From contig NZ_KB913037.1 of NCBI RefSeq assembly GCF_000384295.1, positions 10,784,493 through 10,848,492 on the forward strand: 64,000 nt of DNA, written 5' to 3'. Source of the DNA: Amycolatopsis balhimycina FH 1894 (GTDB lineage Bacteria; Actinomycetota; Actinomycetes; Mycobacteriales; Pseudonocardiaceae). Each line of letters opens with the position of its first letter. Within the stretch, counting starts at the first letter, position 1. A program made the translations under genes and the position numbers. This document shows, one piece after another, positions 1 to 64,000 of this stretch. The notes under the pieces were generated by a model. That model was not told where the DNA came from, did not search any database, and saw only the letters and a list, made by a program, of their open reading frames with translations.

Positions 1-611
1 CCGAACTGCCGCCGCGGATCCGGCTCGTCGGGCCCGCCCTCGGCCCGCGTCCGTCCACAACGGACTTCCCGTGGGCGTGGCTCGACCCGCTCCGGCCGAC
101 GGTGCTGGTCTCCCTCGGCACGGCCAACACCGGCGCGGGCACGGAGTTCCTGGCGGCGACGGCGGAGGCGTTCGCCGGGCTGCCCGCGCGGGCGGTGATC
201 GCCGACCCGGGCGGGGTGCTCGGCGACGTCCCGCCGAACGTCCTGGTGCGGTCGCGCGTCCCGCAGCTGCCGCTGCTGGCGCGGGTCGACGCGGTGCTGT
301 GCCACGCGGGCCACAACACCGTCTGCGAAACGCTGTGGCACGGCCTGCCGCTGGTCGTGGCCCCGATCCGCGACGACCAGCCGATCGTGGCGGCCCAGGT
401 CGTGGCGGCCGGCGCGGGCGTGCGCCTGCGCTTCGGCCGCGCGGACGCCCCTCGTATCGCGGCGGCGGTCGAGGAGGTCCTGACGGAACCGGGGTACCGC
501 CGGGCGGCCGAAACCGTGGCGGCGTCGTTCCGCGCGGCGGGCGGCAGTGCCGCGGCGGCGGGATATCTGGAGCAGCTGGCTCTGGAAAACCTGGCGCACC
601 TTTCGCCCTGA
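1..611 (+). CDS. Glycosyltransferase, C-terminal part (start outside window)
   Basis: The reading frame is open from nucleotide 3 to the TGA at 609-611, so the gene begins upstream. The roughly 200 residues seen are the nucleotide-sugar-binding half of a GT-B, UGT/MGT-like glycosyltransferase. PTVLVSLGT opens the C-terminal Rossmann domain, and CHAGHNTVCETL followed by GLPLVVAPIRDDQP matches the family's donor-binding block (usually HGGxGT...PMxxDQ). The acceptor-binding half is missing, so the substrate (natural product, lipid or drug) cannot be named. A GNAT gene follows after about 45 bp on the same strand. Confidence 0.8.
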   Translation, partial: ELPPRIRLVGPALGPRPSTTDFPWAWLDPLRPTVLVSLGTANTGAGTEFLAATAEAFAGLPARAVIADPGGVLGDVPPNVLVRSRVPQLPLLARVDAVLCHAGHNTVCETLWHGLPLVVAPIRDDQPIVAAQVVAAGAGVRLRFGRADAPRIAAAVEEVLTEPGYRRAAETVAASFRAAGGSAAAAGYLEQLALENLAHLSP

Positions 612-656
612 AGTGTGAAATTTACTTTGAAAAAACACCCGGATACGGTGCTGGAC

Positions 657-1124
657 ATGGCTGTCTCCGTGCATGTCACCCAGGAAGTCCCCGAACTCGT
701 CGCGTCGGCGGCGGCGCTGTTCGCCGAAGACGCCGGAACCCGTGATCCGTCGATGGACCTCGGCTGGCCGGACCGGGAAGGCCCGGCGTACTACCGGGAC
801 CTCGTCGAGGACGACGCCGCCCTCTGCCTGCTGGCGCGAGCGGAGGACGGCACCGCGGCGGGTCACCTGATCGGTCGGCTGCTGCCCGCCGACTCGCTGC
901 GGCCCGGCGTGGTCCGGGCCGTGCTGGAGAGCATGCGGGTCGCGGCCGGGCGGCGGCGCGAAGGAGTGGGCGAGGCGCTGGTGGCCGAGTTCGTCAAGTG
1001 GGCTCGTGCACGCGGCGCGAACGAACTGTCCGTGCAGGCGTACGCGCAGAACGACGGTGCACTCGCGTTCTACCGCGCCCAGGGATTCCGGCCGTTCGAG
1101 GTGAAGCTGGTCCGCGAGGCTTGA
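657..1124 (+). CDS. GNAT-family N-acetyltransferase
   Basis: A 155-residue single GNAT domain. The acetyl-CoA loop is seen as RVAAGRRREGVGEAL, and the family's C-terminal signature as NDGALAFYRAQGF. The substrate is unknown. I chose ATG 657 because the upstream in-frame stretch from GTG 615 is AT-rich, Lys-rich and unlike the rest of the protein; no clear ribosome site supports either start. The gene lies between a glycosyltransferase and an SDR, all rightward, with no obvious functional link. Confidence 0.8.
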   Translation: MAVSVHVTQEVPELVASAAALFAEDAGTRDPSMDLGWPDREGPAYYRDLVEDDAALCLLARAEDGTAAGHLIGRLLPADSLRPGVVRAVLESMRVAAGRRREGVGEALVAEFVKWARARGANELSVQAYAQNDGALAFYRAQGFRPFEVKLVREA

Positions 1125-1162
1125 GCCTGCGGTCCGGACCATCCCTGGTCACACTGGTACGC

Positions 1163-1999
1163 ATGGGAATCCTGGACGGCCGGGCGATCGTCGTCACGGG
1201 GGCCGGGCGCGGGCTCGGGCGGGCGTTCGCGCGGCACGCCGCCGAGTCGGGCGCGGCGGTCGTCGTGAACGACGTCGACGCGGAACCGGCCCACTACACC
1301 GCGGCGGCCATCGAAGCGGACGGCGGCACCGCGCTGGCGAGCGTCGGCTCGGTGGCCGACGCCGGCTACGCCCGGTCGCTGATCACCTTGTGCCACAAGC
1401 ACTTCGGCACGCTGGACGGCCTCGTCAACAACGCCGCCGTCGGCTACCACGCGCCGCCGTGGGAGGACGACGACGCCGAGCGGACGCGCGCCCTGATCGA
1501 GACCAACGTGCTCGGTCCGTTCCACTGTGGCACGGCGGCCGCCAAGGTCATGTGCGAGCAGGGCAGCGGCGTCATCGTCAACGTGACGTCGGGGTCGATG
1601 ATCGGGCAGCGCCGCGCCGCCGCCTATTCGGCGTCGAAGGGCGCGGTCGCGTCGATGACCTACTCGTGGGCCGGTGACCTGGCCGGTCACGGCGTGCGCG
1701 TCAACGCCGTCAGCCCGATCGCGTGGACCCGGCTGATGGCCGCCGACCCGAACGGCAGGCGTGACGCGCCGCCGCCCGAACGGGTGGCGCCGCTGGTGAC
1801 CTACCTGCTCAGCGACCTCTCGGCCGGCATCACCGGGCAGGTGCTGCGGCTGGCGGACGGGCACCTGCACGCCGTCCGCCAGCCCGCGATCATCCGGCCG
1901 GTCCTGCACCGGGAGACCTGGACGGTCGAGGAGATCGCCGCGGCCGTCGGCGGCGAACTCGTCCTCGAATCGCCGCCGCGGGACCGCTGGACCCTTTGA
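1163..1999 (+). CDS. Short-chain dehydrogenase/reductase
   Basis: A 278-residue classical SDR oxidoreductase. The NAD(P)-binding TGAGRGLG lies at residues 12-19, NNA follows LDGLV near 89-91, and the catalytic Ser (about 143-145), Tyr155 and Lys159 (YSASK) are present. An acidic residue after beta-strand 2 (VVNDVD) favours NAD(H). About 40 residues beyond the usual core (VLHRETWTVEEI...) recall the C-terminal tail of multifunctional-enzyme-type hydroxyacyl-CoA dehydrogenases, so an acyl-CoA substrate is possible. The start ATG lies 39 bp after the GNAT stop. Confidence 0.85.
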   Translation: MGILDGRAIVVTGAGRGLGRAFARHAAESGAAVVVNDVDAEPAHYTAAAIEADGGTALASVGSVADAGYARSLITLCHKHFGTLDGLVNNAAVGYHAPPWEDDDAERTRALIETNVLGPFHCGTAAAKVMCEQGSGVIVNVTSGSMIGQRRAAAYSASKGAVASMTYSWAGDLAGHGVRVNAVSPIAWTRLMAADPNGRRDAPPPERVAPLVTYLLSDLSAGITGQVLRLADGHLHAVRQPAIIRPVLHRETWTVEEIAAAVGGELVLESPPRDRWTL

Positions 2000-2061
2000 G
2001 CGGCCCGGACCACCGGAACAGGTGGCTATCCACAGTGGACTCCGCCCACTAGCTTGAAGAG

Positions 2062-2243
2062 ATGACGGCCACCGCGGAGGTCATACCCGGCGCCGCGGTG
2101 CCGCCCGCCCTGAGCCGCGGCCGGGTCAACGCGGTGTTCGGCGCCGTGCTGCTGGGGATGCTGCTGGCCGCGCTGGACCAGACCATCGTCGGGACGGCGC
2201 TGCCCACGATCGTCGGCGATCTCGGCCGCCCCTCGTTGCCGCC
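2062..2243 (+). pseudogene. N-terminal remnant of an EmrB/QacA-type MFS transporter
   Basis: ATG 2062 follows a weak TTGAAGAG ribosome site. About 55 residues match the start of a 14-TM drug:proton antiporter: a first membrane helix, then the family signature LDQTIVGTALPTIVGDLG. After this Gly the similarity stops and the frame runs into a 61-bp palindrome and then out-of-frame sequence belonging to the opposite-strand PHP gene. The remaining transmembrane helices are absent from the window. This is a gene cut off by rearrangement or element insertion, not a functional transporter. Which event came first is not visible. Confidence 0.75.
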
Positions 2244-2304
2244 AAAGTCCGTGAATGGCACATTGAGGGACTTCAAGTCCCTCAATGTGCCATTCACGGA
2301 CTTT
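2244..2304. repeat. 61-bp perfect palindrome (REP/MITE-like)
   Basis: Two 30-bp arms, 2244-2273 and 2275-2304, are exact reverse complements around a single C at 2274; the arm begins AAAGTCCGTGAATGG. The element is about 50% GC in a roughly 70% GC setting. It lies exactly where the MFS remnant stops and about 37 bp from the end of the PHP gene. I recall near-identical palindromes scattered through Amycolatopsis genomes, which suggests a non-autonomous mobile or REP-like family. It could also fold as a strong terminator. Confidence 0.85.
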
Positions 2305-2341
2305 CGACCAGGCGTAGGAGCTGAGGTCCGGCGCGTGCCGG

Positions 2342-3199
2342 TCAGCGGCGCCAGAAGTCATGCGGGATGTGGCCCGGGCGGAAGCCGCACGACTCCACCA
2401 AAGCCGCCGCCTCCGCGAAGCCGTGGCCGACCAGTCCCGGCTCGTGGGCGTCGCTGCCGAACGCCACCGCCTCGCCGCCCTCCCGGAACCACCACCGCAC
2501 CACCTCACCCGGCAGCGGCACCTTCGTGTTCACCTCCAGGGCCCGCCCGCTCGCCCGCAACGCCCGCAGCACCGTGCGGAACTCCTCCTCGAAGTCCGCC
2601 GCCACGAACGGCGGCCCCTCGGCCGGCCAGGACCGCAGCGCGTAGTCGATGTGCGCCAGCACCGCGAAGTCCGCCGTCGACTCGACGAGTCCCAGCACCT
2701 CTCCGAGGTAGGCCCGCAGCAGTTCCCCGGGCGGCCGGTCCGAGACCACCGTCAGCTCGTGGTGGTGCTCGCCGTCCGGCAGCGAATGCACCGAGCCGAG
2801 TACCCGGTCGAAGTCGTGGGCGGCGAGCAGCGCGTCGGCGCGCGGGCGGTGCCAGTGCGGCTCGCTCAGCTCCACGCCCGAAAGGATCCGCAGCGAAGGA
2901 AACCACGAGCGGCACTCGTCGACGCACGCCAGGTAGCCGGCGACGTCGAGGTCCGGCGGCTCCAGCACGCCGTCCGGGCGCAGCCGGACCCGGAAGTGCT
3001 CCGGCAGGTGCGGCCGGACCGGCTCCGGGATCAGCCACGGCGTGAGGTCCGCGTGCTCGGTGAACGCCACCGACGGCAACCCCAGCTCGAGCGCCCGCTC
3101 GCACGAGCCGATCATCGACCCCGTGACGGTGTCCCATGACCATTCCGTGTGGACGTGACCATCCGGCGGCAAGCTCACCGAACCCACCGTAGCGGTCAT
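2342..3199 (-). CDS. PHP-domain phosphoesterase (histidinol-phosphatase-like)
   Basis: A 285-residue PHP metallohydrolase. Metal-binding motifs appear in order: DGHVHTEWSWD (HxH, near residue 14), TEHAD (about 47), the GVELSEPHW block (about 107), GSVHSLP (about 135), AHIDYALR (about 182) and the terminal GSDAHEPG (about 248). The family hydrolyses phosphate esters such as histidinol phosphate using three metal ions; no his operon is nearby, so the substrate is open. The gene is divergent from the LigD polymerase with only 20 bp between start codons, so their promoters must overlap each other's coding sequence. Confidence 0.85.
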   Translation of the reverse strand: MTATVGSVSLPPDGHVHTEWSWDTVTGSMIGSCERALELGLPSVAFTEHADLTPWLIPEPVRPHLPEHFRVRLRPDGVLEPPDLDVAGYLACVDECRSWFPSLRILSGVELSEPHWHRPRADALLAAHDFDRVLGSVHSLPDGEHHHELTVVSDRPPGELLRAYLGEVLGLVESTADFAVLAHIDYALRSWPAEGPPFVAADFEEEFRTVLRALRASGRALEVNTKVPLPGEVVRWWFREGGEAVAFGSDAHEPGLVGHGFAEAAALVESCGFRPGHIPHDFWRR

Positions 3200-3219
3200 T
3201 TTGAGCTAGCGTCTGAGCC

Positions 3220-4170
3220 ATGGCACAGAAGTCGGCGGCGGTGGAGCTGGAAGTCGGCCCGCACACCGTCCGGATCTCCAACCCGGACCGGGTGTACTTC
3301 CCGGCGCGCGGCGAGACGAAGCTCGACCTGGTCAACTACTACCTCTCGGTGGGCGACGGCATCGTCAACGCCCTGCGCGAGCGGCCCTGCATGCTGCACC
3401 GCTTCCCGTCGGGCGTGGCGGGGGAGAAGGTGCACCAGAAGCGTGTGCCCCACGGCGCCCCGCCGTGGCTGGAAACCGTCCGGGTGACCTTCCCGCGCTA
3501 CAACAGGCACGCCGACGAACTGTGCGTCACCGAACTCGCGCACGTCGCCTGGGCCGTGCAGATGTCCACAGTGGAGTTCCACCCGTGGAACTCGCGGCGC
3601 GCCGACACCGAAAAGCCCGACGAATGGCGCATCGACCTCGACCCGATGCCCGACTGCGGCTTCGACCGCGTCCGCCGCGTCGCGCACGTCGCCCACGAGG
3701 TCCTCGACGAGCTCGGCGCGGTCGGCTGGCCGAAGACCTCCGGTGGCCGCGGCCTGCACATCTACGTCCGGATCGAACCCCGCTGGGGCTTCTCCGACGT
3801 CCGGCGCGCGGCGCTGGCCTTCGCCCACGAGGTCGAACGGCGCGCCCCGGACGACGTCACCACGACCTGGTGGCGCAAGGACCGCGACCCGCGCCTGCTC
3901 TTCGTCGACTACAACCAGAACGCCCGCGACCACACGATCGCCAGTGCGTACTCGGTCCGCGGGAACCCCGAGGGCACGGTGTCGACGCCGATCCGCTGGG
4001 AGGAGATCGACGACGTCGAGCCGGGCGACTGCACGATCGCGACCGTCCCCGCCCGCTTCGCCGAGCTCGGCGACCTCCACGCGGGGATCGACGACGCCGT
4101 GTTCTCCCTCGACCCGCTGCTGGAGTGGGCCGACCGCGACGGCGTCGAGGAACCGCCCGACCCCGGCTGA
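3220..4170 (+). CDS. Standalone LigD-type polymerase/primase (NHEJ)
   Basis: A 316-residue archaeo-eukaryotic-primase-fold polymerase like the POL domain of bacterial ligase D. The catalytic pair Asp139/Asp141 (RIDLDP) and the third acidic residue Asp230 (LLFVDYNQN) are present, with the nucleotide-binding SGGRGLH at 174-180. Such proteins add ribonucleotides and fill gaps at double-strand-break ends with Ku and a ligase. The ligase and phosphoesterase domains are absent, as is usual in actinomycetes that encode these parts separately, and no ku gene lies in the window. Confidence 0.9.
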   Translation: MAQKSAAVELEVGPHTVRISNPDRVYFPARGETKLDLVNYYLSVGDGIVNALRERPCMLHRFPSGVAGEKVHQKRVPHGAPPWLETVRVTFPRYNRHADELCVTELAHVAWAVQMSTVEFHPWNSRRADTEKPDEWRIDLDPMPDCGFDRVRRVAHVAHEVLDELGAVGWPKTSGGRGLHIYVRIEPRWGFSDVRRAALAFAHEVERRAPDDVTTTWWRKDRDPRLLFVDYNQNARDHTIASAYSVRGNPEGTVSTPIRWEEIDDVEPGDCTIATVPARFAELGDLHAGIDDAVFSLDPLLEWADRDGVEEPPDPG

Positions 4171-4204
4171 CGTATTTTCCGCGCCGCCGGACGCTCTGTC
4201 CGGG

Positions 4205-4600
4205 GTGAAGATCGTGCTGTGCAGCCTGGACCCGGCCGCGTGGAGCCTGCTCGCCCTGCAGGTCGTCCTCGAACGCGCGGGCCACGACCTGCGCGCGCTG
4301 GGCGCGCGGCCGCCGATCGAGGTGGTACTCGGCACTTGCCGTCGCGAGCGACCCGGCTGCCTGCTGCTGTCCACCGCGCTCGGTGCCGACGGCACGTCCG
4401 TGCTTCGCCGTGTGCGCGCCGACCTCGCACTGGCCGGGATGCCGGTGGTGCTCGGCGGCCGGCTGGGCAGCAGCCGCGACGAACTCCTGGCCCGGGGTTT
4501 CGACGAGGTCTTCCCGGTCGCCGCCACGGATCCCGGGGCAGCCGTGGCTGCGTTGCGGGGCTACCTGGCGCAAGTGGTCGTGAGTGGTAAGGCGGGTTAG
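4205..4600 (+). CDS. Cobalamin-binding-domain-like protein with degenerate B12 motif
   Basis: A 131-residue single Rossmann-like domain related to the B12-binding subunit of methylaspartate/methylmalonyl mutases (VKIVLCSL..., LLLSTALGADGT, MPVVLGGRLG). The DxHxxG loop that supplies the cobalt-ligating His reads DPAAWS, so base-off B12 binding is unlikely. The protein may be a regulatory or light/stress-sensing derivative. GTG 4205 is chosen because similarity begins there; the ribosome site is poor. The gene converges on the thiolase, with a hairpin across its stop codon. Confidence 0.6.
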   Translation: MKIVLCSLDPAAWSLLALQVVLERAGHDLRALGARPPIEVVLGTCRRERPGCLLLSTALGADGTSVLRRVRADLALAGMPVVLGGRLGSSRDELLARGFDEVFPVAATDPGAAVAALRGYLAQVVVSGKAG

Positions 4601-4608
4601 AACCCGCC
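4591..4608. terminator. Bidirectional hairpin between convergent genes
   Basis: GGCGGGTT (4591-4598) and AACCCGCC (4601-4608) are perfect complements. The hairpin overlaps the TAG of the B12-like gene and lies 20 bp from the end of the convergent thiolase gene. There is no T-tract on either side, which is common for actinomycete terminators. Confidence 0.6.
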
Positions 4609-4627
4609 CTCACCACGCACGACGGGG

Positions 4628-5824
<1,197 letters not shown>

Positions 5825-5871
5825 GGCGTCTGCCTCCTCGCAGCTGGGGATGACTTCGGTATACGCCATAC

Positions 5872-5941
5872 GAGTTGGATTCCACAACTCACTTGTCAGC
5901 CCGGTCACAGTGAGCTGACGTGCTAGGTTGGATTTTCAACC
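5872..5941. promoter_or_regulatory. Two candidate HxlR operators in the thiolase/HxlR divergent region
   Basis: GAGTTG (5872-5877) pairs with CAACTC (5885-5890), and GGTTG (5926-5930) pairs with CAACC (5937-5941). Both half-sites share GTTGGATT, so they look like two copies of one operator, about 50 bp apart between the divergent starts. HxlR proteins typically bind such palindromes next to their own gene. Confidence 0.5.
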
Positions 5942-5954
5942 CCTTGGAGGTGGC

Positions 5955-6395
5955 ATGGTCCGGCGTGGTCGCGAATGCTCGGTCACCGAGGCCCTGGAAG
6001 TCGTCGGCGAGCGGTGGAGCCTCCTGGCGCTGCGCGAGATCATGCTGGGGGAGCGGCGGTTCAACCAGATCGCCGAGAACACCGGCGCCAGCCGCGACAT
6101 CCTGGCCGCGCGGCTGCGCAAGCTCGTCGACGCGGGTGTCCTCGAGAAGGTCCAGTACGAGGCTCACCCGCCCCGGCACGAGTACTACCCGACCGAAGCC
6201 GGCCGCGCGCTGCAGCCGATCCTGCTGAGCCTGATGGCCTGGGGTGACAAGTACGTCCACCAGGGCGAGCCGCCCACCCTGTGGCGGCACACGTGTGGCG
6301 AGGTCCTGGACCCGGTCACCGTCTGCGCGCACTGCGGCGAGCCGGTCGACGCCCGGGGTACCCGCGCGATCCGGCTCGGCGCCGTCCACTCCTGA
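5955..6395 (+). CDS. HxlR-family transcriptional regulator
   Basis: A 146-residue winged-helix regulator. The opening CSVTEALEVVGERWSLLALRE and the wing LRKLVDAGVLEKVQYEAHPPRHEYYPTE-type block are diagnostic of HxlR. The C terminus carries two Cys pairs (TCGEVLDPVTVCAHCGEP), a small zinc-ribbon-like tail seen in some members. Start ATG 5955 follows TTGGAGG by 4 bp. It is probably the local regulator of the divergent thiolase; it ends at a strong terminator and so is monocistronic. Confidence 0.88.
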   Translation: MVRRGRECSVTEALEVVGERWSLLALREIMLGERRFNQIAENTGASRDILAARLRKLVDAGVLEKVQYEAHPPRHEYYPTEAGRALQPILLSLMAWGDKYVHQGEPPTLWRHTCGEVLDPVTVCAHCGEPVDARGTRAIRLGAVHS

Positions 6396-6408
6396 CCGGC
6401 TGCCGAAC

Positions 6409-6442
6409 GGCCTCCTCGCTTCCTGTGCGAGGAGGCCTTTTT
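6409..6442 (+). terminator. Rho-independent terminator after the HxlR gene
   Basis: GGCCTCCTCGC (6409-6419) and GCGAGGAGGCC (6427-6437) form an 11-bp perfect stem with a 7-nt loop, followed by TTTTT (6438-6442). It is the clearest intrinsic terminator in the window. Confidence 0.92.
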
Positions 6443-6454
6443 GCTGCCCGGGCG

Positions 6455-6483
6455 TTGACTTGAGACCGCCGTCGCGGTAACTC
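6455..6483 (+). promoter_or_regulatory. Candidate promoter for the leader ORF and alpha-1,3-glucanase
   Basis: TTGACT (6455-6460) and TAACTC (6478-6483) are separated by 17 bp, a housekeeping-sigma arrangement. It lies just past the HxlR terminator and gives a leader of about 200 nt before the glucanase start. It is assigned by eye only. Confidence 0.5.
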
Positions 6484-6574
6484 TTGAACGAATCAGTGCA
6501 AGAATCTGACAGCAGCACGAGAAATCGCAGCATCGATCGGGAAGATCCGCTCAGTCCTCGACGAAGAGGTGCCC

Positions 6575-6694
6575 ATGACGGCTGTTCCGTGCTGCCCGCG
6601 TGCGCCCCCGGACCGCGTCCGCCGCGTGTCCCGTGCCCCGGTCTTTCGCCCCGAGCCGTCTCTCCCCTCCTCCCGGATCAGAGGAACCCCATGA
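6575..6694 (+). CDS. 39-residue leader ORF coupled to the glucanase
   Basis: ATG 6575 follows AGAGG by a normal distance. The 39-codon frame ends with TGA at 6692-6694, overlapping the glucanase ATG 6691 as ATGA, so its translation could feed or gate the downstream start. The peptide is Arg/Pro-rich with an early Cys-Cys pair and resembles nothing I know. High GC makes short open frames common, so the case rests on the ribosome site and exact overlap. Confidence 0.35.
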   Translation: MTAVPCCPRAPPDRVRRVSRAPVFRPEPSLPSSRIRGTP

Positions 6695-9600
6695 GAACGA
6701 AGCGACTGCTGTCGCGCGCGGCGACCTACGCCGCCCTGTCCCTGCTCCTCGCCGCCCCCGCTGTGGCGGCGAGCGGCACGCCGGCCGCGTACACCGTGCC
6801 CGCCGCCGTCCAGCCCGCCACTCAAGCCGCCGCCGCGACCTACACTGCCAGCAGCCAGCTCGCCGGCTACCCCGTTTCGAACGTCGGCGACGGGAGCCAG
6901 GCCAGCTACTGGGAGAGCACGAACAACCAGTTCCCGCAGTGGGTGCAAGCCGACCTCGGTGCGGCCACCGACGTCGCCCAGCTCGTCCTCAAGCTGCCCG
7001 CGAACTGGGAAGCCCGCACCGAAACCTTCGCGGTGCAGGGCAGCGCGAACGGCACGAGCTTCAGCGATCTGCTCCCGTCGGCGGGCTACCGCTTCGACCC
7101 CGCGACGGCCAACACGGTCGCGGTGAACCTGACCGCGAACACCCGGTACGTCCGGCTGAACATCAGCGCCAACACCGGCTGGCCCGCCGCGCAGCTGGCC
7201 GAGTTCGAGGTGCACGGCCCGGCCGGCGGGGACACCCAGCCGCCGTCCGCGCCCGGCAACCTCGCCTACACCCAGCCCGCGAGCGGCCAGATCCGGCTGA
7301 CGTGGTCGGCCTCGACCGACAACACCGGCGTGGCCGGCTACGACGTCTACGCGAACAACCAGCTGCGCGGCAGCGTCGCCGGCAACGTCCTGACCTACAG
7401 CGACAACCAGCCCGACGGCGCGACCGTCTCGTACTTCGTCCGGGCCAAGGACGCCGCGGGCAACCAGTCGGCGAACAGCGCGACCGTCACCCGTACCGGC
7501 ACCCAGGTGGGGACGAACCTCGCGCTGGGCAAGCCGATCACGGCGTCCTCGACCGAGTGGACGTACGTCGCGGCCAACGCCGACGACGGCTCCCTGACCA
7601 CCTACTGGGAGGGCGGCGGCGGAACGTACCCGAACCTGCTGACCGTCGCGCTCGGGGCGAACGCCGACCTGAACCAGGTGGTGGTGAAGCTCAACCCCGA
7701 CCCGGCGTGGGGCCCGCGCACCCAGACGATCGCCGTCGAAGGCCGTGAGCAGAGCGCGTCCGCGTTCACGACCCTCGCCGCCGCGCAGACCTACAGCTTC
7801 AGCCCCGCGAGCGGCAACACCGTGACGATCCCGCTCGGGGGCCGCGTCGCCGACGTCCGCCTGCGCGTCACCGCCAACTCCGGCGCCGGCGGCGGGCAGG
7901 CCGCGGAGTTCCAGGTCTTCGGCGTCCCCGCGCCCAACCCGGATCTGACGGTTTCGGGCGTGTCCTGGTCGCCGCAGAACCCCGTGGAGACCGACGCGAT
8001 CACCGTGTCGGCGACCGTCCGCAACGCCGGGACGGCGGCTTCGGGCGCGACGAACGTCAACCTCTACCTCGGCACCACCAAGGTCGGGACCGCCGCCGTC
8101 GGCGCGCTGGCGGCGGGCGCGTCGGCCACCGTGCCGGCGAACACCGGCACCCGCGACGCGGGCAGCTACCAGCTGACCGCGAAGGTCGACGAGGCCAACG
8201 CCGTCATCGAACAGAACGAGGCCAACAACTCCTACACCGGTTCGACGGCGCTCGTCGTCAGCCCGGTGCCGAGCTCCGACCTCGTCGCGGCCACCGCGTG
8301 GGCGCCGAACAACCCGTCGGCGGGCAACACGGTCACGTTCACCACGACCCTGCGCAACCAGGGCACGGTCGCGTCCGCGGGCGGCGCCCACGGCGTCACG
8401 GTGACGATCGCCGACCAGAACGGCACCGTCGTCAAGACGCTCAGCGGGACGTACCCGGGCACCATCGCGGCCGGGGCGACCGCGGCGCCGGTGACCGTCG
8501 GCACCTGGACCGCGGCCAACGGCCGGTACACCGTCAAGACGGTCGTCGCGACCGACGCCAACGAGCTGCCGGTGAAGCAGGGCAACAACACCAGCACGCA
8601 GGCGTTGTTCGCCGGCCGGGGCGCGAACATGCCCTACGACATGTACGAGGCCGAGGACGGCGTCGTCTCGGGCGGCGCTGCGGTGATCGGGCCGAACCGC
8701 ACCATCGGCGACCTCGCGGGCGAGGCGTCGGGCCGCAAGGCCGTGACGCTGAACTCGACCGGCTCGTCGGTGGAGTTCACCACCCGCGCGTCGACCAACA
8801 CGCTGGTCACGCGCTTCTCCATCCCGGACTCCGCGGGCGGCGGCGGGATCGATGCCACGCTGAACGTCTACGTCGACGGCACGTTCCTCAAGGCCATCGA
8901 CCTGACCTCGCACTACGCGTGGCTCTACGGCGCCGAAACCGGCCCGGGCAACTCGCCGGGCGCCGGCCCGCGCCACATCTACGACGAGGCCGGCACGATG
9001 CTGGGCACGACCGTGCCCGCCGGCCACAAGATCAAGCTGCAGAAGGACGCGGCCAACAGCACGAACTACGCGATCGACTTCGTGAACTTCGAGCAGGTCA
9101 CCGCGACCGCCAACCCGGACCCGGCGCACTTCGCGGTGCCCACCGGGTTCACGCAGCAGGACGTCCAGAACGCGCTCGACAAGGTCCGGCAGGACACCGC
9201 CCTCACCGGCGTCTACCTGCCGGCCGGGAACTACTCGCTGTCGAGCAAGCTCAACGTCTACGGCAAGGCCGTGACGGTCACCGGCGCCGGGCCCTGGTTC
9301 ACGAAGTTCTCGGCGCCGTCCGGCCAGGAGAACACCGACATCGGCATCGACGTGCAGGCGGGCGCGAACGGGTCGACGTTCAGCGGGTTCGCCGTGTTCG
9401 GGAACTACACGTCCCGCATCGACGGCCCCGGCAAGGTGTTCAACCTGACGAACGTCGCCAACCTGACGATCGACAACATCTGGGTCGAGCACCAGGTGGT
9501 CATGGTGTGGGGCACCAACGTGGACAACACGACGATCAAGAACTCCCGGATCCGCGACACCTTCGCCGACGGGGTCAACCTCACCAACGGCAGCACGGGC

Positions 9601-10284
9601 AACCACGTCACGAACAACGAGGCCCGGTCCACCGGTGACGACAGCTTCGCGCTGTTCGCCGCCACGGACCTCAACCAGGGCAACCAGTACGACAACGTGT
9701 TCGAGAACCTGACCGCGCTCACCCCGTGGCGCGCGGCCGGGCTGGCGGTCTACGGCGGGTACGGCAACACCTTCCGGAACCTCTACATCGCGGACACCCT
9801 GACGTACTCGGCGATCACGATCAGCTCGCTCGACTTCGGCTACCCCTTCCTCGGGTTCGGGCCGCAGCCGACGACGGTCCAGAACGCCTCCCTCGTGCGG
9901 GACGGCGGCCACTTCTGGGGCCGGCAGACGTTCCCGGCGATCTGGCTGTTCTCCGCGTCCAAGGAGTTCCGCGGCATCCGGGTGTCCGATGTGGACATCC
10001 AGAGCCCGACCTACAGCGGCATCATGTTCCAGACCAAGTACGACGGCACCACGCCGGAGCACCCGGTCGAGGACACCGTGCTGACGAACGTGTCGATCAC
10101 CGGCGCCCACCGCAGCGGGGACGCCTTCGACGCCAAGTCCGGGATCGGGATCTGGGCCAACGAGCTGCCGGAACCGGACCAGGGCCCGGCCGTCGGCTCG
10201 GCGACCTTCACCGGCCTCACCCTGAGCGACAACGCCGAGGACATCCGCAACCGGACGACCACCTTCACCATCAACCGCACCTGA
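6691..10284 (+). CDS. Secreted GH87-type alpha-1,3-glucanase (mutanase/mycodextranase family)
   Basis: An 1197-residue modular exoenzyme. A Sec signal (RTKRLLSR, then a hydrophobic stretch ending AVAA) is followed by a discoidin/CBM32-like module (about 45-190), an FN3 domain (about 195-270), a second discoidin-like module (about 275-410), two CARDB-like domains (about 415-640), a carbohydrate-binding beta-sandwich (about 650-810) and a right-handed beta-helix (about 820-1197). In the helix Asp960 (FADGVN) and Asp983-Asp984 (TGDDSF) reproduce the spacing of the three catalytic Asp residues I recall for Bacillus circulans Agl-KA (1067, 1090, 1091). The likely substrate is fungal or dental alpha-1,3-glucan outside the cell. 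Start ATG 6691 has GAGGAA upstream. Confidence 0.82.
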   Translation: MRTKRLLSRAATYAALSLLLAAPAVAASGTPAAYTVPAAVQPATQAAAATYTASSQLAGYPVSNVGDGSQASYWESTNNQFPQWVQADLGAATDVAQLVLKLPANWEARTETFAVQGSANGTSFSDLLPSAGYRFDPATANTVAVNLTANTRYVRLNISANTGWPAAQLAEFEVHGPAGGDTQPPSAPGNLAYTQPASGQIRLTWSASTDNTGVAGYDVYANNQLRGSVAGNVLTYSDNQPDGATVSYFVRAKDAAGNQSANSATVTRTGTQVGTNLALGKPITASSTEWTYVAANADDGSLTTYWEGGGGTYPNLLTVALGANADLNQVVVKLNPDPAWGPRTQTIAVEGREQSASAFTTLAAAQTYSFSPASGNTVTIPLGGRVADVRLRVTANSGAGGGQAAEFQVFGVPAPNPDLTVSGVSWSPQNPVETDAITVSATVRNAGTAASGATNVNLYLGTTKVGTAAVGALAAGASATVPANTGTRDAGSYQLTAKVDEANAVIEQNEANNSYTGSTALVVSPVPSSDLVAATAWAPNNPSAGNTVTFTTTLRNQGTVASAGGAHGVTVTIADQNGTVVKTLSGTYPGTIAAGATAAPVTVGTWTAANGRYTVKTVVATDANELPVKQGNNTSTQALFAGRGANMPYDMYEAEDGVVSGGAAVIGPNRTIGDLAGEASGRKAVTLNSTGSSVEFTTRASTNTLVTRFSIPDSAGGGGIDATLNVYVDGTFLKAIDLTSHYAWLYGAETGPGNSPGAGPRHIYDEAGTMLGTTVPAGHKIKLQKDAANSTNYAIDFVNFEQVTATANPDPAHFAVPTGFTQQDVQNALDKVRQDTALTGVYLPAGNYSLSSKLNVYGKAVTVTGAGPWFTKFSAPSGQENTDIGIDVQAGANGSTFSGFAVFGNYTSRIDGPGKVFNLTNVANLTIDNIWVEHQVVMVWGTNVDNTTIKNSRIRDTFADGVNLTNGSTGNHVTNNEARSTGDDSFALFAATDLNQGNQYDNVFENLTALTPWRAAGLAVYGGYGNTFRNLYIADTLTYSAITISSLDFGYPFLGFGPQPTTVQNASLVRDGGHFWGRQTFPAIWLFSASKEFRGIRVSDVDIQSPTYSGIMFQTKYDGTTPEHPVEDTVLTNVSITGAHRSGDAFDAKSGIGIWANELPEPDQGPAVGSATFTGLTLSDNAEDIRNRTTTFTINRT

Positions 10285-10305
10285 GTGCGCACGGCGGTGG
10301 TCGAC

Positions 10306-11070
10306 GTGCGGATCCTGGTCACCGGCGGCACCGGACAGCTGGGCGGCGCGGTGGTGGCGCGGCTGCGGGCGGCGGGGGAGGAGGTCCGCGTGCTGAGCCG
10401 CCGGGCCGCTCCCGACGTCGTCCGCGGTGACCTGCGGACCGGGCGGGGCATCGACAGCGCGGTGGCCGGGGTGGACGCGGTCGTCCACTGCGCCACCGAC
10501 TACCTCGGGCGGGAAGCGGAGCTCGCGCGGACGCTCGTCGAGGCCGCGCGCTGGGCCGGCGGCCCGCACCTGGTGTACGTCTCGATCGTCGGCGTCGACC
10601 GCGTCCCGCTCGGCTACTACCGGGCCAAGCACGAGGCCGAGCAGGTCATCGCCTCCTCGGGCCTGCCGTACACGATCCAGCGGGCCACCCAGTTCCACGC
10701 GCTGGTCCGGACGCTGTTCGCGGGCGCGTCCCGGCTGCCGGTGCTGCCCGTGCCCCGGCTTCTGTTCCAGCCGGTGGACGTCCGTGACGTCGCCGCGAGG
10801 CTCGCGGACCTGGCGCCGGCGGACCCGGCGGGCCGGGCGCCGGACTTCGGCGGTCCGGAGGTCCTGGCGGCGGCGGAGCTCGCCCAGGCGGTCGCCGAGG
10901 CGGGCGGCAGGCGGCGGCGGATCGTGCCGGTGAGCGTGCCGGGGGAGACGTTCCGGGCGTACACGGCCGGTGGCCATCTGGCGCCGGAACACCGCGAGGG
11001 CAAGATCACCTTCGCGGAATACCTGGCCGAGCAGGCCGACGCGGGGGCGCTGGGCTACCGCAGGCGGTGA
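10306..11070 (+). CDS. NmrA-like NAD(P)-binding atypical SDR
   Basis: About 254 residues. The N-terminal nucleotide loop VTGGTGQLG and the lack of the YxxxK catalytic pair place it with NmrA/atypical SDR proteins, which act as redox sensors or quinone/isoflavone-type reductases. HLVYVSIVGVDRVPLGYYRAKHE-type sequence is typical. GTG 10306 puts the Rossmann strand at the N terminus; GTG 10285, immediately after the glucanase stop, would add seven residues. Despite the closeness to the glucanase there is no obvious shared task. Confidence 0.8.
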   Translation: MRILVTGGTGQLGGAVVARLRAAGEEVRVLSRRAAPDVVRGDLRTGRGIDSAVAGVDAVVHCATDYLGREAELARTLVEAARWAGGPHLVYVSIVGVDRVPLGYYRAKHEAEQVIASSGLPYTIQRATQFHALVRTLFAGASRLPVLPVPRLLFQPVDVRDVAARLADLAPADPAGRAPDFGGPEVLAAAELAQAVAEAGGRRRRIVPVSVPGETFRAYTAGGHLAPEHREGKITFAEYLAEQADAGALGYRRR

Positions 11071-11188
11071 GCCGAGCGGACCCCGCGGCGCTGCCCGGGA
11101 GCTTCACTGCCCTGGCCGATTGCTGCCTGGCGCAGCTTCCCGGGCGGACGGACCGCGGTGCGACCGCCAAGTTGAGACGCTTCCTCCG

Positions 11189-11216
11189 GAAAGTGGTGTA
11201 GTGTTCAATCACTTTC
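11189..11216. promoter_or_regulatory. Palindrome over the DoxX promoter region
   Basis: GAAAGTG (11189-11195) and CACTTTC (11210-11216) are perfect complements 14 bp apart, enclosing a TAGTGT hexamer (11199-11204) that could be a -10 box. This fits a repressor operator just upstream of the DoxX start. No regulator gene is adjacent. Confidence 0.35.
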
Positions 11217-11235
11217 TTCCCAACCGGAGGTTCTC

Positions 11236-11604
11236 GTGAATGTCGTCCTGTGGGTCGTGTCGGGTGTGCTCGCCGCGCTGTACCTCGGCGCCGGGGGCAT
11301 GAAGCTGGCGACCCCGCGGAAGAAGCTGCTCGAGAACCCCAACATGGGCTGGGCAGCGGACTTCCCCGACGCGGCCGTGAAGGGCATCGGCGCGGTCGAG
11401 ATCCTCGGCGCGCTCGGGCTGATCCTGCCGTGGGCGCTCGACATCGTGCCCGTGCTCACTCCACTGGCCGCCACCGGGCTGGTGATCGTCCAGATCGGGG
11501 CGATCATCGTGCACGCACGGCGCAAGGAGACCAAAGCGCTGCCGATGAACGTCGTGCTGCTGGTGCTGGCGGCGTTCGTCGCGATCGGCCGGTTCGCCGG
11601 CTGA
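11236..11604 (+). CDS. DoxX-family membrane protein
   Basis: A 122-residue protein of four predicted membrane helices (starting VVLWVVSGVLAALYLG). KLATPRKKL after helix 1 and IGAVEILGALGLILP in helix 2 match DoxX-like proteins, small integral membrane proteins of uncertain, possibly redox-related function. GTG 11236 follows GGAGG at ideal spacing. Its own promoter region carries a palindrome, so it appears separately regulated. Confidence 0.85.
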   Translation: MNVVLWVVSGVLAALYLGAGGMKLATPRKKLLENPNMGWAADFPDAAVKGIGAVEILGALGLILPWALDIVPVLTPLAATGLVIVQIGAIIVHARRKETKALPMNVVLLVLAAFVAIGRFAG

Positions 11605-11623
11605 CGGGTTCCGGCCCCGCCGG

Positions 11624-11815
11624 TCAGCAGCGGGGCAGGGCGACCTTCCCGGTCGGGGCCGGACCGGGCCGGTGGCTTTCGAACAGGGCCGCCCACAAGG
11701 TCTTCCAGGGGCGCGATGCCGGGCGGGCCGGGCGCTCCCGCGGCCCTGCCGGCGCGGGCCCGGCCCGGTACTCCATTTCCACCCGCACCCAGTCGTGGAT
11801 CCAGTCGCCTCGCAT
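11624..11815 (-). CDS. Small hypothetical protein (63 aa)
   Basis: ATG 11815 follows GAAGAGGA at good spacing on the minus strand. The peptide begins MRGDWIHDWVRVEMEYR, a plausible amphipathic helix, then a Pro/Ala-rich linker and a short WKTLWAALF segment. It fills the 360-bp gap between the DoxX and CitE genes. I do not recognise it; the translation signals and Trp-rich start favour a real gene. Confidence 0.5.
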   Translation of the reverse strand: MRGDWIHDWVRVEMEYRAGPAPAGPRERPARPASRPWKTLWAALFESHRPGPAPTGKVALPRC

Positions 11816-11966
11816 GGCCGGTCCTCTTCTCGTCGGCTGAGGAAACCCACTTTCGTCCTGAGGGGACGCCACCCACATGGGGTGAACACGTCGTCCTGGC
11901 CGCCCGGCGCCTTACTCGCGCCCCGGCGTCCCGGATATGTTGGTGCCGACCGGGAGGAGGTGGCCG

Positions 11967-12722
11967 TTGGCCGCGACCACGTTCCTCTTCGTGCCCGGCG
12001 ACCGGCCCGACCGCTTCGGCAAGGCCGCGGCCAGTGGCGCCGATGTCGTGCTCCTGGACCTCGAGGACGCCGTCGCCCCGGCGGACAAGGACACCGCGCG
12101 CGCCGAGGTCGGCGCCTGGCTCGAGCGCGGCGAAGCGATGGTCCGGATCAACGCGCCGGGCACGCCCTGGTTCGAGGCCGACGCCGCCCTGGTCGCCGGG
12201 CGAGGCGTGCCGGTGGTCGTGCCGAAAGCCGAGACGCCCGGCGTCCTCGCCGGATTCCGCGAGGTGATCGCCCTGGTCGAGACCGCGCGAGGCGTCGAAC
12301 GCGCGGGAGAACTGGCCGCCGTTCCGTCGGTGACGCGGCTGGCGTTCGGCAGCGTCGACCTCGCGGCGGAACTCGGTGTCGCGCCCGAGGACCCGGAGCC
12401 GTTCGCCTACGCGCGCTCGCGGCTGGTGATCGCCTCGGCGGCCGCCGGGCTCGCGCCGCCGGTGGACGGCGTCACCACGGACCTGCACGACGGCGACCGG
12501 CTCGCCGCCGACGTCCGCTACGCGCGCCGGATGGGTTTCGGCGGCAAGCTCTGCGTCCACCCTCGGCAGGTGGCTCCGGTCCGAGCCGGGTTCGCGCCGA
12601 CGGAGGCCGAGCGGGAGTGGGCGCGCCGGGTGGTCACGGCGGGAGCATCGGTGTCCACTGTGGACGGACAGCTGGTCGACAAGCCGGTGCTCGCCAGGGC
12701 CCGGCGGATCCTGGGCGGGTGA
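11967..12722 (+). CDS. CitE-like HpcH/HpaI-family lyase
   Basis: A 251-residue TIM barrel of the citrate-lyase beta-subunit type. Seen are FLFVPGDRPDRF, the metal-site block VLLDLEDAV, VRINAPGTPWFEAD, PKAET, and FGGKLCVHPRQV near the end. These enzymes cleave or form malyl-, citramalyl- or similar CoA thioesters with Mg2+. TTG 11967 is preferred because GGGAGGAGG ends 6 bp upstream and similarity starts at once; ATG 11937 would place that site inside the gene. A CoA-transferase of the CaiB type lies 450 bp away and could make the CoA substrate. Confidence 0.82.
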   Translation: MAATTFLFVPGDRPDRFGKAAASGADVVLLDLEDAVAPADKDTARAEVGAWLERGEAMVRINAPGTPWFEADAALVAGRGVPVVVPKAETPGVLAGFREVIALVETARGVERAGELAAVPSVTRLAFGSVDLAAELGVAPEDPEPFAYARSRLVIASAAAGLAPPVDGVTTDLHDGDRLAADVRYARRMGFGGKLCVHPRQVAPVRAGFAPTEAEREWARRVVTAGASVSTVDGQLVDKPVLARARRILGG

Positions 12723-12726
12723 GACC

Positions 12727-13185
12727 GTGACCCGCAAGACCTGCCGGGTCGAGCTGCGCCGGCTCCGGTCCGGCGACGACGAGTTCTGTTTCTCGGTGCA
12801 CCGCGACGCGCTCGGGGAGTACGTCGACGCGATCTGGGGCTGGGACGAACCGGCCCAGCGTGCCTACCACGAAGAGAACTTCGACGCGAAGCACACGCAG
12901 ATCATCACCGTCGACGGCCGTGACGCCGGCTCGCTGACCGTCCTCGACGACGGCGCCGAAGTCGTCCTCGGCCGGATCGAGCTCGACCCGGTCTACCAGG
13001 GCCGCGGCGTCGGCGGCCACGTCGTCAAGGCGCTGGTCGCCGAAGCGGCGTCACGCGGTCAGGACGTCGTGCTCGAAGTCCTCGACGTCAACACTCGGGC
13101 GAAAGCCTTCTACGAACGGCTCGGCTTCGTCGAGACCGGCCGCCCGGGACCGCACAAGATCGCCCTGCGCTACACCGCACCCTGA
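12727..13185 (+). CDS. GNAT-family N-acetyltransferase
   Basis: A 152-residue single GNAT domain. LDPVYQGRGVGGHVV is the acetyl-CoA-binding loop (Q/RxxGxG/A), and VNTRAKAFYERLGF is the typical C-terminal block. GTG 12727 lies 4 bp after the CitE stop, so the two are probably co-transcribed. Its last 16 bp overlap the convergent CoA-transferase gene. Substrate unknown. Confidence 0.85.
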   Translation: MTRKTCRVELRRLRSGDDEFCFSVHRDALGEYVDAIWGWDEPAQRAYHEENFDAKHTQIITVDGRDAGSLTVLDDGAEVVLGRIELDPVYQGRGVGGHVVKALVAEAASRGQDVVLEVLDVNTRAKAFYERLGFVETGRPGPHKIALRYTAP

Positions 13186-14345
13186 CGCCGCAGTGCTTCC
13201 GGGCCGAACCCGAACTCCGCCAGCACCGTGTCGGTGTGCTCGCCCAGCGCCGGGACCGGATCCATCCGCGGTGCCCGGCCGGGCACGGTGATCGGCGGCA
13301 GGGTGGCGCGGACCGGGCCGGCGGGGGTGCCGACCTCGGCGAACCGGTCGCGGGCCGTGAGCTGCGGGTGCGCCAGGACGTCGGGCAGTTCCCGGCGGCG
13401 CGCGTGGGCGATCCGGCCGGCGCTCAGCCGGGCTTCCAGCGCGGCGCCGGTCAACGCCGCGAAGATCGCCTCGATCTCCCGTTCCAGCGAAGCGCGGTTG
13501 GCGACGCGGGCGCTGCCGGTGGCGAACCGCTCGTCGGTGACCCAGCCGGGCCGCTCGACGGCGTGCTCGCAGAACGCCGCCCACTCGCGGTCGTTCTGCA
13601 CGGCCAGCACCACTTCGGTCCCGTCGCCCGCGGCGAAGGAGCCGTACGGCGCGATCGCCGCGTGACTGGTGCCGGTCCGCGGTGGCGGCGTCCCGCCGTA
13701 GCCGGCGTAGTACAGCGGGAAGCCCATCCACTCGACCAGCGAGTCGAACAGGCTGATCTCCAGCTCGGTGCCGCGGCCGGTGCGCTCCCGGTCGTAGAGC
13801 GCGGAAAGGATGCCGGAGAAGGCGTACATCCCGGCGCCGATGTCGGCGGCCGGGATGCCGCTCTTGGCCGGCTCGGCCGCGGACCCGGTCACCGACACCA
13901 GCCCGGCTTCGGACTGGATGAGCAGGTCGTAGGCCTTCGCGTCGCGATACGGGCCGCTCGAGCCGTAGCCGGAGATCGAACACGTGATCAGCCGCGGCCG
14001 GGACGAGCGGATCCGCGCCGCGCCCAGCCCGAGCCGTTCCGCGACGCCGGGCGCGAAGTTCTGCACGAACACGTCGGCCCGGTCGAGCAGGGCCGCCAGC
14101 ACCGGCGCCGCGGCGTCGCTCTTGAGGTCGAGCGTGACGCTCTCCTTGGAGCGGTTGAGCCAGACGAAGTGGCTGGACAGGCCGTGCACGGTCTCGTCGT
14201 ACGCGCGGGCGAAGTCGCCGCTGCCCGGCCGCTCGATCTTGAGCACGCGGGCCCCGAGGTCGGCCAGGTGCCGGGTGGCCAGCGGCGCGGCGACCGCCTG
14301 TTCGCAGGACACGACGGTGACGCCGTCGAGGGGCAACGAGGACAT
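13170..14345 (-). CDS. CaiB/BaiF-type (family III) CoA-transferase
   Basis: A 391-residue family III CoA-transferase, full length. Hallmarks are LADLGARVLKIERPGSGD near the N terminus, NRSKESVTLDLK, VFVQNFAPG, and the nucleophile Asp140 in KAYDLLIQSEAG. These enzymes move CoA between carboxylic acids through an Asp-anhydride intermediate. With the nearby CitE-like lyase it could activate a dicarboxylic acid (itaconate/citramalate-type) for cleavage. It starts 35 bp downstream of the seven-gene unit on the same strand, so read-through is possible. Confidence 0.88.
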   Translation of the reverse strand: MSSLPLDGVTVVSCEQAVAAPLATRHLADLGARVLKIERPGSGDFARAYDETVHGLSSHFVWLNRSKESVTLDLKSDAAAPVLAALLDRADVFVQNFAPGVAERLGLGAARIRSSRPRLITCSISGYGSSGPYRDAKAYDLLIQSEAGLVSVTGSAAEPAKSGIPAADIGAGMYAFSGILSALYDRERTGRGTELEISLFDSLVEWMGFPLYYAGYGGTPPPRTGTSHAAIAPYGSFAAGDGTEVVLAVQNDREWAAFCEHAVERPGWVTDERFATGSARVANRASLEREIEAIFAALTGAALEARLSAGRIAHARRRELPDVLAHPQLTARDRFAEVGTPAGPVRATLPPITVPGRAPRMDPVPALGEHTDTVLAEFGFGPEALRRQGAV

Positions 14346-14380
14346 GGCCGCATCCTGCCACCCGGGGGCGCGCTACCCGG

Positions 14381-16144
14381 TCACGTCCCCTTCGCCAGGT
14401 CGAACGCCAGGCCGCTCGAGCGTTCGCCGCGGCCGACGTCGCGGCGGACGCTCAGCCAGAGGGCCACCCGGCCGGTCTTCGTGCGGGTCCGGTTGTACGA
14501 AACCGTCAAGCGGGTGCCCGACCTCGGGACCTCCTCCTCGTTGACGAAGTACGACTGGCCGCGGTCGAAACCTTCGCGCAGCAACGCCGTTCTCGGGCGG
14601 ATCGAGCTCGCGTCCACCTCGCTCGGCATCGCCGCGCGCTGCAGCTGGACCGCCCGGCTGTCGCCCGGCACGTGGACCGGGATGAACGGGATCCAGTTCT
14701 CCGGCACCGAGCTCATCACCTCGTACGCGATCGGCGCGCGCGGGGCGTCCGGTTGCTGTGGCTGGTGCCGCCGGCGGCGGAACGCGAGCGATTCGGCCGC
14801 CATCTCGTCGCCCGCCCGGCCTTCGCCGGTCGTCGTGCGGACGGTCTGCTCGATGCCCCACACCAGGTTGGCGCTCTCGTCGCGGACCAGGGCCACGTCC
14901 TCGAGCGCCGGTCCCGTCGCCACCTTCGGCGTGCCGGGCGGCAGCAGCATCCCGGGGCCGCCGCCGAGGGTGTACATCGACCAGTGCTCGGCGGCGCCGG
15001 CCGGGGTGATCCAGCGCCGCTCGCCGAACACGTCGGTCACGCACAGGCCCCCGACGGTCGCGAGCGTGCCGGCCGGCAGGTCGCACGGCAGCTGGTACCA
15101 GTCGTTGCTGAACACCAGTGCGAACTCGAGGAAGATCAGCCGGGCCAGGTCGGTGCTGTCCGGGGTGACCGCGGCGAAGTTCGTCTTGCCGTCCTCGACC
15201 GCCCACCAGCGGGGCAGCGGCATGCCGGAGTAGCGCACCGGCGAGGGGAACACCGTCCGGTTGAGCGTGACCGGCGCCGGAGTGGCGCCCAGCGACCCCG
15301 GCACCGTGGAGAACGCGTGCCAGTCCAGCTCCCCGCCGGGGTACTCCGGCGCGGACAGCACCCGGTCGCCGGCGGCGATCGAGAAGCGGTGCTCCAGCCG
15401 CCGGGGGTCCCACGCAGAGTCGCCCGATGGCCGGTCCGGCGTGATCCCGCCGGGCTGGTCGATGAGGTCGTCGAACCAGCCGGTCAGCCGGGGGCCCAGC
15501 GCGTCCAGCTTGGTTCGTTGCTGGCGCGAAAGGCTCCGGATGCCGTCGGAGGCGTGCCCGCCCCCTTTGAGGTGCTGGTAGAGCAGGTAGCCGTCGAGGC
15601 GGCGGCCGGCCACCGCCTGCGTCGCCGCCCAGACCTCGGGGTGGGCGAGCTGTGCGGCGTCGTCCGGGCCGGGCAGCGCGATCGGGTACAACGCGACGAA
15701 CTGCTCGGCGGCGTCCCCCAGCCCCGAGGCCCGGGCGAGCAGCCGCAGCCATCGGCGGCCCAGCGCCAGGCGCAGGTCGAACGAGATCGGCTCGGTGCCG
15801 AACGCGAACGGCAGCGGCCGCCGCTCGGCGACCGTCTCGAGTGGACGGTCCGGTGGCAGCGGGCCCGGCGTGCCCTTCGGTTCGACGTCGGAGCGGAACC
15901 GGCCCGGCGCGCTGGCCGTGACCGAGTAGGTGGCGGTCACCGGCGAACCGGCGTCGCTGCCGCGGAACTCGCCGAGCTGCCACTGGCGGGCCAGCAGCCA
16001 CAGCGGGTCACGCACTTCGGCCCGCAGCGCCCTGGTGAAGTCGGTCGTGCGCGGCCGGCCCTCCAGGCGGTTCCAGACCCCGACCGCCGGGTTTTCGCGG
16101 CGGGTCAGCGCGCCGGCGAGGTCGGTGATGCGGGGCTCACTCAT
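14381..16144 (-). CDS. Conserved protein of unknown function, last gene of the seven-gene unit
   Basis: 587 residues, no signal peptide or membrane helix. The N-terminal block AEVRDPLWLLARQWQLGEF followed by DAGSPV is a phrase I recall in uncharacterised proteins of several bacteria, but no function is known to me. Trp-rich segments (RRWLRLL, NDWYQLP, EHWSMYTLGG) and IPFIPVHVPGDSRAVQLQRA suggest a compact beta-rich fold; no catalytic motif is evident. It starts 8 bp inside the preceding 1737-residue gene (16137-16144), so the two are translationally coupled, implying a need for matched amounts. Confidence 0.75.
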   Translation of the reverse strand: MSEPRITDLAGALTRRENPAVGVWNRLEGRPRTTDFTRALRAEVRDPLWLLARQWQLGEFRGSDAGSPVTATYSVTASAPGRFRSDVEPKGTPGPLPPDRPLETVAERRPLPFAFGTEPISFDLRLALGRRWLRLLARASGLGDAAEQFVALYPIALPGPDDAAQLAHPEVWAATQAVAGRRLDGYLLYQHLKGGGHASDGIRSLSRQQRTKLDALGPRLTGWFDDLIDQPGGITPDRPSGDSAWDPRRLEHRFSIAAGDRVLSAPEYPGGELDWHAFSTVPGSLGATPAPVTLNRTVFPSPVRYSGMPLPRWWAVEDGKTNFAAVTPDSTDLARLIFLEFALVFSNDWYQLPCDLPAGTLATVGGLCVTDVFGERRWITPAGAAEHWSMYTLGGGPGMLLPPGTPKVATGPALEDVALVRDESANLVWGIEQTVRTTTGEGRAGDEMAAESLAFRRRRHQPQQPDAPRAPIAYEVMSSVPENWIPFIPVHVPGDSRAVQLQRAAMPSEVDASSIRPRTALLREGFDRGQSYFVNEEEVPRSGTRLTVSYNRTRTKTGRVALWLSVRRDVGRGERSSGLAFDLAKGT

Positions 16145-19100
16145 GGTCTGCCTTCCAGCGGGTGTTGGCGATCGCCAGGTCGGTGCTGATCGTGATCGGC
16201 TGCCGGGTGGCCGACAGCACGGTGGCCGGCAGGAGCTGCGCGTACCCGGTGTCGTCCAGGTGCGCCGGTTCGACGAGCCGCGTCTTGGCGAGGTCGAAGG
16301 TTTCGTTGACGGCGGCGACGAGGTCGTCGGCGGCCCAGGTCCCGGTCTTCACCGGCGGGGTCACCAGCAGCATCGCCTGCGGCGGCTCGGAGTCCGGGCT
16401 GTCCGCGTGGACGGCGATGCTCGTGGTCTCCCGGTCGGCGGGGATCACCTCGGTCCACTCGTCGAACAGCAGGCCGCACTCGCTGTCGGCGTTGCGCGAC
16501 GGCTCGGTCGCGTAGTGCGCCGTGAACAGCAACCGGTCTTCGGTGAGGTCGGCGCCGGCCGCGAACTCCATGCCGAGCCAGTGGTCGCCGGACCGCCGCG
16601 GCAGCTGGACCGGTCGCAGCCGCGTGTCGTCGTCGTTCTCGGCGTCGTGGCCGAGCAGGCCGCCGCTGCCGCGCAGCGCGTCGCTGAGCAGGACGACGCG
16701 TTCCCAGAGCCGGGGCATGTCGCGGACCCGGGCGATGCCGTGCAGCCAGTCGTCCACCGGGAAGTCCCGGTTGACCGGCGCCTGAGTCAGGTGCCGCACC
16801 AGGTCTTCGCTGTCATCGAGGGCGTCGTGCAGGTCCCCGGCCAGCTGGCCGGGGAGCGCGTACTCGGGCACCACGAAGACGTCGGTGCCGAGCATCGCCT
16901 GCAGAGCCTCGATGGCGGCCTTGGTGCGGTCCGACGAGGTTACGGCCTGGTCGAAGCCGGTGAGCGCGGTGGTCGCCGCCGCCAGCCGGCCGATGACTTC
17001 GGTCTGTAGCGCGCGGGCCCGGGTCAGCAGTTCGCGGCCGAACTCCACCACCTGGTCCTGCGTGGCGGTCAGGTCGAGGCCGGTGGGGTCGAAGGCGGTC
17101 AGCGGCAGCAGGCGGCCGACGTCGTGCAGCAGGTCGCTGAGCGTCGAGGTGCCGGTGCCGGCGATGTCCTGGAGGTCGTGGAGCCGGTCGGCGAAGTCGT
17201 CCCGCTTGTGGCGGACCGCCGAGCGGAACTCGTTCGGGGTCTTCGGGTCGACGGCCGGCGTCGTGACGACCAGCCGTTCCACCTGCCGCAGCAACCGGAT
17301 GCGCTCGGGGTCCGGAGTGGACTTCGGCAGCGCGTCGTACGCGGTGAGCAGGGTGTTGGCGGCGGCGAGCGCGCCGGCCATCCGCTCGGCGGTTGTCGCC
17401 ACCGCGGCCAGCACGGCCGAGAAGACCCCGCGCCGCCACGCGATCAGCTCGCCCCAGCCGCTGCGGACGACGCCGAAGCCGGCCGCGGTGGTGACGAGCT
17501 CGGCGTACCGCGTCAGCAGCGTGTCGATGCGGTCGAGCACGTCGGCGCGCTTCGGCGGCGCGGGCGACGGCGGGTACAGCTTCGCCACGTCGACGATGTA
17601 GCCGCCCACGTCGCCGGCGAGATCGTGCAGGGAGTCCCGCACCGCTTCCGGCCGCTTTTTCGTGACCGTGACGGCGTCGTCGAGACTCCGGTCCACCGCG
17701 GCGGAACCGGCCGCGGGGACGAGGTCGGTGGGCCGCAGTGGCCGTCCGGTCGTCAGCAGCGTCCGCAGTGCGGTGATCAGCGGGGACAGCTCGAAGAACG
17801 TGATCTTGCCGTCGATCCGCTCGGTGTAGCGGATGGTCAGCTCGGTGTCCGGGCGCGGGTGGTCGTGCTCGACGACGACCCCGATGATCCGGTCGTCGAG
17901 CTCGGCCATGGCCGGGTCGCCGGTCGGCCGCACGGCCCAGAGCAGGTCGATCGGTGACAAGCCCAGCTCGTCCTGGGTGACGTCGTGGTGCTGCGCGTGC
18001 CCGTCCTCGTCGGTCCAGGTGACCCGGGCCGCGACGGACCTCGGCGGTGGCAGCAGGCTGGGCAGCCAGTCGTCGACCGCGGGCTCGGCCTTCGCGCGGG
18101 GCGAGTCGCCGCCGCCCGGGTTGAGCCCGGTCCGCAGCCGGAGGCCGAACCGGTGGGTGAGCGTCGTGCCGCTGCGCGGCGTCTCGATCACCGTCGGCTC
18201 GGGCGGCAGGCCGTCCTTGGCGTAGGCGTCGAGCGTCGCCGAGGCCCGCTCGACGTTGCCGGCGAGCGCCTGGTGGGCGGACTCGGCGACGGCGAGGTCG
18301 GCGACGGCGTCGTTGGCGTCGAGCAGCAGGGCCGCCTCGTCGCTGATCGCCTTCTTCTGACCGGGGTCCGCCTCGGGCAGCCCGGCGAGGCCGAACGGGT
18401 AGGTCCGCGACACCCCGGCACCGTTGAGGTGCCGGACCAGCGCGAGCCCGTCGACGACGTTCCCGGCCTCGACCTGCGTGATCTTGCCCGGCTCGACCGC
18501 GGTCTCGGTGATCTTCCCCGCGCGCAGCGGGAACTTCAGCCGCAGCCCGGCGATGAACCGGTCGACCTCGGCCTCGGCGTGGCGGTCGTGCAGCCCGCGC
18601 TCGAACCGGTAGCCGAGCAGCGCGCCCAGCGACTGGCCCTGCCGCATCCCGGCGAGGATGCCGAGGGCGACCCGGACACGTCCGGAGCCGAGGTTCACCG
18701 CGAACGTGCCGGGGTTTCCGGGGGTGCGGTTGGCGGCGTAGCCGGCGCGCAGCACGGCCGCGGTCCGGGCGTGCGCCGGCGACGGCGTGTGCACGAAGCC
18801 TTCGTTCTTTTCGTCGTGCAGCAACGGTTTCCCGCCGGCGAACACCGTGGCGAGCGGGCCGGTGAGGGTGACCGGGGTGAGCGGGTCGGTGCTCGGGCGG
18901 ACGTCTTCCAGCCAGCCGTACGCGCCGAGGTGCAGCCCCGGTTTCGCGGTGCCGGTGCCGCCGGGCCCGAACCGCAGCTCGGCCAGCCGTTCGGTGGCCA
19001 GCCCCAGCCGCCAGGCGTCGAGCCGGTAGGCGGCCAGGTCGAGGTGTTCGGCGAGCACCCGCTCCAGCTTGGCCGTCGGCAGGCCGGCCAGCAGCCCGAG

Positions 19101-21350
19101 CGCGGTGACCTGCTCGGCCAGCGCGGCGGTCGGCCCCGGCTGGTGCAGGACACCCGGGATGAAGTCGACGAGCAGCTGAGACGGGTTGCCGGTGACGGCG
19201 GGTGCGGGGGAGTACAGCAGCCGGAACCGGCTCTCGCTGAGCGCCTGCTCGCCGGCGGCCGGGATCCGGACGTGCACGAACGGCGAGTCCGCTGGGGACA
19301 GTCCGGGCACGCCGGCCGCGCTCGCGAGGGCCCGGGCCGCGTCGTCCCAGCCGAGCAGGACCGCGTGCCGAAGCAGCAGGTACAGCAACGCCGCCGGCGG
19401 CGTGTCGTCCGTGAAGCCGAGCTCCAGCCGGATCGCATGGAGGTCGGTGCCGGCCAGGTCGGCCAGCAGGCGCACGTAGTTCTTGTGGTCGGGGGTGTAG
19501 TCCCGGATCGGGTCGGTCTCCGACAGCGGGCGGTCGTCGACGAGCGGGGCCAGGATCGGCTGCTGGAAGTCGGTGAACAACCGGCGCAGCAGGTCCGGGT
19601 CCCGGCCCGGGCCGGTGTCGGCGCCGAACCGCGCGAGCAGCGCCCGCACCGGTCCCGGCAGGCCCAGCCCGTCGAGCGCCGGCAGCACGGTCGAGCCCAG
19701 CCCGCCGAGGTTCTCCCGGTTGAAGAGGTCCTCGACGCTTTGGGCGTACCGCTGGTGGTACTCGGCCGAGGTCGGGTGCAGCGCCAGGAGGTCCAGCAGC
19801 CGCTGGTGCGGGTCGGGCGCGCCGGGGTCCAGGCGCGGCACCCGGCCGACGGCCGCCGTCCAGTCCGCGCCCACCGCGGTCAGCACCTTGGTGAGCGCGC
19901 GGCGGTGGGTGGCCGAGGCCGGGTAGGCGAGCTTGGAGAACACCGTCGTCGGCAGGATGCCGTAAGGCTGCCGCCCGATCTTGACGGCCGGCAGCGGGCC
20001 GCGGCCGGAGACGTACTTCAGGAAGAAGTCGCGGGTGGCGGCGACCGCGGCCGGGCCGAGCAGCGGGTTCAGCGCGGTCTGCAGGAAGTAACCCCAGGTC
20101 GCCGGCCACAGCGCGGTGTTGGCGGCGCGCGCGTCGCGCTGGTCGGTGCCGTCCGCGTTCGGCATCCCGGTGAGCACTCCCGCGTCGAGGCCGAGCAGGT
20201 CGGCGAACACCCGGCCGTCGCTCCGGCCGGTCCAGTCCGCCGCCGCGGCCGCGGCCGCTCCGGTGGTGCTGCGCAGCGCCGCGGCCGCCTCCGCTTCCTC
20301 GTCCTGCCCGGCGGCCAGCACGTCGGTGTTGTTCGTCGGGGTGCCCTGCGGCAGCAGGCTGAAGCCGTCCGGGCTGCGCAGCTGGTGGGTGATGAGCTCG
20401 GCGAGGTCGGTCGCGGTCTTCGCCGGGGTGGACTGCTCGCGCAGCCCGAACGCGACGAGCCGGTCGAGCCCGCCGCGGATCTCGTCGGTCAGCGGGATCC
20501 GCACGCCCATCCCGAGCGCGACGGCGCGGTCGAAGTCGGTCAGCCAGCGCAGCTCGTCCGGGACGTGCAGGACGCCGGTCTGCTCGTTCACGCTGATCTG
20601 GTCGACGGCATGGGGGTCCGGGCTGACCGGCAGCGTCGCCGGCACCGCCGCGCCGGTGACCGACACGACCTGACGGCTCCCGAGGTACCCACGCACCTGG
20701 AAGCGGTCCGGCAACAGCCGGGCCTGCGCCGGCTGCGTCCACGAGTCCGCCGCGGTGCTGTCCGCGGCGGGCGCGGGGAGCACGAGGAACGCGACCGCGA
20801 CGTCGTTGCCCGGGCTCACCGGCGCACCGTCCACTCCGGACGGACGGCGGGCGCGGATCGCGTTCGCCCGCGTGTCGTTGTTGCCGACCGCGGTGCGCAG
20901 CGCGGCCTCGGCCTGCCGCAGCAGCAGCCGGTCGCCGTGGGCGCGCCACACCGCGGTCCAGTACGCGACGGTCGGCGCCCGGTCGTTCGCGGCCACCGCG
21001 GCCGTGCTCCGGACGACGAGCACGACGGTGGTGCCGGGCACGATGGCCGGTTCGTCGGCGGGGTTCGCGGGGACCCGGGTGGTCAGCAGCCAGGCGGCGC
21101 GCCCCGCGGCCACGCGCCCGGCTAGCTCCTGCCACGCGGCCGCCAGGGGAACCGGCCGCTTCGCGGCGGCCCACCGGGCGGTCCAGTAGGCGTCGACCGC
21201 GCCGATCTCGGCCACCGTCGGCTTCGTTTCGAACTTGTCCACCGACCACTCGTCCGGGAACACCCGGACCAGCAGCTCGGCCGGCGTGAACCGGGTTTCG
21301 AGCCGCACCGGGCCGAGCAGCACCGGGAAGTCGTCACTCAAGGCGGTCAT
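16137..21350 (-). CDS. Giant conserved protein (1737 aa), unknown function
   Basis: The largest product of the unit and apparently cytosolic. The N-terminal roughly 350 residues (starting TALSDDFPVLLGPVRLETRF) look beta-rich; the middle holds Gly/Pro loops such as SGRGPLPAVKIGRQPYGILP; residues about 1230-1560 are long Leu/Ala/Arg helices (DVLDRIDTLLTRYAELV, REPLEAVKD-like runs) that may form coiled coils. The C terminus has GLLFDEWTEVIP and a long VNETFDLAKTRLVEP helix. I recognise none of this as an enzyme. ATG 21350 overlaps the preceding stop as ATGA. Length and helix content suggest a scaffold or shell component, but that is inference. Confidence 0.75.
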   Translation of the reverse strand: MTALSDDFPVLLGPVRLETRFTPAELLVRVFPDEWSVDKFETKPTVAEIGAVDAYWTARWAAAKRPVPLAAAWQELAGRVAAGRAAWLLTTRVPANPADEPAIVPGTTVVLVVRSTAAVAANDRAPTVAYWTAVWRAHGDRLLLRQAEAALRTAVGNNDTRANAIRARRPSGVDGAPVSPGNDVAVAFLVLPAPAADSTAADSWTQPAQARLLPDRFQVRGYLGSRQVVSVTGAAVPATLPVSPDPHAVDQISVNEQTGVLHVPDELRWLTDFDRAVALGMGVRIPLTDEIRGGLDRLVAFGLREQSTPAKTATDLAELITHQLRSPDGFSLLPQGTPTNNTDVLAAGQDEEAEAAAALRSTTGAAAAAAADWTGRSDGRVFADLLGLDAGVLTGMPNADGTDQRDARAANTALWPATWGYFLQTALNPLLGPAAVAATRDFFLKYVSGRGPLPAVKIGRQPYGILPTTVFSKLAYPASATHRRALTKVLTAVGADWTAAVGRVPRLDPGAPDPHQRLLDLLALHPTSAEYHQRYAQSVEDLFNRENLGGLGSTVLPALDGLGLPGPVRALLARFGADTGPGRDPDLLRRLFTDFQQPILAPLVDDRPLSETDPIRDYTPDHKNYVRLLADLAGTDLHAIRLELGFTDDTPPAALLYLLLRHAVLLGWDDAARALASAAGVPGLSPADSPFVHVRIPAAGEQALSESRFRLLYSPAPAVTGNPSQLLVDFIPGVLHQPGPTAALAEQVTALGLLAGLPTAKLERVLAEHLDLAAYRLDAWRLGLATERLAELRFGPGGTGTAKPGLHLGAYGWLEDVRPSTDPLTPVTLTGPLATVFAGGKPLLHDEKNEGFVHTPSPAHARTAAVLRAGYAANRTPGNPGTFAVNLGSGRVRVALGILAGMRQGQSLGALLGYRFERGLHDRHAEAEVDRFIAGLRLKFPLRAGKITETAVEPGKITQVEAGNVVDGLALVRHLNGAGVSRTYPFGLAGLPEADPGQKKAISDEAALLLDANDAVADLAVAESAHQALAGNVERASATLDAYAKDGLPPEPTVIETPRSGTTLTHRFGLRLRTGLNPGGGDSPRAKAEPAVDDWLPSLLPPPRSVAARVTWTDEDGHAQHHDVTQDELGLSPIDLLWAVRPTGDPAMAELDDRIIGVVVEHDHPRPDTELTIRYTERIDGKITFFELSPLITALRTLLTTGRPLRPTDLVPAAGSAAVDRSLDDAVTVTKKRPEAVRDSLHDLAGDVGGYIVDVAKLYPPSPAPPKRADVLDRIDTLLTRYAELVTTAAGFGVVRSGWGELIAWRRGVFSAVLAAVATTAERMAGALAAANTLLTAYDALPKSTPDPERIRLLRQVERLVVTTPAVDPKTPNEFRSAVRHKRDDFADRLHDLQDIAGTGTSTLSDLLHDVGRLLPLTAFDPTGLDLTATQDQVVEFGRELLTRARALQTEVIGRLAAATTALTGFDQAVTSSDRTKAAIEALQAMLGTDVFVVPEYALPGQLAGDLHDALDDSEDLVRHLTQAPVNRDFPVDDWLHGIARVRDMPRLWERVVLLSDALRGSGGLLGHDAENDDDTRLRPVQLPRRSGDHWLGMEFAAGADLTEDRLLFTAHYATEPSRNADSECGLLFDEWTEVIPADRETTSIAVHADSPDSEPPQAMLLVTPPVKTGTWAADDLVAAVNETFDLAKTRLVEPAHLDDTGYAQLLPATVLSATRQPITISTDLAIANTRWKADHE

Positions 21351-24300
21351 CGCGGCAACATCTCCTGTGCGTGCACGGCCACCATCACGGGGACCTGGAA
21401 AAGGATGTAGGCGAGGTCGGCCGAACCGAGGCCCGAGAACCAGAGCGGCAGGTTCTCGTCTTCGGCGCGCTGGTCCTTCTTCTCGCGGTCGTCGTCCGAG
21501 TGGTCGAAGTCGCCGAGGGCGACCTGGACGGCCGGGTCCAGCTCGAGGAACCCGGTCCGGCCCGGATCGACGTCGTCCCAGGTGAGGTCGTTCCACACCT
21601 CGACGTGGGTGGGCGGTCCGTCGTCGACGCCGAAGCGCGGGTCGCCGGGGCGTTCCTTCAGCACGAAGAACCAGCCGGGGTCGGCCCCCGGCGTGCCGAG
21701 GGCTTCGTCGGCGTCCAGGTCGAAGCCGAGCAGGTAGATGTCCGGCTCGACCTTCGCCTCGTACCGGGGCAGCCGGACCTGCTCCGCCGACGGCAGGCCG
21801 TCGGTCGGCAGGTCGGCCAGCTCCCGGGGCTGCGTCGGGTCGTTCCCGGGGAACTGCGCGCGCTGCGCGTAGATCGCGGCCGTGGGGTACTTCTTGAGCA
21901 GCTCGCCGCGGACGACCAGGACCAGGTCGTCGCGTTGCGGGCCACCGGGACGCGGGTCGTCCGGCTGCCGGTTTTCGTTGTCCCCCAGCCGGGTCGCGGG
22001 CGGCCACTCGTGGATCGGCGGGATGTCGTAGCCCCGCTCCCGCCGCAGCCCGGCGGTCTCGTTCGGCACGGGCAGCGTCGTGACCGGGTCCCAGAACTGC
22101 CGGAACGGCGTCCCGCGCTGGTCGGTCGGGTACTCCCGCCACAGCAGTTCGCGGGCCATCTCGTGGTTGAGGCCGACGAGGAAGGACTCGATGAACTCGC
22201 GGTTGTTCGCCAGCAGCGTGATCGAGTTCGGCGGCAGCAGGCTCAGGTTCGGGACGAGGCTGTCGACCGAGACGTCCAGCAGCGTCCGGTAGGTCGGCAC
22301 GTCGAACACGGGGTAGGCCATGGCTTCGATGAACTGGGCGGCGAACGGCCGCAGCCGCTCGGGCAGGCTGACCGACCCTTCGAGCAGGGCGCGGGGCACG
22401 GTCTCGTCGGCGTTCAGCCCGGTGAGCACCGAGGTGGTGGTCTCGACGAGGTCCAGCGGCGGTGCGGGTTTCACCTTGCCGACCGCCACCCCCGCGTCGA
22501 AGCCCTGGTGGAGCTCGCGCAGCGCGGCCTTGAACCGCTGCGCCTCGGCGCTGTCGGAGGTACCGGTGTGCGGTGCGGCCGGGTCGCCGATGGCGCGCAG
22601 CACGAAATCCGGGCTGAGCGGCAGGGAACCCACTGGATCCGCATCGGGTGGCCGGGTCGGGTGCAGGGTGGCCGTCAGGTCCCGGGGCGTGACGAGCGCA
22701 CCCGGGGTGACCTTGACCGGCGCCGCGACGACGGGGTCGAGTTCAGCGTCCATTCTGGACAGAAGCGCGGCGGCGGACTGGCCGGGGAAGGGCAGGGTTC
22801 GCATCAACCGCGAGCCGGGCCGGGTGATGCGGCGCATCGCGGGCGAGACGGGCGCGGTCGCGACCCGGCTGCTCGCCACCCGGAACCCGACGGCGACCTG
22901 GCTCGAGGGGTCGGCGACGAGGCCGGCGGCGCCCGCGGCGGCGAAGGTGCCGCTGCCACCTGCGGCAGCGAAGCTGCTGTTGCTCGCCGCGGTCGTGACC
23001 CGCGAGTGCGCCGGTGCGGTGAGCGTCAGCGACCGGCCCGGCGCCGAGGCCGGGGCGGCGGCCAGTGCGGCGGCCCCGCTGCCCGTCGGCGGGTCGATGT
23101 GCTTGGCCTGCAACACGTTCCCGACCTCGCGGGCGAGCTGGGCAGCCCGGATCCGGCCGTTCGCGACCAGGACGTCGCCGACCTGGGCCCAGGCCGCGGC
23201 CATCAGCTCCTCGTCGTGGGCGCGGACGACTTCGGTGCCGAGGTTCGCCGCGATCCGGAAGCGCGGGTCGAGGTTGAGCCGGTGCAGCCAGCCGCGCAGG
23301 ACCTCCGGGGACACCGGGGTGCCGTTCTCGTCGTTCAGCAGCCGGGTGGTCAGCGCGTGCCAGCGCCCGTACAGCGGCGGCGTGATGATCGGGTCCGGGC
23401 CGGCGGCCGCCGCCAGGCTCGCGGCGTGCGCCGCCGCGGGCTCGTGGCGCTGGTAGTCGTCGGCCAGGTTGAGCAGGCCGGCCATGGCCTGCTCGAACGG
23501 GTGCGGGTAGGGCGGGGCCGCCCCGGTGTCGATGAAGTGGTCCCAGTTGTCCGCCGGGTCGATCGGGTCGCCGGCGCGTTCGGGCACCTTCAGCGCACCC
23601 CGCAGCGGCAGCACGCCGCCCTGGTCCGTGATGGGCGGCAGGTTCAGGTCGAACGGCCCGTGGACGTCGAGGTCCCGCTTGCCGATCCGCGGATCCGGGG
23701 CCTGCGGGCGGAGCAGCCGGACCAGGAACTCGAAGTCGCCCGCGGTGCCCGTGGCGAAGGCCCAGCGGTGGTAGTACGGCAGGACGCCCTCGGCCGGGCG
23801 GTTCGCGTAGTGCGGGCCCCAGCTCGAATACAGCGCGTTCGGCGCCACCGCCGGGTCCAGCCCGAGCCCCGCGAGCCGGCCGGACTCGAACGTCGGCACG
23901 AGGAACGCCTCGTACGCGGTGCCCGGTTCCAGGTGGCGCGGGCAGATCAGCCGGGAGCAGGCGTTGTCGGCGTTGGTGCGCACCACTTCGGCGAGGGCGG
24001 CCAGCGCGGCGGTCGTGCCGTCGGTGGCGACCGGGTCGGCCAGGGAGCCGTTGACGTGCACGTGCGCCCAGGCGCCGAGCTGGTCCGCCGGCGGCAGTGT
24101 GCCGGCCGGGTCCGCGACGGTGATCGCCGGCAGCGGGCCACCGGCCTTCGGGACCTCGGTGAACTCGCTGCCGGTGGCGAGGACGACGAGCGCCAGCCAC
24201 GGGGTGAGCCGGGCGGTGTGGCCGTCCGCGGCCGCCGGGCTGTAGCGCCAGAGGAAGTCCTCCTCGGAGAACTCGATGTGCGCCAGGTAGTTCGGTTCGA

Positions 24301-24553
24301 AGCTGGGCACGCCGGGCCGCGGTTCGGTGCGGGAGATCGCCCGCGGGTCGACGCCGACGACGTCGCCGGGCCCGTACAGCTGGACGTCGCGGTTCACCGG
24401 CTGGGCCAGGGTCTGGTGCCCGGTGATCGGGTCGCCGGAGACGAGCAGCTGCACCTTGACGGTGGCCCGCACGCCGGCCTGCGGCGGGGTCTTCACCTGG
24501 GTGCTGATCCCCGTGCGCAGCCAGGGCAGGAAGGTGTAGGCGTTCGTGCTCAC
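21347..24553 (-). CDS. Large conserved protein (1068 aa), unknown function
   Basis: GTG 24553 overlaps the kelch gene stop as GTGA. The protein begins STNAYTFLPWLRTGIST; residues about 1-480 look like an ordered beta-rich domain (WLALVVLATGSEF, RWAFATGTAGDFEFLVRLLRP). About 490-600 is an Ala/Ser/Gly-rich low-complexity stretch, possibly a linker. The last 350 residues resume an ordered fold with YRTLLDVSVDSLVPNL and LLWREYPTDQRGTPFRQFWD. Near the end DIYLLGFDLDADEALG and GWFFVLKERPGDPRFGVD look conserved. No signal peptide, membrane helix or catalytic motif was seen. Confidence 0.75.
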   Translation of the reverse strand: MSTNAYTFLPWLRTGISTQVKTPPQAGVRATVKVQLLVSGDPITGHQTLAQPVNRDVQLYGPGDVVGVDPRAISRTEPRPGVPSFEPNYLAHIEFSEEDFLWRYSPAAADGHTARLTPWLALVVLATGSEFTEVPKAGGPLPAITVADPAGTLPPADQLGAWAHVHVNGSLADPVATDGTTAALAALAEVVRTNADNACSRLICPRHLEPGTAYEAFLVPTFESGRLAGLGLDPAVAPNALYSSWGPHYANRPAEGVLPYYHRWAFATGTAGDFEFLVRLLRPQAPDPRIGKRDLDVHGPFDLNLPPITDQGGVLPLRGALKVPERAGDPIDPADNWDHFIDTGAAPPYPHPFEQAMAGLLNLADDYQRHEPAAAHAASLAAAAGPDPIITPPLYGRWHALTTRLLNDENGTPVSPEVLRGWLHRLNLDPRFRIAANLGTEVVRAHDEELMAAAWAQVGDVLVANGRIRAAQLAREVGNVLQAKHIDPPTGSGAAALAAAPASAPGRSLTLTAPAHSRVTTAASNSSFAAAGGSGTFAAAGAAGLVADPSSQVAVGFRVASSRVATAPVSPAMRRITRPGSRLMRTLPFPGQSAAALLSRMDAELDPVVAAPVKVTPGALVTPRDLTATLHPTRPPDADPVGSLPLSPDFVLRAIGDPAAPHTGTSDSAEAQRFKAALRELHQGFDAGVAVGKVKPAPPLDLVETTTSVLTGLNADETVPRALLEGSVSLPERLRPFAAQFIEAMAYPVFDVPTYRTLLDVSVDSLVPNLSLLPPNSITLLANNREFIESFLVGLNHEMARELLWREYPTDQRGTPFRQFWDPVTTLPVPNETAGLRRERGYDIPPIHEWPPATRLGDNENRQPDDPRPGGPQRDDLVLVVRGELLKKYPTAAIYAQRAQFPGNDPTQPRELADLPTDGLPSAEQVRLPRYEAKVEPDIYLLGFDLDADEALGTPGADPGWFFVLKERPGDPRFGVDDGPPTHVEVWNDLTWDDVDPGRTGFLELDPAVQVALGDFDHSDDDREKKDQRAEDENLPLWFSGLGSADLAYILFQVPVMVAVHAQEMLPR

Positions 24554-25755
24554 GCGGCACCGCCGGCGAACAGCTCCGCGGTCGGGGTCAGTTCGGTGAC
24601 GACCGGGTCCGCGGCGGCCAGCCCGGACCGGACCACGCCGCCGGCGATCGCCGCCCCGCCCTGGTCGAGTGGTGCGGCGGCGAACGACCACCGTCCGGTC
24701 CCGAGCCCGGCGGCGACCGTCCAGTCGTCGTGGCCGGCGTCGTAGACGAACGCGCTGCGGTAGCCGGCCTCGTCGCGGTCGCTCGAGGCTCCGCCGACGA
24801 CCAGCACGCGGCCCGGGCCGACCGGGACGGCGCGGTGGAACGCTCGCCCGGCGGGCATCGGCTTCTTCTCCGTCCACTTCCCGCTGTGCAGCTCGAACAC
24901 CTCGGTGGCGCGCTGGCTGAACGGGTCGTACGGCGCGGTGCCCGGCGAGCCCGGCGCGGTCCCGCCGGTGACGAGCACGGTGGTGCCCGACAGCCGGGTC
25001 GCCTGATGGTGCCGGCGGGCGCGCAGCAGCGCGCCGGTCGGGGCCCACAGCTTCTTGCCCGAGTCGTACAGCTCGCAGAACGCGAGCGCGGGGTCGTCGG
25101 GGACGCCGACCGGCACGACGCCGCCGACGACCAGGATCATGCCTTCGTCGAGCGCGACGGCGGTGTGGCCGGTGCGGGCGTCGGTCATCGCCGGTGCTTC
25201 GTGCCACTTTCCGTCGCTCGGGGTGTAGCGCTCCGCCGAACGCAGGGCGGTGACGCTCCCGCCGGGGCGGGCCGCGCTGCCGCCGGCGACGAGCACCGAG
25301 CCGTCGTCCAGCAGCACGGCGCTGTGCCCCCAGCGGGGGGTGATCATCGTGCCGGTGGTCGGCGTCCACTGGTTGCGGTTGTCCGGGCCGTCCGGGTGGT
25401 AGATCTCGGCGGAACCGAGTCCCGGCCCGGTGGGGGACGAGCCGCCGAGACCGCCGGCGGCGAGCACGGTGCCGTCCTGCAGGCGGGTGAGCGTGTGCAG
25501 CTGCCGGGGCGAGCGCATGATTCCGGTCGGGATCCAGGCGGCGGTCATGTCGAGGGTGTCGAGCGTCGCGGCGGTGCCGATCGCGGCGCCGGCGGCGTCC
25601 GCGCCGCCCGCCACCAGGACGATCCCGTGGTCGAGCGGGACCGCGCCGTCGTGCTGGCCGTACCAGGCGGCGGGGGCGGGCAGGTCGTGGGCGCCGGTCC
25701 AGGTGCCGAGGGGCGCGGTGAGAGTGGCCATCGTGGTTTCCTTCGTAGACGTCAT
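24550..25755 (-). CDS. Seven-repeat kelch beta-propeller protein
   Basis: 401 residues made almost entirely of kelch-type repeats. Seven hydrophobic-GG strands can be counted: GIVLVAGG, GTVLAAGG, GSVLVAGG, GMILVVGG, TTVLVTGG, GRVLVVGG and GGAAIAGG, which would close a seven-bladed propeller. Kelch propellers bind proteins or sugars or, in galactose-oxidase relatives, carry copper; the copper-site Cys/Tyr set is not apparent. ATG 25755 overlaps the previous stop as ATGA; an internal ATG 25731 has a better AAGGAAA site. It is closely similar to the C terminus of the upstream gene product, so one probably arose by duplication of the other. Confidence 0.85.
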   Translation of the reverse strand: MTSTKETTMATLTAPLGTWTGAHDLPAPAAWYGQHDGAVPLDHGIVLVAGGADAAGAAIGTAATLDTLDMTAAWIPTGIMRSPRQLHTLTRLQDGTVLAAGGLGGSSPTGPGLGSAEIYHPDGPDNRNQWTPTTGTMITPRWGHSAVLLDDGSVLVAGGSAARPGGSVTALRSAERYTPSDGKWHEAPAMTDARTGHTAVALDEGMILVVGGVVPVGVPDDPALAFCELYDSGKKLWAPTGALLRARRHHQATRLSGTTVLVTGGTAPGSPGTAPYDPFSQRATEVFELHSGKWTEKKPMPAGRAFHRAVPVGPGRVLVVGGASSDRDEAGYRSAFVYDAGHDDWTVAAGLGTGRWSFAAAPLDQGGAAIAGGVVRSGLAAADPVVTELTPTAELFAGGAA

Positions 25756-28700
25756 GGGATGAGCACCTCGCCGGTGTCGGCGGGGCCGGGACCGGAGACA
25801 CCGGCGGCGACGAGCACCCGGTTGTCGGGCAGCTCGGTGACGGCGTGGGCGGAGCGGCCTTGGAGCAAGCCCGAAACCGTCGTCCAGGTGTCGTGGTCCG
25901 GGTCGTAGACCAGGGCGGAGCGGTAGCCGGCGGTCCGTTCCGGTGTGCCGGTGCCGCCGGTCACCAGGACGAACCCGGAGCTCAGCAGCAGTGCCCGGTG
26001 CCCGGTGCGCCCGCCACCCGGCATCGGTGCCGCCGCGCTCCACGTGCCGTCCTTCGGGTTGTACCGCTCGGCCGTGGCGAGGCTGTGCGGATCGAGGGTG
26101 CCGCCGGGCGCGACGACCGGGTCGCCGCCGGTGACCAGGACCGTGCCGTCCGGCAGCAGCGTCGCCTGGTGACCGGTGCGGGCCTGGGCGAGGCTGCCGG
26201 TGACGACCCAGTCCACCTTCGCCCGGTCGAACACCTCGCAGTAGGCGAGCTGCCCGCTCCGGCCGTTCCCGCCCGGGAGGGCGCCGCCGGTGACCAGGAC
26301 GTTGCCGTTCAGCAGCAGGACGGCCTGGTGGTCGGTGCGCGCGTCGGTCATCGGCGGCAGCGGCGCCCAGGCGCCGGTGCCGGGGTCGAACGCCTCGCAT
26401 GAGGTGAGGGCGCCGTCGTCCTGGCCGGCCCGCACGCCGCTGCCGCCGGCGACCAGCACCCGGCCGCCGCCCAGCTTCGTCGCCGAATGGCCGTGCCGGG
26501 CGACCCCCATGGCCGCCACCGGCGTCCACGCGCTCGCGGCCTGGTTGGCCAGCTCGGCCGTCGCGAGCACGGCGTGGGTGCCCCGGCCGCCGGCGACCAG
26601 CACCCGGCCGTCGTCGAGCCGGGTGGTGGTGTGCCGGCGGCGGGCGGTGCCCAGTGCCGGGCCGGTGGCCCAGGAGTCGGCGGTCGGGTCGAACAGGGTG
26701 GTCGTGGCGACGGCCTCGCCGTCCTGGCCGGTCCCGCCGGCGAGCAGCACGTGGCCGGTGGCCAGCGGCACTGCGTCCACAGTGGACACCGGAGCCGGCA
26801 GGACGCCCGCGGCGGACCAGGTGCCCGGCACACCCGGGGCGCCCACCGTCTCGGCCGCGGGGATGACGTGCAGCAGGCCGTCCAGGGTCCGGTCCGCGGT
26901 GACGAAGTCGGCCAGCGCGTCTTCGGCGGTCGCCCGGCTGCGGAACGTCGTCACGGTGGCCCGGCCCGGCCGCGCGATCGAGCCCGGCGGGAACGCCTGC
27001 CGGTTGCTCTTGAGGTAGGCGACGACGAACCGCTGTTCGGTGACGCGGACCGTGTCCTGCGCGGCGAACGGCTGTTTCTGCGCGGCCTGGCGGGCCGACA
27101 GCGCGGCGCGGCTGGTGCTGCTGCCGCGGGTGAGTTCGTCGAACACGGGTCCGCTGACGCTGTGGAACCGCTTCTGCGGGACGGCAAGCCTGGCCGCACG
27201 CGGGGTGGCGGCCCTGTCGATCAGGTGCAGTTCGTAGCGGGCGCTGCGCCGGACGACCCGGGCGGTCGCGAGGGCGGTGTCGGCGGTCAGCTCCAGGCCG
27301 GCGTCCTGCGTTTCGTAGGACGGCCGGGAGAGGGCGGCGGCGTCGGACAGGGTCTGGAACTGTCCCATCGCGAACCGGTCGCCGGTGAACGACACCCGCT
27401 TCAGCCCGGTGTTGTCCACCGGGTTGACGGTGAACCGCTTGCCGTCACCGGCTTTCCGGCCGCCGACGCGGTCGAGCCGGACGCCAAGGGGCAATGCGCG
27501 TTGTCGGATGAAGAGCGTGCCGAGCGGGTGCAAGACGATCTCGCCGGTTTCGGGCAGCTGCCGGAGGTTGACCAGCGTGCGGTTGTCTCCGGACGGCAGC
27601 CGGGTGTCCCAGCCTTCGGTCTTGCCGATTTCGTTGGCCAGCAAGGGAAGGACGGCCACGGGTGGGAGGGTGGTGTCGCGGTCTTCGCCCCAGGTGATGT
27701 CGAAGTTGGCTGAGATGGAGAAGAACAGGAAGCCGATTGATCCGCGGCCGTGCGCTCGCCAGGGTGCCGGTCCTTCGAGCTGGAAGTCGAGGTCGATGCC
27801 GAAGGCGCCGACGCCGAAGGCTTTCAGCGTCACGTGGGCGTTGATGTGGATGGCGAATCGGAAGGGGGATAGCTGGAAGAGGGCGTCGAAGCCGAGGTGG
27901 CCTTCGACGCGGAACGCGCTGAAGCCGAGGCGTAGTTCGGCTTTGGCGCCGAATTGGACGGTGTTGCTGGTGACGGCGAAGTAGCCGGAGACGCGGATGA
28001 GCTGGTTGTTGCGGTTGAGGATGTCGACTGACAGCCGGTCGGGGATCGGGAAGGGGAGGGGTGGTGGCCGGTAGGCGGGGTGGAATCCGCCGACGGTGAG
28101 GACGAGGTCGGGGTTGTCGCCCCAGGCGACGAGGACGCCCATGCCGCCGTCGATGGTCATGGTGAGGATGCGCGAGTCGAAGAGCTTCGCGAAGAACCAC
28201 AGGCGGGATTTGTCGAGTTCGAGGGCGCCGACGAACTGGGCCTGGACCACCAGCAGGGGGTCGTCCTCAGTGGGCAGTGCGGCCTTGAGGACGCCGAGCA
28301 CGGCGATGTTCCCCGGGATCTCGATGATCACCCCCAGGGAGATGCTCACGAGAGTCGGCGTGCCCCAGCCGATCTTGGCCATCGGCCCGATGAGGAATGT
28401 GCCTTGTTCCGGGGGGAAGAACCGCGCCAGGTCGGAGAGAATCCGGGGCGCGTTGGCGACCACGTCCTTCGGGAACGCGACGGACTCGATCGCGCCGGTC
28501 CGGACGCCTTCGACCAGCGCCGCCAGGTTCATCCCGCGGTTCAGCCCGATGAGGCCGCCGACCGCCAGCAGCCGGAAGCCGTACCCCAGCTGGATGCCGC
28601 TGCCGAACTCGGCGGTGAGGACCATCAGCAGGGAGAAGCCCGGCGAGCCGTCCGGCTGGCGCGTCGTGATCAGCCCGATCGCCTTCAGCGCGAGGAAGTC

Positions 28701-30308
28701 CGCGAACTCCAGTTCCAGCGAGCCGGAGTACTCCCCGCGGTCCGGGTCGAACGACAGGAATCCTCCGCCGGACACGACGCCGCCGCTCACGGCCAGTGCG
28801 ACGCCGGTCGGTGCTCGAAACCCGATCGACTGGTCAACCGGGCCGAGGTTGCCGTCCTGGCCAGGCCGGTTGGCGAACAGCGCGGCGAGGCCCAGCCGGC
28901 TCACGGCCGCGGTGAACGGACCGAGCGTGACCTGGATGTCCGCCGACACCTCGGCGGCCACCGCGGTGTCCCGCAGCAGCAGGGTGAGGTGGACGCCGGT
29001 GACGGTCACCGGACCGAGCTGTGCGGAGACCGCGATGGTGGTCTCCAACGCGCCGCTACCACGGAAGGTGAAGCCGTGTTCCCGTGACCAGGTCAGGCCG
29101 ACGTCGAATCCGGCCCGAAGCCCGTCCGCGGGCAGAATGCTGGTGATGAAGCCGTCCGCGTCCGTGGTGTCCACGACGAGCTCGGCGCCGGTGACATCGG
29201 CGTGGAAGCCCACGTCGCCGTTGACGGTTCCGGCGCCGGCGTCGCCGACGAACTCCGTGGTCAGTCCGGCGACGATCCGGTTCGCCGTCAGGCGGATCCC
29301 TTCACCTGCTTCGAAGATGACAAACGGACTGGCAGGATCGGGACTTTCGCCGACGATGTCGAGCGACACGACGCCGGCGACACCCGCGCCGCCCGCGAGA
29401 TCGAGCGATGTCGGCGGGCGCAGGTGCAGCACCTGCCCTTCGGTCAGGGTTCCGCCGACATGCAGCACGACCCGCAGATCGTCGCCGAGCTGCCCGAGGA
29501 TGAGATCGACCGGTCCCGTCACGCCGGCGGCCAGTCCCAGGTCCAGTCCTGGCGGCACCGCACCGGTGGCGACCTGCACGAACAGCCCGAACAGGTCGAG
29601 GTCGGCCGGACCTTCCTCGTCGGCCTCGTGGGCGGTGGCAGTGGGGACCAGGACGTCGAACACCTCTCGGGCATTGGCCAGCAGCAGCTTGCCGTCGAAC
29701 GTCGCCTCGCCCCAGCCGTAGACCTCCCGAAACACCGCCAGCGGGTCGCCGGCCAGCCGGCTGATCCGGTCCAGGTGCAGAACCCGCCGCAGTACCGGCG
29801 GAGCGTCGTCCGGTTGGAAGCCGACCGGCTTCACCTCGACGACCGTCAGCAGGGACAGCACCCTGCGGAGGAACGGATGCGCCAGGTCGAGGTAACCGAC
29901 CACCGCGTCGCCCATCAGGCGCTCGACGAGTGTCGTGGCGAACCGGGCGAGGTCGTCGGCGCCCGGCAGGCCGGCCGTTGCCCGTTGAAAGTCGGTCGCC
30001 AAGGCGTGCAGCGAACTGCCGAAGCGGCGAATGCCGTCGAGAAGGCGCAGGGCCGCGTCCGCCCGTGCGACAGCGTCATCCGCTGCCGTCACCTCGTCGA
30101 CGCCGGCCGCGATGGCGGCGGCCGCGTTCGAGGCGGCGGCGAGTGTCCGGGTGAATGCCGCGTCCGCGGACAGGTCAGGAGGCTTGTCCACGCCGAGTTC
30201 GGTGAGCAGCAGCGCGAAGTTGGCCGGCGTGAGCGCGCCTTCCATGGCTGCCAGGGCCACACTCAGTTCGGCGGCAAGGGCATCGAGGGTGGTGGGTTGG
30301 TCAGCCAT
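25752..30308 (-). CDS. DUF6603-like giant protein with C-terminal kelch propeller (1518 aa)
   Basis: Residues about 1-120 are Ala-rich helices. About 200-1000 is a long repetitive beta-region with VGFHADVTGAELVVDT-type strands and, near 800-900, GHLGFDALFQLSPFRFAIHI, then FQLEGPAPWRAHGRGSIGF and TWGEDRDTTLPP; I associate this with DUF6603, a domain of unknown function. Residues about 1170-1518 carry seven kelch strands (GHVLLAGG, GRVLVAGG twice, GNVLVTGG, GTVLVTGG, GFVLVTGG, NRVLVAAG). No signal peptide was seen. It starts 18 bp after the 450-residue gene. The stretch 27.5-28.2 kb uses more A/T-ending codons than the rest. Confidence 0.8.
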   Translation of the reverse strand: MADQPTTLDALAAELSVALAAMEGALTPANFALLLTELGVDKPPDLSADAAFTRTLAAASNAAAAIAAGVDEVTAADDAVARADAALRLLDGIRRFGSSLHALATDFQRATAGLPGADDLARFATTLVERLMGDAVVGYLDLAHPFLRRVLSLLTVVEVKPVGFQPDDAPPVLRRVLHLDRISRLAGDPLAVFREVYGWGEATFDGKLLLANAREVFDVLVPTATAHEADEEGPADLDLFGLFVQVATGAVPPGLDLGLAAGVTGPVDLILGQLGDDLRVVLHVGGTLTEGQVLHLRPPTSLDLAGGAGVAGVVSLDIVGESPDPASPFVIFEAGEGIRLTANRIVAGLTTEFVGDAGAGTVNGDVGFHADVTGAELVVDTTDADGFITSILPADGLRAGFDVGLTWSREHGFTFRGSGALETTIAVSAQLGPVTVTGVHLTLLLRDTAVAAEVSADIQVTLGPFTAAVSRLGLAALFANRPGQDGNLGPVDQSIGFRAPTGVALAVSGGVVSGGGFLSFDPDRGEYSGSLELEFADFLALKAIGLITTRQPDGSPGFSLLMVLTAEFGSGIQLGYGFRLLAVGGLIGLNRGMNLAALVEGVRTGAIESVAFPKDVVANAPRILSDLARFFPPEQGTFLIGPMAKIGWGTPTLVSISLGVIIEIPGNIAVLGVLKAALPTEDDPLLVVQAQFVGALELDKSRLWFFAKLFDSRILTMTIDGGMGVLVAWGDNPDLVLTVGGFHPAYRPPPLPFPIPDRLSVDILNRNNQLIRVSGYFAVTSNTVQFGAKAELRLGFSAFRVEGHLGFDALFQLSPFRFAIHINAHVTLKAFGVGAFGIDLDFQLEGPAPWRAHGRGSIGFLFFSISANFDITWGEDRDTTLPPVAVLPLLANEIGKTEGWDTRLPSGDNRTLVNLRQLPETGEIVLHPLGTLFIRQRALPLGVRLDRVGGRKAGDGKRFTVNPVDNTGLKRVSFTGDRFAMGQFQTLSDAAALSRPSYETQDAGLELTADTALATARVVRRSARYELHLIDRAATPRAARLAVPQKRFHSVSGPVFDELTRGSSTSRAALSARQAAQKQPFAAQDTVRVTEQRFVVAYLKSNRQAFPPGSIARPGRATVTTFRSRATAEDALADFVTADRTLDGLLHVIPAAETVGAPGVPGTWSAAGVLPAPVSTVDAVPLATGHVLLAGGTGQDGEAVATTTLFDPTADSWATGPALGTARRRHTTTRLDDGRVLVAGGRGTHAVLATAELANQAASAWTPVAAMGVARHGHSATKLGGGRVLVAGGSGVRAGQDDGALTSCEAFDPGTGAWAPLPPMTDARTDHQAVLLLNGNVLVTGGALPGGNGRSGQLAYCEVFDRAKVDWVVTGSLAQARTGHQATLLPDGTVLVTGGDPVVAPGGTLDPHSLATAERYNPKDGTWSAAAPMPGGGRTGHRALLLSSGFVLVTGGTGTPERTAGYRSALVYDPDHDTWTTVSGLLQGRSAHAVTELPDNRVLVAAGVSGPGPADTGEVLIP

Positions 30309-30325
30309 GGTCGCGCCTTCCGCCG

Positions 30326-31678
30326 TTACGGGAGCCCATTGGCTGCCCGATCCAGAATTGTTTTTACGGCGTTTCCCTGGTTGTCGAGAAACGCGTAGTG
30401 TCGCTGCACGGCGGCATCCGGATCGTTGATGGAGGCCCCGAAGAACTTGCCGAAGAACTTTGCTTCATAGAGTCGCGCCGGGCCGATGAACTGCTGTCCG
30501 GTGCTGTCGATGTCGGCACTGGTTCCCGGCGCGCCGCCGACCACCGTGACGGTCTTCAGTGCCTGCGCGGCAGCGAAGAAGTAGGTCGGGAGCGTCTCCT
30601 TCGCCACGAACTGGACGATTTCGGAGAGTGACCTGGTGATGACTCCGGAAAAATTTCCCTTGGCGTCCCGCTCGCCACGGAAGAATGGATGGTAAGCGTG
30701 ATTGGGGAAATCTTCGTCGTAGCGAATCTCGAACAGTCGCGGTGGTGGAAAATGGGTGAATCCGTGCCCGGCGTGGGGATCTGACTGCAGCGAGCGTTCC
30801 AGGCTGATCTGGTTGGCCATGTCGATGGGAATGTTCGTGTTGCCAGGGGGCGGTTTCTTCGTGTCCCGTAGCAGCTTCGCGATCGTGCCGCCCTTTCTCA
30901 ACTGCCTGGTGAAGGCTTCCTCGACGACCTGGCGGACGGTGCTCATGATGAGGCAACGCTGCTTGAGGGTGCCACCGGTGTCCGGGATCGTCAGCACGAT
31001 GTCCTGGATGTTGCAGCCCCAGATGCGAAAGCTGCCGGACGCCGCGAACCCGTTCTTGAACTCGTCCAGTGCGGCAGCATTCGCCGCGCCGTCCTCGCCC
31101 ATGTCCGGCTGGAAGTCGATCGCGGCCCTGCCGTCGGTGTCGTCCGGATCGCGCCGGGTGCCCGCGCCTGCCGGAGTGTTGAACAGGACCGGACCATCGA
31201 CGAAGGCGTGAGAGAAGACGCTCAGTTCGAGCACGGAACCGCGTGGTGCTTTCCGGACCGAATGGTAAACGTTGACAATCGACACCGCGTGGTCTGATCC
31301 AGCCGCTTTGGTGTCGGCAATCGGCTGCCATTCCACGAAGGACTTGGGATCGTGCGCGGGATCCAGGGTGCCGTGTTTCGTCACGAAGTTCGCGTCCAAC
31401 GTGGTCCAGTTCCGCTGAACATGGCGGGCTCTCGGGTCGTCGACCACTGATTTCCGCGTCTTGAAATTGTGCTCGTAGATCTGCACTGCGGCCGCATGGC
31501 TGTCGAAGTGAATGAACCGCAGCACGGTGTCCGCTTTCACGACTGCCGTGGGCCTGTTCCGATGCCGCCAGAACTGGGCGACCAGTTCGCCGACCCGCAA
31601 CCATGCGCATCTGGCGAAACCGTCGTCTTTTTTTTCTGGGAGGCCGCTGGCCAGGATTATGAAGAGCGGATCAGTCAT
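30326..31678 (-). CDS. Conserved protein of unknown function (450 aa)
   Basis: ATG 31678 overlaps the 86-residue gene's stop as ATGA. The N-terminal half has a mixed beta pattern (LFIILASGLPEKK, TVLRFIHFDSHAAAVQIYEHNF), and SVLELSVFSHAFVDGPVLFN looks like a conserved core. A His/Phe-rich block (GHGFTHFPPPRLFEIRYDED) follows near residue 310. I know no family for it. The gene is noticeably less GC-rich at third positions than the operon's later genes, which may mean separate origin. No export signal was seen. Confidence 0.65.
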   Translation of the reverse strand: MTDPLFIILASGLPEKKDDGFARCAWLRVGELVAQFWRHRNRPTAVVKADTVLRFIHFDSHAAAVQIYEHNFKTRKSVVDDPRARHVQRNWTTLDANFVTKHGTLDPAHDPKSFVEWQPIADTKAAGSDHAVSIVNVYHSVRKAPRGSVLELSVFSHAFVDGPVLFNTPAGAGTRRDPDDTDGRAAIDFQPDMGEDGAANAAALDEFKNGFAASGSFRIWGCNIQDIVLTIPDTGGTLKQRCLIMSTVRQVVEEAFTRQLRKGGTIAKLLRDTKKPPPGNTNIPIDMANQISLERSLQSDPHAGHGFTHFPPPRLFEIRYDEDFPNHAYHPFFRGERDAKGNFSGVITRSLSEIVQFVAKETLPTYFFAAAQALKTVTVVGGAPGTSADIDSTGQQFIGPARLYEAKFFGKFFGASINDPDAAVQRHYAFLDNQGNAVKTILDRAANGLP

Positions 31679-31935
31679 CGTCGTGCGCTCCTGTCAAGAT
31701 GAGCGATTGATCGGGAAACGTGTGACACCGGCGGCTTGCCGTGGTCGTCCCCGGCCCTCAGCCACGGCGTGAACGTCACCGTGGCGCCCGCCGGCAAGGG
31801 CTGGTCCGGCGTGAGCGTCTCGCCGGTCAGGTCGTCGACGCGGAGCAGCCTGACGAGCTCCGGCGACGAGTGGCCGGTAATCAGGTGCAGGTCGGTGGCG
31901 GCCGTGTCCGCCCACTTCAGCCGGACGATGGTCAT
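31675..31935 (-). CDS. Small first gene of the seven-gene unit (86 aa)
   Basis: ATG 31935 begins TIVRLKWADTAATDLHLITG; the middle ELVRLLRVDDL then PDQPLPAGATVTFTPW loosely recalls the strand-helix-helix-strand order of LysM/tail-X modules, but too weakly to call. The C terminus is basic. Its stop overlaps the next start (ATGA). It is the promoter-proximal gene, 48 bp downstream of a triple heptamer repeat, and so marks where the unit's transcription begins. Confidence 0.6.
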   Translation of the reverse strand: MTIVRLKWADTAATDLHLITGHSSPELVRLLRVDDLTGETLTPDQPLPAGATVTFTPWLRAGDDHGKPPVSHVSRSIAHLDRSARR

Positions 31936-31982
31936 ACCGTGTCCCCCCGGTCGCGCTTGCGGCTTCCACCGTCGCAGCGACG

Positions 31983-32011
31983 GTCGACAATTCGTCGACA
32001 ACCCGTCGACA
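31983..32011. promoter_or_regulatory. Triple SARP-type heptamer repeat
   Basis: GTCGACA occurs at 31983, 31994 and 32005, exactly 11 bp apart, in the 131-bp space between the seven-gene unit and the divergent SARP gene. SARP/AfsR proteins are known to bind heptameric direct repeats spaced by one helical turn. A weaker GTCGCAG lies at 31971. Measured from the leftward start (31935), the repeats are at 48, 59 and 70 bp. Confidence 0.75.
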
Positions 32012-32066
32012 CCTTGCCGAACGTGCTTCGGCGTATCTGGCGGCGCGGCCGGTTCACCTGTAGGGC

Positions 32067-34907
32067 GTGAGGGCGGATTCGGGGAACGAACCGGACGACG
32101 ACGCGGACGGGCCGCGGTTCCAGGTGCTCGGGCCCTTCGAGCTGCGGGTGCGCGACCGGGTCCTGGAGCTCGGCGGGTTCCGCATCCGCACGCTGCTCGC
32201 CCTGCTCACGGCGAACGCCGGCCGCGTGACCTCGGTGGGAACGCTCGTCGACGCCCTGTGGGAAGCCGAGGCTCCGCGCGACGCCCACCGGACCGTGCGC
32301 AGCTACGTGTCACGGCTGCGCCACTCGCTGGTGCCGGCGGCCGGGCTGATCACGACCCACCCCGCCGGATACCTGCTGCAGCCGCCACCCGACGCGGTCG
32401 ACGCCGCCCGGTTCGAGCGGCTGGTCGCGGCCGGGAGGCGAGTTCTGGCGACCGAGCCGTCGACGGCGGCCGGGCAGCTCACCGCCGCTCTCGAGGTGTG
32501 GCGCGGGGACGCCTACGCCGAGTTCCGTGACGTCCCGCAGCTGCGCGCCGAAGCGACGCGGCTGCACGAACTGCGCCTCGGCGCGGTCGAGGACCGCATC
32601 GACGCGGAGCTCGCCACCGGTGTGGGCGCGGGCTTGGTGGAGGAGCTCACCGGGCTCACCCGGCGCCACCCCGGGCACGAGCGGCTGTGGGGACAGCTGA
32701 TGACCGCGCTGTACCGGGCGGGCAGGCAGGCCGACGCACTCGACACGTTCGCCCGTGCACGCACAGTACTTGTCAAACAATTCGGCCTGGACCCCTCGCC
32801 GCGGCTCGTCGAGGTGCACCGGCGGGTGCTGGCGAACGACAGCAGGCTCGAGGCGCCCGCCGCGGTGACCGTGCGCGCCGAGCCGGCCCGGTCGGTGCGC
32901 AGCGACCTGCCGGGCGACATCGCGGACTTCGCGGGCCGCGGTGCCGAGCTGGACCGGCTGCTCGGGAGCGGGCTCGACGCGGCCCCGCTGGCCATGGTCA
33001 TCGAGGCGCTGGACGGCATGGCGGGCGTCGGCAAGACGACGTTGGCGGTGCACGCCGCGCACCGGCTGACCGAGCGCTATCCCGACGCGCAGCTGTTCAT
33101 CGACCTGCACGGCCACACACCGGGCCAGTCGCCGATCGCCCCGACGGCCGCGTTGGACAGCTTGCTGCGGGCGCTCGGTGTGTCGGGCGAGCGGATCCCC
33201 GCCGACCTGGACGCGCGTGCCGCGTTGTGGCGCGCCGAACTGGCGGCGCGCTCGGTGCTCGTCCTGCTGGACAATGCCGCCGACGCCGCGCAGGTGCGCC
33301 CGCTGCTGCCCGGCACCGCGCGGAGCCTGACGCTGATCACCAGCAGGCGCCGGCTGGTCGACCTCGAGTCCGCGCGCACCTTGTCGCTGGACGTGCTGCC
33401 GGTGGCCGACGCGGTCGCGCTGTTCGCCGGTGTCGTCGGTGACGAGCGGGCGACCGCCGAGGCCGACGCGGTCCGCGACGTCGTCGAGCGGTGCGGCCAC
33501 CTGCCGCTGGCGATCCGCATCGCCGCCGCGCGGCTGCGCTCGAGACCCGCGTGGACCGTGCGCTACCTGGCGGACCGGCTGGGGGAGGCCTGCTCCACGC
33601 TGGCCGAGCTCTCGGTGGGGGACCGCAGCGTCGGGGCCGCGTTCGCGTTGTCCTACGAGCGGCTGGACGAGCCGCGGCGGCGGATGTTCCGGCTGCTCGG
33701 GGTGCATCCCGCCACGGAGATCGACGTGCCGGCGGCGGCCGCCCTCGCCGGGGTGTCGCGCGCCGAGGCGAACGCGCTGCTGGAAAGCCTCGTCGACGAC
33801 CACCTGGTGCAGCAGCCGGTCACCGGCCGGTACCGGCTCCACGACCTGGTCCGCCGGCACGCGTGCGCCGTCGCGCTGACCGAGGAGCCGGAGCCGGCCC
33901 GGGCCGAGGCCCTGCGCCGGGTCGTGGACTTCTACCTCCACACCGCCTACGCGGCCAGCCGCCTGCTCGACCAGCAGCACCCGCCCATCGACCTGGGCGA
34001 GCCGGCCGCCGGCTGCGTCCCGGTCGCCTTGCCGGACGACGTCGCGGCGATGGCGTGGTTCGACACCAACCACCGGTGCGTGGTGGCCGCGCGGGTGGCG
34101 GCCGAGAACGCGGGCAGGGACACCGCCGTCTGGCAGCTGGCCTGGACGCTGGACAACTTCCACTACCGGCGCGGCCACCTGCACGAGAACATCGACGCCT
34201 GGCGCGCGGGCCTGGCGGCGGCCGAACGGCTGGACAACGCCGGTGTCCAGGCCCGCGCGCACCGGCGGCTCGGCCTGGTCTACGCCCCGCTCGGCCGTCG
34301 GGAAGAGGCGCTGGCCCACCTGAACCGGTCGTTGGCGCTGTCCGAGCGCATCGGCGACACGCTGGGGCAGGCCGGTGCCCACTTCGTGCTGGCGCTCGCC
34401 TGGACCCACCAGGGTGACGATCACCGGGCGCTCACCCACGTCACGAGTGCGCGGGATCTCTACCGCGAGGTCGGTGACGAAAAGTGGGAAACCAGGGCGC
34501 TCAGCATGATGGGTGCCTGCCACACCCGGCTGGGCCACCACGTCCGGGCGCGCGCGTACTGCGAATCCGCGCTGGCCCGCTGCCTCGAGCAGAACGACGT
34601 CTACGGTCAGGCGGACAGCCTGGACAACCTCGGCGCGATCGCGGCCGGCACCGGCGACAGTGCCGGGGCCCTGCGCCACTACGAGCGGGCCCTGGACCGC
34701 TGGCACCGGCTGGACAACACCTATCGGCAGGCGGCCACCCTCACCGCGATGGGTGACGCGCACCGAGGCCTCCGGCGGGCCGGCCAGGCCCGGGCGGCCT
34801 GGCACCGGGCCGCGGCCCTCTACCGGGATCAGCACCTGGACGAAGCCGCGCTGGGAGTCGAGGCGCGGCTGACCCGCACCGGCCCGGAGGGGACCGGCCG
34901 GTCCTGA
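32067..34907 (+). CDS. AfsR/SARP-family regulator with NB-ARC ATPase and TPR domains
   Basis: 946 residues. Residues about 15-105 form the OmpR-type winged helix (FQVLGPFELRVRDR...GYLLQ), about 110-260 the bacterial transcriptional activation domain, and about 290-560 an NB-ARC/STAND ATPase with the P-loop GMAGVGKTT near 315-325 and LVLLDNAADAAQVRPLLPG as Walker B. About 690-946 are TPR-like helices (HLNRSLALSERIGDT). Such proteins switch on gene clusters by binding heptamer repeats. It is divergent from the seven-gene unit with suitable repeats between, so that unit is the likely target, possibly with autoregulation. GTG 32067 lacks a strong ribosome site. Confidence 0.9.
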   Translation: MRADSGNEPDDDADGPRFQVLGPFELRVRDRVLELGGFRIRTLLALLTANAGRVTSVGTLVDALWEAEAPRDAHRTVRSYVSRLRHSLVPAAGLITTHPAGYLLQPPPDAVDAARFERLVAAGRRVLATEPSTAAGQLTAALEVWRGDAYAEFRDVPQLRAEATRLHELRLGAVEDRIDAELATGVGAGLVEELTGLTRRHPGHERLWGQLMTALYRAGRQADALDTFARARTVLVKQFGLDPSPRLVEVHRRVLANDSRLEAPAAVTVRAEPARSVRSDLPGDIADFAGRGAELDRLLGSGLDAAPLAMVIEALDGMAGVGKTTLAVHAAHRLTERYPDAQLFIDLHGHTPGQSPIAPTAALDSLLRALGVSGERIPADLDARAALWRAELAARSVLVLLDNAADAAQVRPLLPGTARSLTLITSRRRLVDLESARTLSLDVLPVADAVALFAGVVGDERATAEADAVRDVVERCGHLPLAIRIAAARLRSRPAWTVRYLADRLGEACSTLAELSVGDRSVGAAFALSYERLDEPRRRMFRLLGVHPATEIDVPAAAALAGVSRAEANALLESLVDDHLVQQPVTGRYRLHDLVRRHACAVALTEEPEPARAEALRRVVDFYLHTAYAASRLLDQQHPPIDLGEPAAGCVPVALPDDVAAMAWFDTNHRCVVAARVAAENAGRDTAVWQLAWTLDNFHYRRGHLHENIDAWRAGLAAAERLDNAGVQARAHRRLGLVYAPLGRREEALAHLNRSLALSERIGDTLGQAGAHFVLALAWTHQGDDHRALTHVTSARDLYREVGDEKWETRALSMMGACHTRLGHHVRARAYCESALARCLEQNDVYGQADSLDNLGAIAAGTGDSAGALRHYERALDRWHRLDNTYRQAATLTAMGDAHRGLRRAGQARAAWHRAAALYRDQHLDEAALGVEARLTRTGPEGTGRS

Positions 34908-34964
34908 CGACGGCCGGGTCCGCACCGGGCCGCTTCCGGGCCGTGCGCGTCGCTCGCGGTGCGG

Positions 34965-35738
34965 TCAGGCGCACCAGCCGGTGAACGAGTGGTCCGCCTG
35001 GTAGCGGAGGTTCACCGTGCGGGTGTCGGCCGGGATCGCGATCGGCCCCGGCCGGTCCGGGTCGAACGCGAAACCGCCACCGACGAAGGTCACGCGCTTC
35101 TCCGCCGGATCGGCGGGGCTGTCACCGATGGCCCAGATCTCGATCGCGGTGACCTTGCGCCCGAAGTGCGCGGCGACGAACAGGTGGTTCCGGCCGTTGC
35201 AGGGGATGGATACGTAGTCGTCGTCGGCGGCGGGGGCCAGCATGGCGAAACCTTCTTCCGATGGTGCGGGCTGGGTGGGGTCGACGCCGGGCCAGTGGTC
35301 GGCGACCGACGAGATGTCGTAGCCGGGTGCGACGTCGCCGCGGTACTGCTTGGCGACCGCACCGGCGGGGATCGTGGGATCGCCGTCGAACTTCGCGATC
35401 CAGTAGTGCGGTTCGGCGACACCGGCCCCCCGGAAGGCCGCCCGGACGGACGGCCAGGTCGAGGCGTTGCAGTAGACCGTCGGATCCGCCCCGGCGGCTC
35501 GGCGCAGCCGCACCCAGCCCGGTGCTTGCGCGGGCGTGGCGTCGCCGGGCTCGACGTCGAGCACGTGGCCGGCGTCGGTCGACGCCTTCTTGACGATGCG
35601 GACCTTCACCGCGTGCGGGAATCGCGCCCAGTCCGCGTCGGTCCAGGGCTCGATCTTGATCTTGTCGACGTATCCGGCGACCATGGCCGCGGTGCGGGGG
35701 ATGTTCGCCGCTGTGACAGCGTCGTACATGGTGCGCAT
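34965..35738 (-). CDS. Lysozyme-like TIM-barrel protein (DUF1906/GH25-like)
   Basis: 257 residues. The N-terminal roughly 190 residues resemble the glycoside-hydrolase-like barrels of actinobacterial phage-lysin-like proteins: YDAVTAANIPRTAAMVAGYVD, HVLDVEPGDATP (acidic residues where GH25-type enzymes carry their catalytic Asp/Glu), TVYCNASTWPSV, PHYWIAKFDGD, and KQY...GYDISSV. The C-terminal roughly 70 residues form a small beta domain. No signal peptide is visible, so secretion would need another route. ATG 35738 follows GGAGG. Repeats like those before the seven-gene unit lie at identical distances upstream, tying it to the SARP regulon. Confidence 0.72.
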   Translation of the reverse strand: MRTMYDAVTAANIPRTAAMVAGYVDKIKIEPWTDADWARFPHAVKVRIVKKASTDAGHVLDVEPGDATPAQAPGWVRLRRAAGADPTVYCNASTWPSVRAAFRGAGVAEPHYWIAKFDGDPTIPAGAVAKQYRGDVAPGYDISSVADHWPGVDPTQPAPSEEGFAMLAPAADDDYVSIPCNGRNHLFVAAHFGRKVTAIEIWAIGDSPADPAEKRVTFVGGGFAFDPDRPGPIAIPADTRTVNLRYQADHSFTGWCA

Positions 35739-35786
35739 GCTGCCTCCGTTCTCCAGTTCCGGGCCGGGTTCGGCGAGTCCCACGGT

Positions 35787-35814
35787 GTCAAGGCGCGTCC
35801 ACAAACCGTCGACA
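35787..35814. promoter_or_regulatory. SARP-type heptamer repeats upstream of the lysozyme-like gene
   Basis: GTCCACA at 35797 and GTCGACA at 35808 are 11 bp apart; a degenerate GTCAAGG lies at 35787. Relative to the leftward start at 35738 the two clear copies sit at 59 and 70 bp, the same as copies two and three of the triple repeat before the seven-gene unit. Confidence 0.65.
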
Positions 35815-35946
35815 CCGCCGGCCGGGCCACGGTCCTGCCGCCCGTCATGGACAACGGGGTGCCGGCCTGGTGGGCCGTCCACAGTGGATCGGCCGGCCCG
35901 GATCCGATGGTGTCCGCCGGATCGTCCGGCTCGAAGGCGCCGACCG

Positions 35947-36060
35947 GTCACGGGCGCGCTGCTCATCCACGGGCACCTCGACGCCGAGGCCGCCGACCCG
36001 TCGGTGTTCCGCTCCGTGGACCTGCTGGGCCGCGAAGTGGATCCCGAGAATGCCCGCCGG
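35947..36060 (+). pseudogene. Possible M20-peptidase fragment
   Basis: One frame here reads TGALLIHGHLDAEAADPS, resembling the metal-site strand of M20 peptidases (LLVHGHLDVVPAD...), followed by about 20 compatible residues. Neither the rest of the catalytic domain nor a start is present. It is a short remnant at best. Confidence 0.3.
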
Positions 36061-36453
36061 GCTGCGCCGGCGCGGGCGTCACCGGATTGCGGCTACACCT
36101 CCGAGACGACCGCGGCGGGAACTTGCCGTTCGCGCGGAGACCGCCTCGCCACCCTCGGCTTGCCGCTTCTGCGCCTTCGCCGTGAAACTTACCCACGTCG
36201 CCCGTGCCGGCCTCCGCGCGTCCGGACCGGTACCCGGCACTGGGCGCAGCACCTCGCGAAAGCGTTCACCCGGCTCCGCGCATCCCCCGGCCCACCGGAT
36301 CCGGCGCCTGCCGGGACGCTCGCACCACGATTTCCCGCCGGAAACCGGCCACGGCAGCGGCTTCCGAAACCCGCGGCTTCAGGCAAAGATCGAATCGGGA
36401 ACTCGCTGAACGGGCTATCGCGCTGGACCATTGATTACCCGGATTTGGTTGCG

Positions 36454-36483
36454 CTGAAATAACAGTCGCTCGTCGATTATAGT
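36454..36483 (+). promoter_or_regulatory. Candidate promoter of the first StrR gene
   Basis: CTGAAA (36454-36459) and TATAGT (36478-36483) are 18 bp apart inside the most AT-rich patch of the surrounding 2 kb, giving a leader of about 190 nt. It is assigned by eye. Confidence 0.4.
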
Positions 36484-36680
36484 TGATCTCCGTGAACGGG
36501 TGCCCCGGTGTGCGGAAGGGAGTTCGCCGCCTTCGCCCGCTCTGCGGTGTGTTGCTTAATCACGGTCGAATCAGCGAAGATCGCGGGAGGTCACGGATCA
36601 GTGTCGGCTGCTCGCCAGGCTGGTTCGAACAGCCGGATCCGGACCTGGGGGTGGCGTTGGATCTCAGGGGGAGAGACTGC

Positions 36681-37754
36681 ATGATCGACCTGAATGCACG
36701 TTCGTTGCGCTCAGCGACCGCACATCAGGAAATGGTGACGATACCGATCCTGTCCTTGCGTCCCGGTGAGTCGCCACGGCTGAGAGGTGAGGACAAGAGG
36801 CATGTCGCGCGGCTGGCGGAGACGGATTCGCCGTTGCCGCCCATCCTGGTCGACCGGCGCACCATGCGGGTCATCGACGGGATGCACCGGTTGATGGCGG
36901 CCTCCATGCGCGGCCAGGACACGATCGACGTCGAATTCTTCGACGGCGATCCCGAAGATGCCTTCCTGCAGGCCGTGCGGGCGAACGTCACGCATGGTTT
37001 CCCGTTGTCCCAGGCCGATCGCCGGGCCGCCGCGATCCGGATCGTCGCTACGCATCCCCGCCTGTCGGATCGGGCCATTGCCGAGGTCACGGGCCTGGGC
37101 GCCAGGACCGTGGCGTCGATCCGGCGGTCCAGTGGCCCGGCGCCGGAGGCGGCGACCCGGATCGGCAGGGACGGCAAGGTGCGTCCGCTGGACAGCGGGG
37201 AGGGGCGGCGGCGAACGGCGGAGTTCATCGCCATGAACCCGAACGCCTCTCTGCGGGAGGTCGCGCGGGGCGCCGGTGTTTCCCCCGGTACCGCCCGGGC
37301 CGTCCGCCAGCGGCTCGAACGCGGTGAAGAGCCGGTACTGCCCCAGCCGCGGCGGAGCGGGACGACGGCGAAGGCCGGGAAGGAGGCCGGGCCGGCCGAG
37401 CCTGCGGACGGCGAACCCGGCACGGCAGCCGGTGCGGGAGTGGACGAGGGAGCCGCCGAGCCGCCGGTCACGGAGCACGAAGCGGCCCTGTTCGCCCTGG
37501 ACAAGCTGGTGCGTGATCCGTCCCTGCGGCACAACGAACAAGGCAGGCGGCTCCTGCGGCTCCTCCAGCACACCGCAGCCGAGGCCAAGGACTGGCTCGG
37601 GGCCGCCGAGGCCGTTCCGCCCCATTGCCTGGCGACGATCACGAGCGTGGCCCGCCACTTTTCGGCGATGTGGCTTTCCTTCGCGGAGGAACTCGACGAC
37701 CGTGCGGTGATCGCCGACCCGTGGGGAGACCGCCCGGCAGACGTCACGAAGTGA
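36681..37754 (+). CDS. StrR-type pathway-specific activator, copy 1
   Basis: 357 residues. The ParB/Srx-like N-terminal fold is seen in ILSLRPGESPRLRGED and the conserved MRVIDGMHRLMAA and VEFFDG; a helix-turn-helix follows (LSDRAIAEVTGLGARTVASIRR), and a second HTH-like repeat (ASLREVARGAGVSPGTARAVRQ) with a C-terminal helical domain. This is the StrR/Bbr/Tcp28 family that activates aminoglycoside and glycopeptide clusters. An Ala/Gly/Glu linker (about 230-260) is longer than in copy 2. ATG 36681 follows AGGGGGAGAG. It is the first gene of the biosynthetic side and probably its master activator. Confidence 0.9.
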   Translation: MIDLNARSLRSATAHQEMVTIPILSLRPGESPRLRGEDKRHVARLAETDSPLPPILVDRRTMRVIDGMHRLMAASMRGQDTIDVEFFDGDPEDAFLQAVRANVTHGFPLSQADRRAAAIRIVATHPRLSDRAIAEVTGLGARTVASIRRSSGPAPEAATRIGRDGKVRPLDSGEGRRRTAEFIAMNPNASLREVARGAGVSPGTARAVRQRLERGEEPVLPQPRRSGTTAKAGKEAGPAEPADGEPGTAAGAGVDEGAAEPPVTEHEAALFALDKLVRDPSLRHNEQGRRLLRLLQHTAAEAKDWLGAAEAVPPHCLATITSVARHFSAMWLSFAEELDDRAVIADPWGDRPADVTK

Positions 37755-37912
37755 CCGCCTGGCGACTCCGAGGCCGCGGTTCGTCGCGGGCCGAATGCGC
37801 GGCGGCGCGTCCTGGCCTCGTATCGCGTACGGCGAAATTGTGAGCTCCGCCGCGGCAAAGTTTCGATGATTTCGTCGTACTGATTGACGGTGTGCCAATT
37901 ATTTCCCGTGTT

Positions 37913-37948
37913 CGTGTTCAACTGCGCGGATGATGGCAGTTGAACACG
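37913..37948. promoter_or_regulatory. StrR-type operator palindrome between the two strR-like genes
   Basis: Arms 37913-37925 (CGTGTTCAACTGC) and 37936-37948 are perfect 13-bp reverse complements separated by 10 bp. The core GTTCAACTG...CAGTTGAAC matches the published StrR consensus GTTCGActG-N11-CagTcGAAC except for A at one position and a 12-bp gap. It lies about 85 bp before the second StrR start. Confidence 0.75.
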
Positions 37949-38030
37949 GTGACGACCGGCCGGCCGCTGGGGCAGGGTGGTTCATTGCCCGCGAGAGCGC
38001 GGTTCGGGCGAAATTCCGAAGGAGGGGGCA

Positions 38031-38993
38031 TTGCAGTTCGCGCCGCGTCACACCGATCTGCATTCGACAGAAGAAGTAAGAATCAGTGTGTTGTCCATGG
38101 GGGGCTCTCCGCGACTCGGCGGCGAGAATCCGGAGCACGTGGAGATGCTGGTCGCCGCCAGTGCGTCACTGCCGCCGATCGTGGTGCACCGGCCCACCAT
38201 GCGGGTCATCGACGGTATGCACCGGCTCCGCGCCGCAATGCTGGCCGGCCGGACGACGATCGCGGTGCGGTTTTTCGACGGCACCGAGGACGACGCCTTC
38301 ATCCTGGCCGTGGAATCCAATATCGCGCACGGCCTGCCGCTGTCGTCCGCCGATCGCCGACGGGCCGCCGAGCGCATCGTCGCGACTCACGGCCGCTGGT
38401 CCGATCGGATGATCGCGTCGGTGGCCGGCATCTCCACCAAGACGGTTGCCGAGATCCGCCGGGGTGCCGGCGACGGTGTGGCGGCCGTCCCGGCCCGCAT
38501 CGGCCGGGACGGCCGGGTCCGGTCCGTCGACGTGAGTGCGGGCCGCAGGCTGGCCCACGAGCTGATCGTCGGTGATCCCAGCCTGTCGTTGCGCCAGGTC
38601 GCCCGCGCGGCGGGGATCTCCGCGGAGACCGTGCGGGACGTCAAGCACCGGTTGCTGCGCGGTGAGGACCCGGTGCCGCGGAAGCGGCAGGGGAAGCTCG
38701 CGGGAGAGGCCGAGGGCCGGTCCGCCGGGTCCGTCGCCGGCTGGCGTGAGGTGAAGCCGCCGCCGGCCATCGTGATGGCGCGGCTGAAAGCCGATCCCGC
38801 GCTGCGCCTCAACGAGAGCGGGCGTGATCTGCTGCGGCTGCTGAACATCCACATGGTCCGGTCGGAGGACTGGAACAGGATCATCGACAGCGTGCCGCCG
38901 CACAGCACGGAAAGTATTGCCGAGCTGGCGCGTTTCTGTGCCGATAAATGGTCTGAAATCGCAGCTCGTATCGCAGAGAAAGGGGTTGGCTAG
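38031..38993 (+). CDS. StrR-type pathway-specific activator, copy 2
   Basis: 320 residues when started at TTG 38031, which has GGAGGGGG two bases upstream; GTG 37977 is in frame but lacks a site and would add 18 residues. It has the same architecture as copy 1: LSMGGSPRLGGENPEH, MRVIDGMHRLRAAM, VRFFDGTEDDAFI, an HTH at WSDRMIASVAGISTKTVAEIRR, and a second at LSLRQVARAAGISAETVRDVK. It is clearly a paralogue of its neighbour. The palindrome just upstream suggests control by copy 1, by itself, or both. HmaS follows 63 bp downstream. Confidence 0.9.
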   Translation: MQFAPRHTDLHSTEEVRISVLSMGGSPRLGGENPEHVEMLVAASASLPPIVVHRPTMRVIDGMHRLRAAMLAGRTTIAVRFFDGTEDDAFILAVESNIAHGLPLSSADRRRAAERIVATHGRWSDRMIASVAGISTKTVAEIRRGAGDGVAAVPARIGRDGRVRSVDVSAGRRLAHELIVGDPSLSLRQVARAAGISAETVRDVKHRLLRGEDPVPRKRQGKLAGEAEGRSAGSVAGWREVKPPPAIVMARLKADPALRLNESGRDLLRLLNIHMVRSEDWNRIIDSVPPHSTESIAELARFCADKWSEIAARIAEKGVG

Positions 38994-39056
38994 GCGTGGC
39001 GCATTGCGCGCCTGCCTCGTCGGTTATTTTTCGAGAATCAGCACGGAGGTGTCAGG

Positions 39057-40130
39057 GTGGAAATAGAATCAGTCGATCACGTGGAACTGTTCGTCGAAGA
39101 TGCGGAGGGAACAGCGGCGAGGTTGTGCGGCTCCTTCGGGTTCGCGCTCGCCGGCCGGGGTCGCGCGAGCACGGGCTTGCGCGGTTGCGAGTCGGTGTTC
39201 TTGCGTCAGAACGACATCGCGCTGCTGCTGACCACGGCCACCAGCCCGGACCACCGCGCGGCCGAATACGTGCGGCACCACGGCGACGGCGTCGGGGTGA
39301 TCGGCATCGGGGTCGACGACGCACACGCCGCGTTCGCCGCGGCGGTGGAACGCGGGGCCGTCCCCGTGGCCCCGCCCGAGGAGTTCGGGCCCGCGGGCGC
39401 GCGGGTCACGTTCGCGTCCGTGCTCGGTCTCGGCGACATCGAGCACCGCTTCGTTTCTCGTGAGCAGCCAGGGGGTCCGTTCGCGCCGGCCATCGAAGAG
39501 ATCGGTCCCGGCTCGCCCGGCGGCCTGCTGCGGCGGGTCGACCACTTCGCGGTGTGTGTACCCGCCGGTGAGCTGGACGAAGCCGTCCGCCGTTACCAGG
39601 AGATCTTCGACCTCACCCAGATCTTCGAAGAACGGATCATCGTCGGTTCGCAGGCGATGGACTCGAAGGTCGTCCAGAGCCGGTCCGGGATGCTGACGTT
39701 CACCGTCATCCAGCCCGACACCACACGCGATCCCGGCCAGATCGACGCCTTCGTCGAGGCACACGGAGGGGCCGGCGTGCAGCATGTCGCCTTCCTCACC
39801 GGCGACATCACGGCCGCGGTGCGCGCCGGCGCGGAGCGCGGTCTGCGTTTCCTGTCCACGCCACCGAGCTACTACGAGGCGCTCCCCGCCCGGCTCGGCG
39901 AGATAGGCGTGCCGCTCGACGAGCTGAGGGCGCTCGACATCCTCGCCGACCGCGACCACACGGGCGTCATGTTCCAGATCTTCACGGAGTCGACGCACCC
40001 GCGGCGGACTCTCTTCTACGAGCTGATCGACCGCCGCGGAGCCAGGACGTTCGGCAGCAACAACATCCACGCCCTGTACGAGGCCGTCGAGCGCCAGCAC
40101 GCGGCGGACGCGGCGGGCCGCCGTCCCTGA
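39057..40130 (+). CDS. hmaS: 4-Hydroxymandelate synthase
   Basis: 357 residues, the usual length. A non-haem Fe(II) dioxygenase that converts 4-hydroxyphenylpyruvate and O2 to 4-hydroxymandelate, the first step to 4-hydroxyphenylglycine. Two vicinal-oxygen-chelate halves are seen. The iron ligands are His163 (RVDHFAV), His243 (VQHVAFL) and Glu322 (LFYELIDR), in step with the His161/His241/Glu320 I recall for the Amycolatopsis orientalis enzyme. HPPD is the close relative; the cluster context (Hmo-HpgT next door, Hpg-specific A domains downstream) settles HmaS. GTG 39057 follows GGAGG by 7 bp. Confidence 0.94.
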   Translation: MEIESVDHVELFVEDAEGTAARLCGSFGFALAGRGRASTGLRGCESVFLRQNDIALLLTTATSPDHRAAEYVRHHGDGVGVIGIGVDDAHAAFAAAVERGAVPVAPPEEFGPAGARVTFASVLGLGDIEHRFVSREQPGGPFAPAIEEIGPGSPGGLLRRVDHFAVCVPAGELDEAVRRYQEIFDLTQIFEERIIVGSQAMDSKVVQSRSGMLTFTVIQPDTTRDPGQIDAFVEAHGGAGVQHVAFLTGDITAAVRAGAERGLRFLSTPPSYYEALPARLGEIGVPLDELRALDILADRDHTGVMFQIFTESTHPRRTLFYELIDRRGARTFGSNNIHALYEAVERQHAADAAGRRP

Positions 40131-40259
40131 AACACCAGGCGCGTTTCGGGCGTGCTCGGGCACCGAGGGCGAGCCGTCCGCCCCCGGCGATCGAAGATCG
40201 GACACGAGGTGCGGACCAGGAGCAGGACCGGCGCCGTGCCACCGGGAACGGGAGCTGTT

Positions 40260-42677
40260 ATGGAATTGACGCTCGATGGGATCGCGTGGCGAGCCAGGGA
40301 GCGGCTGGACCCGGAGGTCTGGGATTTCATCGAAGGCGGCGCGGGCGAGGAGCGGACGCTCGCGGCGAACACCGCCGCGTTCGACCGGGTCCGGCTGCGG
40401 CCGTCGGTACTGCGCGGGGTGCGCCATCCGGAGACCGTCGCGAAGATCCTGGGCCGGACCTGGGACGCTCCGGTGGCGGTCGCTCCCGTCGCCTACCACA
40501 CGCTCGCGCACCCGGAGGGTGAGCTGGCCACCGTACGGGGAACGGCCGCCGCGGCGAAGGTCCCGGTGGTGGTCAGCACCTTCGCGAGCCGCACCTTCGA
40601 GGAACTCGCCGCCGAAGCCACGGTGCCCCTCTGGCTCCAGGTCTACTGCATGCGGGACCGCCGGGTGACCGCACGCCTGGTCGAACGCGCCGGGAACGCG
40701 GGCTTCGAGGCGCTGGTCCTGACCGTCGACACGCCGCACCTCGGCCGCCGGCTGCGGGACCTGCGCAACGGCTTCCGGCTGCCCGCGGGCACGGTCCCCG
40801 CCAACCTCGAAGGCGACGGCTTCGCCGAGCCCTCGTCGCACGCGCGCTGGGCGTTCGACCCCGACGTGGACTGGTCGGTGGTGGACTGGCTGCGTTCGGT
40901 CTCCCCGTTGCCGATCCTGGTCAAGGGGATCCTCACCGGCGCCGACGCGACGCGCTCGGTCGAGGCGGGCGTGGACGGCATCGTGGTCTCCAACCACGGA
41001 GGCCGCCAGCTCGACGGCGTGCCGGCGACGCTCGATGTCCTGCCCGAGGTCGTCGCGGCCGCCGGTGGCCGCGTCCCGATCCTGGTGGACGGCGGGGTGC
41101 GCCGTGGCCGGGACGTGTTGGCGGCGCTCGCCCTCGGCGCCGACGCGGTCCTCATCGGCCGCCCGGTTCTGCACGGCCTCGCGACCGGCGGGGCCGACGG
41201 CGTCAAGGACGTCTTCACCATCCTCCTCGACGAGCTGACCGACGCGATGTCGCTGGCCGGTCTGCGCACCATCGCGGACGCCGGCCCGCAGCTCGTCAGC
41301 CAGGTACCGCCGGACCGCCGCACGGACGGATCGGTGACCAGGGCGGGTGCGCGTGACGGCACGGGGAACGGGGGAGAGCTGCGCTTGGCGGATCTCCACG
41401 CGAGTGTCGCCGATCCCGCCATGGACACGATGAACTTCCTGAACGAGGTGACGTCGCGCTACCCGGGGGCGGTGTCGTTCGCGCCGGGGCGGCCGTACGC
41501 CGGGTTCTTCGACACCGAGCAGATGTTCGGCTATGTGCGACGGTATCTGGATCACCTGGCCGGACAGGGCCGCTCGCCCGCGGAGGTGCGCGAAACCGTG
41601 TTCCAGTACGGGCCTGCCGCCGGGTTGATCCGCGAGCTGATCGCCGGCTCGCTGCGCGCGGACGAAGACATCGAGGTGCCGCCGGAGTCGATCGTGGTCA
41701 CGGTCGGCTGCCAGGAGGCCATGTTCCTGACGCTGCGGGCGCTCATCTCGGGTCCGGACGACGTGCTGCTGGTCACGAATCCGTGTTACGTGGGGATCAC
41801 CGGGGCCGCCAGGCTGCTGGACGCGGAAGTGGTCGCCGTCGAAGAGGACGAGGACGGCCTCTCGTGCGGCGCACTCGAAGCCGCGGCCGAGGCGGTGCGG
41901 GCGCGCGGCAAGCGGCCTCGGGCCGTCTACGTCGTCCCGGACCACGCGAACCCGTCCGGCGTCACCATGCCGCTCCAGGCCCGGCGGGCGCTGCTCGACC
42001 TGGCCGCGCGGATCGGCGTACTCGTCTTGGAGGACAGCCCGTACCGGCTGGTCAGCCCGGGTGCGCGGGTACCGGCGCTCAAGTCGCTGGACCGGACGCG
42101 CCAGGTGATCCACCTGGGGTCCTACGCCAAGACTGTGTTTCCCGGTGCGCGAATCGGGTTCGTGGTCGCGGACCAGCCGGTGGTGGCTCCGGACGGCGGC
42201 ACCGGGCTGCTCGCCGCCGAACTCGCCAAGATCAAGAGCATGGTCACCGTGAACACCTCACCCCTGAGCCAGGCGGTGGTGGCCGGTGCGCTGCTCGAGT
42301 CGGGCGGCCGCCTTTCGGAGTTCACCACGGAGACGGCCGCGCACTACGGGGAAGCCATGCGCTTCACCCTGGAATGCCTGGAGCACGAATTCCCGGCCGA
42401 GCGCAGGACCCGGCTGGGGGTGAGCTGGAACGCGCCCAGTGGCGGCTTCTTCCTGACCCTGCGGGTGCCGTTCCGCGCCGGGAACGCCGCGCTCACCCGG
42501 TCGGCGAAGGACTTCGGGGTGATCTGGACGCCGATGTCGTACTTCTACCCGCAAGGCGGCGGCCGGCACGAGATCAGGCTCTCGACCAGCTACCTGACGC
42601 ACGCCGACATCGAGGAGGGCGTCGCCCGGCTGGGTGCTTTCGTCGAGTCGGCGGCTACGCGCCGGGGAGCAACGTGA
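40260..42677 (+). CDS. Fused 4-hydroxymandelate oxidase and hydroxyphenylglycine aminotransferase
   Basis: 805 residues holding two enzymes. Residues 1-about 360 are an FMN-dependent alpha-hydroxy-acid oxidase (Hmo) with FIEGGAGEE, LILVKGIL-type lysine strand and the active-site SNHGGRQLDG near 244-253; it makes 4-hydroxybenzoylformate. Residues about 375-805 are a fold-type I PLP aminotransferase (HpgT) with YVVPDHANPSG and Schiff-base Lys624 (GSYAKTVFPGARIGF); it makes Hpg, usually with Tyr as donor, regenerating 4-hydroxyphenylpyruvate. As I recall, the fusion occurs in ramoplanin and enduracidin clusters, whereas vancomycin-type clusters keep the genes separate. Its last 23 bp overlap the convergent acylase gene. 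Confidence 0.93.
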   Translation: MELTLDGIAWRARERLDPEVWDFIEGGAGEERTLAANTAAFDRVRLRPSVLRGVRHPETVAKILGRTWDAPVAVAPVAYHTLAHPEGELATVRGTAAAAKVPVVVSTFASRTFEELAAEATVPLWLQVYCMRDRRVTARLVERAGNAGFEALVLTVDTPHLGRRLRDLRNGFRLPAGTVPANLEGDGFAEPSSHARWAFDPDVDWSVVDWLRSVSPLPILVKGILTGADATRSVEAGVDGIVVSNHGGRQLDGVPATLDVLPEVVAAAGGRVPILVDGGVRRGRDVLAALALGADAVLIGRPVLHGLATGGADGVKDVFTILLDELTDAMSLAGLRTIADAGPQLVSQVPPDRRTDGSVTRAGARDGTGNGGELRLADLHASVADPAMDTMNFLNEVTSRYPGAVSFAPGRPYAGFFDTEQMFGYVRRYLDHLAGQGRSPAEVRETVFQYGPAAGLIRELIAGSLRADEDIEVPPESIVVTVGCQEAMFLTLRALISGPDDVLLVTNPCYVGITGAARLLDAEVVAVEEDEDGLSCGALEAAAEAVRARGKRPRAVYVVPDHANPSGVTMPLQARRALLDLAARIGVLVLEDSPYRLVSPGARVPALKSLDRTRQVIHLGSYAKTVFPGARIGFVVADQPVVAPDGGTGLLAAELAKIKSMVTVNTSPLSQAVVAGALLESGGRLSEFTTETAAHYGEAMRFTLECLEHEFPAERRTRLGVSWNAPSGGFFLTLRVPFRAGNAALTRSAKDFGVIWTPMSYFYPQGGGRHEIRLSTSYLTHADIEEGVARLGAFVESAATRRGAT

Positions 42678-44994
42678 GCACGCTCTCCGCGTTGCGCTCG
42701 ACCGCGGCTCGGCTGTAGAGCAACGGGAAGTACGTTCCGGTCCGCCAGCCCTCCAGCAGGTCACGGTAGTGCGGGCCGGCCACGTCGCCGGATTGACCGG
42801 GGGCGTTGATCGCCTTCGAGTCGTCCCAGTGCCCGACATCGAGCGCCATTTTGAACGACGCGCCCACGCCCTGCTCGTAAGTGGCCGGGTTGTAGCTCGA
42901 GACGTCCACCGTGTACCCGGATCCACCCCGCTCGACCGGGCCGACGTGCCGTCCGGTGGTGCTCAGGAAAACGGTGTGCTGCAGGGTGCCCCACCGCCAC
43001 TTGCCCGGATCGTCCCCGAGCTTTCCCCGTACGTCGGCGTAGGCGGCACCGAGTGTGGTGAGCAGCAGGCGGTCCCTGGCGGCCGCGCCGCCGGGTCCGA
43101 ACCACTCGCCGGGGTGCTCGAGTGCTTCGAGCATCAGGGAAATGTTCCCACCGGGGATCCGCGCGAGCGACGCGGCTTCCTCGTTCAGGAACACGCGGAG
43201 GAACGCCGGCACGAGGTGGTTGGTGAACCACGGCTCGTAGAGCGCGGTGGCCGCCGAATCGACCTGGGCGACGCCGTCGTACCCGCGGAGCAGGTCCAGT
43301 GCCCGCCCGGTGCCGGGATCGGTGCTCCGCAGCCCGGTCACCAGCGGCAGCAGGCGCAGTGCCGGCAGCGACAGCTGGTCGTTCTGCAACCGGACCGAGT
43401 CGTCCACCGACTGCCGCCGGCCGGCGGAGAGCACGTCGTCGATGCGCTGACGGCGGTACGGCGGTTCCCATTCGTACCCCACCTGGAACGGATGGCCCGC
43501 CGGCACGTTGTAGTCGTTGGCGGAGGCGATGAAGCCATCCGGGGGGTTGTAGGAGCGCGGCAGGGTGGCGCCGTCGTGGAAGCCGGTCCATTCGTAGCGG
43601 CCGTCTCCCGGGGCGGGGAGCAGGCCGTCGTAGCCGGACCGCTTCGGCGCCAGCCCGGCGGTGACCCAGCCGATGTTCCCGCCGGTGTCGGCGTAGAGGT
43701 GGTTCTCGGGTGGCCCGCCCCAGTGCCGCAGGGCGGCGGCGAACTCGCCGAAGTCCCGCGCCCGCAGGTACCGCAGGGAGCCGAGATACGGTGCCGTCCC
43801 CGGTTCCGTCCAGGTGGTGCGCAACGCGTAGGCCACGTGGTGTTCCCCGTCGACCCGCAGCACGGGGCCGTGCCTGGTGAACTGCAGTTCGACCCGTTGC
43901 GGTGGTCCGCCCGCGACGGGCACCTCCTCGGTGACCGTGCGGAACGGCTCCCACGCGCCGCGGTAGCCGTACCGGCCGGGGGATCCGGGGTCGAGCCGGT
44001 AGACGTACAGGTCCTCCTGGTCGATGCCGAACACGGTCAGTCCGAACGCGACCGTCTCGTTGTGTCCCAGGGAAACCCCGGGCAGGAACGGCTCGCCCGC
44101 CCCGATGACGTCCAGCCCCGGTGTCGACAGGTGGCTGATGTACCGCAGCGGCGGCGCGGTGAGCGCCCGGTGCGGGTCGTTGGCGAGCACCGGGCGTCCC
44201 GTCGCGGTTCTCGCCGGGGCGACCACCCAGCCGTTGCTGCCCTCGGCCATCGCGGCGGTGCCCGGCGGCGCCGGGGCGGGCTGCCGATCGGCTTGCCCGG
44301 CGGGCTCCAGGACGTCCGCCGGCACCGAGCACGGGTCGAGACCGTCCGGGACGGCCGGGGTGTGGGCGGGCTGCAGCGCACGGGAGAACGTGCCGGCACC
44401 GATGCCGCCCGCGCAGACCAGACGCGACCGGAACACCTCCGACGCGGCGTTCATGGACAACCCGTGCTTGCGGATGCGCACCACGTCCTCCGGCCGCCAC
44501 CGGGATGGCGCGAAGCCGAATTCCCGGAATTCCGGCGGCAGGTTTTCCGGATGGCGCTCGAGCCAGTCCACCTGCGCGTTGATGCCCTCGGTGAAGCGGG
44601 TCACCGCCAGCTTCGCTTCGGGACCGTACGCGGCCCATTCGCGCTCCATGTCGCCGCGGTAGAGGAGCAGGCGGGCCGCGCGGTCCTGCCGGACGAACGA
44701 CGGGCCGAGGATCTCCGAGAGCAGGCCGAGACCGCTGCGCCGCCACACGTCCATTTGGAACAGCCGGTCGCGCGCGGCGGTGAAACCCTGGGCGAGGAAC
44801 AGATCGCCGGCGTTCCGCGCGTAGATGTGGGGCACGCCCCAGTGGTCCACGACGATCCGCACCGGACGGCTCAGCCCGGGGATTTCGGAGGACTCGGTAC
44901 GCGGCCCGGCGATCCCGGCCGGGGGAGCCAGGCCGAGCAGCAGCACGGCCACGGCCAGTACCGTGCCCGCTCTCCGTGCGCGGCGGCGCGTCAT
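42655..44994 (-). CDS. Secreted penicillin-acylase-family Ntn hydrolase
   Basis: 779 residues. A signal peptide (TRRRARR, then a hydrophobic core ending GIAG near residue 29) directs export. The alpha chain has VRIVVDHWGVPHIYA and GFTAARDRLFQMD; a spacer follows; Ser253 in EGSNGWVV would be the new N-terminal nucleophile of the beta chain after self-cleavage. RPVLANDPH and GVSLGHNETVAFGLT are family hallmarks. Relatives cleave acyl amides: penicillin G, acyl-homoserine lactones, echinocandin side chains, and the pyoverdine precursor (PvdQ). ATG 44994 overlaps the halogenase stop as ATGA. It may trim or detoxify the cluster's lipopeptide outside the cell; the substrate is inferred. Confidence 0.88.
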   Translation of the reverse strand: MTRRRARRAGTVLAVAVLLLGLAPPAGIAGPRTESSEIPGLSRPVRIVVDHWGVPHIYARNAGDLFLAQGFTAARDRLFQMDVWRRSGLGLLSEILGPSFVRQDRAARLLLYRGDMEREWAAYGPEAKLAVTRFTEGINAQVDWLERHPENLPPEFREFGFAPSRWRPEDVVRIRKHGLSMNAASEVFRSRLVCAGGIGAGTFSRALQPAHTPAVPDGLDPCSVPADVLEPAGQADRQPAPAPPGTAAMAEGSNGWVVAPARTATGRPVLANDPHRALTAPPLRYISHLSTPGLDVIGAGEPFLPGVSLGHNETVAFGLTVFGIDQEDLYVYRLDPGSPGRYGYRGAWEPFRTVTEEVPVAGGPPQRVELQFTRHGPVLRVDGEHHVAYALRTTWTEPGTAPYLGSLRYLRARDFGEFAAALRHWGGPPENHLYADTGGNIGWVTAGLAPKRSGYDGLLPAPGDGRYEWTGFHDGATLPRSYNPPDGFIASANDYNVPAGHPFQVGYEWEPPYRRQRIDDVLSAGRRQSVDDSVRLQNDQLSLPALRLLPLVTGLRSTDPGTGRALDLLRGYDGVAQVDSAATALYEPWFTNHLVPAFLRVFLNEEAASLARIPGGNISLMLEALEHPGEWFGPGGAAARDRLLLTTLGAAYADVRGKLGDDPGKWRWGTLQHTVFLSTTGRHVGPVERGGSGYTVDVSSYNPATYEQGVGASFKMALDVGHWDDSKAINAPGQSGDVAGPHYRDLLEGWRTGTYFPLLYSRAAVERNAESVLTLLPGA

Positions 44995-46493
44995 CGGTCC
45001 GGCCCCGGTTCGTGCCACGACAGGCCGTCGGACGAGGCGACGAGACCGCCGTCGAAGACCGGGACCTCCTCGCCGGCGTCCGCACCGAGCTGTGCCCTCG
45101 TCTGCACCTGCGAGCCTGCCTGCATCGCGTCGCGCACCACCGTCGACCGGAACAACGGCGCCATGTTCTCTTCGCGCTCGCCGACCAGCGTGTCGACGGC
45201 CTCGGCGAACTCCGCCGACCGCCGCTTGAGCCGGAGGACGCCCGATTCGGTGTCGGAGAGGTCGAAGTCGGTGCTGGACATCCCGGCCACGAGCTCGACG
45301 AACGACTCCAGCTCGGTGTGGCTGCTCTTGGTCACCTTCTTGGCCGACCAGAAGTAGGAATCCTCGTCGATGTGCATGTCGTAGAAGGAGGTCAGGAACT
45401 CGTAGAAGACGCCGTACTCGCGGCGGTACCGCGCCTCGAACTCGCCGAACGCCCGCTGTTCGCCGGTCGTCCCGGCCAGGACGCTGTTGATGGAGCGGGC
45501 CGCCAGCAGCGCGCTGTAGGTGGCCAGGTGCACCCCGGAGGAGAACACCGGGTCCACGAAGCAGGCCGCGTCGCCGACGAGGACCATGCCCGGCCGCCAG
45601 AACTTCGTGTGGTGGTAGGAGTAGTCCTTGCGTACCCGCAGCTTCCCGTACTGGCCGGTCGTGACGCGGGTGGCGCCGGCGAGGTACTCGTCGATCAGCG
45701 GGCACTCGCCGACGAGGGTGCGCATCGCCGCCTCCGGGTCACCCTGGACCTTTGCCGCCTCCTCCCGGCGGACGACCGCGCCGACGCTGGTCAGCGTGTC
45801 GCTGAGCGGGATGTACCAGAACCACCCGTGGCTGAAGGCGACGCACAGGATGTTGCCGGAGTTCGGCGGTGGCAGCCGCTTGCCGTTCTCGAAGTACCCG
45901 AACAGGGCCAGGCTGCGGAAGAAGTCCGAGTACTGCCGCGAGCCGCCGACCCGTTTGCCGATGCGGCTGGTGTTGCCGGAGGCATCCACGACGTACCGGG
46001 CCGACACCTCGCCCGCGGTGCCGTCCGGACCGGTGTAGCGCAGCCCGCTCACCCGCCCGTCCCCGTCTTCCACGACGTCGGTCACCGTGTGGTTCTGGCG
46101 CACGTCGGCACCTTTGCGGGCGGCGTTGTCGAGCAGGATCTTGTCGAACCGGCTCCGTTCGACCTGGTAGGCGAACGAGGTCGGCCCGGCGACCTTGGAC
46201 GAGACGGAGAAGGCGAAGTTCCACGGCGTCGGGTTGCTGCCCCACCGGAAGGTGCCGCCGCGCTTGTGGGGGAAACCCGCATCGGCGAGTTCGCCGGTCA
46301 CGCCGAGCAGCCGGCAGATGCCGTGGATGGTGGACGGCAGCAGCGACTCGCCGATCTGGTACCGGGGGAAGGTTTCCTTCTCCAGGAGCAGGACGCGATG
46401 ACCGCGCAGGGCGACCAGTGTCGCGAGTGTCGAGCCCGCCGGGCCGCCGCCGACGACCACCACGTCGAATTCCTCGTGTCGTGCCGTACTCAT
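44991..46493 (-). CDS. FAD-dependent halogenase
   Basis: 500 residues. The FAD-binding VVVGGGPAGST lies near residues 12-22, followed by LLLEKETFPRYQIGESLLP. The halogenase hallmark appears as GWFWYIPLSD near residue 224 (WxWxIP-like). It is of the CmlS/PltA/glycopeptide type that chlorinates carrier-bound phenolic or pyrrole substrates using FADH2, chloride and O2, rather than the free-tryptophan type. Likely target: an Hpg residue of the peptide. ATG 46493; the acylase is translated from its overlapping stop. A hairpin separates it from the ABC permease gene upstream, so it probably has its own promoter in the 176-bp gap. Confidence 0.9.
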   Translation of the reverse strand: MSTARHEEFDVVVVGGGPAGSTLATLVALRGHRVLLLEKETFPRYQIGESLLPSTIHGICRLLGVTGELADAGFPHKRGGTFRWGSNPTPWNFAFSVSSKVAGPTSFAYQVERSRFDKILLDNAARKGADVRQNHTVTDVVEDGDGRVSGLRYTGPDGTAGEVSARYVVDASGNTSRIGKRVGGSRQYSDFFRSLALFGYFENGKRLPPPNSGNILCVAFSHGWFWYIPLSDTLTSVGAVVRREEAAKVQGDPEAAMRTLVGECPLIDEYLAGATRVTTGQYGKLRVRKDYSYHHTKFWRPGMVLVGDAACFVDPVFSSGVHLATYSALLAARSINSVLAGTTGEQRAFGEFEARYRREYGVFYEFLTSFYDMHIDEDSYFWSAKKVTKSSHTELESFVELVAGMSSTDFDLSDTESGVLRLKRRSAEFAEAVDTLVGEREENMAPLFRSTVVRDAMQAGSQVQTRAQLGADAGEEVPVFDGGLVASSDGLSWHEPGPDR

Positions 46494-46626
46494 TCGGCCT
46501 CCCGGAACACGGTGCCGTACCTGATTCGACGGCGACTTCTGGTTCAGGATTACACAAGATTTGCCGGTCGCCCAGTTCCGGCACTTCTTCCCGTGGACAC
46601 CCGGGAGGTTTCCGGTATTGGGAACA

Positions 46627-46655
46627 GCGCCGCCGGTGACAATTCCCGGCGGCGC
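46627..46655 (-). terminator. Hairpin after the ABC permease gene
   Basis: GCGCCGCCGG (46627-46636) and CCGGCGGCGC (46646-46655) form a perfect 10-bp stem with a 9-nt loop, 14 bp downstream of the permease stop. There is no T-tract in the leftward direction. It probably ends the transporter transcript before the halogenase gene. Confidence 0.6.
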
Positions 46656-46669
46656 CTTTCCGCGACGTA

Positions 46670-47695
46670 TCAGTTCACCCTGCGTCGGATTCGCCAGAGG
46701 CTGACCCCGGCGAGAACTCCGCTGAGCGCGAGGTAGATCGCGGTCTCCAGCGTCTGGAACGTCCAATAGCGACTGTTGGGCTGGTAGCTGACGTCGACAT
46801 GGAGGTCGTACTTGGCCAGGCACACCGCGGCGTCGCCGAATGTGCCACCGGCGCCGGTCTTGGGCGGGGTGTTGATGCAGTCGCCGAACTTTCCGTCTTC
46901 GAGCGTCCGGCCGTTCGCGGTGCGCAGCGGGCTGGTGCCGGCGATCCACGCGTCGGGCGTGTTCGGGATGCGCACGCCGTTGATGACCGAGCCGCCGGCG
47001 ATGCTGCCCAGGCTTTGCGCCTCGTTGATGGCCTCGGCGGTCATCGGCAGCGTGGCGTGCTCCGCCGGCACGATGTTGGGGCGCACCACGTTGGCGAAGA
47101 AGAACTGGAAGGCGATGAAGGCGACGAGGGTCAAGGCCATCGCGGGCAGGGTCCGCCGCAGCAGAAGCCCGGCGAGGGTGCCGAAGGTGAACGCCAGCGC
47201 GGCGTAGCCGATCGGTGCGATGTTGCGCGCGCCGAACACGAACGTGCTGAACTGGTTCTTCACCACCTCGTCGAACGGCGCGGCCGCCCAGGTGAGCATG
47301 GCCCCCGCTGCCCCGGTCAGGAGCATGGCGGCGAGGCCGACGACCAGCACCTTGGTGAGCAGCCAGCGCGGGCGGGGAACGCTTTGGTTCCACGCCAGCG
47401 TGTGCGTGTTCGCCTCGAGTTCCCGCGCGATCAGCGGCGCGCCCCAGAACGCCCCGATGACGGCGGGGATCAGCGCGAGCCCTGCCGCGAGGAACAGCAA
47501 CGTGTTCTCGTAGGCGCCGCGGAACTGGGCCGTCGCCTGTGCGCAGTCGGTCCGGCCGTGGCACTTGGCCTGGAAGATGTCGTACCCGTCGCGGACGTCC
47601 GTCCCCACGTAAACCAGGTACGCGACGATCACGGCCAGCGCCACGGCGCCGACCAGTGCCTGGACGCGGAACTGCCGCCAGCTCAACCACATCAT
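46670..47695 (-). CDS. ABC transporter permease
   Basis: 341 residues with about six hydrophobic helices: the first after WLSWRQFRVQ (LVGAVALAVIVAYLVYV), a large extracytoplasmic segment between helices 5 and 6 (about 190-310), and the last before WRIRRRVN. The layout is that of ABC-2-type exporters and immunity transporters such as those protecting lantibiotic producers. ATG 47695 overlaps the ATPase stop as ATGA, so the pair works together. Substrate by context: the cluster's lipopeptide. Confidence 0.82.
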   Translation of the reverse strand: MMWLSWRQFRVQALVGAVALAVIVAYLVYVGTDVRDGYDIFQAKCHGRTDCAQATAQFRGAYENTLLFLAAGLALIPAVIGAFWGAPLIARELEANTHTLAWNQSVPRPRWLLTKVLVVGLAAMLLTGAAGAMLTWAAAPFDEVVKNQFSTFVFGARNIAPIGYAALAFTFGTLAGLLLRRTLPAMALTLVAFIAFQFFFANVVRPNIVPAEHATLPMTAEAINEAQSLGSIAGGSVINGVRIPNTPDAWIAGTSPLRTANGRTLEDGKFGDCINTPPKTGAGGTFGDAAVCLAKYDLHVDVSYQPNSRYWTFQTLETAIYLALSGVLAGVSLWRIRRRVN

Positions 47696-48627
47696 CGGCG
47701 GGCCTCCCACACGTCGGTCGCGGCCTCGGCACCCATGCCCGAGCCGTAGCCGGTGGCCGCCCTGGTCATGTACGCGAGGACGAGTTCTTCGAGCGAAACC
47801 CGCTCGGCCACGTAGGGCAGCGGCCCCGGGGCGGCACCCGTGCGGACGATCGAGTGGCTGTAGTGACCGCGGTGCTCGGTTCGGATGACTTCGACACCCG
47901 GGGCCAGCCGGTCCAGCCCCTCGCGCGGCCCGACCAGCCGGGCGTGGCGGGCCAGCAGATCACGGACGTCGCCCGCGACCTGCACGCGTGATTCGCACAG
48001 CACGATGAGGTAGTCGCAGACCTGCTCGATGTCGTCGAGCAGGTGCGAGGACAGCACGGCGCTGGCGCCGAGCTCGACCACGAACTCCATCAGGTTCCGC
48101 AGGAACCCTTTGCGGGCCAGCGGATCCAGCGCCGCGGCGGGTTCGTCGAAGATCAGCAGTTCGGGACGTTTGGCGGCCGCGATGGTCAGCGCGAGCTGCG
48201 CGCGCTGACCACCGGACAGCTGCCCCGCCTTCTGCCCCGGGTTCAGCCCGACCTGCCTGATCCTGCGCTCGGCCAGTGCCGGGTCCCACGCCGGGTTCAT
48301 CTTGGCACCGAATTTCAGGTGCTCGGCCACGCTGAACGACCCGTACACCGGGGTGTTCTGCGCGACGAAGCCGACTCTCGCCAGGTGCGTCGCGTTCGCC
48401 GCCGGAGGAGACCCGAGCACGGTCAGCGATCCCGCCGTCGGCTCGATCAGCCCGCAGGCCAGGTGCAGCAGGGTCGACTTGCCCGCCCCGTTCGGGCCGA
48501 CCAGCCCGATGACCCGGCCGGAGGGGATGGTGAGGTTCACGTCGTCGAGCGCCGGCTTGCCGCGGCGGCCGTACTTCTTGGTCAAGCCCTCTGCGTGGAA
48601 CACCGGAGGGGCGTCTGCGTGTGGCAT
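47692..48627 (-). CDS. ABC transporter ATP-binding protein
   Basis: 311 residues. Walker A GPNGAGKST (about residue 45), Q-loop VGFVAQNTPV, signature LSGGQRAQ and Walker B ELLIFDEPAAALD are intact, so the ATPase should be active. The last 100 residues form the regulatory extension common in CcmA/BcrA-like subunits. ATG 48627 is preferred because similarity begins about 10 residues later. It lies 34 bp after the ABC exporter gene and overlaps its permease partner. Confidence 0.9.
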   Translation of the reverse strand: MPHADAPPVFHAEGLTKKYGRRGKPALDDVNLTIPSGRVIGLVGPNGAGKSTLLHLACGLIEPTAGSLTVLGSPPAANATHLARVGFVAQNTPVYGSFSVAEHLKFGAKMNPAWDPALAERRIRQVGLNPGQKAGQLSGGQRAQLALTIAAAKRPELLIFDEPAAALDPLARKGFLRNLMEFVVELGASAVLSSHLLDDIEQVCDYLIVLCESRVQVAGDVRDLLARHARLVGPREGLDRLAPGVEVIRTEHRGHYSHSIVRTGAAPGPLPYVAERVSLEELVLAYMTRAATGYGSGMGAEAATDVWEARR

Positions 48628-48661
48628 GTCCTCATCCTCGGGGCCCGCGGTCGCCCCGGCA

Positions 48662-50614
48662 TCAGCCCAAAGCACGGTTCCCGCTCTTGGCAACCCCCCT
48701 TTCGGCCGGTTCCGCGTCGAGATCCCGCTGCTGGGCGAACTGCGTCCGGTAGAGCTCCGCGTAGAGCCCGCCGGCGGCGAGCAGCTCGTCGTGCGTGCCG
48801 CGCTCCCGGATCCGCCCCTGGTCGATCACCAGGATCTGGTCGGCGTCGAGGATGGTGGACAGCCGGTGCGCGATGACCAGTGACGTGCGGCCGGCGAGCG
48901 CGGTCCGCAACGCCCGCTGGATGGCCAGCTCGGATTCGGAGTCCAGGTGCGCGGTCGCCTCGTCCAGTACGACGATCGGTGGTGACTTGAGCAGGAGCCT
49001 GGCCAGTGCGAGCCGCTGTTTCTCGCCGCCGGACATCCGGTAGCCGCGGTCGCCGACGACGGTGTCCAGGCCTTCCGGCAGCTGGGCGATCGTCGGCCAG
49101 ATCCGGGCCGCCTCGCACGCCTCGACGATCTCGGCCTCGGTGGCGTCCGGGCGTGCGTACAGCAGGTTGGCCCGGATCGTGTCGTGGAACAGGTGCGCGT
49201 CCTGCGTGACCACGCCGACCATGCGCCGCAGCGAGTCCAAGGTCAGCTCCCGGACGTCGTGCCCGCCGATCCGCACCGTGCCGGAGGTGGCGTCGTAGAG
49301 CCTCGGCACCAGGTGGGTGATCGTGGTCTTGCCCGCGCCGGACGGCCCGACGAGCGCGGTGAGCCTGCCCGCCGGGGCGTGGAAGGTCACCTCGCCCAGC
49401 ACCAGCGCGTTCTCTCCGGACTCCGGCTTGCGCGACGGCACCGCCTCGAGGGAGGACAGGGACACGTCCCCGGCGGCTGGGTAGCGGAAGGCGACCCGGT
49501 CGAACTCGACGGGCGGCGCGATACCGTCGTCCGGTTCCGGGGCCGGCAGCGGGCGGGCGTCCGGCCGCTCGGAGATGATCGGGTCCAGGTCCAGCACCTC
49601 GAAGACGCGGTCGAAACTGACCAGCGCGGTCATGACGTCGACCTGGATGTTCGTCAGCTGGTTTATCGGGGCGTACAGCATCATCAGCAGGCCGACCATC
49701 GCCACGAGCGTGCCGAGCTGCAGGTCACCGTCGATGACGAACCAGCCGCCGAAACCGTAGACCATGGCGGTCGTGATCGTGGTGAGCAGGGTGACCAGGA
49801 TGAACAGCAGCCGTCCGTGCACGGCCATCGAAATGGCGATGTCACGGACCTTCGCGGCCCTGCTCGAGAAGTCCGCGGCTTCCTCGTCCGGCCGGCCGTA
49901 GAGCTTGACCAGCATCGCGCCGGACACGTTGAACCGCTCGTTCATCGTCGAGCCCAGCTCGGCGTCGGTCTGCATGCCGGTGCGGGCCAGCCGTTCCAGC
50001 CGGGCGGCGATGATCTTCCCCGGCAGGAAGAAGATCGGGATCAGGACGAGTGCCACCAGCGTGATCGGCCACGACAGGTAGAACATCGTGCCGAGCACCA
50101 GAACCAGCGTCAGCACCGTGGACAGGGACTGCGTCAGCAACGTCGAAACGGCCCGCTCCGCGCCCACGACGTCGGTGTTGAGCCTGCTGACCAGCGACCC
50201 CGTCTGCGTGCGGGTGAAGAACGCCAGCGGTTGCCGTTGCACGTGCGCGAACACCTTGGTGCGCAGGTCGAAGATGAGGCCCTGGCCGACGCGGCCGGAG
50301 AACCAGGTCTGTGCGTAGATCGCCACGATGTTCAGCAGGGCGAGCCCGGTGACGAGCAGGGCCATCGTCACCACGACGGACATCTTGCCGGGGATGATGC
50401 CGTCGTCGATGATCCCCTTCAGGAACAGCGGGGTCGACACCGTGATGACCGCGTCGACCACGGTCACCAGCATCACGATGACCAGCGACCAGCGATAGCG
50501 CATGGCGTACGGGATGATGCGCTTCACTGTGCCGGGCTTGATCGGCTGTGGCTCGACCAGGCCCTCCACGCGCAGCCCGATCGTGCCAAGGCTCGGGTCG
50601 TCTCCAATGGTCAC
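48662..50614 (-). CDS. ABC exporter with fused membrane and ATPase domains
   Basis: 650 residues. About 40-340 hold six membrane helices of the type I exporter fold (starting YRWSLVIVMLVTVVDAVITV). The nucleotide-binding domain (about 375-620) has GPSGAGKTT, VVTQDAHLFHDTIRANLLY, MSGGEKQRLALARLL and IVVLDEATAHLD. This MsbA/LmrA-like half-transporter resembles those that export glycopeptides and ramoplanin. An unusual Pro/Ser/Glu insertion (about 365-385) lies just before Walker A. GTG 50614 has GAGGAGGG upstream and overlaps the hydrolase stop as GTGA. It is probably the main exporter of the product. Confidence 0.92.
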   Translation of the reverse strand: MTIGDDPSLGTIGLRVEGLVEPQPIKPGTVKRIIPYAMRYRWSLVIVMLVTVVDAVITVSTPLFLKGIIDDGIIPGKMSVVVTMALLVTGLALLNIVAIYAQTWFSGRVGQGLIFDLRTKVFAHVQRQPLAFFTRTQTGSLVSRLNTDVVGAERAVSTLLTQSLSTVLTLVLVLGTMFYLSWPITLVALVLIPIFFLPGKIIAARLERLARTGMQTDAELGSTMNERFNVSGAMLVKLYGRPDEEAADFSSRAAKVRDIAISMAVHGRLLFILVTLLTTITTAMVYGFGGWFVIDGDLQLGTLVAMVGLLMMLYAPINQLTNIQVDVMTALVSFDRVFEVLDLDPIISERPDARPLPAPEPDDGIAPPVEFDRVAFRYPAAGDVSLSSLEAVPSRKPESGENALVLGEVTFHAPAGRLTALVGPSGAGKTTITHLVPRLYDATSGTVRIGGHDVRELTLDSLRRMVGVVTQDAHLFHDTIRANLLYARPDATEAEIVEACEAARIWPTIAQLPEGLDTVVGDRGYRMSGGEKQRLALARLLLKSPPIVVLDEATAHLDSESELAIQRALRTALAGRTSLVIAHRLSTILDADQILVIDQGRIRERGTHDELLAAGGLYAELYRTQFAQQRDLDAEPAERGVAKSGNRALG

Positions 50615-51453
50615 GAAAGCCCTCCTCGGTTGTTGTCGAGAAACTCGGTGATCGCCGCGTTGACCGCGTCCGGGCGTTCGAGGCAGCCGAGATGTCCGCA
50701 GCCGGGGATCTCGGCCAGGTCGCAGCGGGGGATCGCCTCGGCGACCTCCGCACCGAGGTGCGGCGGGGTCATGAGGTCGTCGGCGAAAGTCACGACCCGG
50801 CAGGGCGCCGTCACCTGACGCAGCGCCGCACGGCGGTCGCCGGTGAGTTCGGCCCACGTCTGCCCGGCGGCCGCGATCCCGGTGCCCGCCAGTTCGAAGA
50901 CCTCCAGCCAGCCGGCCACGGCTCTGTCGTCGTCGAGCGTGGCCGGCGAGAACATCTTGAACACCGTCGTGGCGGCCTCGTACGCGGCGGGCAGCCGCAC
51001 ACCGCTTTCCACCAGCGCGATCTCGGCCTCGGTCTGGGCCAGCCTGGCGGCGTCCGCGCGGGCCCTGGTGGCGATCAGCACCGCGCACCGGACGAGTTCC
51101 GGGTGCTCGATCGCGAGCTCTTGGGCGATCATCGCGCCCAAGGACATGCCGACGATCCGGCAGGGCGCCAGATCCAGCGCCTCGATCAGGCCTCTGGTGT
51201 CGGCGACCAGCTCCGCGAGCGGGTACTTGCCCGGCGGCGCGTCGGAGGGCGGGATGCCGCGGTTGTCGAACACGACCGTGGCGTAGCCCGCGGCGTGCAG
51301 CGCGGGCGTCTGGTGCATCGTCCAGACGCGGCCGGAACAACCGGACCCCATGATCATGAGGACCGGTTCACCGCTCCCCGAACGTTCGTACGCGAGCCGG
51401 ATCCCGTTCACGGTGACGAAATCCGTGGCACGCCGGTCAGCGGCATCGCCCAT
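50611..51453 (-). CDS. Alpha/beta hydrolase in the NRPS cluster
   Basis: 280 residues, complete alpha/beta hydrolase fold: oxyanion-side MGSGCSG, nucleophile Ser104 in GMSLG, acidic residue around TFADDLMTP, and the final His in GCGHLGCLERPD. It could act as a type II thioesterase-like editor or a peptide/ester hydrolase; the GxSxG context and lack of a cap favour the broad hydrolase group over classical type II thioesterases. ATG 51453 has GGAGG upstream. It is the first gene of the leftward transporter set and divergent from the acyl carrier protein gene. Confidence 0.85.
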   Translation of the reverse strand: MGDAADRRATDFVTVNGIRLAYERSGSGEPVLMIMGSGCSGRVWTMHQTPALHAAGYATVVFDNRGIPPSDAPPGKYPLAELVADTRGLIEALDLAPCRIVGMSLGAMIAQELAIEHPELVRCAVLIATRARADAARLAQTEAEIALVESGVRLPAAYEAATTVFKMFSPATLDDDRAVAGWLEVFELAGTGIAAAGQTWAELTGDRRAALRQVTAPCRVVTFADDLMTPPHLGAEVAEAIPRCDLAEIPGCGHLGCLERPDAVNAAITEFLDNNRGGLS

Positions 51454-51642
51454 GCCATTTCCTCCAGCCTGATCGCCGTCGGGCGTGCGATGCCGCGTCC
51501 GTCCCGGTTCAGGAGCGGCTCACTATGGCATCGGGGCGGGACGGGGGTACAGGGTCCCGGCGGCCGTCTCTGACACCGGTGCCGGCGCGTCCAAATGCGG
51601 GCCGGCCTTCGGTTGGACGTCCACGGATGCCCACGCCGCCGG

Positions 51643-51672
51643 TTGATGGGCCGCCTCGGCCTGGGTCATATT
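51643..51672 (+). promoter_or_regulatory. Candidate promoter for the ACP-NRPS transcript
   Basis: TTGATG (51643-51648) and CATATT (51667-51672) are 18 bp apart, ending 29 bp before the ACP start, in the 247-bp divergent space. No StrR-like palindrome was found here, so control by the StrR proteins would have to be through a degenerate site. Confidence 0.4.
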
Positions 51673-51700
51673 GAGTCGCCTCGAGCCCTAGGAGGCTGCT

Positions 51701-51973
51701 GTGTCCGACGCCGACCTGACCGCCATCCCCCTGACACCCGAGAAGATCCGCTCCTGGCTCATCGAGCGCGTCGCGCACTACGCCATGGTGCCCGCCGAGG
51801 AGATCGAACCCGACGTTCCGCTGGCGAACTACGGCTTGGACTCGGTGTACGCGTTCGCTCTGTGCGGGGACATCGAGGACATGCTCGGCCTTCTCGTCGA
51901 ACCTGTGCTGCTGTGGGATGTCGACACCGTCAGCGCGCTCACGGCCCACCTCGCCGCGCTGGCGGCGGCGTGA
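51701..51973 (+). CDS. Discrete acyl carrier protein
   Basis: 90 residues, a single carrier domain. The phosphopantetheine Ser lies in [10 protein letters not shown]. It probably holds the fatty acyl chain loaded by an acyl-AMP ligase lying outside the window and hands it to the starter condensation domain of the next gene. A free ACP in this position recalls the ramoplanin cluster. GTG 51701 follows GGAGG by 5 bp; its TGA overlaps the NRPS GTG (GTGA), so the two are co-translated. Confidence 0.92.
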
Positions 51974-54900
51974 GCGGACGGGGCACGCCGGGGCCGGACC
52001 CGGTGCCGTTGACCGCCGCGCAGCTCGGCGTCTGGTACGCCCAGCGGCTCGAGCCGGAGAACCCGGTCTACAACATCGGCGAGTACCTGGAGATCCGCGG
52101 CGACGTGGACGTCGACGTACTCGTGGCGGCACTGCGCCGGGCACTGGCGGAGGCCGAGACGTACCGGCTCCGGTTCCGGCTGGAGAACGGGATGCCGCGG
52201 CAGTACGTCGACGCGGGGACGGACCACCGCATCCATGTGGCCGATCTCGGCGCCTCGGCGGACCCGCGCGCGGTGGCCGGGGAATGGATCGCGGCCGACC
52301 TGGACCGTCCGGTGGATCTCTTCGAGGGGCCGCCGTCCGCCCACGCGGTGTTCCGGCTCGGACCGGACCGGGTCCTCTGGTACCAGCGGGTGCACCACGT
52401 CGTCCTCGACGGGACGAGCCTGTCGACGTTCGCGGCGCGCGTGGCGGACGTCTACACGGCACTCGCCGCCGGACGGGAACCCGTCGACGGAGTGCTCAAG
52501 CCGCTGTCGGTACTGCTCGACGCGGACCGCGCCTACCTGGGTTCCCCCGTTGCCGAGCGGGATCGGGCGTTCTGGCTCGAAGCGCTGTCGGACGTGCCGG
52601 AACCCGGCGGGACCGGTGCGGGCCGGCACCTGCCGCCGCGTCCCGCGCTGCGGATCGAGGAGATCGACGCGGCCGAGGCCGCTTCACTGAGAGCGGCGGC
52701 GCGCCGGCTGCGCACGAGCTTCGCCGGGCTGGTGCTCTCCGCCGCGGCGCTGTACCGGCAGCGCACGGCCGGAGAGCGTGACGTCGTCCTCGGCCTCCCG
52801 GTCGGCGGGCGGACCTCCGGGCAGGAACTCGGGATCCCCGGGATGACCTCCAACGTGGTGCCGCTCCGGCTGGCGATCCCGCGGGGCGGCACCGTCGGTG
52901 CGTTCGTCCGGCAGACTTCGCACGCCGTGTTCGCCTGCCTGCGCCACCAGCGGTACCCCTACGGCAGGATCCTCGCGGACCTCGGCCTCGTCGGCCGGGG
53001 CTCCCTGCGCTCCCTGAGCGTCAACGTGATGCCGCTCGGCCGTCCGCTGCGCTTCGGGGCCGCCGTCGCCACCCGGACCGGCCTGTCGAGCGGACCCGTC
53101 GAGGACGTGGCCATCGACGTCTTCGAGCGGGCGGCGGGCGGTGGCGTGCAGATCATCGCCGAGCTGAACCCGGAGCTCCACGACCCGGAGTCGGGAGCGG
53201 AGATCGCCCGGAGGTTCCGCCTCACGCTGAACGGCCTGGCCGCCGCGTCGTCCACCGGGCGTCTGGATCGCATCGACGTCCTGGACGACGGCGAGCGGCG
53301 GCACGTACTCGTGGACTGGAACCGCACCGACGCCGTCGACCCCGGCGGGACAGCGCTCGATCGGTTCCAGGCACACGCGGCGCGTCACCCGGACGCGGTG
53401 GCGGTGGTGTGCGGCGAGGTGGAGGTCACTTACCGGGAACTGGCCGAACGGGCCGCCCGGCTGGCGCGGTCGCTGCGTGAGCGCGGAGCCGGCACCGAGT
53501 CGGTGGTCGCCGTGTCCTTGCCACGCGGGCCCGAACTGGTGACGGCGATCCTGGCGACCTGGCTGGCCGGGACGGCGTACCTGCCGATCGATCCGGACCA
53601 TCCCGCCGAGCGTGCGGAGTTCATGCGGACCGACGCCGGCGCCGCGGTGCTGATCGGTCCCGGCGGTTTGCGCGGCCGGGCGAAGGAGCCGGAAGCCGTG
53701 CCTGCTCCGGCCGTGGTGCCCGAACAGCTGGCGTACGTGATGTACACGTCCGGTTCGACAGGCGTGCCGAAGGGCGTCGCGGTGACGCACGCGGGGCTGG
53801 CTAACTACCTCGCGTGGGCGGCCGGATTCTACGGGCTCGACGCGGGAGACCGGGTGCCGCTGCACTCCTCGCTCGCGTTCGACCTCACGGTGACGAGCGT
53901 GCTGGCGCCGCTGGTGTGCGGTGGCACGGTGGTGATCAGCCCCGGAGGCGGCCCGGAGGGGCTGGCCGAACTGGTGCGATCCGCCCCGGACGGCGGGTTC
54001 GGCCTGGTGAAGGTGGTGCCGGGGCACCTGCCGCTGCTGGCCGAAACCTTGCCGGCAGGCCTGCGGGCAACGGCGGCGAGGCGGCTGGTGGTGGGTGGAG
54101 CGGCGCTGCCCGGCGCCGATGTGCGGGCCTGGCTGGCGAACGCGCCCAGCACGGTCGTGGTCAACGAGTACGGGCCCACCGAGACCGTGGTCGGCTGTTG
54201 CGCGTTCGAGGTGGCCGCGGGCCGGCCGGTGGGCGACACGGTACCGATCGGCAGGCCCATCGCGAACACCCGGCTGTATGTGCTGGACGACGCGCTGGGG
54301 CCGGTTCCGCCGGGCGTGACGGGGGAGCTGTACGTGGCCGGTGCCGGTGTGGCGCGCGGTTACGTGGGCCGCCCGGGACTGACCGCGGAACGGTTCGTGG
54401 CCTGCCCGTTCGAGGACGCGGCGGGGCGGATGTACCGGACGGGCGATCTGGCGCGGTGGACCGCGGCCGGGGTGCTGGAGTTCCTCGGCCGGGCCGACGA
54501 GCAGGTCAAGATCCGCGGCTACCGGGTCGAGCCCGGCGAGATCGAGGCGGTGCTGACCCGGCATCCGGCGGTGGCGCGGGCGGCCGTGGTGGCCACCGGC
54601 GAGCCAGGTGATCGTGTGCGGCTGGTGGCCTCCGTGGTGCTCCGCCCCGGGGCGGGCGTGGACGTGCTGGAGCTGCGCCGGTTCGCCGCACGCGTGCTGC
54701 CGGACCACATGGTGCCCTCGATCGTGCAGGTACTCCCGGAGCTTCCGTTGTCCCCCAGTGGAAAGGTGAACCGGCGAGCCTTGCCGGTCCCCGAGGTGGT
54801 GGTGCCGGACCGGGCACCCCGCACCCCGCGGGAAGCGATTCTGTGCCGGCTGTTCGCCGAGGTGCTCGGGCTGGCGAGTGTGGGCGTCGACGACGATTTC

Positions 54901-57900
54901 TTCGCACTGGGCGGGAATTCGCTGGCCGCGACGCGGCTGATCAGCCGCCTGTCCGCCACCCTCGGCCGGGATGTGCCCATGCGGACGCTGTTCCAGGCAC
55001 CCACGGTGGTGGAGCTGGGGGCCGGGCTGGACGGGTACGCCGCCGCCCGTCCGGCCCTTCGGCCGGTGCCGCGCCGGGATCCGGTGCCCTTGTCGTCGGC
55101 CCAGCGGCGGCTGTGGTTCCTGCACCGGATGCAGGGCCGGTCGGCGACCTACAACGCTCCGCTGGGTCTGCGGATCACCGGCGCGCTGGATCGCGCGGCA
55201 CTCGAAGCGGCGCTGGCCGACGTCGTGGCCAGGCACGAGGCGCTGCGCACCGTTTTCCCGGAAACGGACGGGACGGCCGGCCAGCGGATCCTCGGCCCCG
55301 ACGAGGCCCGGCCGCGGCTGGTGGTCCACGAGGACGTTCGTGCCGGACAGCGAGAGCCGGCCGCTCGCCACGTGTTCGACCTGGCCACGGACCTGCCGTT
55401 GTGGGCCGAACTGTCCGTGACAGGGCCGGACGAACATCTGCTGGTGCTGGTCGTCCACCACATCGCGGGTGACGCCTGGTCGATGGGGCCGCTGGCCCGT
55501 GACCTCGCCGCCGCGTACGCCGCGAGAAGCCAGGGCAAAGCGCCCCACCTGCCGGAGCTGCCGGTGCAGTACGCGGACTACGCGATGTGGCAACACGCCC
55601 TCCTGGGCCGGGCAGACGATCCGGACAGCCTGCTCGGCCGCCAGGTGAGCTATTGGCGGGAACGGCTGGCCGGGCTGCCGGTACGGCTGCGGCTGCCCAC
55701 CGACCGGCCACGCCCCGCCGTGGCGACCCATCGGGGCGACCTGCTGCCGTTCCGGATGACCCCGCGCCTGCACCAGGCTCTGGTGGAACTCGCCAGGGAG
55801 CGCGGAGCCACCCTGTTCATGGTGGTGCACGCGGCGCTGGCCGCGCTGCTGGCCAGGCTCGGCGCGGGGGACGACATCCCGATCGGGGCGCCGATCGCCG
55901 GACGCCACGACCCGGCGTTGGACGACCTGATCGGCTGCTTCGTCAATACGCTGGTGCTGCGGACCGACACCGCAGGCAACCCGTCCTTCCACGACCTGCT
56001 GCTGCGGGCCAGGGAAGTCGATCTGGCCGCCTACGACAACCAGGACGTCCCGTTCGAACACCTGGTGGAGGTGCTCAACCCGGAGCGTTCGCCGGCACAC
56101 CACCCGCTCTTCCAGGTCGGCCTGACCCTGCAGGACATGTCGTTCGCGGCGTTCGAGCTACCGGGCCTCGGCACCCGGCCGGAACCGGTCGGCACCGGCA
56201 CGGCCCGGTTCGACCTGATGGTCAGCCTGACCGACCGCTACGGCGAGGACGGCGTGCCGTCCGGTGTCGAAGGGACAGTGGAGTACGCCACCGATCTGTT
56301 CGACCGGGAAACGGTCCGGACGTGGGCGGAGCGGCTGATCCGCCTGCTGGAGCAGGTGGCCGAGGATCCCCGGCGGCGGGTGGGTGAGCTCGACCTGCTG
56401 GCACCCGGCGAACGACAGCGGCTGCTGGACGACGTCGACGACGTGGCTCCGCAGGTACCCGACGGGACTTTGGCGACGTTGTTCGAGGCGCAGGCGGCCG
56501 CCTCCCCGGACAACGTGGCCTTGACCTTCGACGGTGCCGAGCTGTCGTACGCGGAACTGGAGGCGCGGGCGAATCGGCTGGCTCGGAAGTTGGTTGGTCT
56601 GGGGGTGGGTCCGGAGTCGGTGGTGGCGTTGGTGCTGGGGCGTTCGCCGGAGTTGGTGGTGGGGATGTTGGCGGTGGTGAAGGCGGGTGGGGCGTATTTG
56701 CCGGTGGATCCGGGGTTGCCGCTCGAGCGTATCCGGTTTGTGGTCGAGGATGCCGGGGCGATGCTGGTGGTGGATTCGCTGGAGTTTTTCGCCGACGTTG
56801 CCGGGTTTGATGCGGGGCCGGTGTGTGATGTGGATCGGATTGTGCCGCTGCGTTCCGAGCATTCGGCGTATGTGATTTATACGTCGGGTTCGACCGGGAG
56901 GCCGAAGGGTGTGGTGGTGCCGCATCGTAATGTGGTGGCGTTGTTCGCGGCGTCGCGTGGGTTGTTCGGGTTTGGTGCGGGTGATGTGTGGTCGTGGTTT
57001 CATTCGTTTGCGTTTGATTTTTCGGTGTGGGAGTTGTGGGGGGCGTTGCTGCACGGCGGCCGGGTTGTGGTGGTGCCGTTTGAGGTGTCCCGTTCTCCGC
57101 GGGAGTTCTGGGGTTTGCTGGAGCGGGAGCGGGTTACGGTGTTGAGTCAGACGCCGTCGGCGTTTTATCAGCTGATGGCGGTCCGGTCCGATCGTGTGTT
57201 GGGCGATTTGCGGGCGCTGGTTTTTGGTGGTGAGGCGTTGGAGCCGGGACGGCTGACCGGTTGGTGGGAGCGGTACGGCGAAGCTGGGCCGCGGTTGGTG
57301 AACATGTACGGGATTACCGAGACGACGGTGCATGTCACTCATCACGATCTCGCTCCGGATATTCAGGGCAGTGTGATCGGGCGTGGTCTTCCTGGTCTGT
57401 CGGTGTTCGTTCTGGATGAGTGGCTTCAGCCGGTGCCGGTGGGTGTGGTGGGTGAGTTGTATGTGGCTGGGTCTCAGGTGGCTCGGGGGTATGTGAATCG
57501 TGCGGGGTTGACGGGTGAACGGTTCGTGGCCTGCCCGTTCGTGCCGGGGCAGCGGATGTACCGGACGGGGGACCGGGCTCGCTGGACCGCTGATGGGCAG
57601 CTGGTGTTCGCCGGCCGGGCGGATGATCAGGTGAAGATCCGCGGCCACCGGGTCGAGCCGGGGGAAGTGCGGGTCGTGCTCGCCGAAAGCCCTGTGGTGG
57701 CGCAGGCCGTCGTGACCGCGCGGGAGGACGTCCCCGGGGATGTCCGCCTGGTCGCCTACGTCGTTCCCACCGAGGAAGCGAAGGACACCGGCACGGCCGG
57801 AGAGATCGCCGGGAAGGTCCGCGCACACGCGGCAGCGCGGCTCCCCGGTTACCTGTGCCCGTCGGCCGTCACGGTGCTCGACGTCTTGCCGAGCACACCC

Positions 57901-58239
57901 AACGGCAAACTCGACGTAGCCGCACTGCCCGCACCGGACTACGCGTCGGCTCGCCGCACGAGCCGGGGCCCCGCCAACGAACGCGAGGCGGCGCTGTGCG
58001 CGGCGTTCGCCGAGATCCTCGCCGTGCCCGAGGTCGGCGTGGAGGACGACTTCTTCGTGCTCGGCGGCCATTCCCTGCTCGCCACCAGGCTCGTCGCCCG
58101 GGTCCGCGCGTCGATGGGTGCCGAGCTGCCGATCGAGGAACTGTTCGCGACTCCCACGCCGGCGGGACTGGCCACCTGGCTCGCCGAGCACGGCGACCGG
58201 ACCGAACACATCAGACCCGCGCTGCGGCGGATGCGTTAG
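51970..58239 (+). CDS. Two-module NRPS: Cstarter-A(Asn)-T-C-A(Thr)-T
   Basis: 2089 residues. A condensation domain at the extreme N terminus ([21 protein letters not shown] near 140) is of the lipo-initiation kind. A1 about 463-935 ([10 protein letters not shown] near 592) gives code DLTKVGEVGK by eye, an Asn signature. T1 Ser is near 983 (GGNSL). C2 begins near 1037, with HHIAGDA replacing the usual last Gly of HHxxxDG. A2 about 1500-1970 gives DFWSVGMVHK, a Thr code. T2 Ser is near 2034 (GGHSL). There is no epimerisation or thioesterase domain. The predicted product is acyl-Asn-Thr on T2. Codon use in A2 (56.59-57.53 kb) is strikingly T-richer than its surroundings, suggesting recombination. 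Confidence 0.93.
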
Positions 58240-58253
58240 TCAAGGAGGGGCCG

Positions 58254-61200
58254 ATGATTCCCGCGTCGTTCGCACAACAGCGGCTGTGGTTGCAGTGGCG
58301 GATCGAAGGGGCGGGCGCCACGTACAACAGCCCGGCGATCTTGCGGTTGACCGGACCGCTGGACCGGGCGGCCCTGGCCGCCGCGCTGCGCGACGTGATC
58401 GTCCGTCACGAAGCACTGCGCACCGTCTTCCCCGAGGTGGACGGCGAGCCGTACCAGCAGATCGTCGAGCCCGGTGAGCTGGTGTGGGACCTGTCGGTGG
58501 TGCGGGTGACCGGGGCCGAGGACCCGGCGTCACGCCGGCGGCTTCCCGCCCTGCGTGAACTGCGGTGGGACCGGCCCGCGGAGCTGCCCTCGGTCGAGGC
58601 GGCCGTCGAGCTGCCCGGCCCGGAGATCGACGCGAGCGAGCTGCCCGCCGCGGTGGCGCGGGTGGCCGCGTTCGCCTTCGACCTGTCCGCCGAGATTCCG
58701 GTGCGCGCCTGGTTGTTCGCGCTGACACCGGAAGCACACGTGCTCGTGGTGGTCATCCACCACATCGCGACCGACGGCTGGTCGGCGGGCCCGTTCGCGC
58801 GGGACCTCGCCGCCGCGTACGCGGCGCGTGGCGCGGGCCGGGAACCGGAGTGGGCGAGCCTGCCCGTGCAGTACGCGGACTACACGTTGTGGCAGCGGGA
58901 GCTGCTCGGCGCGAGGGACGACCCGGACAGCCTGCTGTCGCGGCAGCTCGGCTACTGGCGCGACGCACTGGCCGGAGCACCCGAGGAGCTGACCCTCCCC
59001 GTGGATCGTCCGCGCCCGGTGGAGCCGTCACACCGCGGGCACGCGATCGGGGCCGGTGTTCCAGCGGCGGTGCACGGCGAGCTGGTCGCCCTGGCCCGCC
59101 GACGCCGTGCCACGCTGCCGATGCTCCTCCAGACCGGGCTGGCGGTGACGCTGGCCAGGCTCGGCGCGGGACATGACATCCCCATCGGGACACCGACCGC
59201 CGGGCGTTCCGACGAGGCCCTCGACGACCTGGTCGGGTTCTTCGTCAACACGCTCGTGGTCAGAGCCGATCTGTCCGGGAACCCGACGTTCGCCGAGGCC
59301 ATCGACCGCGTGCGCGCCACCGCGGTGCGCGCCTTCGCCCACCAGGACGTGCCCTTCGAGCGGCTGGTCGAGGAGCTCGCCCCCGTCCGCACACTGGCTC
59401 GACATCCCCTGTTCCAGGTCGTCCTCGCGCCGCTGGACGACGGCACCGCCCTTGAGGTCCCCGGCCTGCACGCCGAAGTGCTCTCGATCGGCCGGACGAC
59501 GGCCAAGTTCGATCTGGAAGCGACACTGGGCGAGGTCTTCGACGAAACGGGGGCACCGGCGGGGATCCGCGGCGTGGTCACCGGCTCGGCCGACCTGTTC
59601 GGCGCCCACACGGTGGAACGGATCGCGGGCTGTCTGGTCCGGGTGCTGACGGCGATGGCCGCGAACCCGGATCTGCCCGTCGACGCGGTGGAACTGCTGG
59701 ACGCGGCCGAACTCGCCCAGCTGGTGGGCGAGTGGAACGACACGGCAGTGTCCGTTTCGGACACCTCGGTGCCGGACGCCTTCGCCGGACGGGCGATGGC
59801 GGATCCGGACGCGGTGGCGGTGGTGTGGGACCGGGGCGCGTTCACCTACGGAGAGCTGGACGCGCGTTCGGACCGGCTCGCGCGGACGCTGGTGGCCGCC
59901 GGGGCCGGGCCGGAATCGGTGGTCGCGGTGCTGATGGAGCGTTCGGCCGACCTGGTGGTGGCGTTGCTCGCGATCCTCAAGGCCGGGGCCGCGTACGTGC
60001 CGCTGGACACGGGCTGGCCGGAAGCGCGGATGCGCGCGGTGCTCGAAGACGCCGGCGCCGCGGTACTCGTGGTGCACGAGGCGACGGCCCGTCATGAACT
60101 CGGCCTCACGGCGATTCCGGCCGATGCCGACATGGACGCCGTGGTGAGCCTGCCCAGTGAGGTACCGCCCGATGGGGCCGCGTATGTGATGTATACGTCG
60201 GGGTCGACGGGGGTGCCGAAGGGTGTTGTGGCCACGCACGGGGATGTGGTGCGGCTGGCGAAGGATCGCTGCTGGGGTGGGACGCCGCGGGTGTTGTTTC
60301 ATGCGCCGCATGCTTTTGACGCGTCGTCGTACGAGCTGTGGGTGCCGTTGTTGTCGGGTGGCACGGTGGTGGTGGCGCCGGTCGAGCGTGTGGACGCGGC
60401 GGTGCTGCGGCGGCTGATCGCCGGGTACGAGCTGTCCCATGTGCATGTGACGGCGGGTCTGCTCCGCGTGCTCGTCGACGAGGACCCGGGCTGTCTCGCC
60501 GGGGTGCGTGAGGTGCTCACGGGTGGGGACGTGGTTCCGGCGGATTCGGTGCGGCGGGTGCTGGAGGCGAATCCCGGTGTGGTGGTCCGGCATCTGTATG
60601 GGCCGACCGAGGTGACGTTGTGTGCGACGCAGCATGAAGTGCGTGTTGCCGGTGAGATCGCCGGTGTTCTGCCGATCGGACGACCGCTGGACAACACGCG
60701 GGTGTACGTGCTGGACGAGAGACTGGCTCCGGTCCCGGTCGGTGTGGCCGGTGAGCTGTACGTCGCGGGTGCGGGTGTCGCGCGTGGGTATCTGAATCGT
60801 CCGTTGTGGACGGCTGAGCGTTTTGTGGCGTGTCCGTTCGGTGGTGCGGGTGATCGGATGTATCGCACGGGTGATCGGGTGAAGTGGGATGCGGATGGTC
60901 GTCTGGTGTTCTCTGGGCGCGCTGACGATCAGGTGAAGATTCGTGGTTTTCGGGTGGAGCCGGGTGAGGTCGAAGCGGTTCTCGCGGGACACCCGGCGGT
61001 CGCGCAGGCGTCGGTGGTCGTCCGGGAAGACGTCCTGGGCGGCAAACGGCTCGTCGGCTACCTGGTGCCCCAGGACGGCCCGGTCGCCCAGGCCATCCGG
61101 GACTACGCGTCCGAGCGGTTGCCGGACTACCTGGTCCCCTCGGCTTTCGTGGAGCTGGAGCAGCTCCCGTTGACGGTCAACGGGAAGGTGGACCGGGCGG

Positions 61201-64000
61201 CACTGCCGGCGCCGGAGTACCCGGCGGGGGTGGGCCGCGCTCCGGCGAATGTCGTCGAGGAGCTGCTGTGTCAGGCGTTCGCCGACGTCCTCGGGCTGGC
61301 GTCGGTCGGGGTGGAGGACGATTTCTTCGCGTTGGGCGGGCATTCCCTGCTGGCGATGCGGCTGGCGAGCCAGGTGCGCGTGGCGCTGTCGGTGGAGTTG
61401 CCGCTGCGCGCCCTGTTCGAGGCTTCCACACCCGAGCGCCTGGCGGTCCGGCTCGCCGGGGTCACCGCGCCGGGACGCGCGGCGCTGGTGGCGCGGGACC
61501 GGCCGGAGCCCATGCCGTTGTCGTTCGCGCAGCGGCGGTTGTGGTTCCTCGGACAGCTGGAGGGGCCGAGCCCCACCTACAACATCTCGATGACGCTGCG
61601 CCTGACCGGGGCCTTGGACAGGGCGGCGCTCGCCGCGGCGCTGCGTGACGTGGCCGAGCGGCACGAGGTGCTGCGTACGGTGTTCCGGAACGCCGGGGGA
61701 GAACCGTACCAGCGGGTGCTTTCGGTGGAAGAGTGCGGGTTCGCGCTGGATGTCGCCGAGGTGGCGTTCGGGGATCTCGACGGCGCGATCGCGGAGGTGA
61801 CGGGGTACGCGTTCGACCTGACCGCGACGCCGCCGGTACGGGCGTCGTTGTTCCCGGTCGCGCCGGATGACCACGTTCTGGTTCTGGTGGTGCACCACAT
61901 CGCGGGCGACGCCTGGTCGATGGAGCCGCTGGCCCGCGACGTGTCCTCGGCGTACGCGGCGCGACTGGCGGGCGAGAACCCCGCGTGGGTGCCGCTGCCG
62001 GTCCAGTACGCCGATTACACGTTGTGGCAACGGGAACTCCTCGGCGAGGAAGCCGATCCCGAGAATCTCATGTCGCGTCAGATAGCGTACTGGCGAGATG
62101 CCCTCGACGGGGCGCCGGCGGAGCTGGACCTGCCCGCCGACCGGCCCCGTCCCGCCGAGACCTCGCGCCGCGGGCACCGCGCCGACGTCGAGATCCCGGC
62201 GGCCCTGCACCGCGCACTGGTGGAGCTGGCGCGCGCCGAGGGCGTGACCGTGTTCATGGCGCTGCAGGCCGCGTTCGCCGTGACGTTGTCGCGGCTGGGC
62301 GCGGGCACGGACATCCCGATCGGTGTCGCGGTGGCAGGCCGGACCGACCAGGCCCTGGAGGACCTGGTGGGGTTCTTCGTCAACACGCTGGTGATGCGGA
62401 CCGACCTGTCCGGCGATCCCAGCTTCGCCGAGGTGCTCGGCCGGGTCCGGGAGACCTCGCTGTCGGCGTTCGCGCACCAGGACGTGCCGTTCGAACGGCT
62501 CGTGGAGGAACTCGCCCCCGTCCGCTCCCTCGCACGTCATCCGTTGTTCCAGGTCATGATGACCCTGCAGAACACCGGCCGGGCCGAGGAGCCACCGCTG
62601 GTCCTGCCCGGTCTGCGGGCCGTGGCACTGCCGTCGGAGGCCGGGTCGCTCGAGTTCGATCTCGATCTCAGCCTCGGCGAGACCTTCGACCCGGCAGGTG
62701 AGCCCGCGGGCATCGACGGCTCGCTCATCGTGTCCGCCGGCCTCTTCGACCGGGACACCGCGGCGCGGCTGGTGGAACGGCTGCTCCAGGTGCTGTCGAC
62801 GATGACACGGGACCCCGGTACCCGGATCGCCGGGATGGACGTGCTCGGCGTGGACGAGCGCCGGCGGATTCTGACGGTATGGAACGCAATGCCGGTGTCC
62901 GTACCGGATGTGTCGGTGCCGGAAGCGTTCGCCGGTCAGGTGGCCCGTGCGCCGGAGGCCGCCGCGCTGGTGTCCGGTGACGTGACGCTGGGTTACGCCG
63001 AGCTGGACGCGCGGGCCGAGCGGCTGGCACGGGTGCTGGTCGTCTCGGGAGTGGCGCCGGAGTCGGCCGTCGCGGTGCTGATGGAGCGTTCGGCCGAGCT
63101 GGTGGTGGCGTTGCTGGCGATCTTGAAGGCCGGTGGGGTGTTCGTGCCGCTGGATGCCGGCTGGCCGGTCGCGCGGATGTGCGCGGTGGCCGAGGACGCG
63201 GGCGCCGCGATGCTGGTACTGCACGCGGCGACGGCGGACCATGCGTTCGTACGCGTGGGCGAGCTGGAAACGCTGTCCGCCGACCGCCTCCCCGACGTGA
63301 CCGGTGACGTGGTGCTGTCGTCCGTGTCGCCCGCCGCCGCCGCGTATGTGATGTATACGTCGGGTTCGACGGGTGCGCCGAAGGGTGTTGTGGCCACGCA
63401 TCGGGACGTGGTGCGGTTGGCGTGGGATCGGTGTTGGGGTGAGACGCGGCGGGTGTTGTTTCATGCGCCGCATGCTTTTGACGCGTCGTCGTATGAGCTG
63501 TGGGTTCCGTTGCTGTCGGGCGGGACTGTGGTGGTGGCGCCGGAGGAGCGTGTGGACGCGGCGGTGCTGCGGCGGCTGGTCACGGACCGGGACTTGACGC
63601 ACGTGCATGTGACGGCGGGTCTTTTCCGGGTGCTGGCCGAGCAGGATCCGTGGTGTTTCTCGGGTGTGCGTGAGGTGCTCACGGGTGGGGACGTGGTTCC
63701 GGCAGGCGCGGTGCGCCGGGTGCTGGAGGCGAATCCGGGTGTGGTGGTCCGGCAGTTGTACGGGCCGACTGAGGTGACGTTGTGTGCGACGCAGCATGAA
63801 GTGCGTGTTCCCGGTGAGATCGACGACGTGCTGCCGATCGGACGCCCGTTGGACAACACGCGGGTGTACGTGCTGGATGACACGCTTCGGCCGGTTCCGG
63901 TCGGTGTGGCCGGTGAGCTGTATGTGGCGGGTGCGGGTGTCGCGCGTGGGTATCTGAATCGTCCGTTGTGGACGGCTGAGCGTTTTGTGGCGTGTCCGTT
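58254..64000 (+). CDS. NRPS, C-A(Hpg)-T-C-A(Hpg)..., cut by the window end
   Basis: ATG 58254 follows AGGAGGGG, 14 bp after the first NRPS stop; 1915 codons are seen and the frame is open at the edge. C1 has the canonical HHIATDG near 169, preceded by an extra Pro/Glu-rich stretch (about 85-120) not present in the other C domains. A1 ([10 protein letters not shown] near 646) and A2 ([10 protein letters not shown] near 1701) both read DAYHLGLLC(K), a 4-hydroxyphenylglycine code. T1 Ser is near 1031. C2 (from about 1086) has HHIAGDA. No E domain follows T1. The two A-domain cores are almost identical in DNA. Termination and later modules lie downstream. Confidence 0.93.

Follow-up and report, generated by a model that had tools for sequence, protein, structure and literature searches.

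Two described kinds of system come closest to the locus analysed here. For type VI secretion, the relevant passages of PMC8546570 describe a hot spot inside vgrG through which the variable end of that gene is able to move along with the effector genes. The polymorphic toxins treated in the corresponding sections of PMC3482391 include caspase-like and other peptidases among their modules. We favour, at somewhat less than even confidence, an interpretation of the present locus as a modular enzyme-carrier complex, by which an enzyme would be carried to a target outside the producing cell. About evenly balanced, in our judgement, is the broader proposition that (i) a universal base, formed by a protein with a DUF6603 domain and a protein termed P3 here, is combined with a cassette of an enzyme gene and an adaptor half-gene that is exchanged through homologous recombination within the DUF6603 gene, and (ii) this arrangement constitutes a new class of enzyme-delivery or targeting machine in bacteria and haloarchaea.

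The window, that is, the whole 64,000-nucleotide stretch of DNA that was analysed, is situated about 10 kb short of the end of a 10.86-Mb genome in a single contig, and the closest homologues of its P1 and P3 proteins carry the name Amycolatopsis. Seven minus-strand ORFs occupy positions 14381–31935, as an initial annotation had described, and are named here from P1, the last gene (587 aa), to P7, the first gene (86 aa), with P2 to P6 encoding 1737, 1068, 401, 1518 and 450 aa. The coupled junctions are also present as described: four overlaps of 4 bp, one of 8 bp (16137–16144) and one 17-bp gap (30309–30325). P1 (14381–16144), P2 (16137–21350) and P3 (21347–24553) represent core families that lack a Pfam model; together with P6 and P7 they gave no Pfam match at E ≤ 1, and an NCBIfam scan of the seven proteins added only matches below the cut-offs. 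The earlier statement that the function of the set is undescribed agrees with these scans, in that P1, P2 and P3 are not assigned a function by any model of Pfam, NCBIfam, PADLOC or PHROGs. Searches of PDB sequences with the P3, P6, P1 and P5 profiles returned nothing meaningful; the matches to P5 (best E 0.0008) are mostly coiled-coil, designed-helix and apolipoprotein entries aligned with its helical N-terminus. With PHROGs, searched with P1–P3 and P5–P7, the kelch part of P5 was matched, one of the matches being named a virion structural protein, and two matches of unnamed function at E 0.03 fell in P2 and P6. Two homologues carry names that the Pfam scan of the window proteins does not support: P0060, a homologue of P3, is called 'DUF2169 domain-containing' and P0233, a homologue of P1, 'Phage tail protein'.

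A CoA-transferase family III gene (13170–14345) lies 35 bp behind P1, and an HpcH/HpaI aldolase gene (11937–12722) is found on the other strand; both probably belong to a separate unit. A large alpha-1,3-glucanase-like protein with F5/8C and CARDB domains is encoded at 6484–10284. Beyond the other end of the unit, a SARP-type regulator with BTAD, NB-ARC and TPR domains (32067–34907) is divergent from P7. Within the flanks covered, eight SARP-like ORFs were found at only seven loci, so this regulator is not a constant partner of the core and was rejected as a part of the system.

The core recurs in the same genome and in many others. A second P5–P4–P3–P2–P1 set, in the same order and 47–62% identical, is located at about 707–724 kb of the genome; P6 and P7 have no match at this copy, where a subtilase gene precedes the DUF6603 gene. 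At E ≤ 0.001, 3628 homologues of P3 were recovered among 7995 scored candidates and 2257 of P1 among 7996. A P3 profile search of genome contigs gave 399 relatives, 80 of which were retained. Relatives of P3 occur in actinobacteria, Chloroflexi, cyanobacteria, Bacteroidota, Proteobacteria, Nannocystis, Neobacillus, Pyrinomonadaceae and WPS-2, and 13 plasmid records with relatives add haloarchaea, Gemmatirosa and Rhizobium; two of the nine plasmid regions viewed are near recombinase genes. ORFs at these loci were called by our own scripts, with approximate starts. The order DUF6603–P3–P2–P1 is complete in 74 of 89 loci and a different order is seen in none; the other 15 are without one or more core members, and many of these are on short contigs. 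P3 is present in 90 of 91 locus stretches (by choice, since loci were picked by P3), P2 in 86 and P1 in 78. Gaps of 20 bp or less separate P3 from P2 in 67 of 84 loci and P2 from P1 in 65 of 77. One P1 homologue (G419:C183:87697-89352) contains a single internal TGA and is perhaps a decaying copy. P4 (24550–25755), a 401-aa kelch propeller, is accessory, a kelch gene being added in part of the actinobacterial loci.

These results bear on the earlier proposal of a seven-gene unit, to be checked by looking for the same gene order across genomes. The conserved core of DUF6603 protein, P3, P2 and P1 upholds that proposal in part, whereas P7 is a remnant, P6 is an exchangeable slot gene and neither is constant. 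The suggestion of a multiprotein assembly fits the conserved multi-gene unit and its second copy in the same genome; a physical complex is what we infer from them.

The distribution of DUF6603 is wider than that of the full core. The domain was found in 15 of 80 genus genomes. Across 394 class genomes it is present in 37, P1 in 15 and both in 13, so DUF6603 also occurs without P1. In 10 of the genomes with both, a single contig carries P1 ~8–13 kb downstream from DUF6603; the other three are draft assemblies with the two on different contigs. When 14 loci from genomes with DUF6603 and no P1 were searched leniently for P3, one ORF was matched in 13 (E 2e-8 to 0.3) and none in the remaining locus; the P3-like ORF is directly behind DUF6603 in all six of these loci for which coordinates were compared. 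Distant relatives of P2 and P1 were not found at E ≤ 1 in other DUF6603 loci. The pattern tentatively suggests that DUF6603 and P3 form the basic pair. Profile comparison detected no domain common to P1, P2, P3 and DUF6603.

P5 (25752–30308) can be divided into three parts: an exchangeable segment of residues ~1–500, which we propose to be an adaptor, the DUF6603 domain, and a C-terminal kelch propeller at ~1165–1518. The DUF6603-like region noted initially is a genuine Pfam match (PF20248, E 7e-122), scoring 407.9 bits against a curated cut-off of 27. Pfam places this domain at residues 428–989; in the present system it is the constant half of a chimeric gene. The seven kelch repeats attributed to each of P4 and P5 were likewise recovered, since seven motifs can be counted by eye and both proteins have Pfam kelch matches. 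In the predicted structure, the N-terminal part of P5 is helical to about residue 220 and then turns to strands, and the rest is predicted to consist of long antiparallel strands in an amphipathic beta-meander, with an inside–outside alternation of 3.25 over 26 strands versus 1.45 when shuffled. The P5 model resembles LptD, a chain of the type 9 translocon, ApoB and porins in local arrangement only. The DUF6603 model has a pTM of 0.51 and its porin matches have rmsd values mostly of 11–13 Å, so the overall shape is unsure and a closed porin barrel is not claimed.

The gene directly before DUF6603 varies between loci. A slot ORF was obtained at 73 of 90 loci, the other 17 being dropped for lack of a slot ORF or of DUF6603 by the rule used. 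With groups set by profiles named after Pfam-scanned representatives, 59 of the 73 slot proteins were sorted as M64-like (19), trypsin-like (17), subtilase (two groups of 10 and 4), PLD (5), galactose-oxidase-like (2) and PhoD-like (2), and the unclassified 14 were labelled 'other'. Pfam, run on 63 of the 73, identified M64 in 18, S8 in 14, PLD in five, Trypsin_2 in four, and tyrosinase and galactose-oxidase-like domains in two each; because Trypsin_2 reaches E ≤ 0.001 in only 4 of 63, for most of the 17 the label 'trypsin-like' depends on the profile and the conserved H-D-S residues. Hardly any variation is seen in the catalytic residues of the four groups examined (trypsin-like H-D-S, M64 HExxH, D-H-S of the first S8 group and PLD HxKxxxxD). 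The trypsin-like and first subtilase groups have unrelated catalytic parts and a common C-terminal domain of ~130 aa (hhalign 99.5%). With 50 of ~120–240 candidates per genome scored, this domain gave at least seven matches in five of the 80 genus genomes, all lying ~3 kb or less upstream of a DUF6603 match.

Several loci carry further genes of related kinds. Three Bacteroidota loci have ORFs of 138–140 aa that consist almost wholly of the ~130-aa domain (L082:4638-5054, L086:4582-4998 and L087:3668-4090); they lie just upstream of trypsin-like slot genes and could encode an inhibitor or an adaptor. A second slot-type gene is present in L116, L117, L120, L123 and L124, all from the same genus, accompanied in L123 and L124 by an extra DUF6603 gene, and L118 and L119 have short pieces only. 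These pieces are trypsin-like (125 aa in L118, 204 aa in L119) and may be scars of a swap like the one described below for P7. At three divergent DUF6603 loci, a metallo-beta-lactamase-fold gene occupies the slot position (L135:4722-6536, L137:5099-6643 and L138:5456-6712), with Pfam matches that are weak in two and above the cut-off in L138.

The make-up of the slot might be taken to indicate a processing system, in which the core proteins are matured by the slot enzyme or serve as building blocks of a surface or storage polymer that the enzyme modifies. Proteases are the majority of the classified slot enzymes, oxidases could act as cross-linkers, and P5 is large and beta-rich, all of which would suit such a role. 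It would, however, demand one common substrate for PLD, PhoD-like and oxidase-like enzymes and for proteases of several clans, and export signals are few, so that we consider processing improbable. The enzyme-carrier interpretation remains the one we prefer, and it draws on the way in which the slot gene and its neighbour are exchanged.

Slot type was compared with trees of different parts of the locus; the trees are quick ones without bootstraps, and the 14 'other' proteins were left out of the counts. On 59 rows, trees of P5 residues 1–225 and 226–427 require seven slot-type changes each, the minimum for eight states, but the tree of the DUF6603 domain (residues 428–990) requires 20, against 27–38 for shuffled labels. 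The P1 tree (57 rows) and the P3 tree (60 rows) each require 24, against 29–39 for shuffles. The same disparity is found for the N-terminus, DUF6603 and P1 when the comparison is restricted to 56 common rows (7, 23 and 23 changes), to 49 rows less than 90% identical (8, one above the minimum, 24 and 23) or to 39 rows without loci that have a second slot gene, as listed by hand (7, 21 and 20). Pairwise identities tell the same story. Residues 1–427 are only 24–28% identical in different-slot pairs whose DUF6603 domains are 80–89% identical (n = 8), compared with 55–93% in same-slot pairs (n = 9), and across all 1345 different-slot pairs the N-terminal identity is at most 34%, the divergent N-terminus being aligned less securely than the core. 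Identity jumps near residues 480–520 in 9 of 11 pairs examined; in L048–L035 and L034–L048 it climbs gradually from ~320. Same-slot pairs between phyla are 24–35% identical over residues 1–225 (nine pairs), hardly more than for different slots. The pairing is thus at its strongest between closer relatives, and its deep part depends on the trees. Judged from these alignments and trees, the exchange unit is the enzyme gene plus ~430–500 N-terminal residues of the DUF6603 protein, and the remainder of the protein is kept with the core. The fixed stoichiometry that had been deduced from translational coupling overlooks this main feature, namely, that the first gene is swapped along with the N-terminal part of the next.

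Recombination near codon 500 could also simply drag along the DNA upstream of it, with no docking between enzyme and N-terminus. The cassette does end in a well conserved part of the DUF6603 coding sequence, the easiest place for homologous recombination. Mere linkage should nevertheless also produce breaks that separate the slot gene from the N-terminal part, and the trees need none on 59 rows and a single extra change (eight versus seven) in one subset, even though breaks inside the DUF6603 gene are frequent. Nor would linkage lead one to expect that the N-termini of 1345 different-slot pairs never exceed the identity ceiling given above. We therefore give this explanation little credence. 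Strict pairing of N-terminus and enzyme instead suggests that the N-terminal part is a docking adaptor, as the enzyme-carrier interpretation proposes.

The most recent exchange has left traces in the window. The first 66 aa of P7 (31675–31935) are 88% and 79% identical to the start of M64-like HExxH proteins of 852 and 850 aa, which sit at DUF6603 loci in two further genomes of the genus. The DNA of this region is 84.6% identical over 272 and 312 bp, the match spanning 31737–31739 to 32010–32047 and including sequence upstream of the start codon. On this similarity, P7 is what remains of the 5′ end (~66 codons) of an M64-like metallopeptidase gene that has been displaced from the slot. Over 10.9 kb the window core shares 90.5% identity with the copy in one of the two relatives, and local identity falls from 95–98% to ~65% at position 28740, which corresponds to codon ~523 of P5. 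Between this breakpoint and the one at ~31737 there are only P6 and the N-terminal part of P5, and no immunity gene. The cassette so delimited (28740–31737; P6 and P5 residues 1–~523) coincides with a dip in GC content, which is 0.64–0.70 in the cassette (0.64 in 30001–32000) versus 0.73–0.75 in the core. Since P6 and the P5 N-terminus are bounded by the two breakpoints, a segment comprising a caspase-fold enzyme gene and the start of the DUF6603 gene has replaced an M64-type gene. In both relatives with M64-like proteins the locus is a tandem array containing two DUF6603 genes plus additional slot genes, and the swap may thus have cost the window more than one gene.

P6 (30326–31678), the present occupant of the slot, is a predicted clan CD (caspase/legumain-fold) cysteine peptidase. 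His157 and Cys222 are invariant in all 19 aligned sequences; in the predicted structure, which matches caspase/legumain-type cysteine peptidases in fold, H157 follows a strand at 149–155 and C222 a strand at 211–220, as in caspases. Its likeness to legumain, PIG-K, clostripain and caspases thus consists of the fold and of a His/Cys pair placed after neighbouring core strands. A Foldseek search with P6 yielded nothing significant, only a mixture of weak matches to von Willebrand A, Ku, COPII, legumain and clostripain. The initial annotation had found no catalytic motif in the unit and called its products giant non-enzymatic proteins; the invariant and caspase-like His157/Cys222 pair contradicts the former and the predicted peptidase makes the latter wrong for P6. 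The idea that P6 belongs constantly to the unit was rejected, since its profile and that of P7 matched no ORF in the locus ORF set. P6 matches were found in three of 394 class genomes, including its own, the other two being partial and weak, and the P6 profile matched one of 80 genus genomes, its own. Relatives of DUF4347, considered as a bridge to P6, were absent from 100 phylum genomes and from the controls, so that their absence says nothing for or against the link.

How might such an assembly work? The N-terminal part of P5 would likely act as an adaptor specific to its enzyme, docking it to the core. With less assurance, the DUF6603 strands may fold into a barrel-like or groove-like shape that touches or spans a membrane or covers a hydrophobic surface, target recognition may fall to P1–P3 and the kelch or WD40 propellers, and the assembly may take the exchangeable warhead enzyme outside the producer. 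Export would then proceed without a signal peptide, by lysis or another route; the role that we would favour is delivery against other cells. Part of the evidence runs against a carrier. No secretion, lysis or immunity gene common to the loci was seen: in Pfam no family occurs in more than three of 73 flanking proteins (among the best 25 of 106 families), and these proteins were chosen by hand, mostly from 414 ORFs, as same-strand neighbours and with tandem slot genes included. In addition, galactose-oxidase-like and tyrosinase slots (2 of 63 each) are untypical warheads. Several roles of the unit had been offered initially (surface, storage, predation or defence); an enzyme carrier is what the data favour.

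Signal peptides look absent from the core and slot proteins, as judged by hydropathy. In agreement with what had been reported for the seven window proteins, none has a typical hydrophobic peak, the highest 19-aa mean being 1.98 (P5). Across loci, an N-terminal hydrophobic peak was detected in 2 of 73 slot proteins and 1 of 341 core ORFs, versus 15 of 267 flanking ORFs; a 19-aa mean hydropathy of 2.0 or more occurs anywhere in 24 of 85 DUF6603 ORFs, 15 of 91 P3 ORFs and 37 of 267 flanking ORFs. The rarity of signal peptides would also be expected of an intracellular immune complex, in which an invader or damage is perceived by the core and propellers and the enzyme is then set free or switched on as a suicide effector. 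Both proteases and PLD could plausibly serve in this way, and the patchy occurrence of DUF6603 in genus and class genomes, the plasmid records and the two plasmid regions near recombinase genes are in line with such a role. On the other hand, PADLOC assigned no family to P1, P2, P3, P5, P6 or P7, which led us to reject a known defence system, neither Pfam nor NCBIfam detects an NTPase, nucleic-acid-binding or signalling domain among the seven, and M64-like, galactose-oxidase-like and tyrosinase slots fit poorly. We rate an immune complex as unlikely, yet as the most credible competitor of the enzyme carrier. Four slot enzymes from other loci were also run through PADLOC; one matched a generic subtilase model and one DrmC-like PLD models.

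A phage origin was rejected as well. In a tblastn search of 50,697 phage records with P3, the one match was an unverified faecal scaffold, and a scan of viral_contigs confirmed none of 50 candidate stretches. The scaffold (L010; MT835531), a 40-kb entry named 'Bacteriophage sp.', has DUF6603, P2 and P1 matches and is perhaps bacterial DNA.

A word search of titles and the beginnings of abstracts in the PMC literature found no description of an enzyme-carrier system of this kind, and no paper naming DUF6603 or PF20248 was found in PMC, a search that most subscription papers and preprints lie outside. If the interpretation is correct, one conserved scaffold is re-armed with proteases, lipid- or phosphate-cleaving enzymes and oxidases. 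Thousands of 'hypothetical' proteins, the scored P3 homologues alone among them, would then become one system with a testable logic, and DUF6603 would gain a structural and functional hypothesis. The division into constant scaffold, proposed adaptor and exchangeable enzyme offers a biochemical handle in the form of natural matched and mismatched adaptor–enzyme pairs, and it may point to a new route by which bacterial and archaeal enzymes are placed on targets without a signal peptide.

How, then, does the locus compare with the described systems? Polymorphic toxins provide the looser likeness, that of exchangeable enzymatic modules on a constant carrier. Compared with the account in the sections of PMC3482391 cited above, the module here is a whole separate gene plus a half-gene rather than a C-terminal domain; no immunity partner was seen, and Pfam and NCBIfam reveal no known trafficking domain in the seven proteins. 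Type VI secretion differs in its components, as the seven proteins have no Pfam or NCBIfam match to VgrG, PAAR, Hcp, sheath or Tap adaptor, and Pfam finds no sheath, tube, spike or baseplate of a contractile injection apparatus among them. It differs also in that the window cassette has no immunity gene and that the present system extends to haloarchaea and Gram-positives. The orientation is reversed, the exchanged end being upstream here and downstream in vgrG as presented in those passages of PMC8546570. The parallel drawn from the same passages is nonetheless a close one: the carrier part is constant, and the rest of the gene and the effector are swapped as a unit, so that cognate partners are kept together. 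Without detectable kinship, the exchange logic described here bears a likeness to that of VgrG–effector cassettes.
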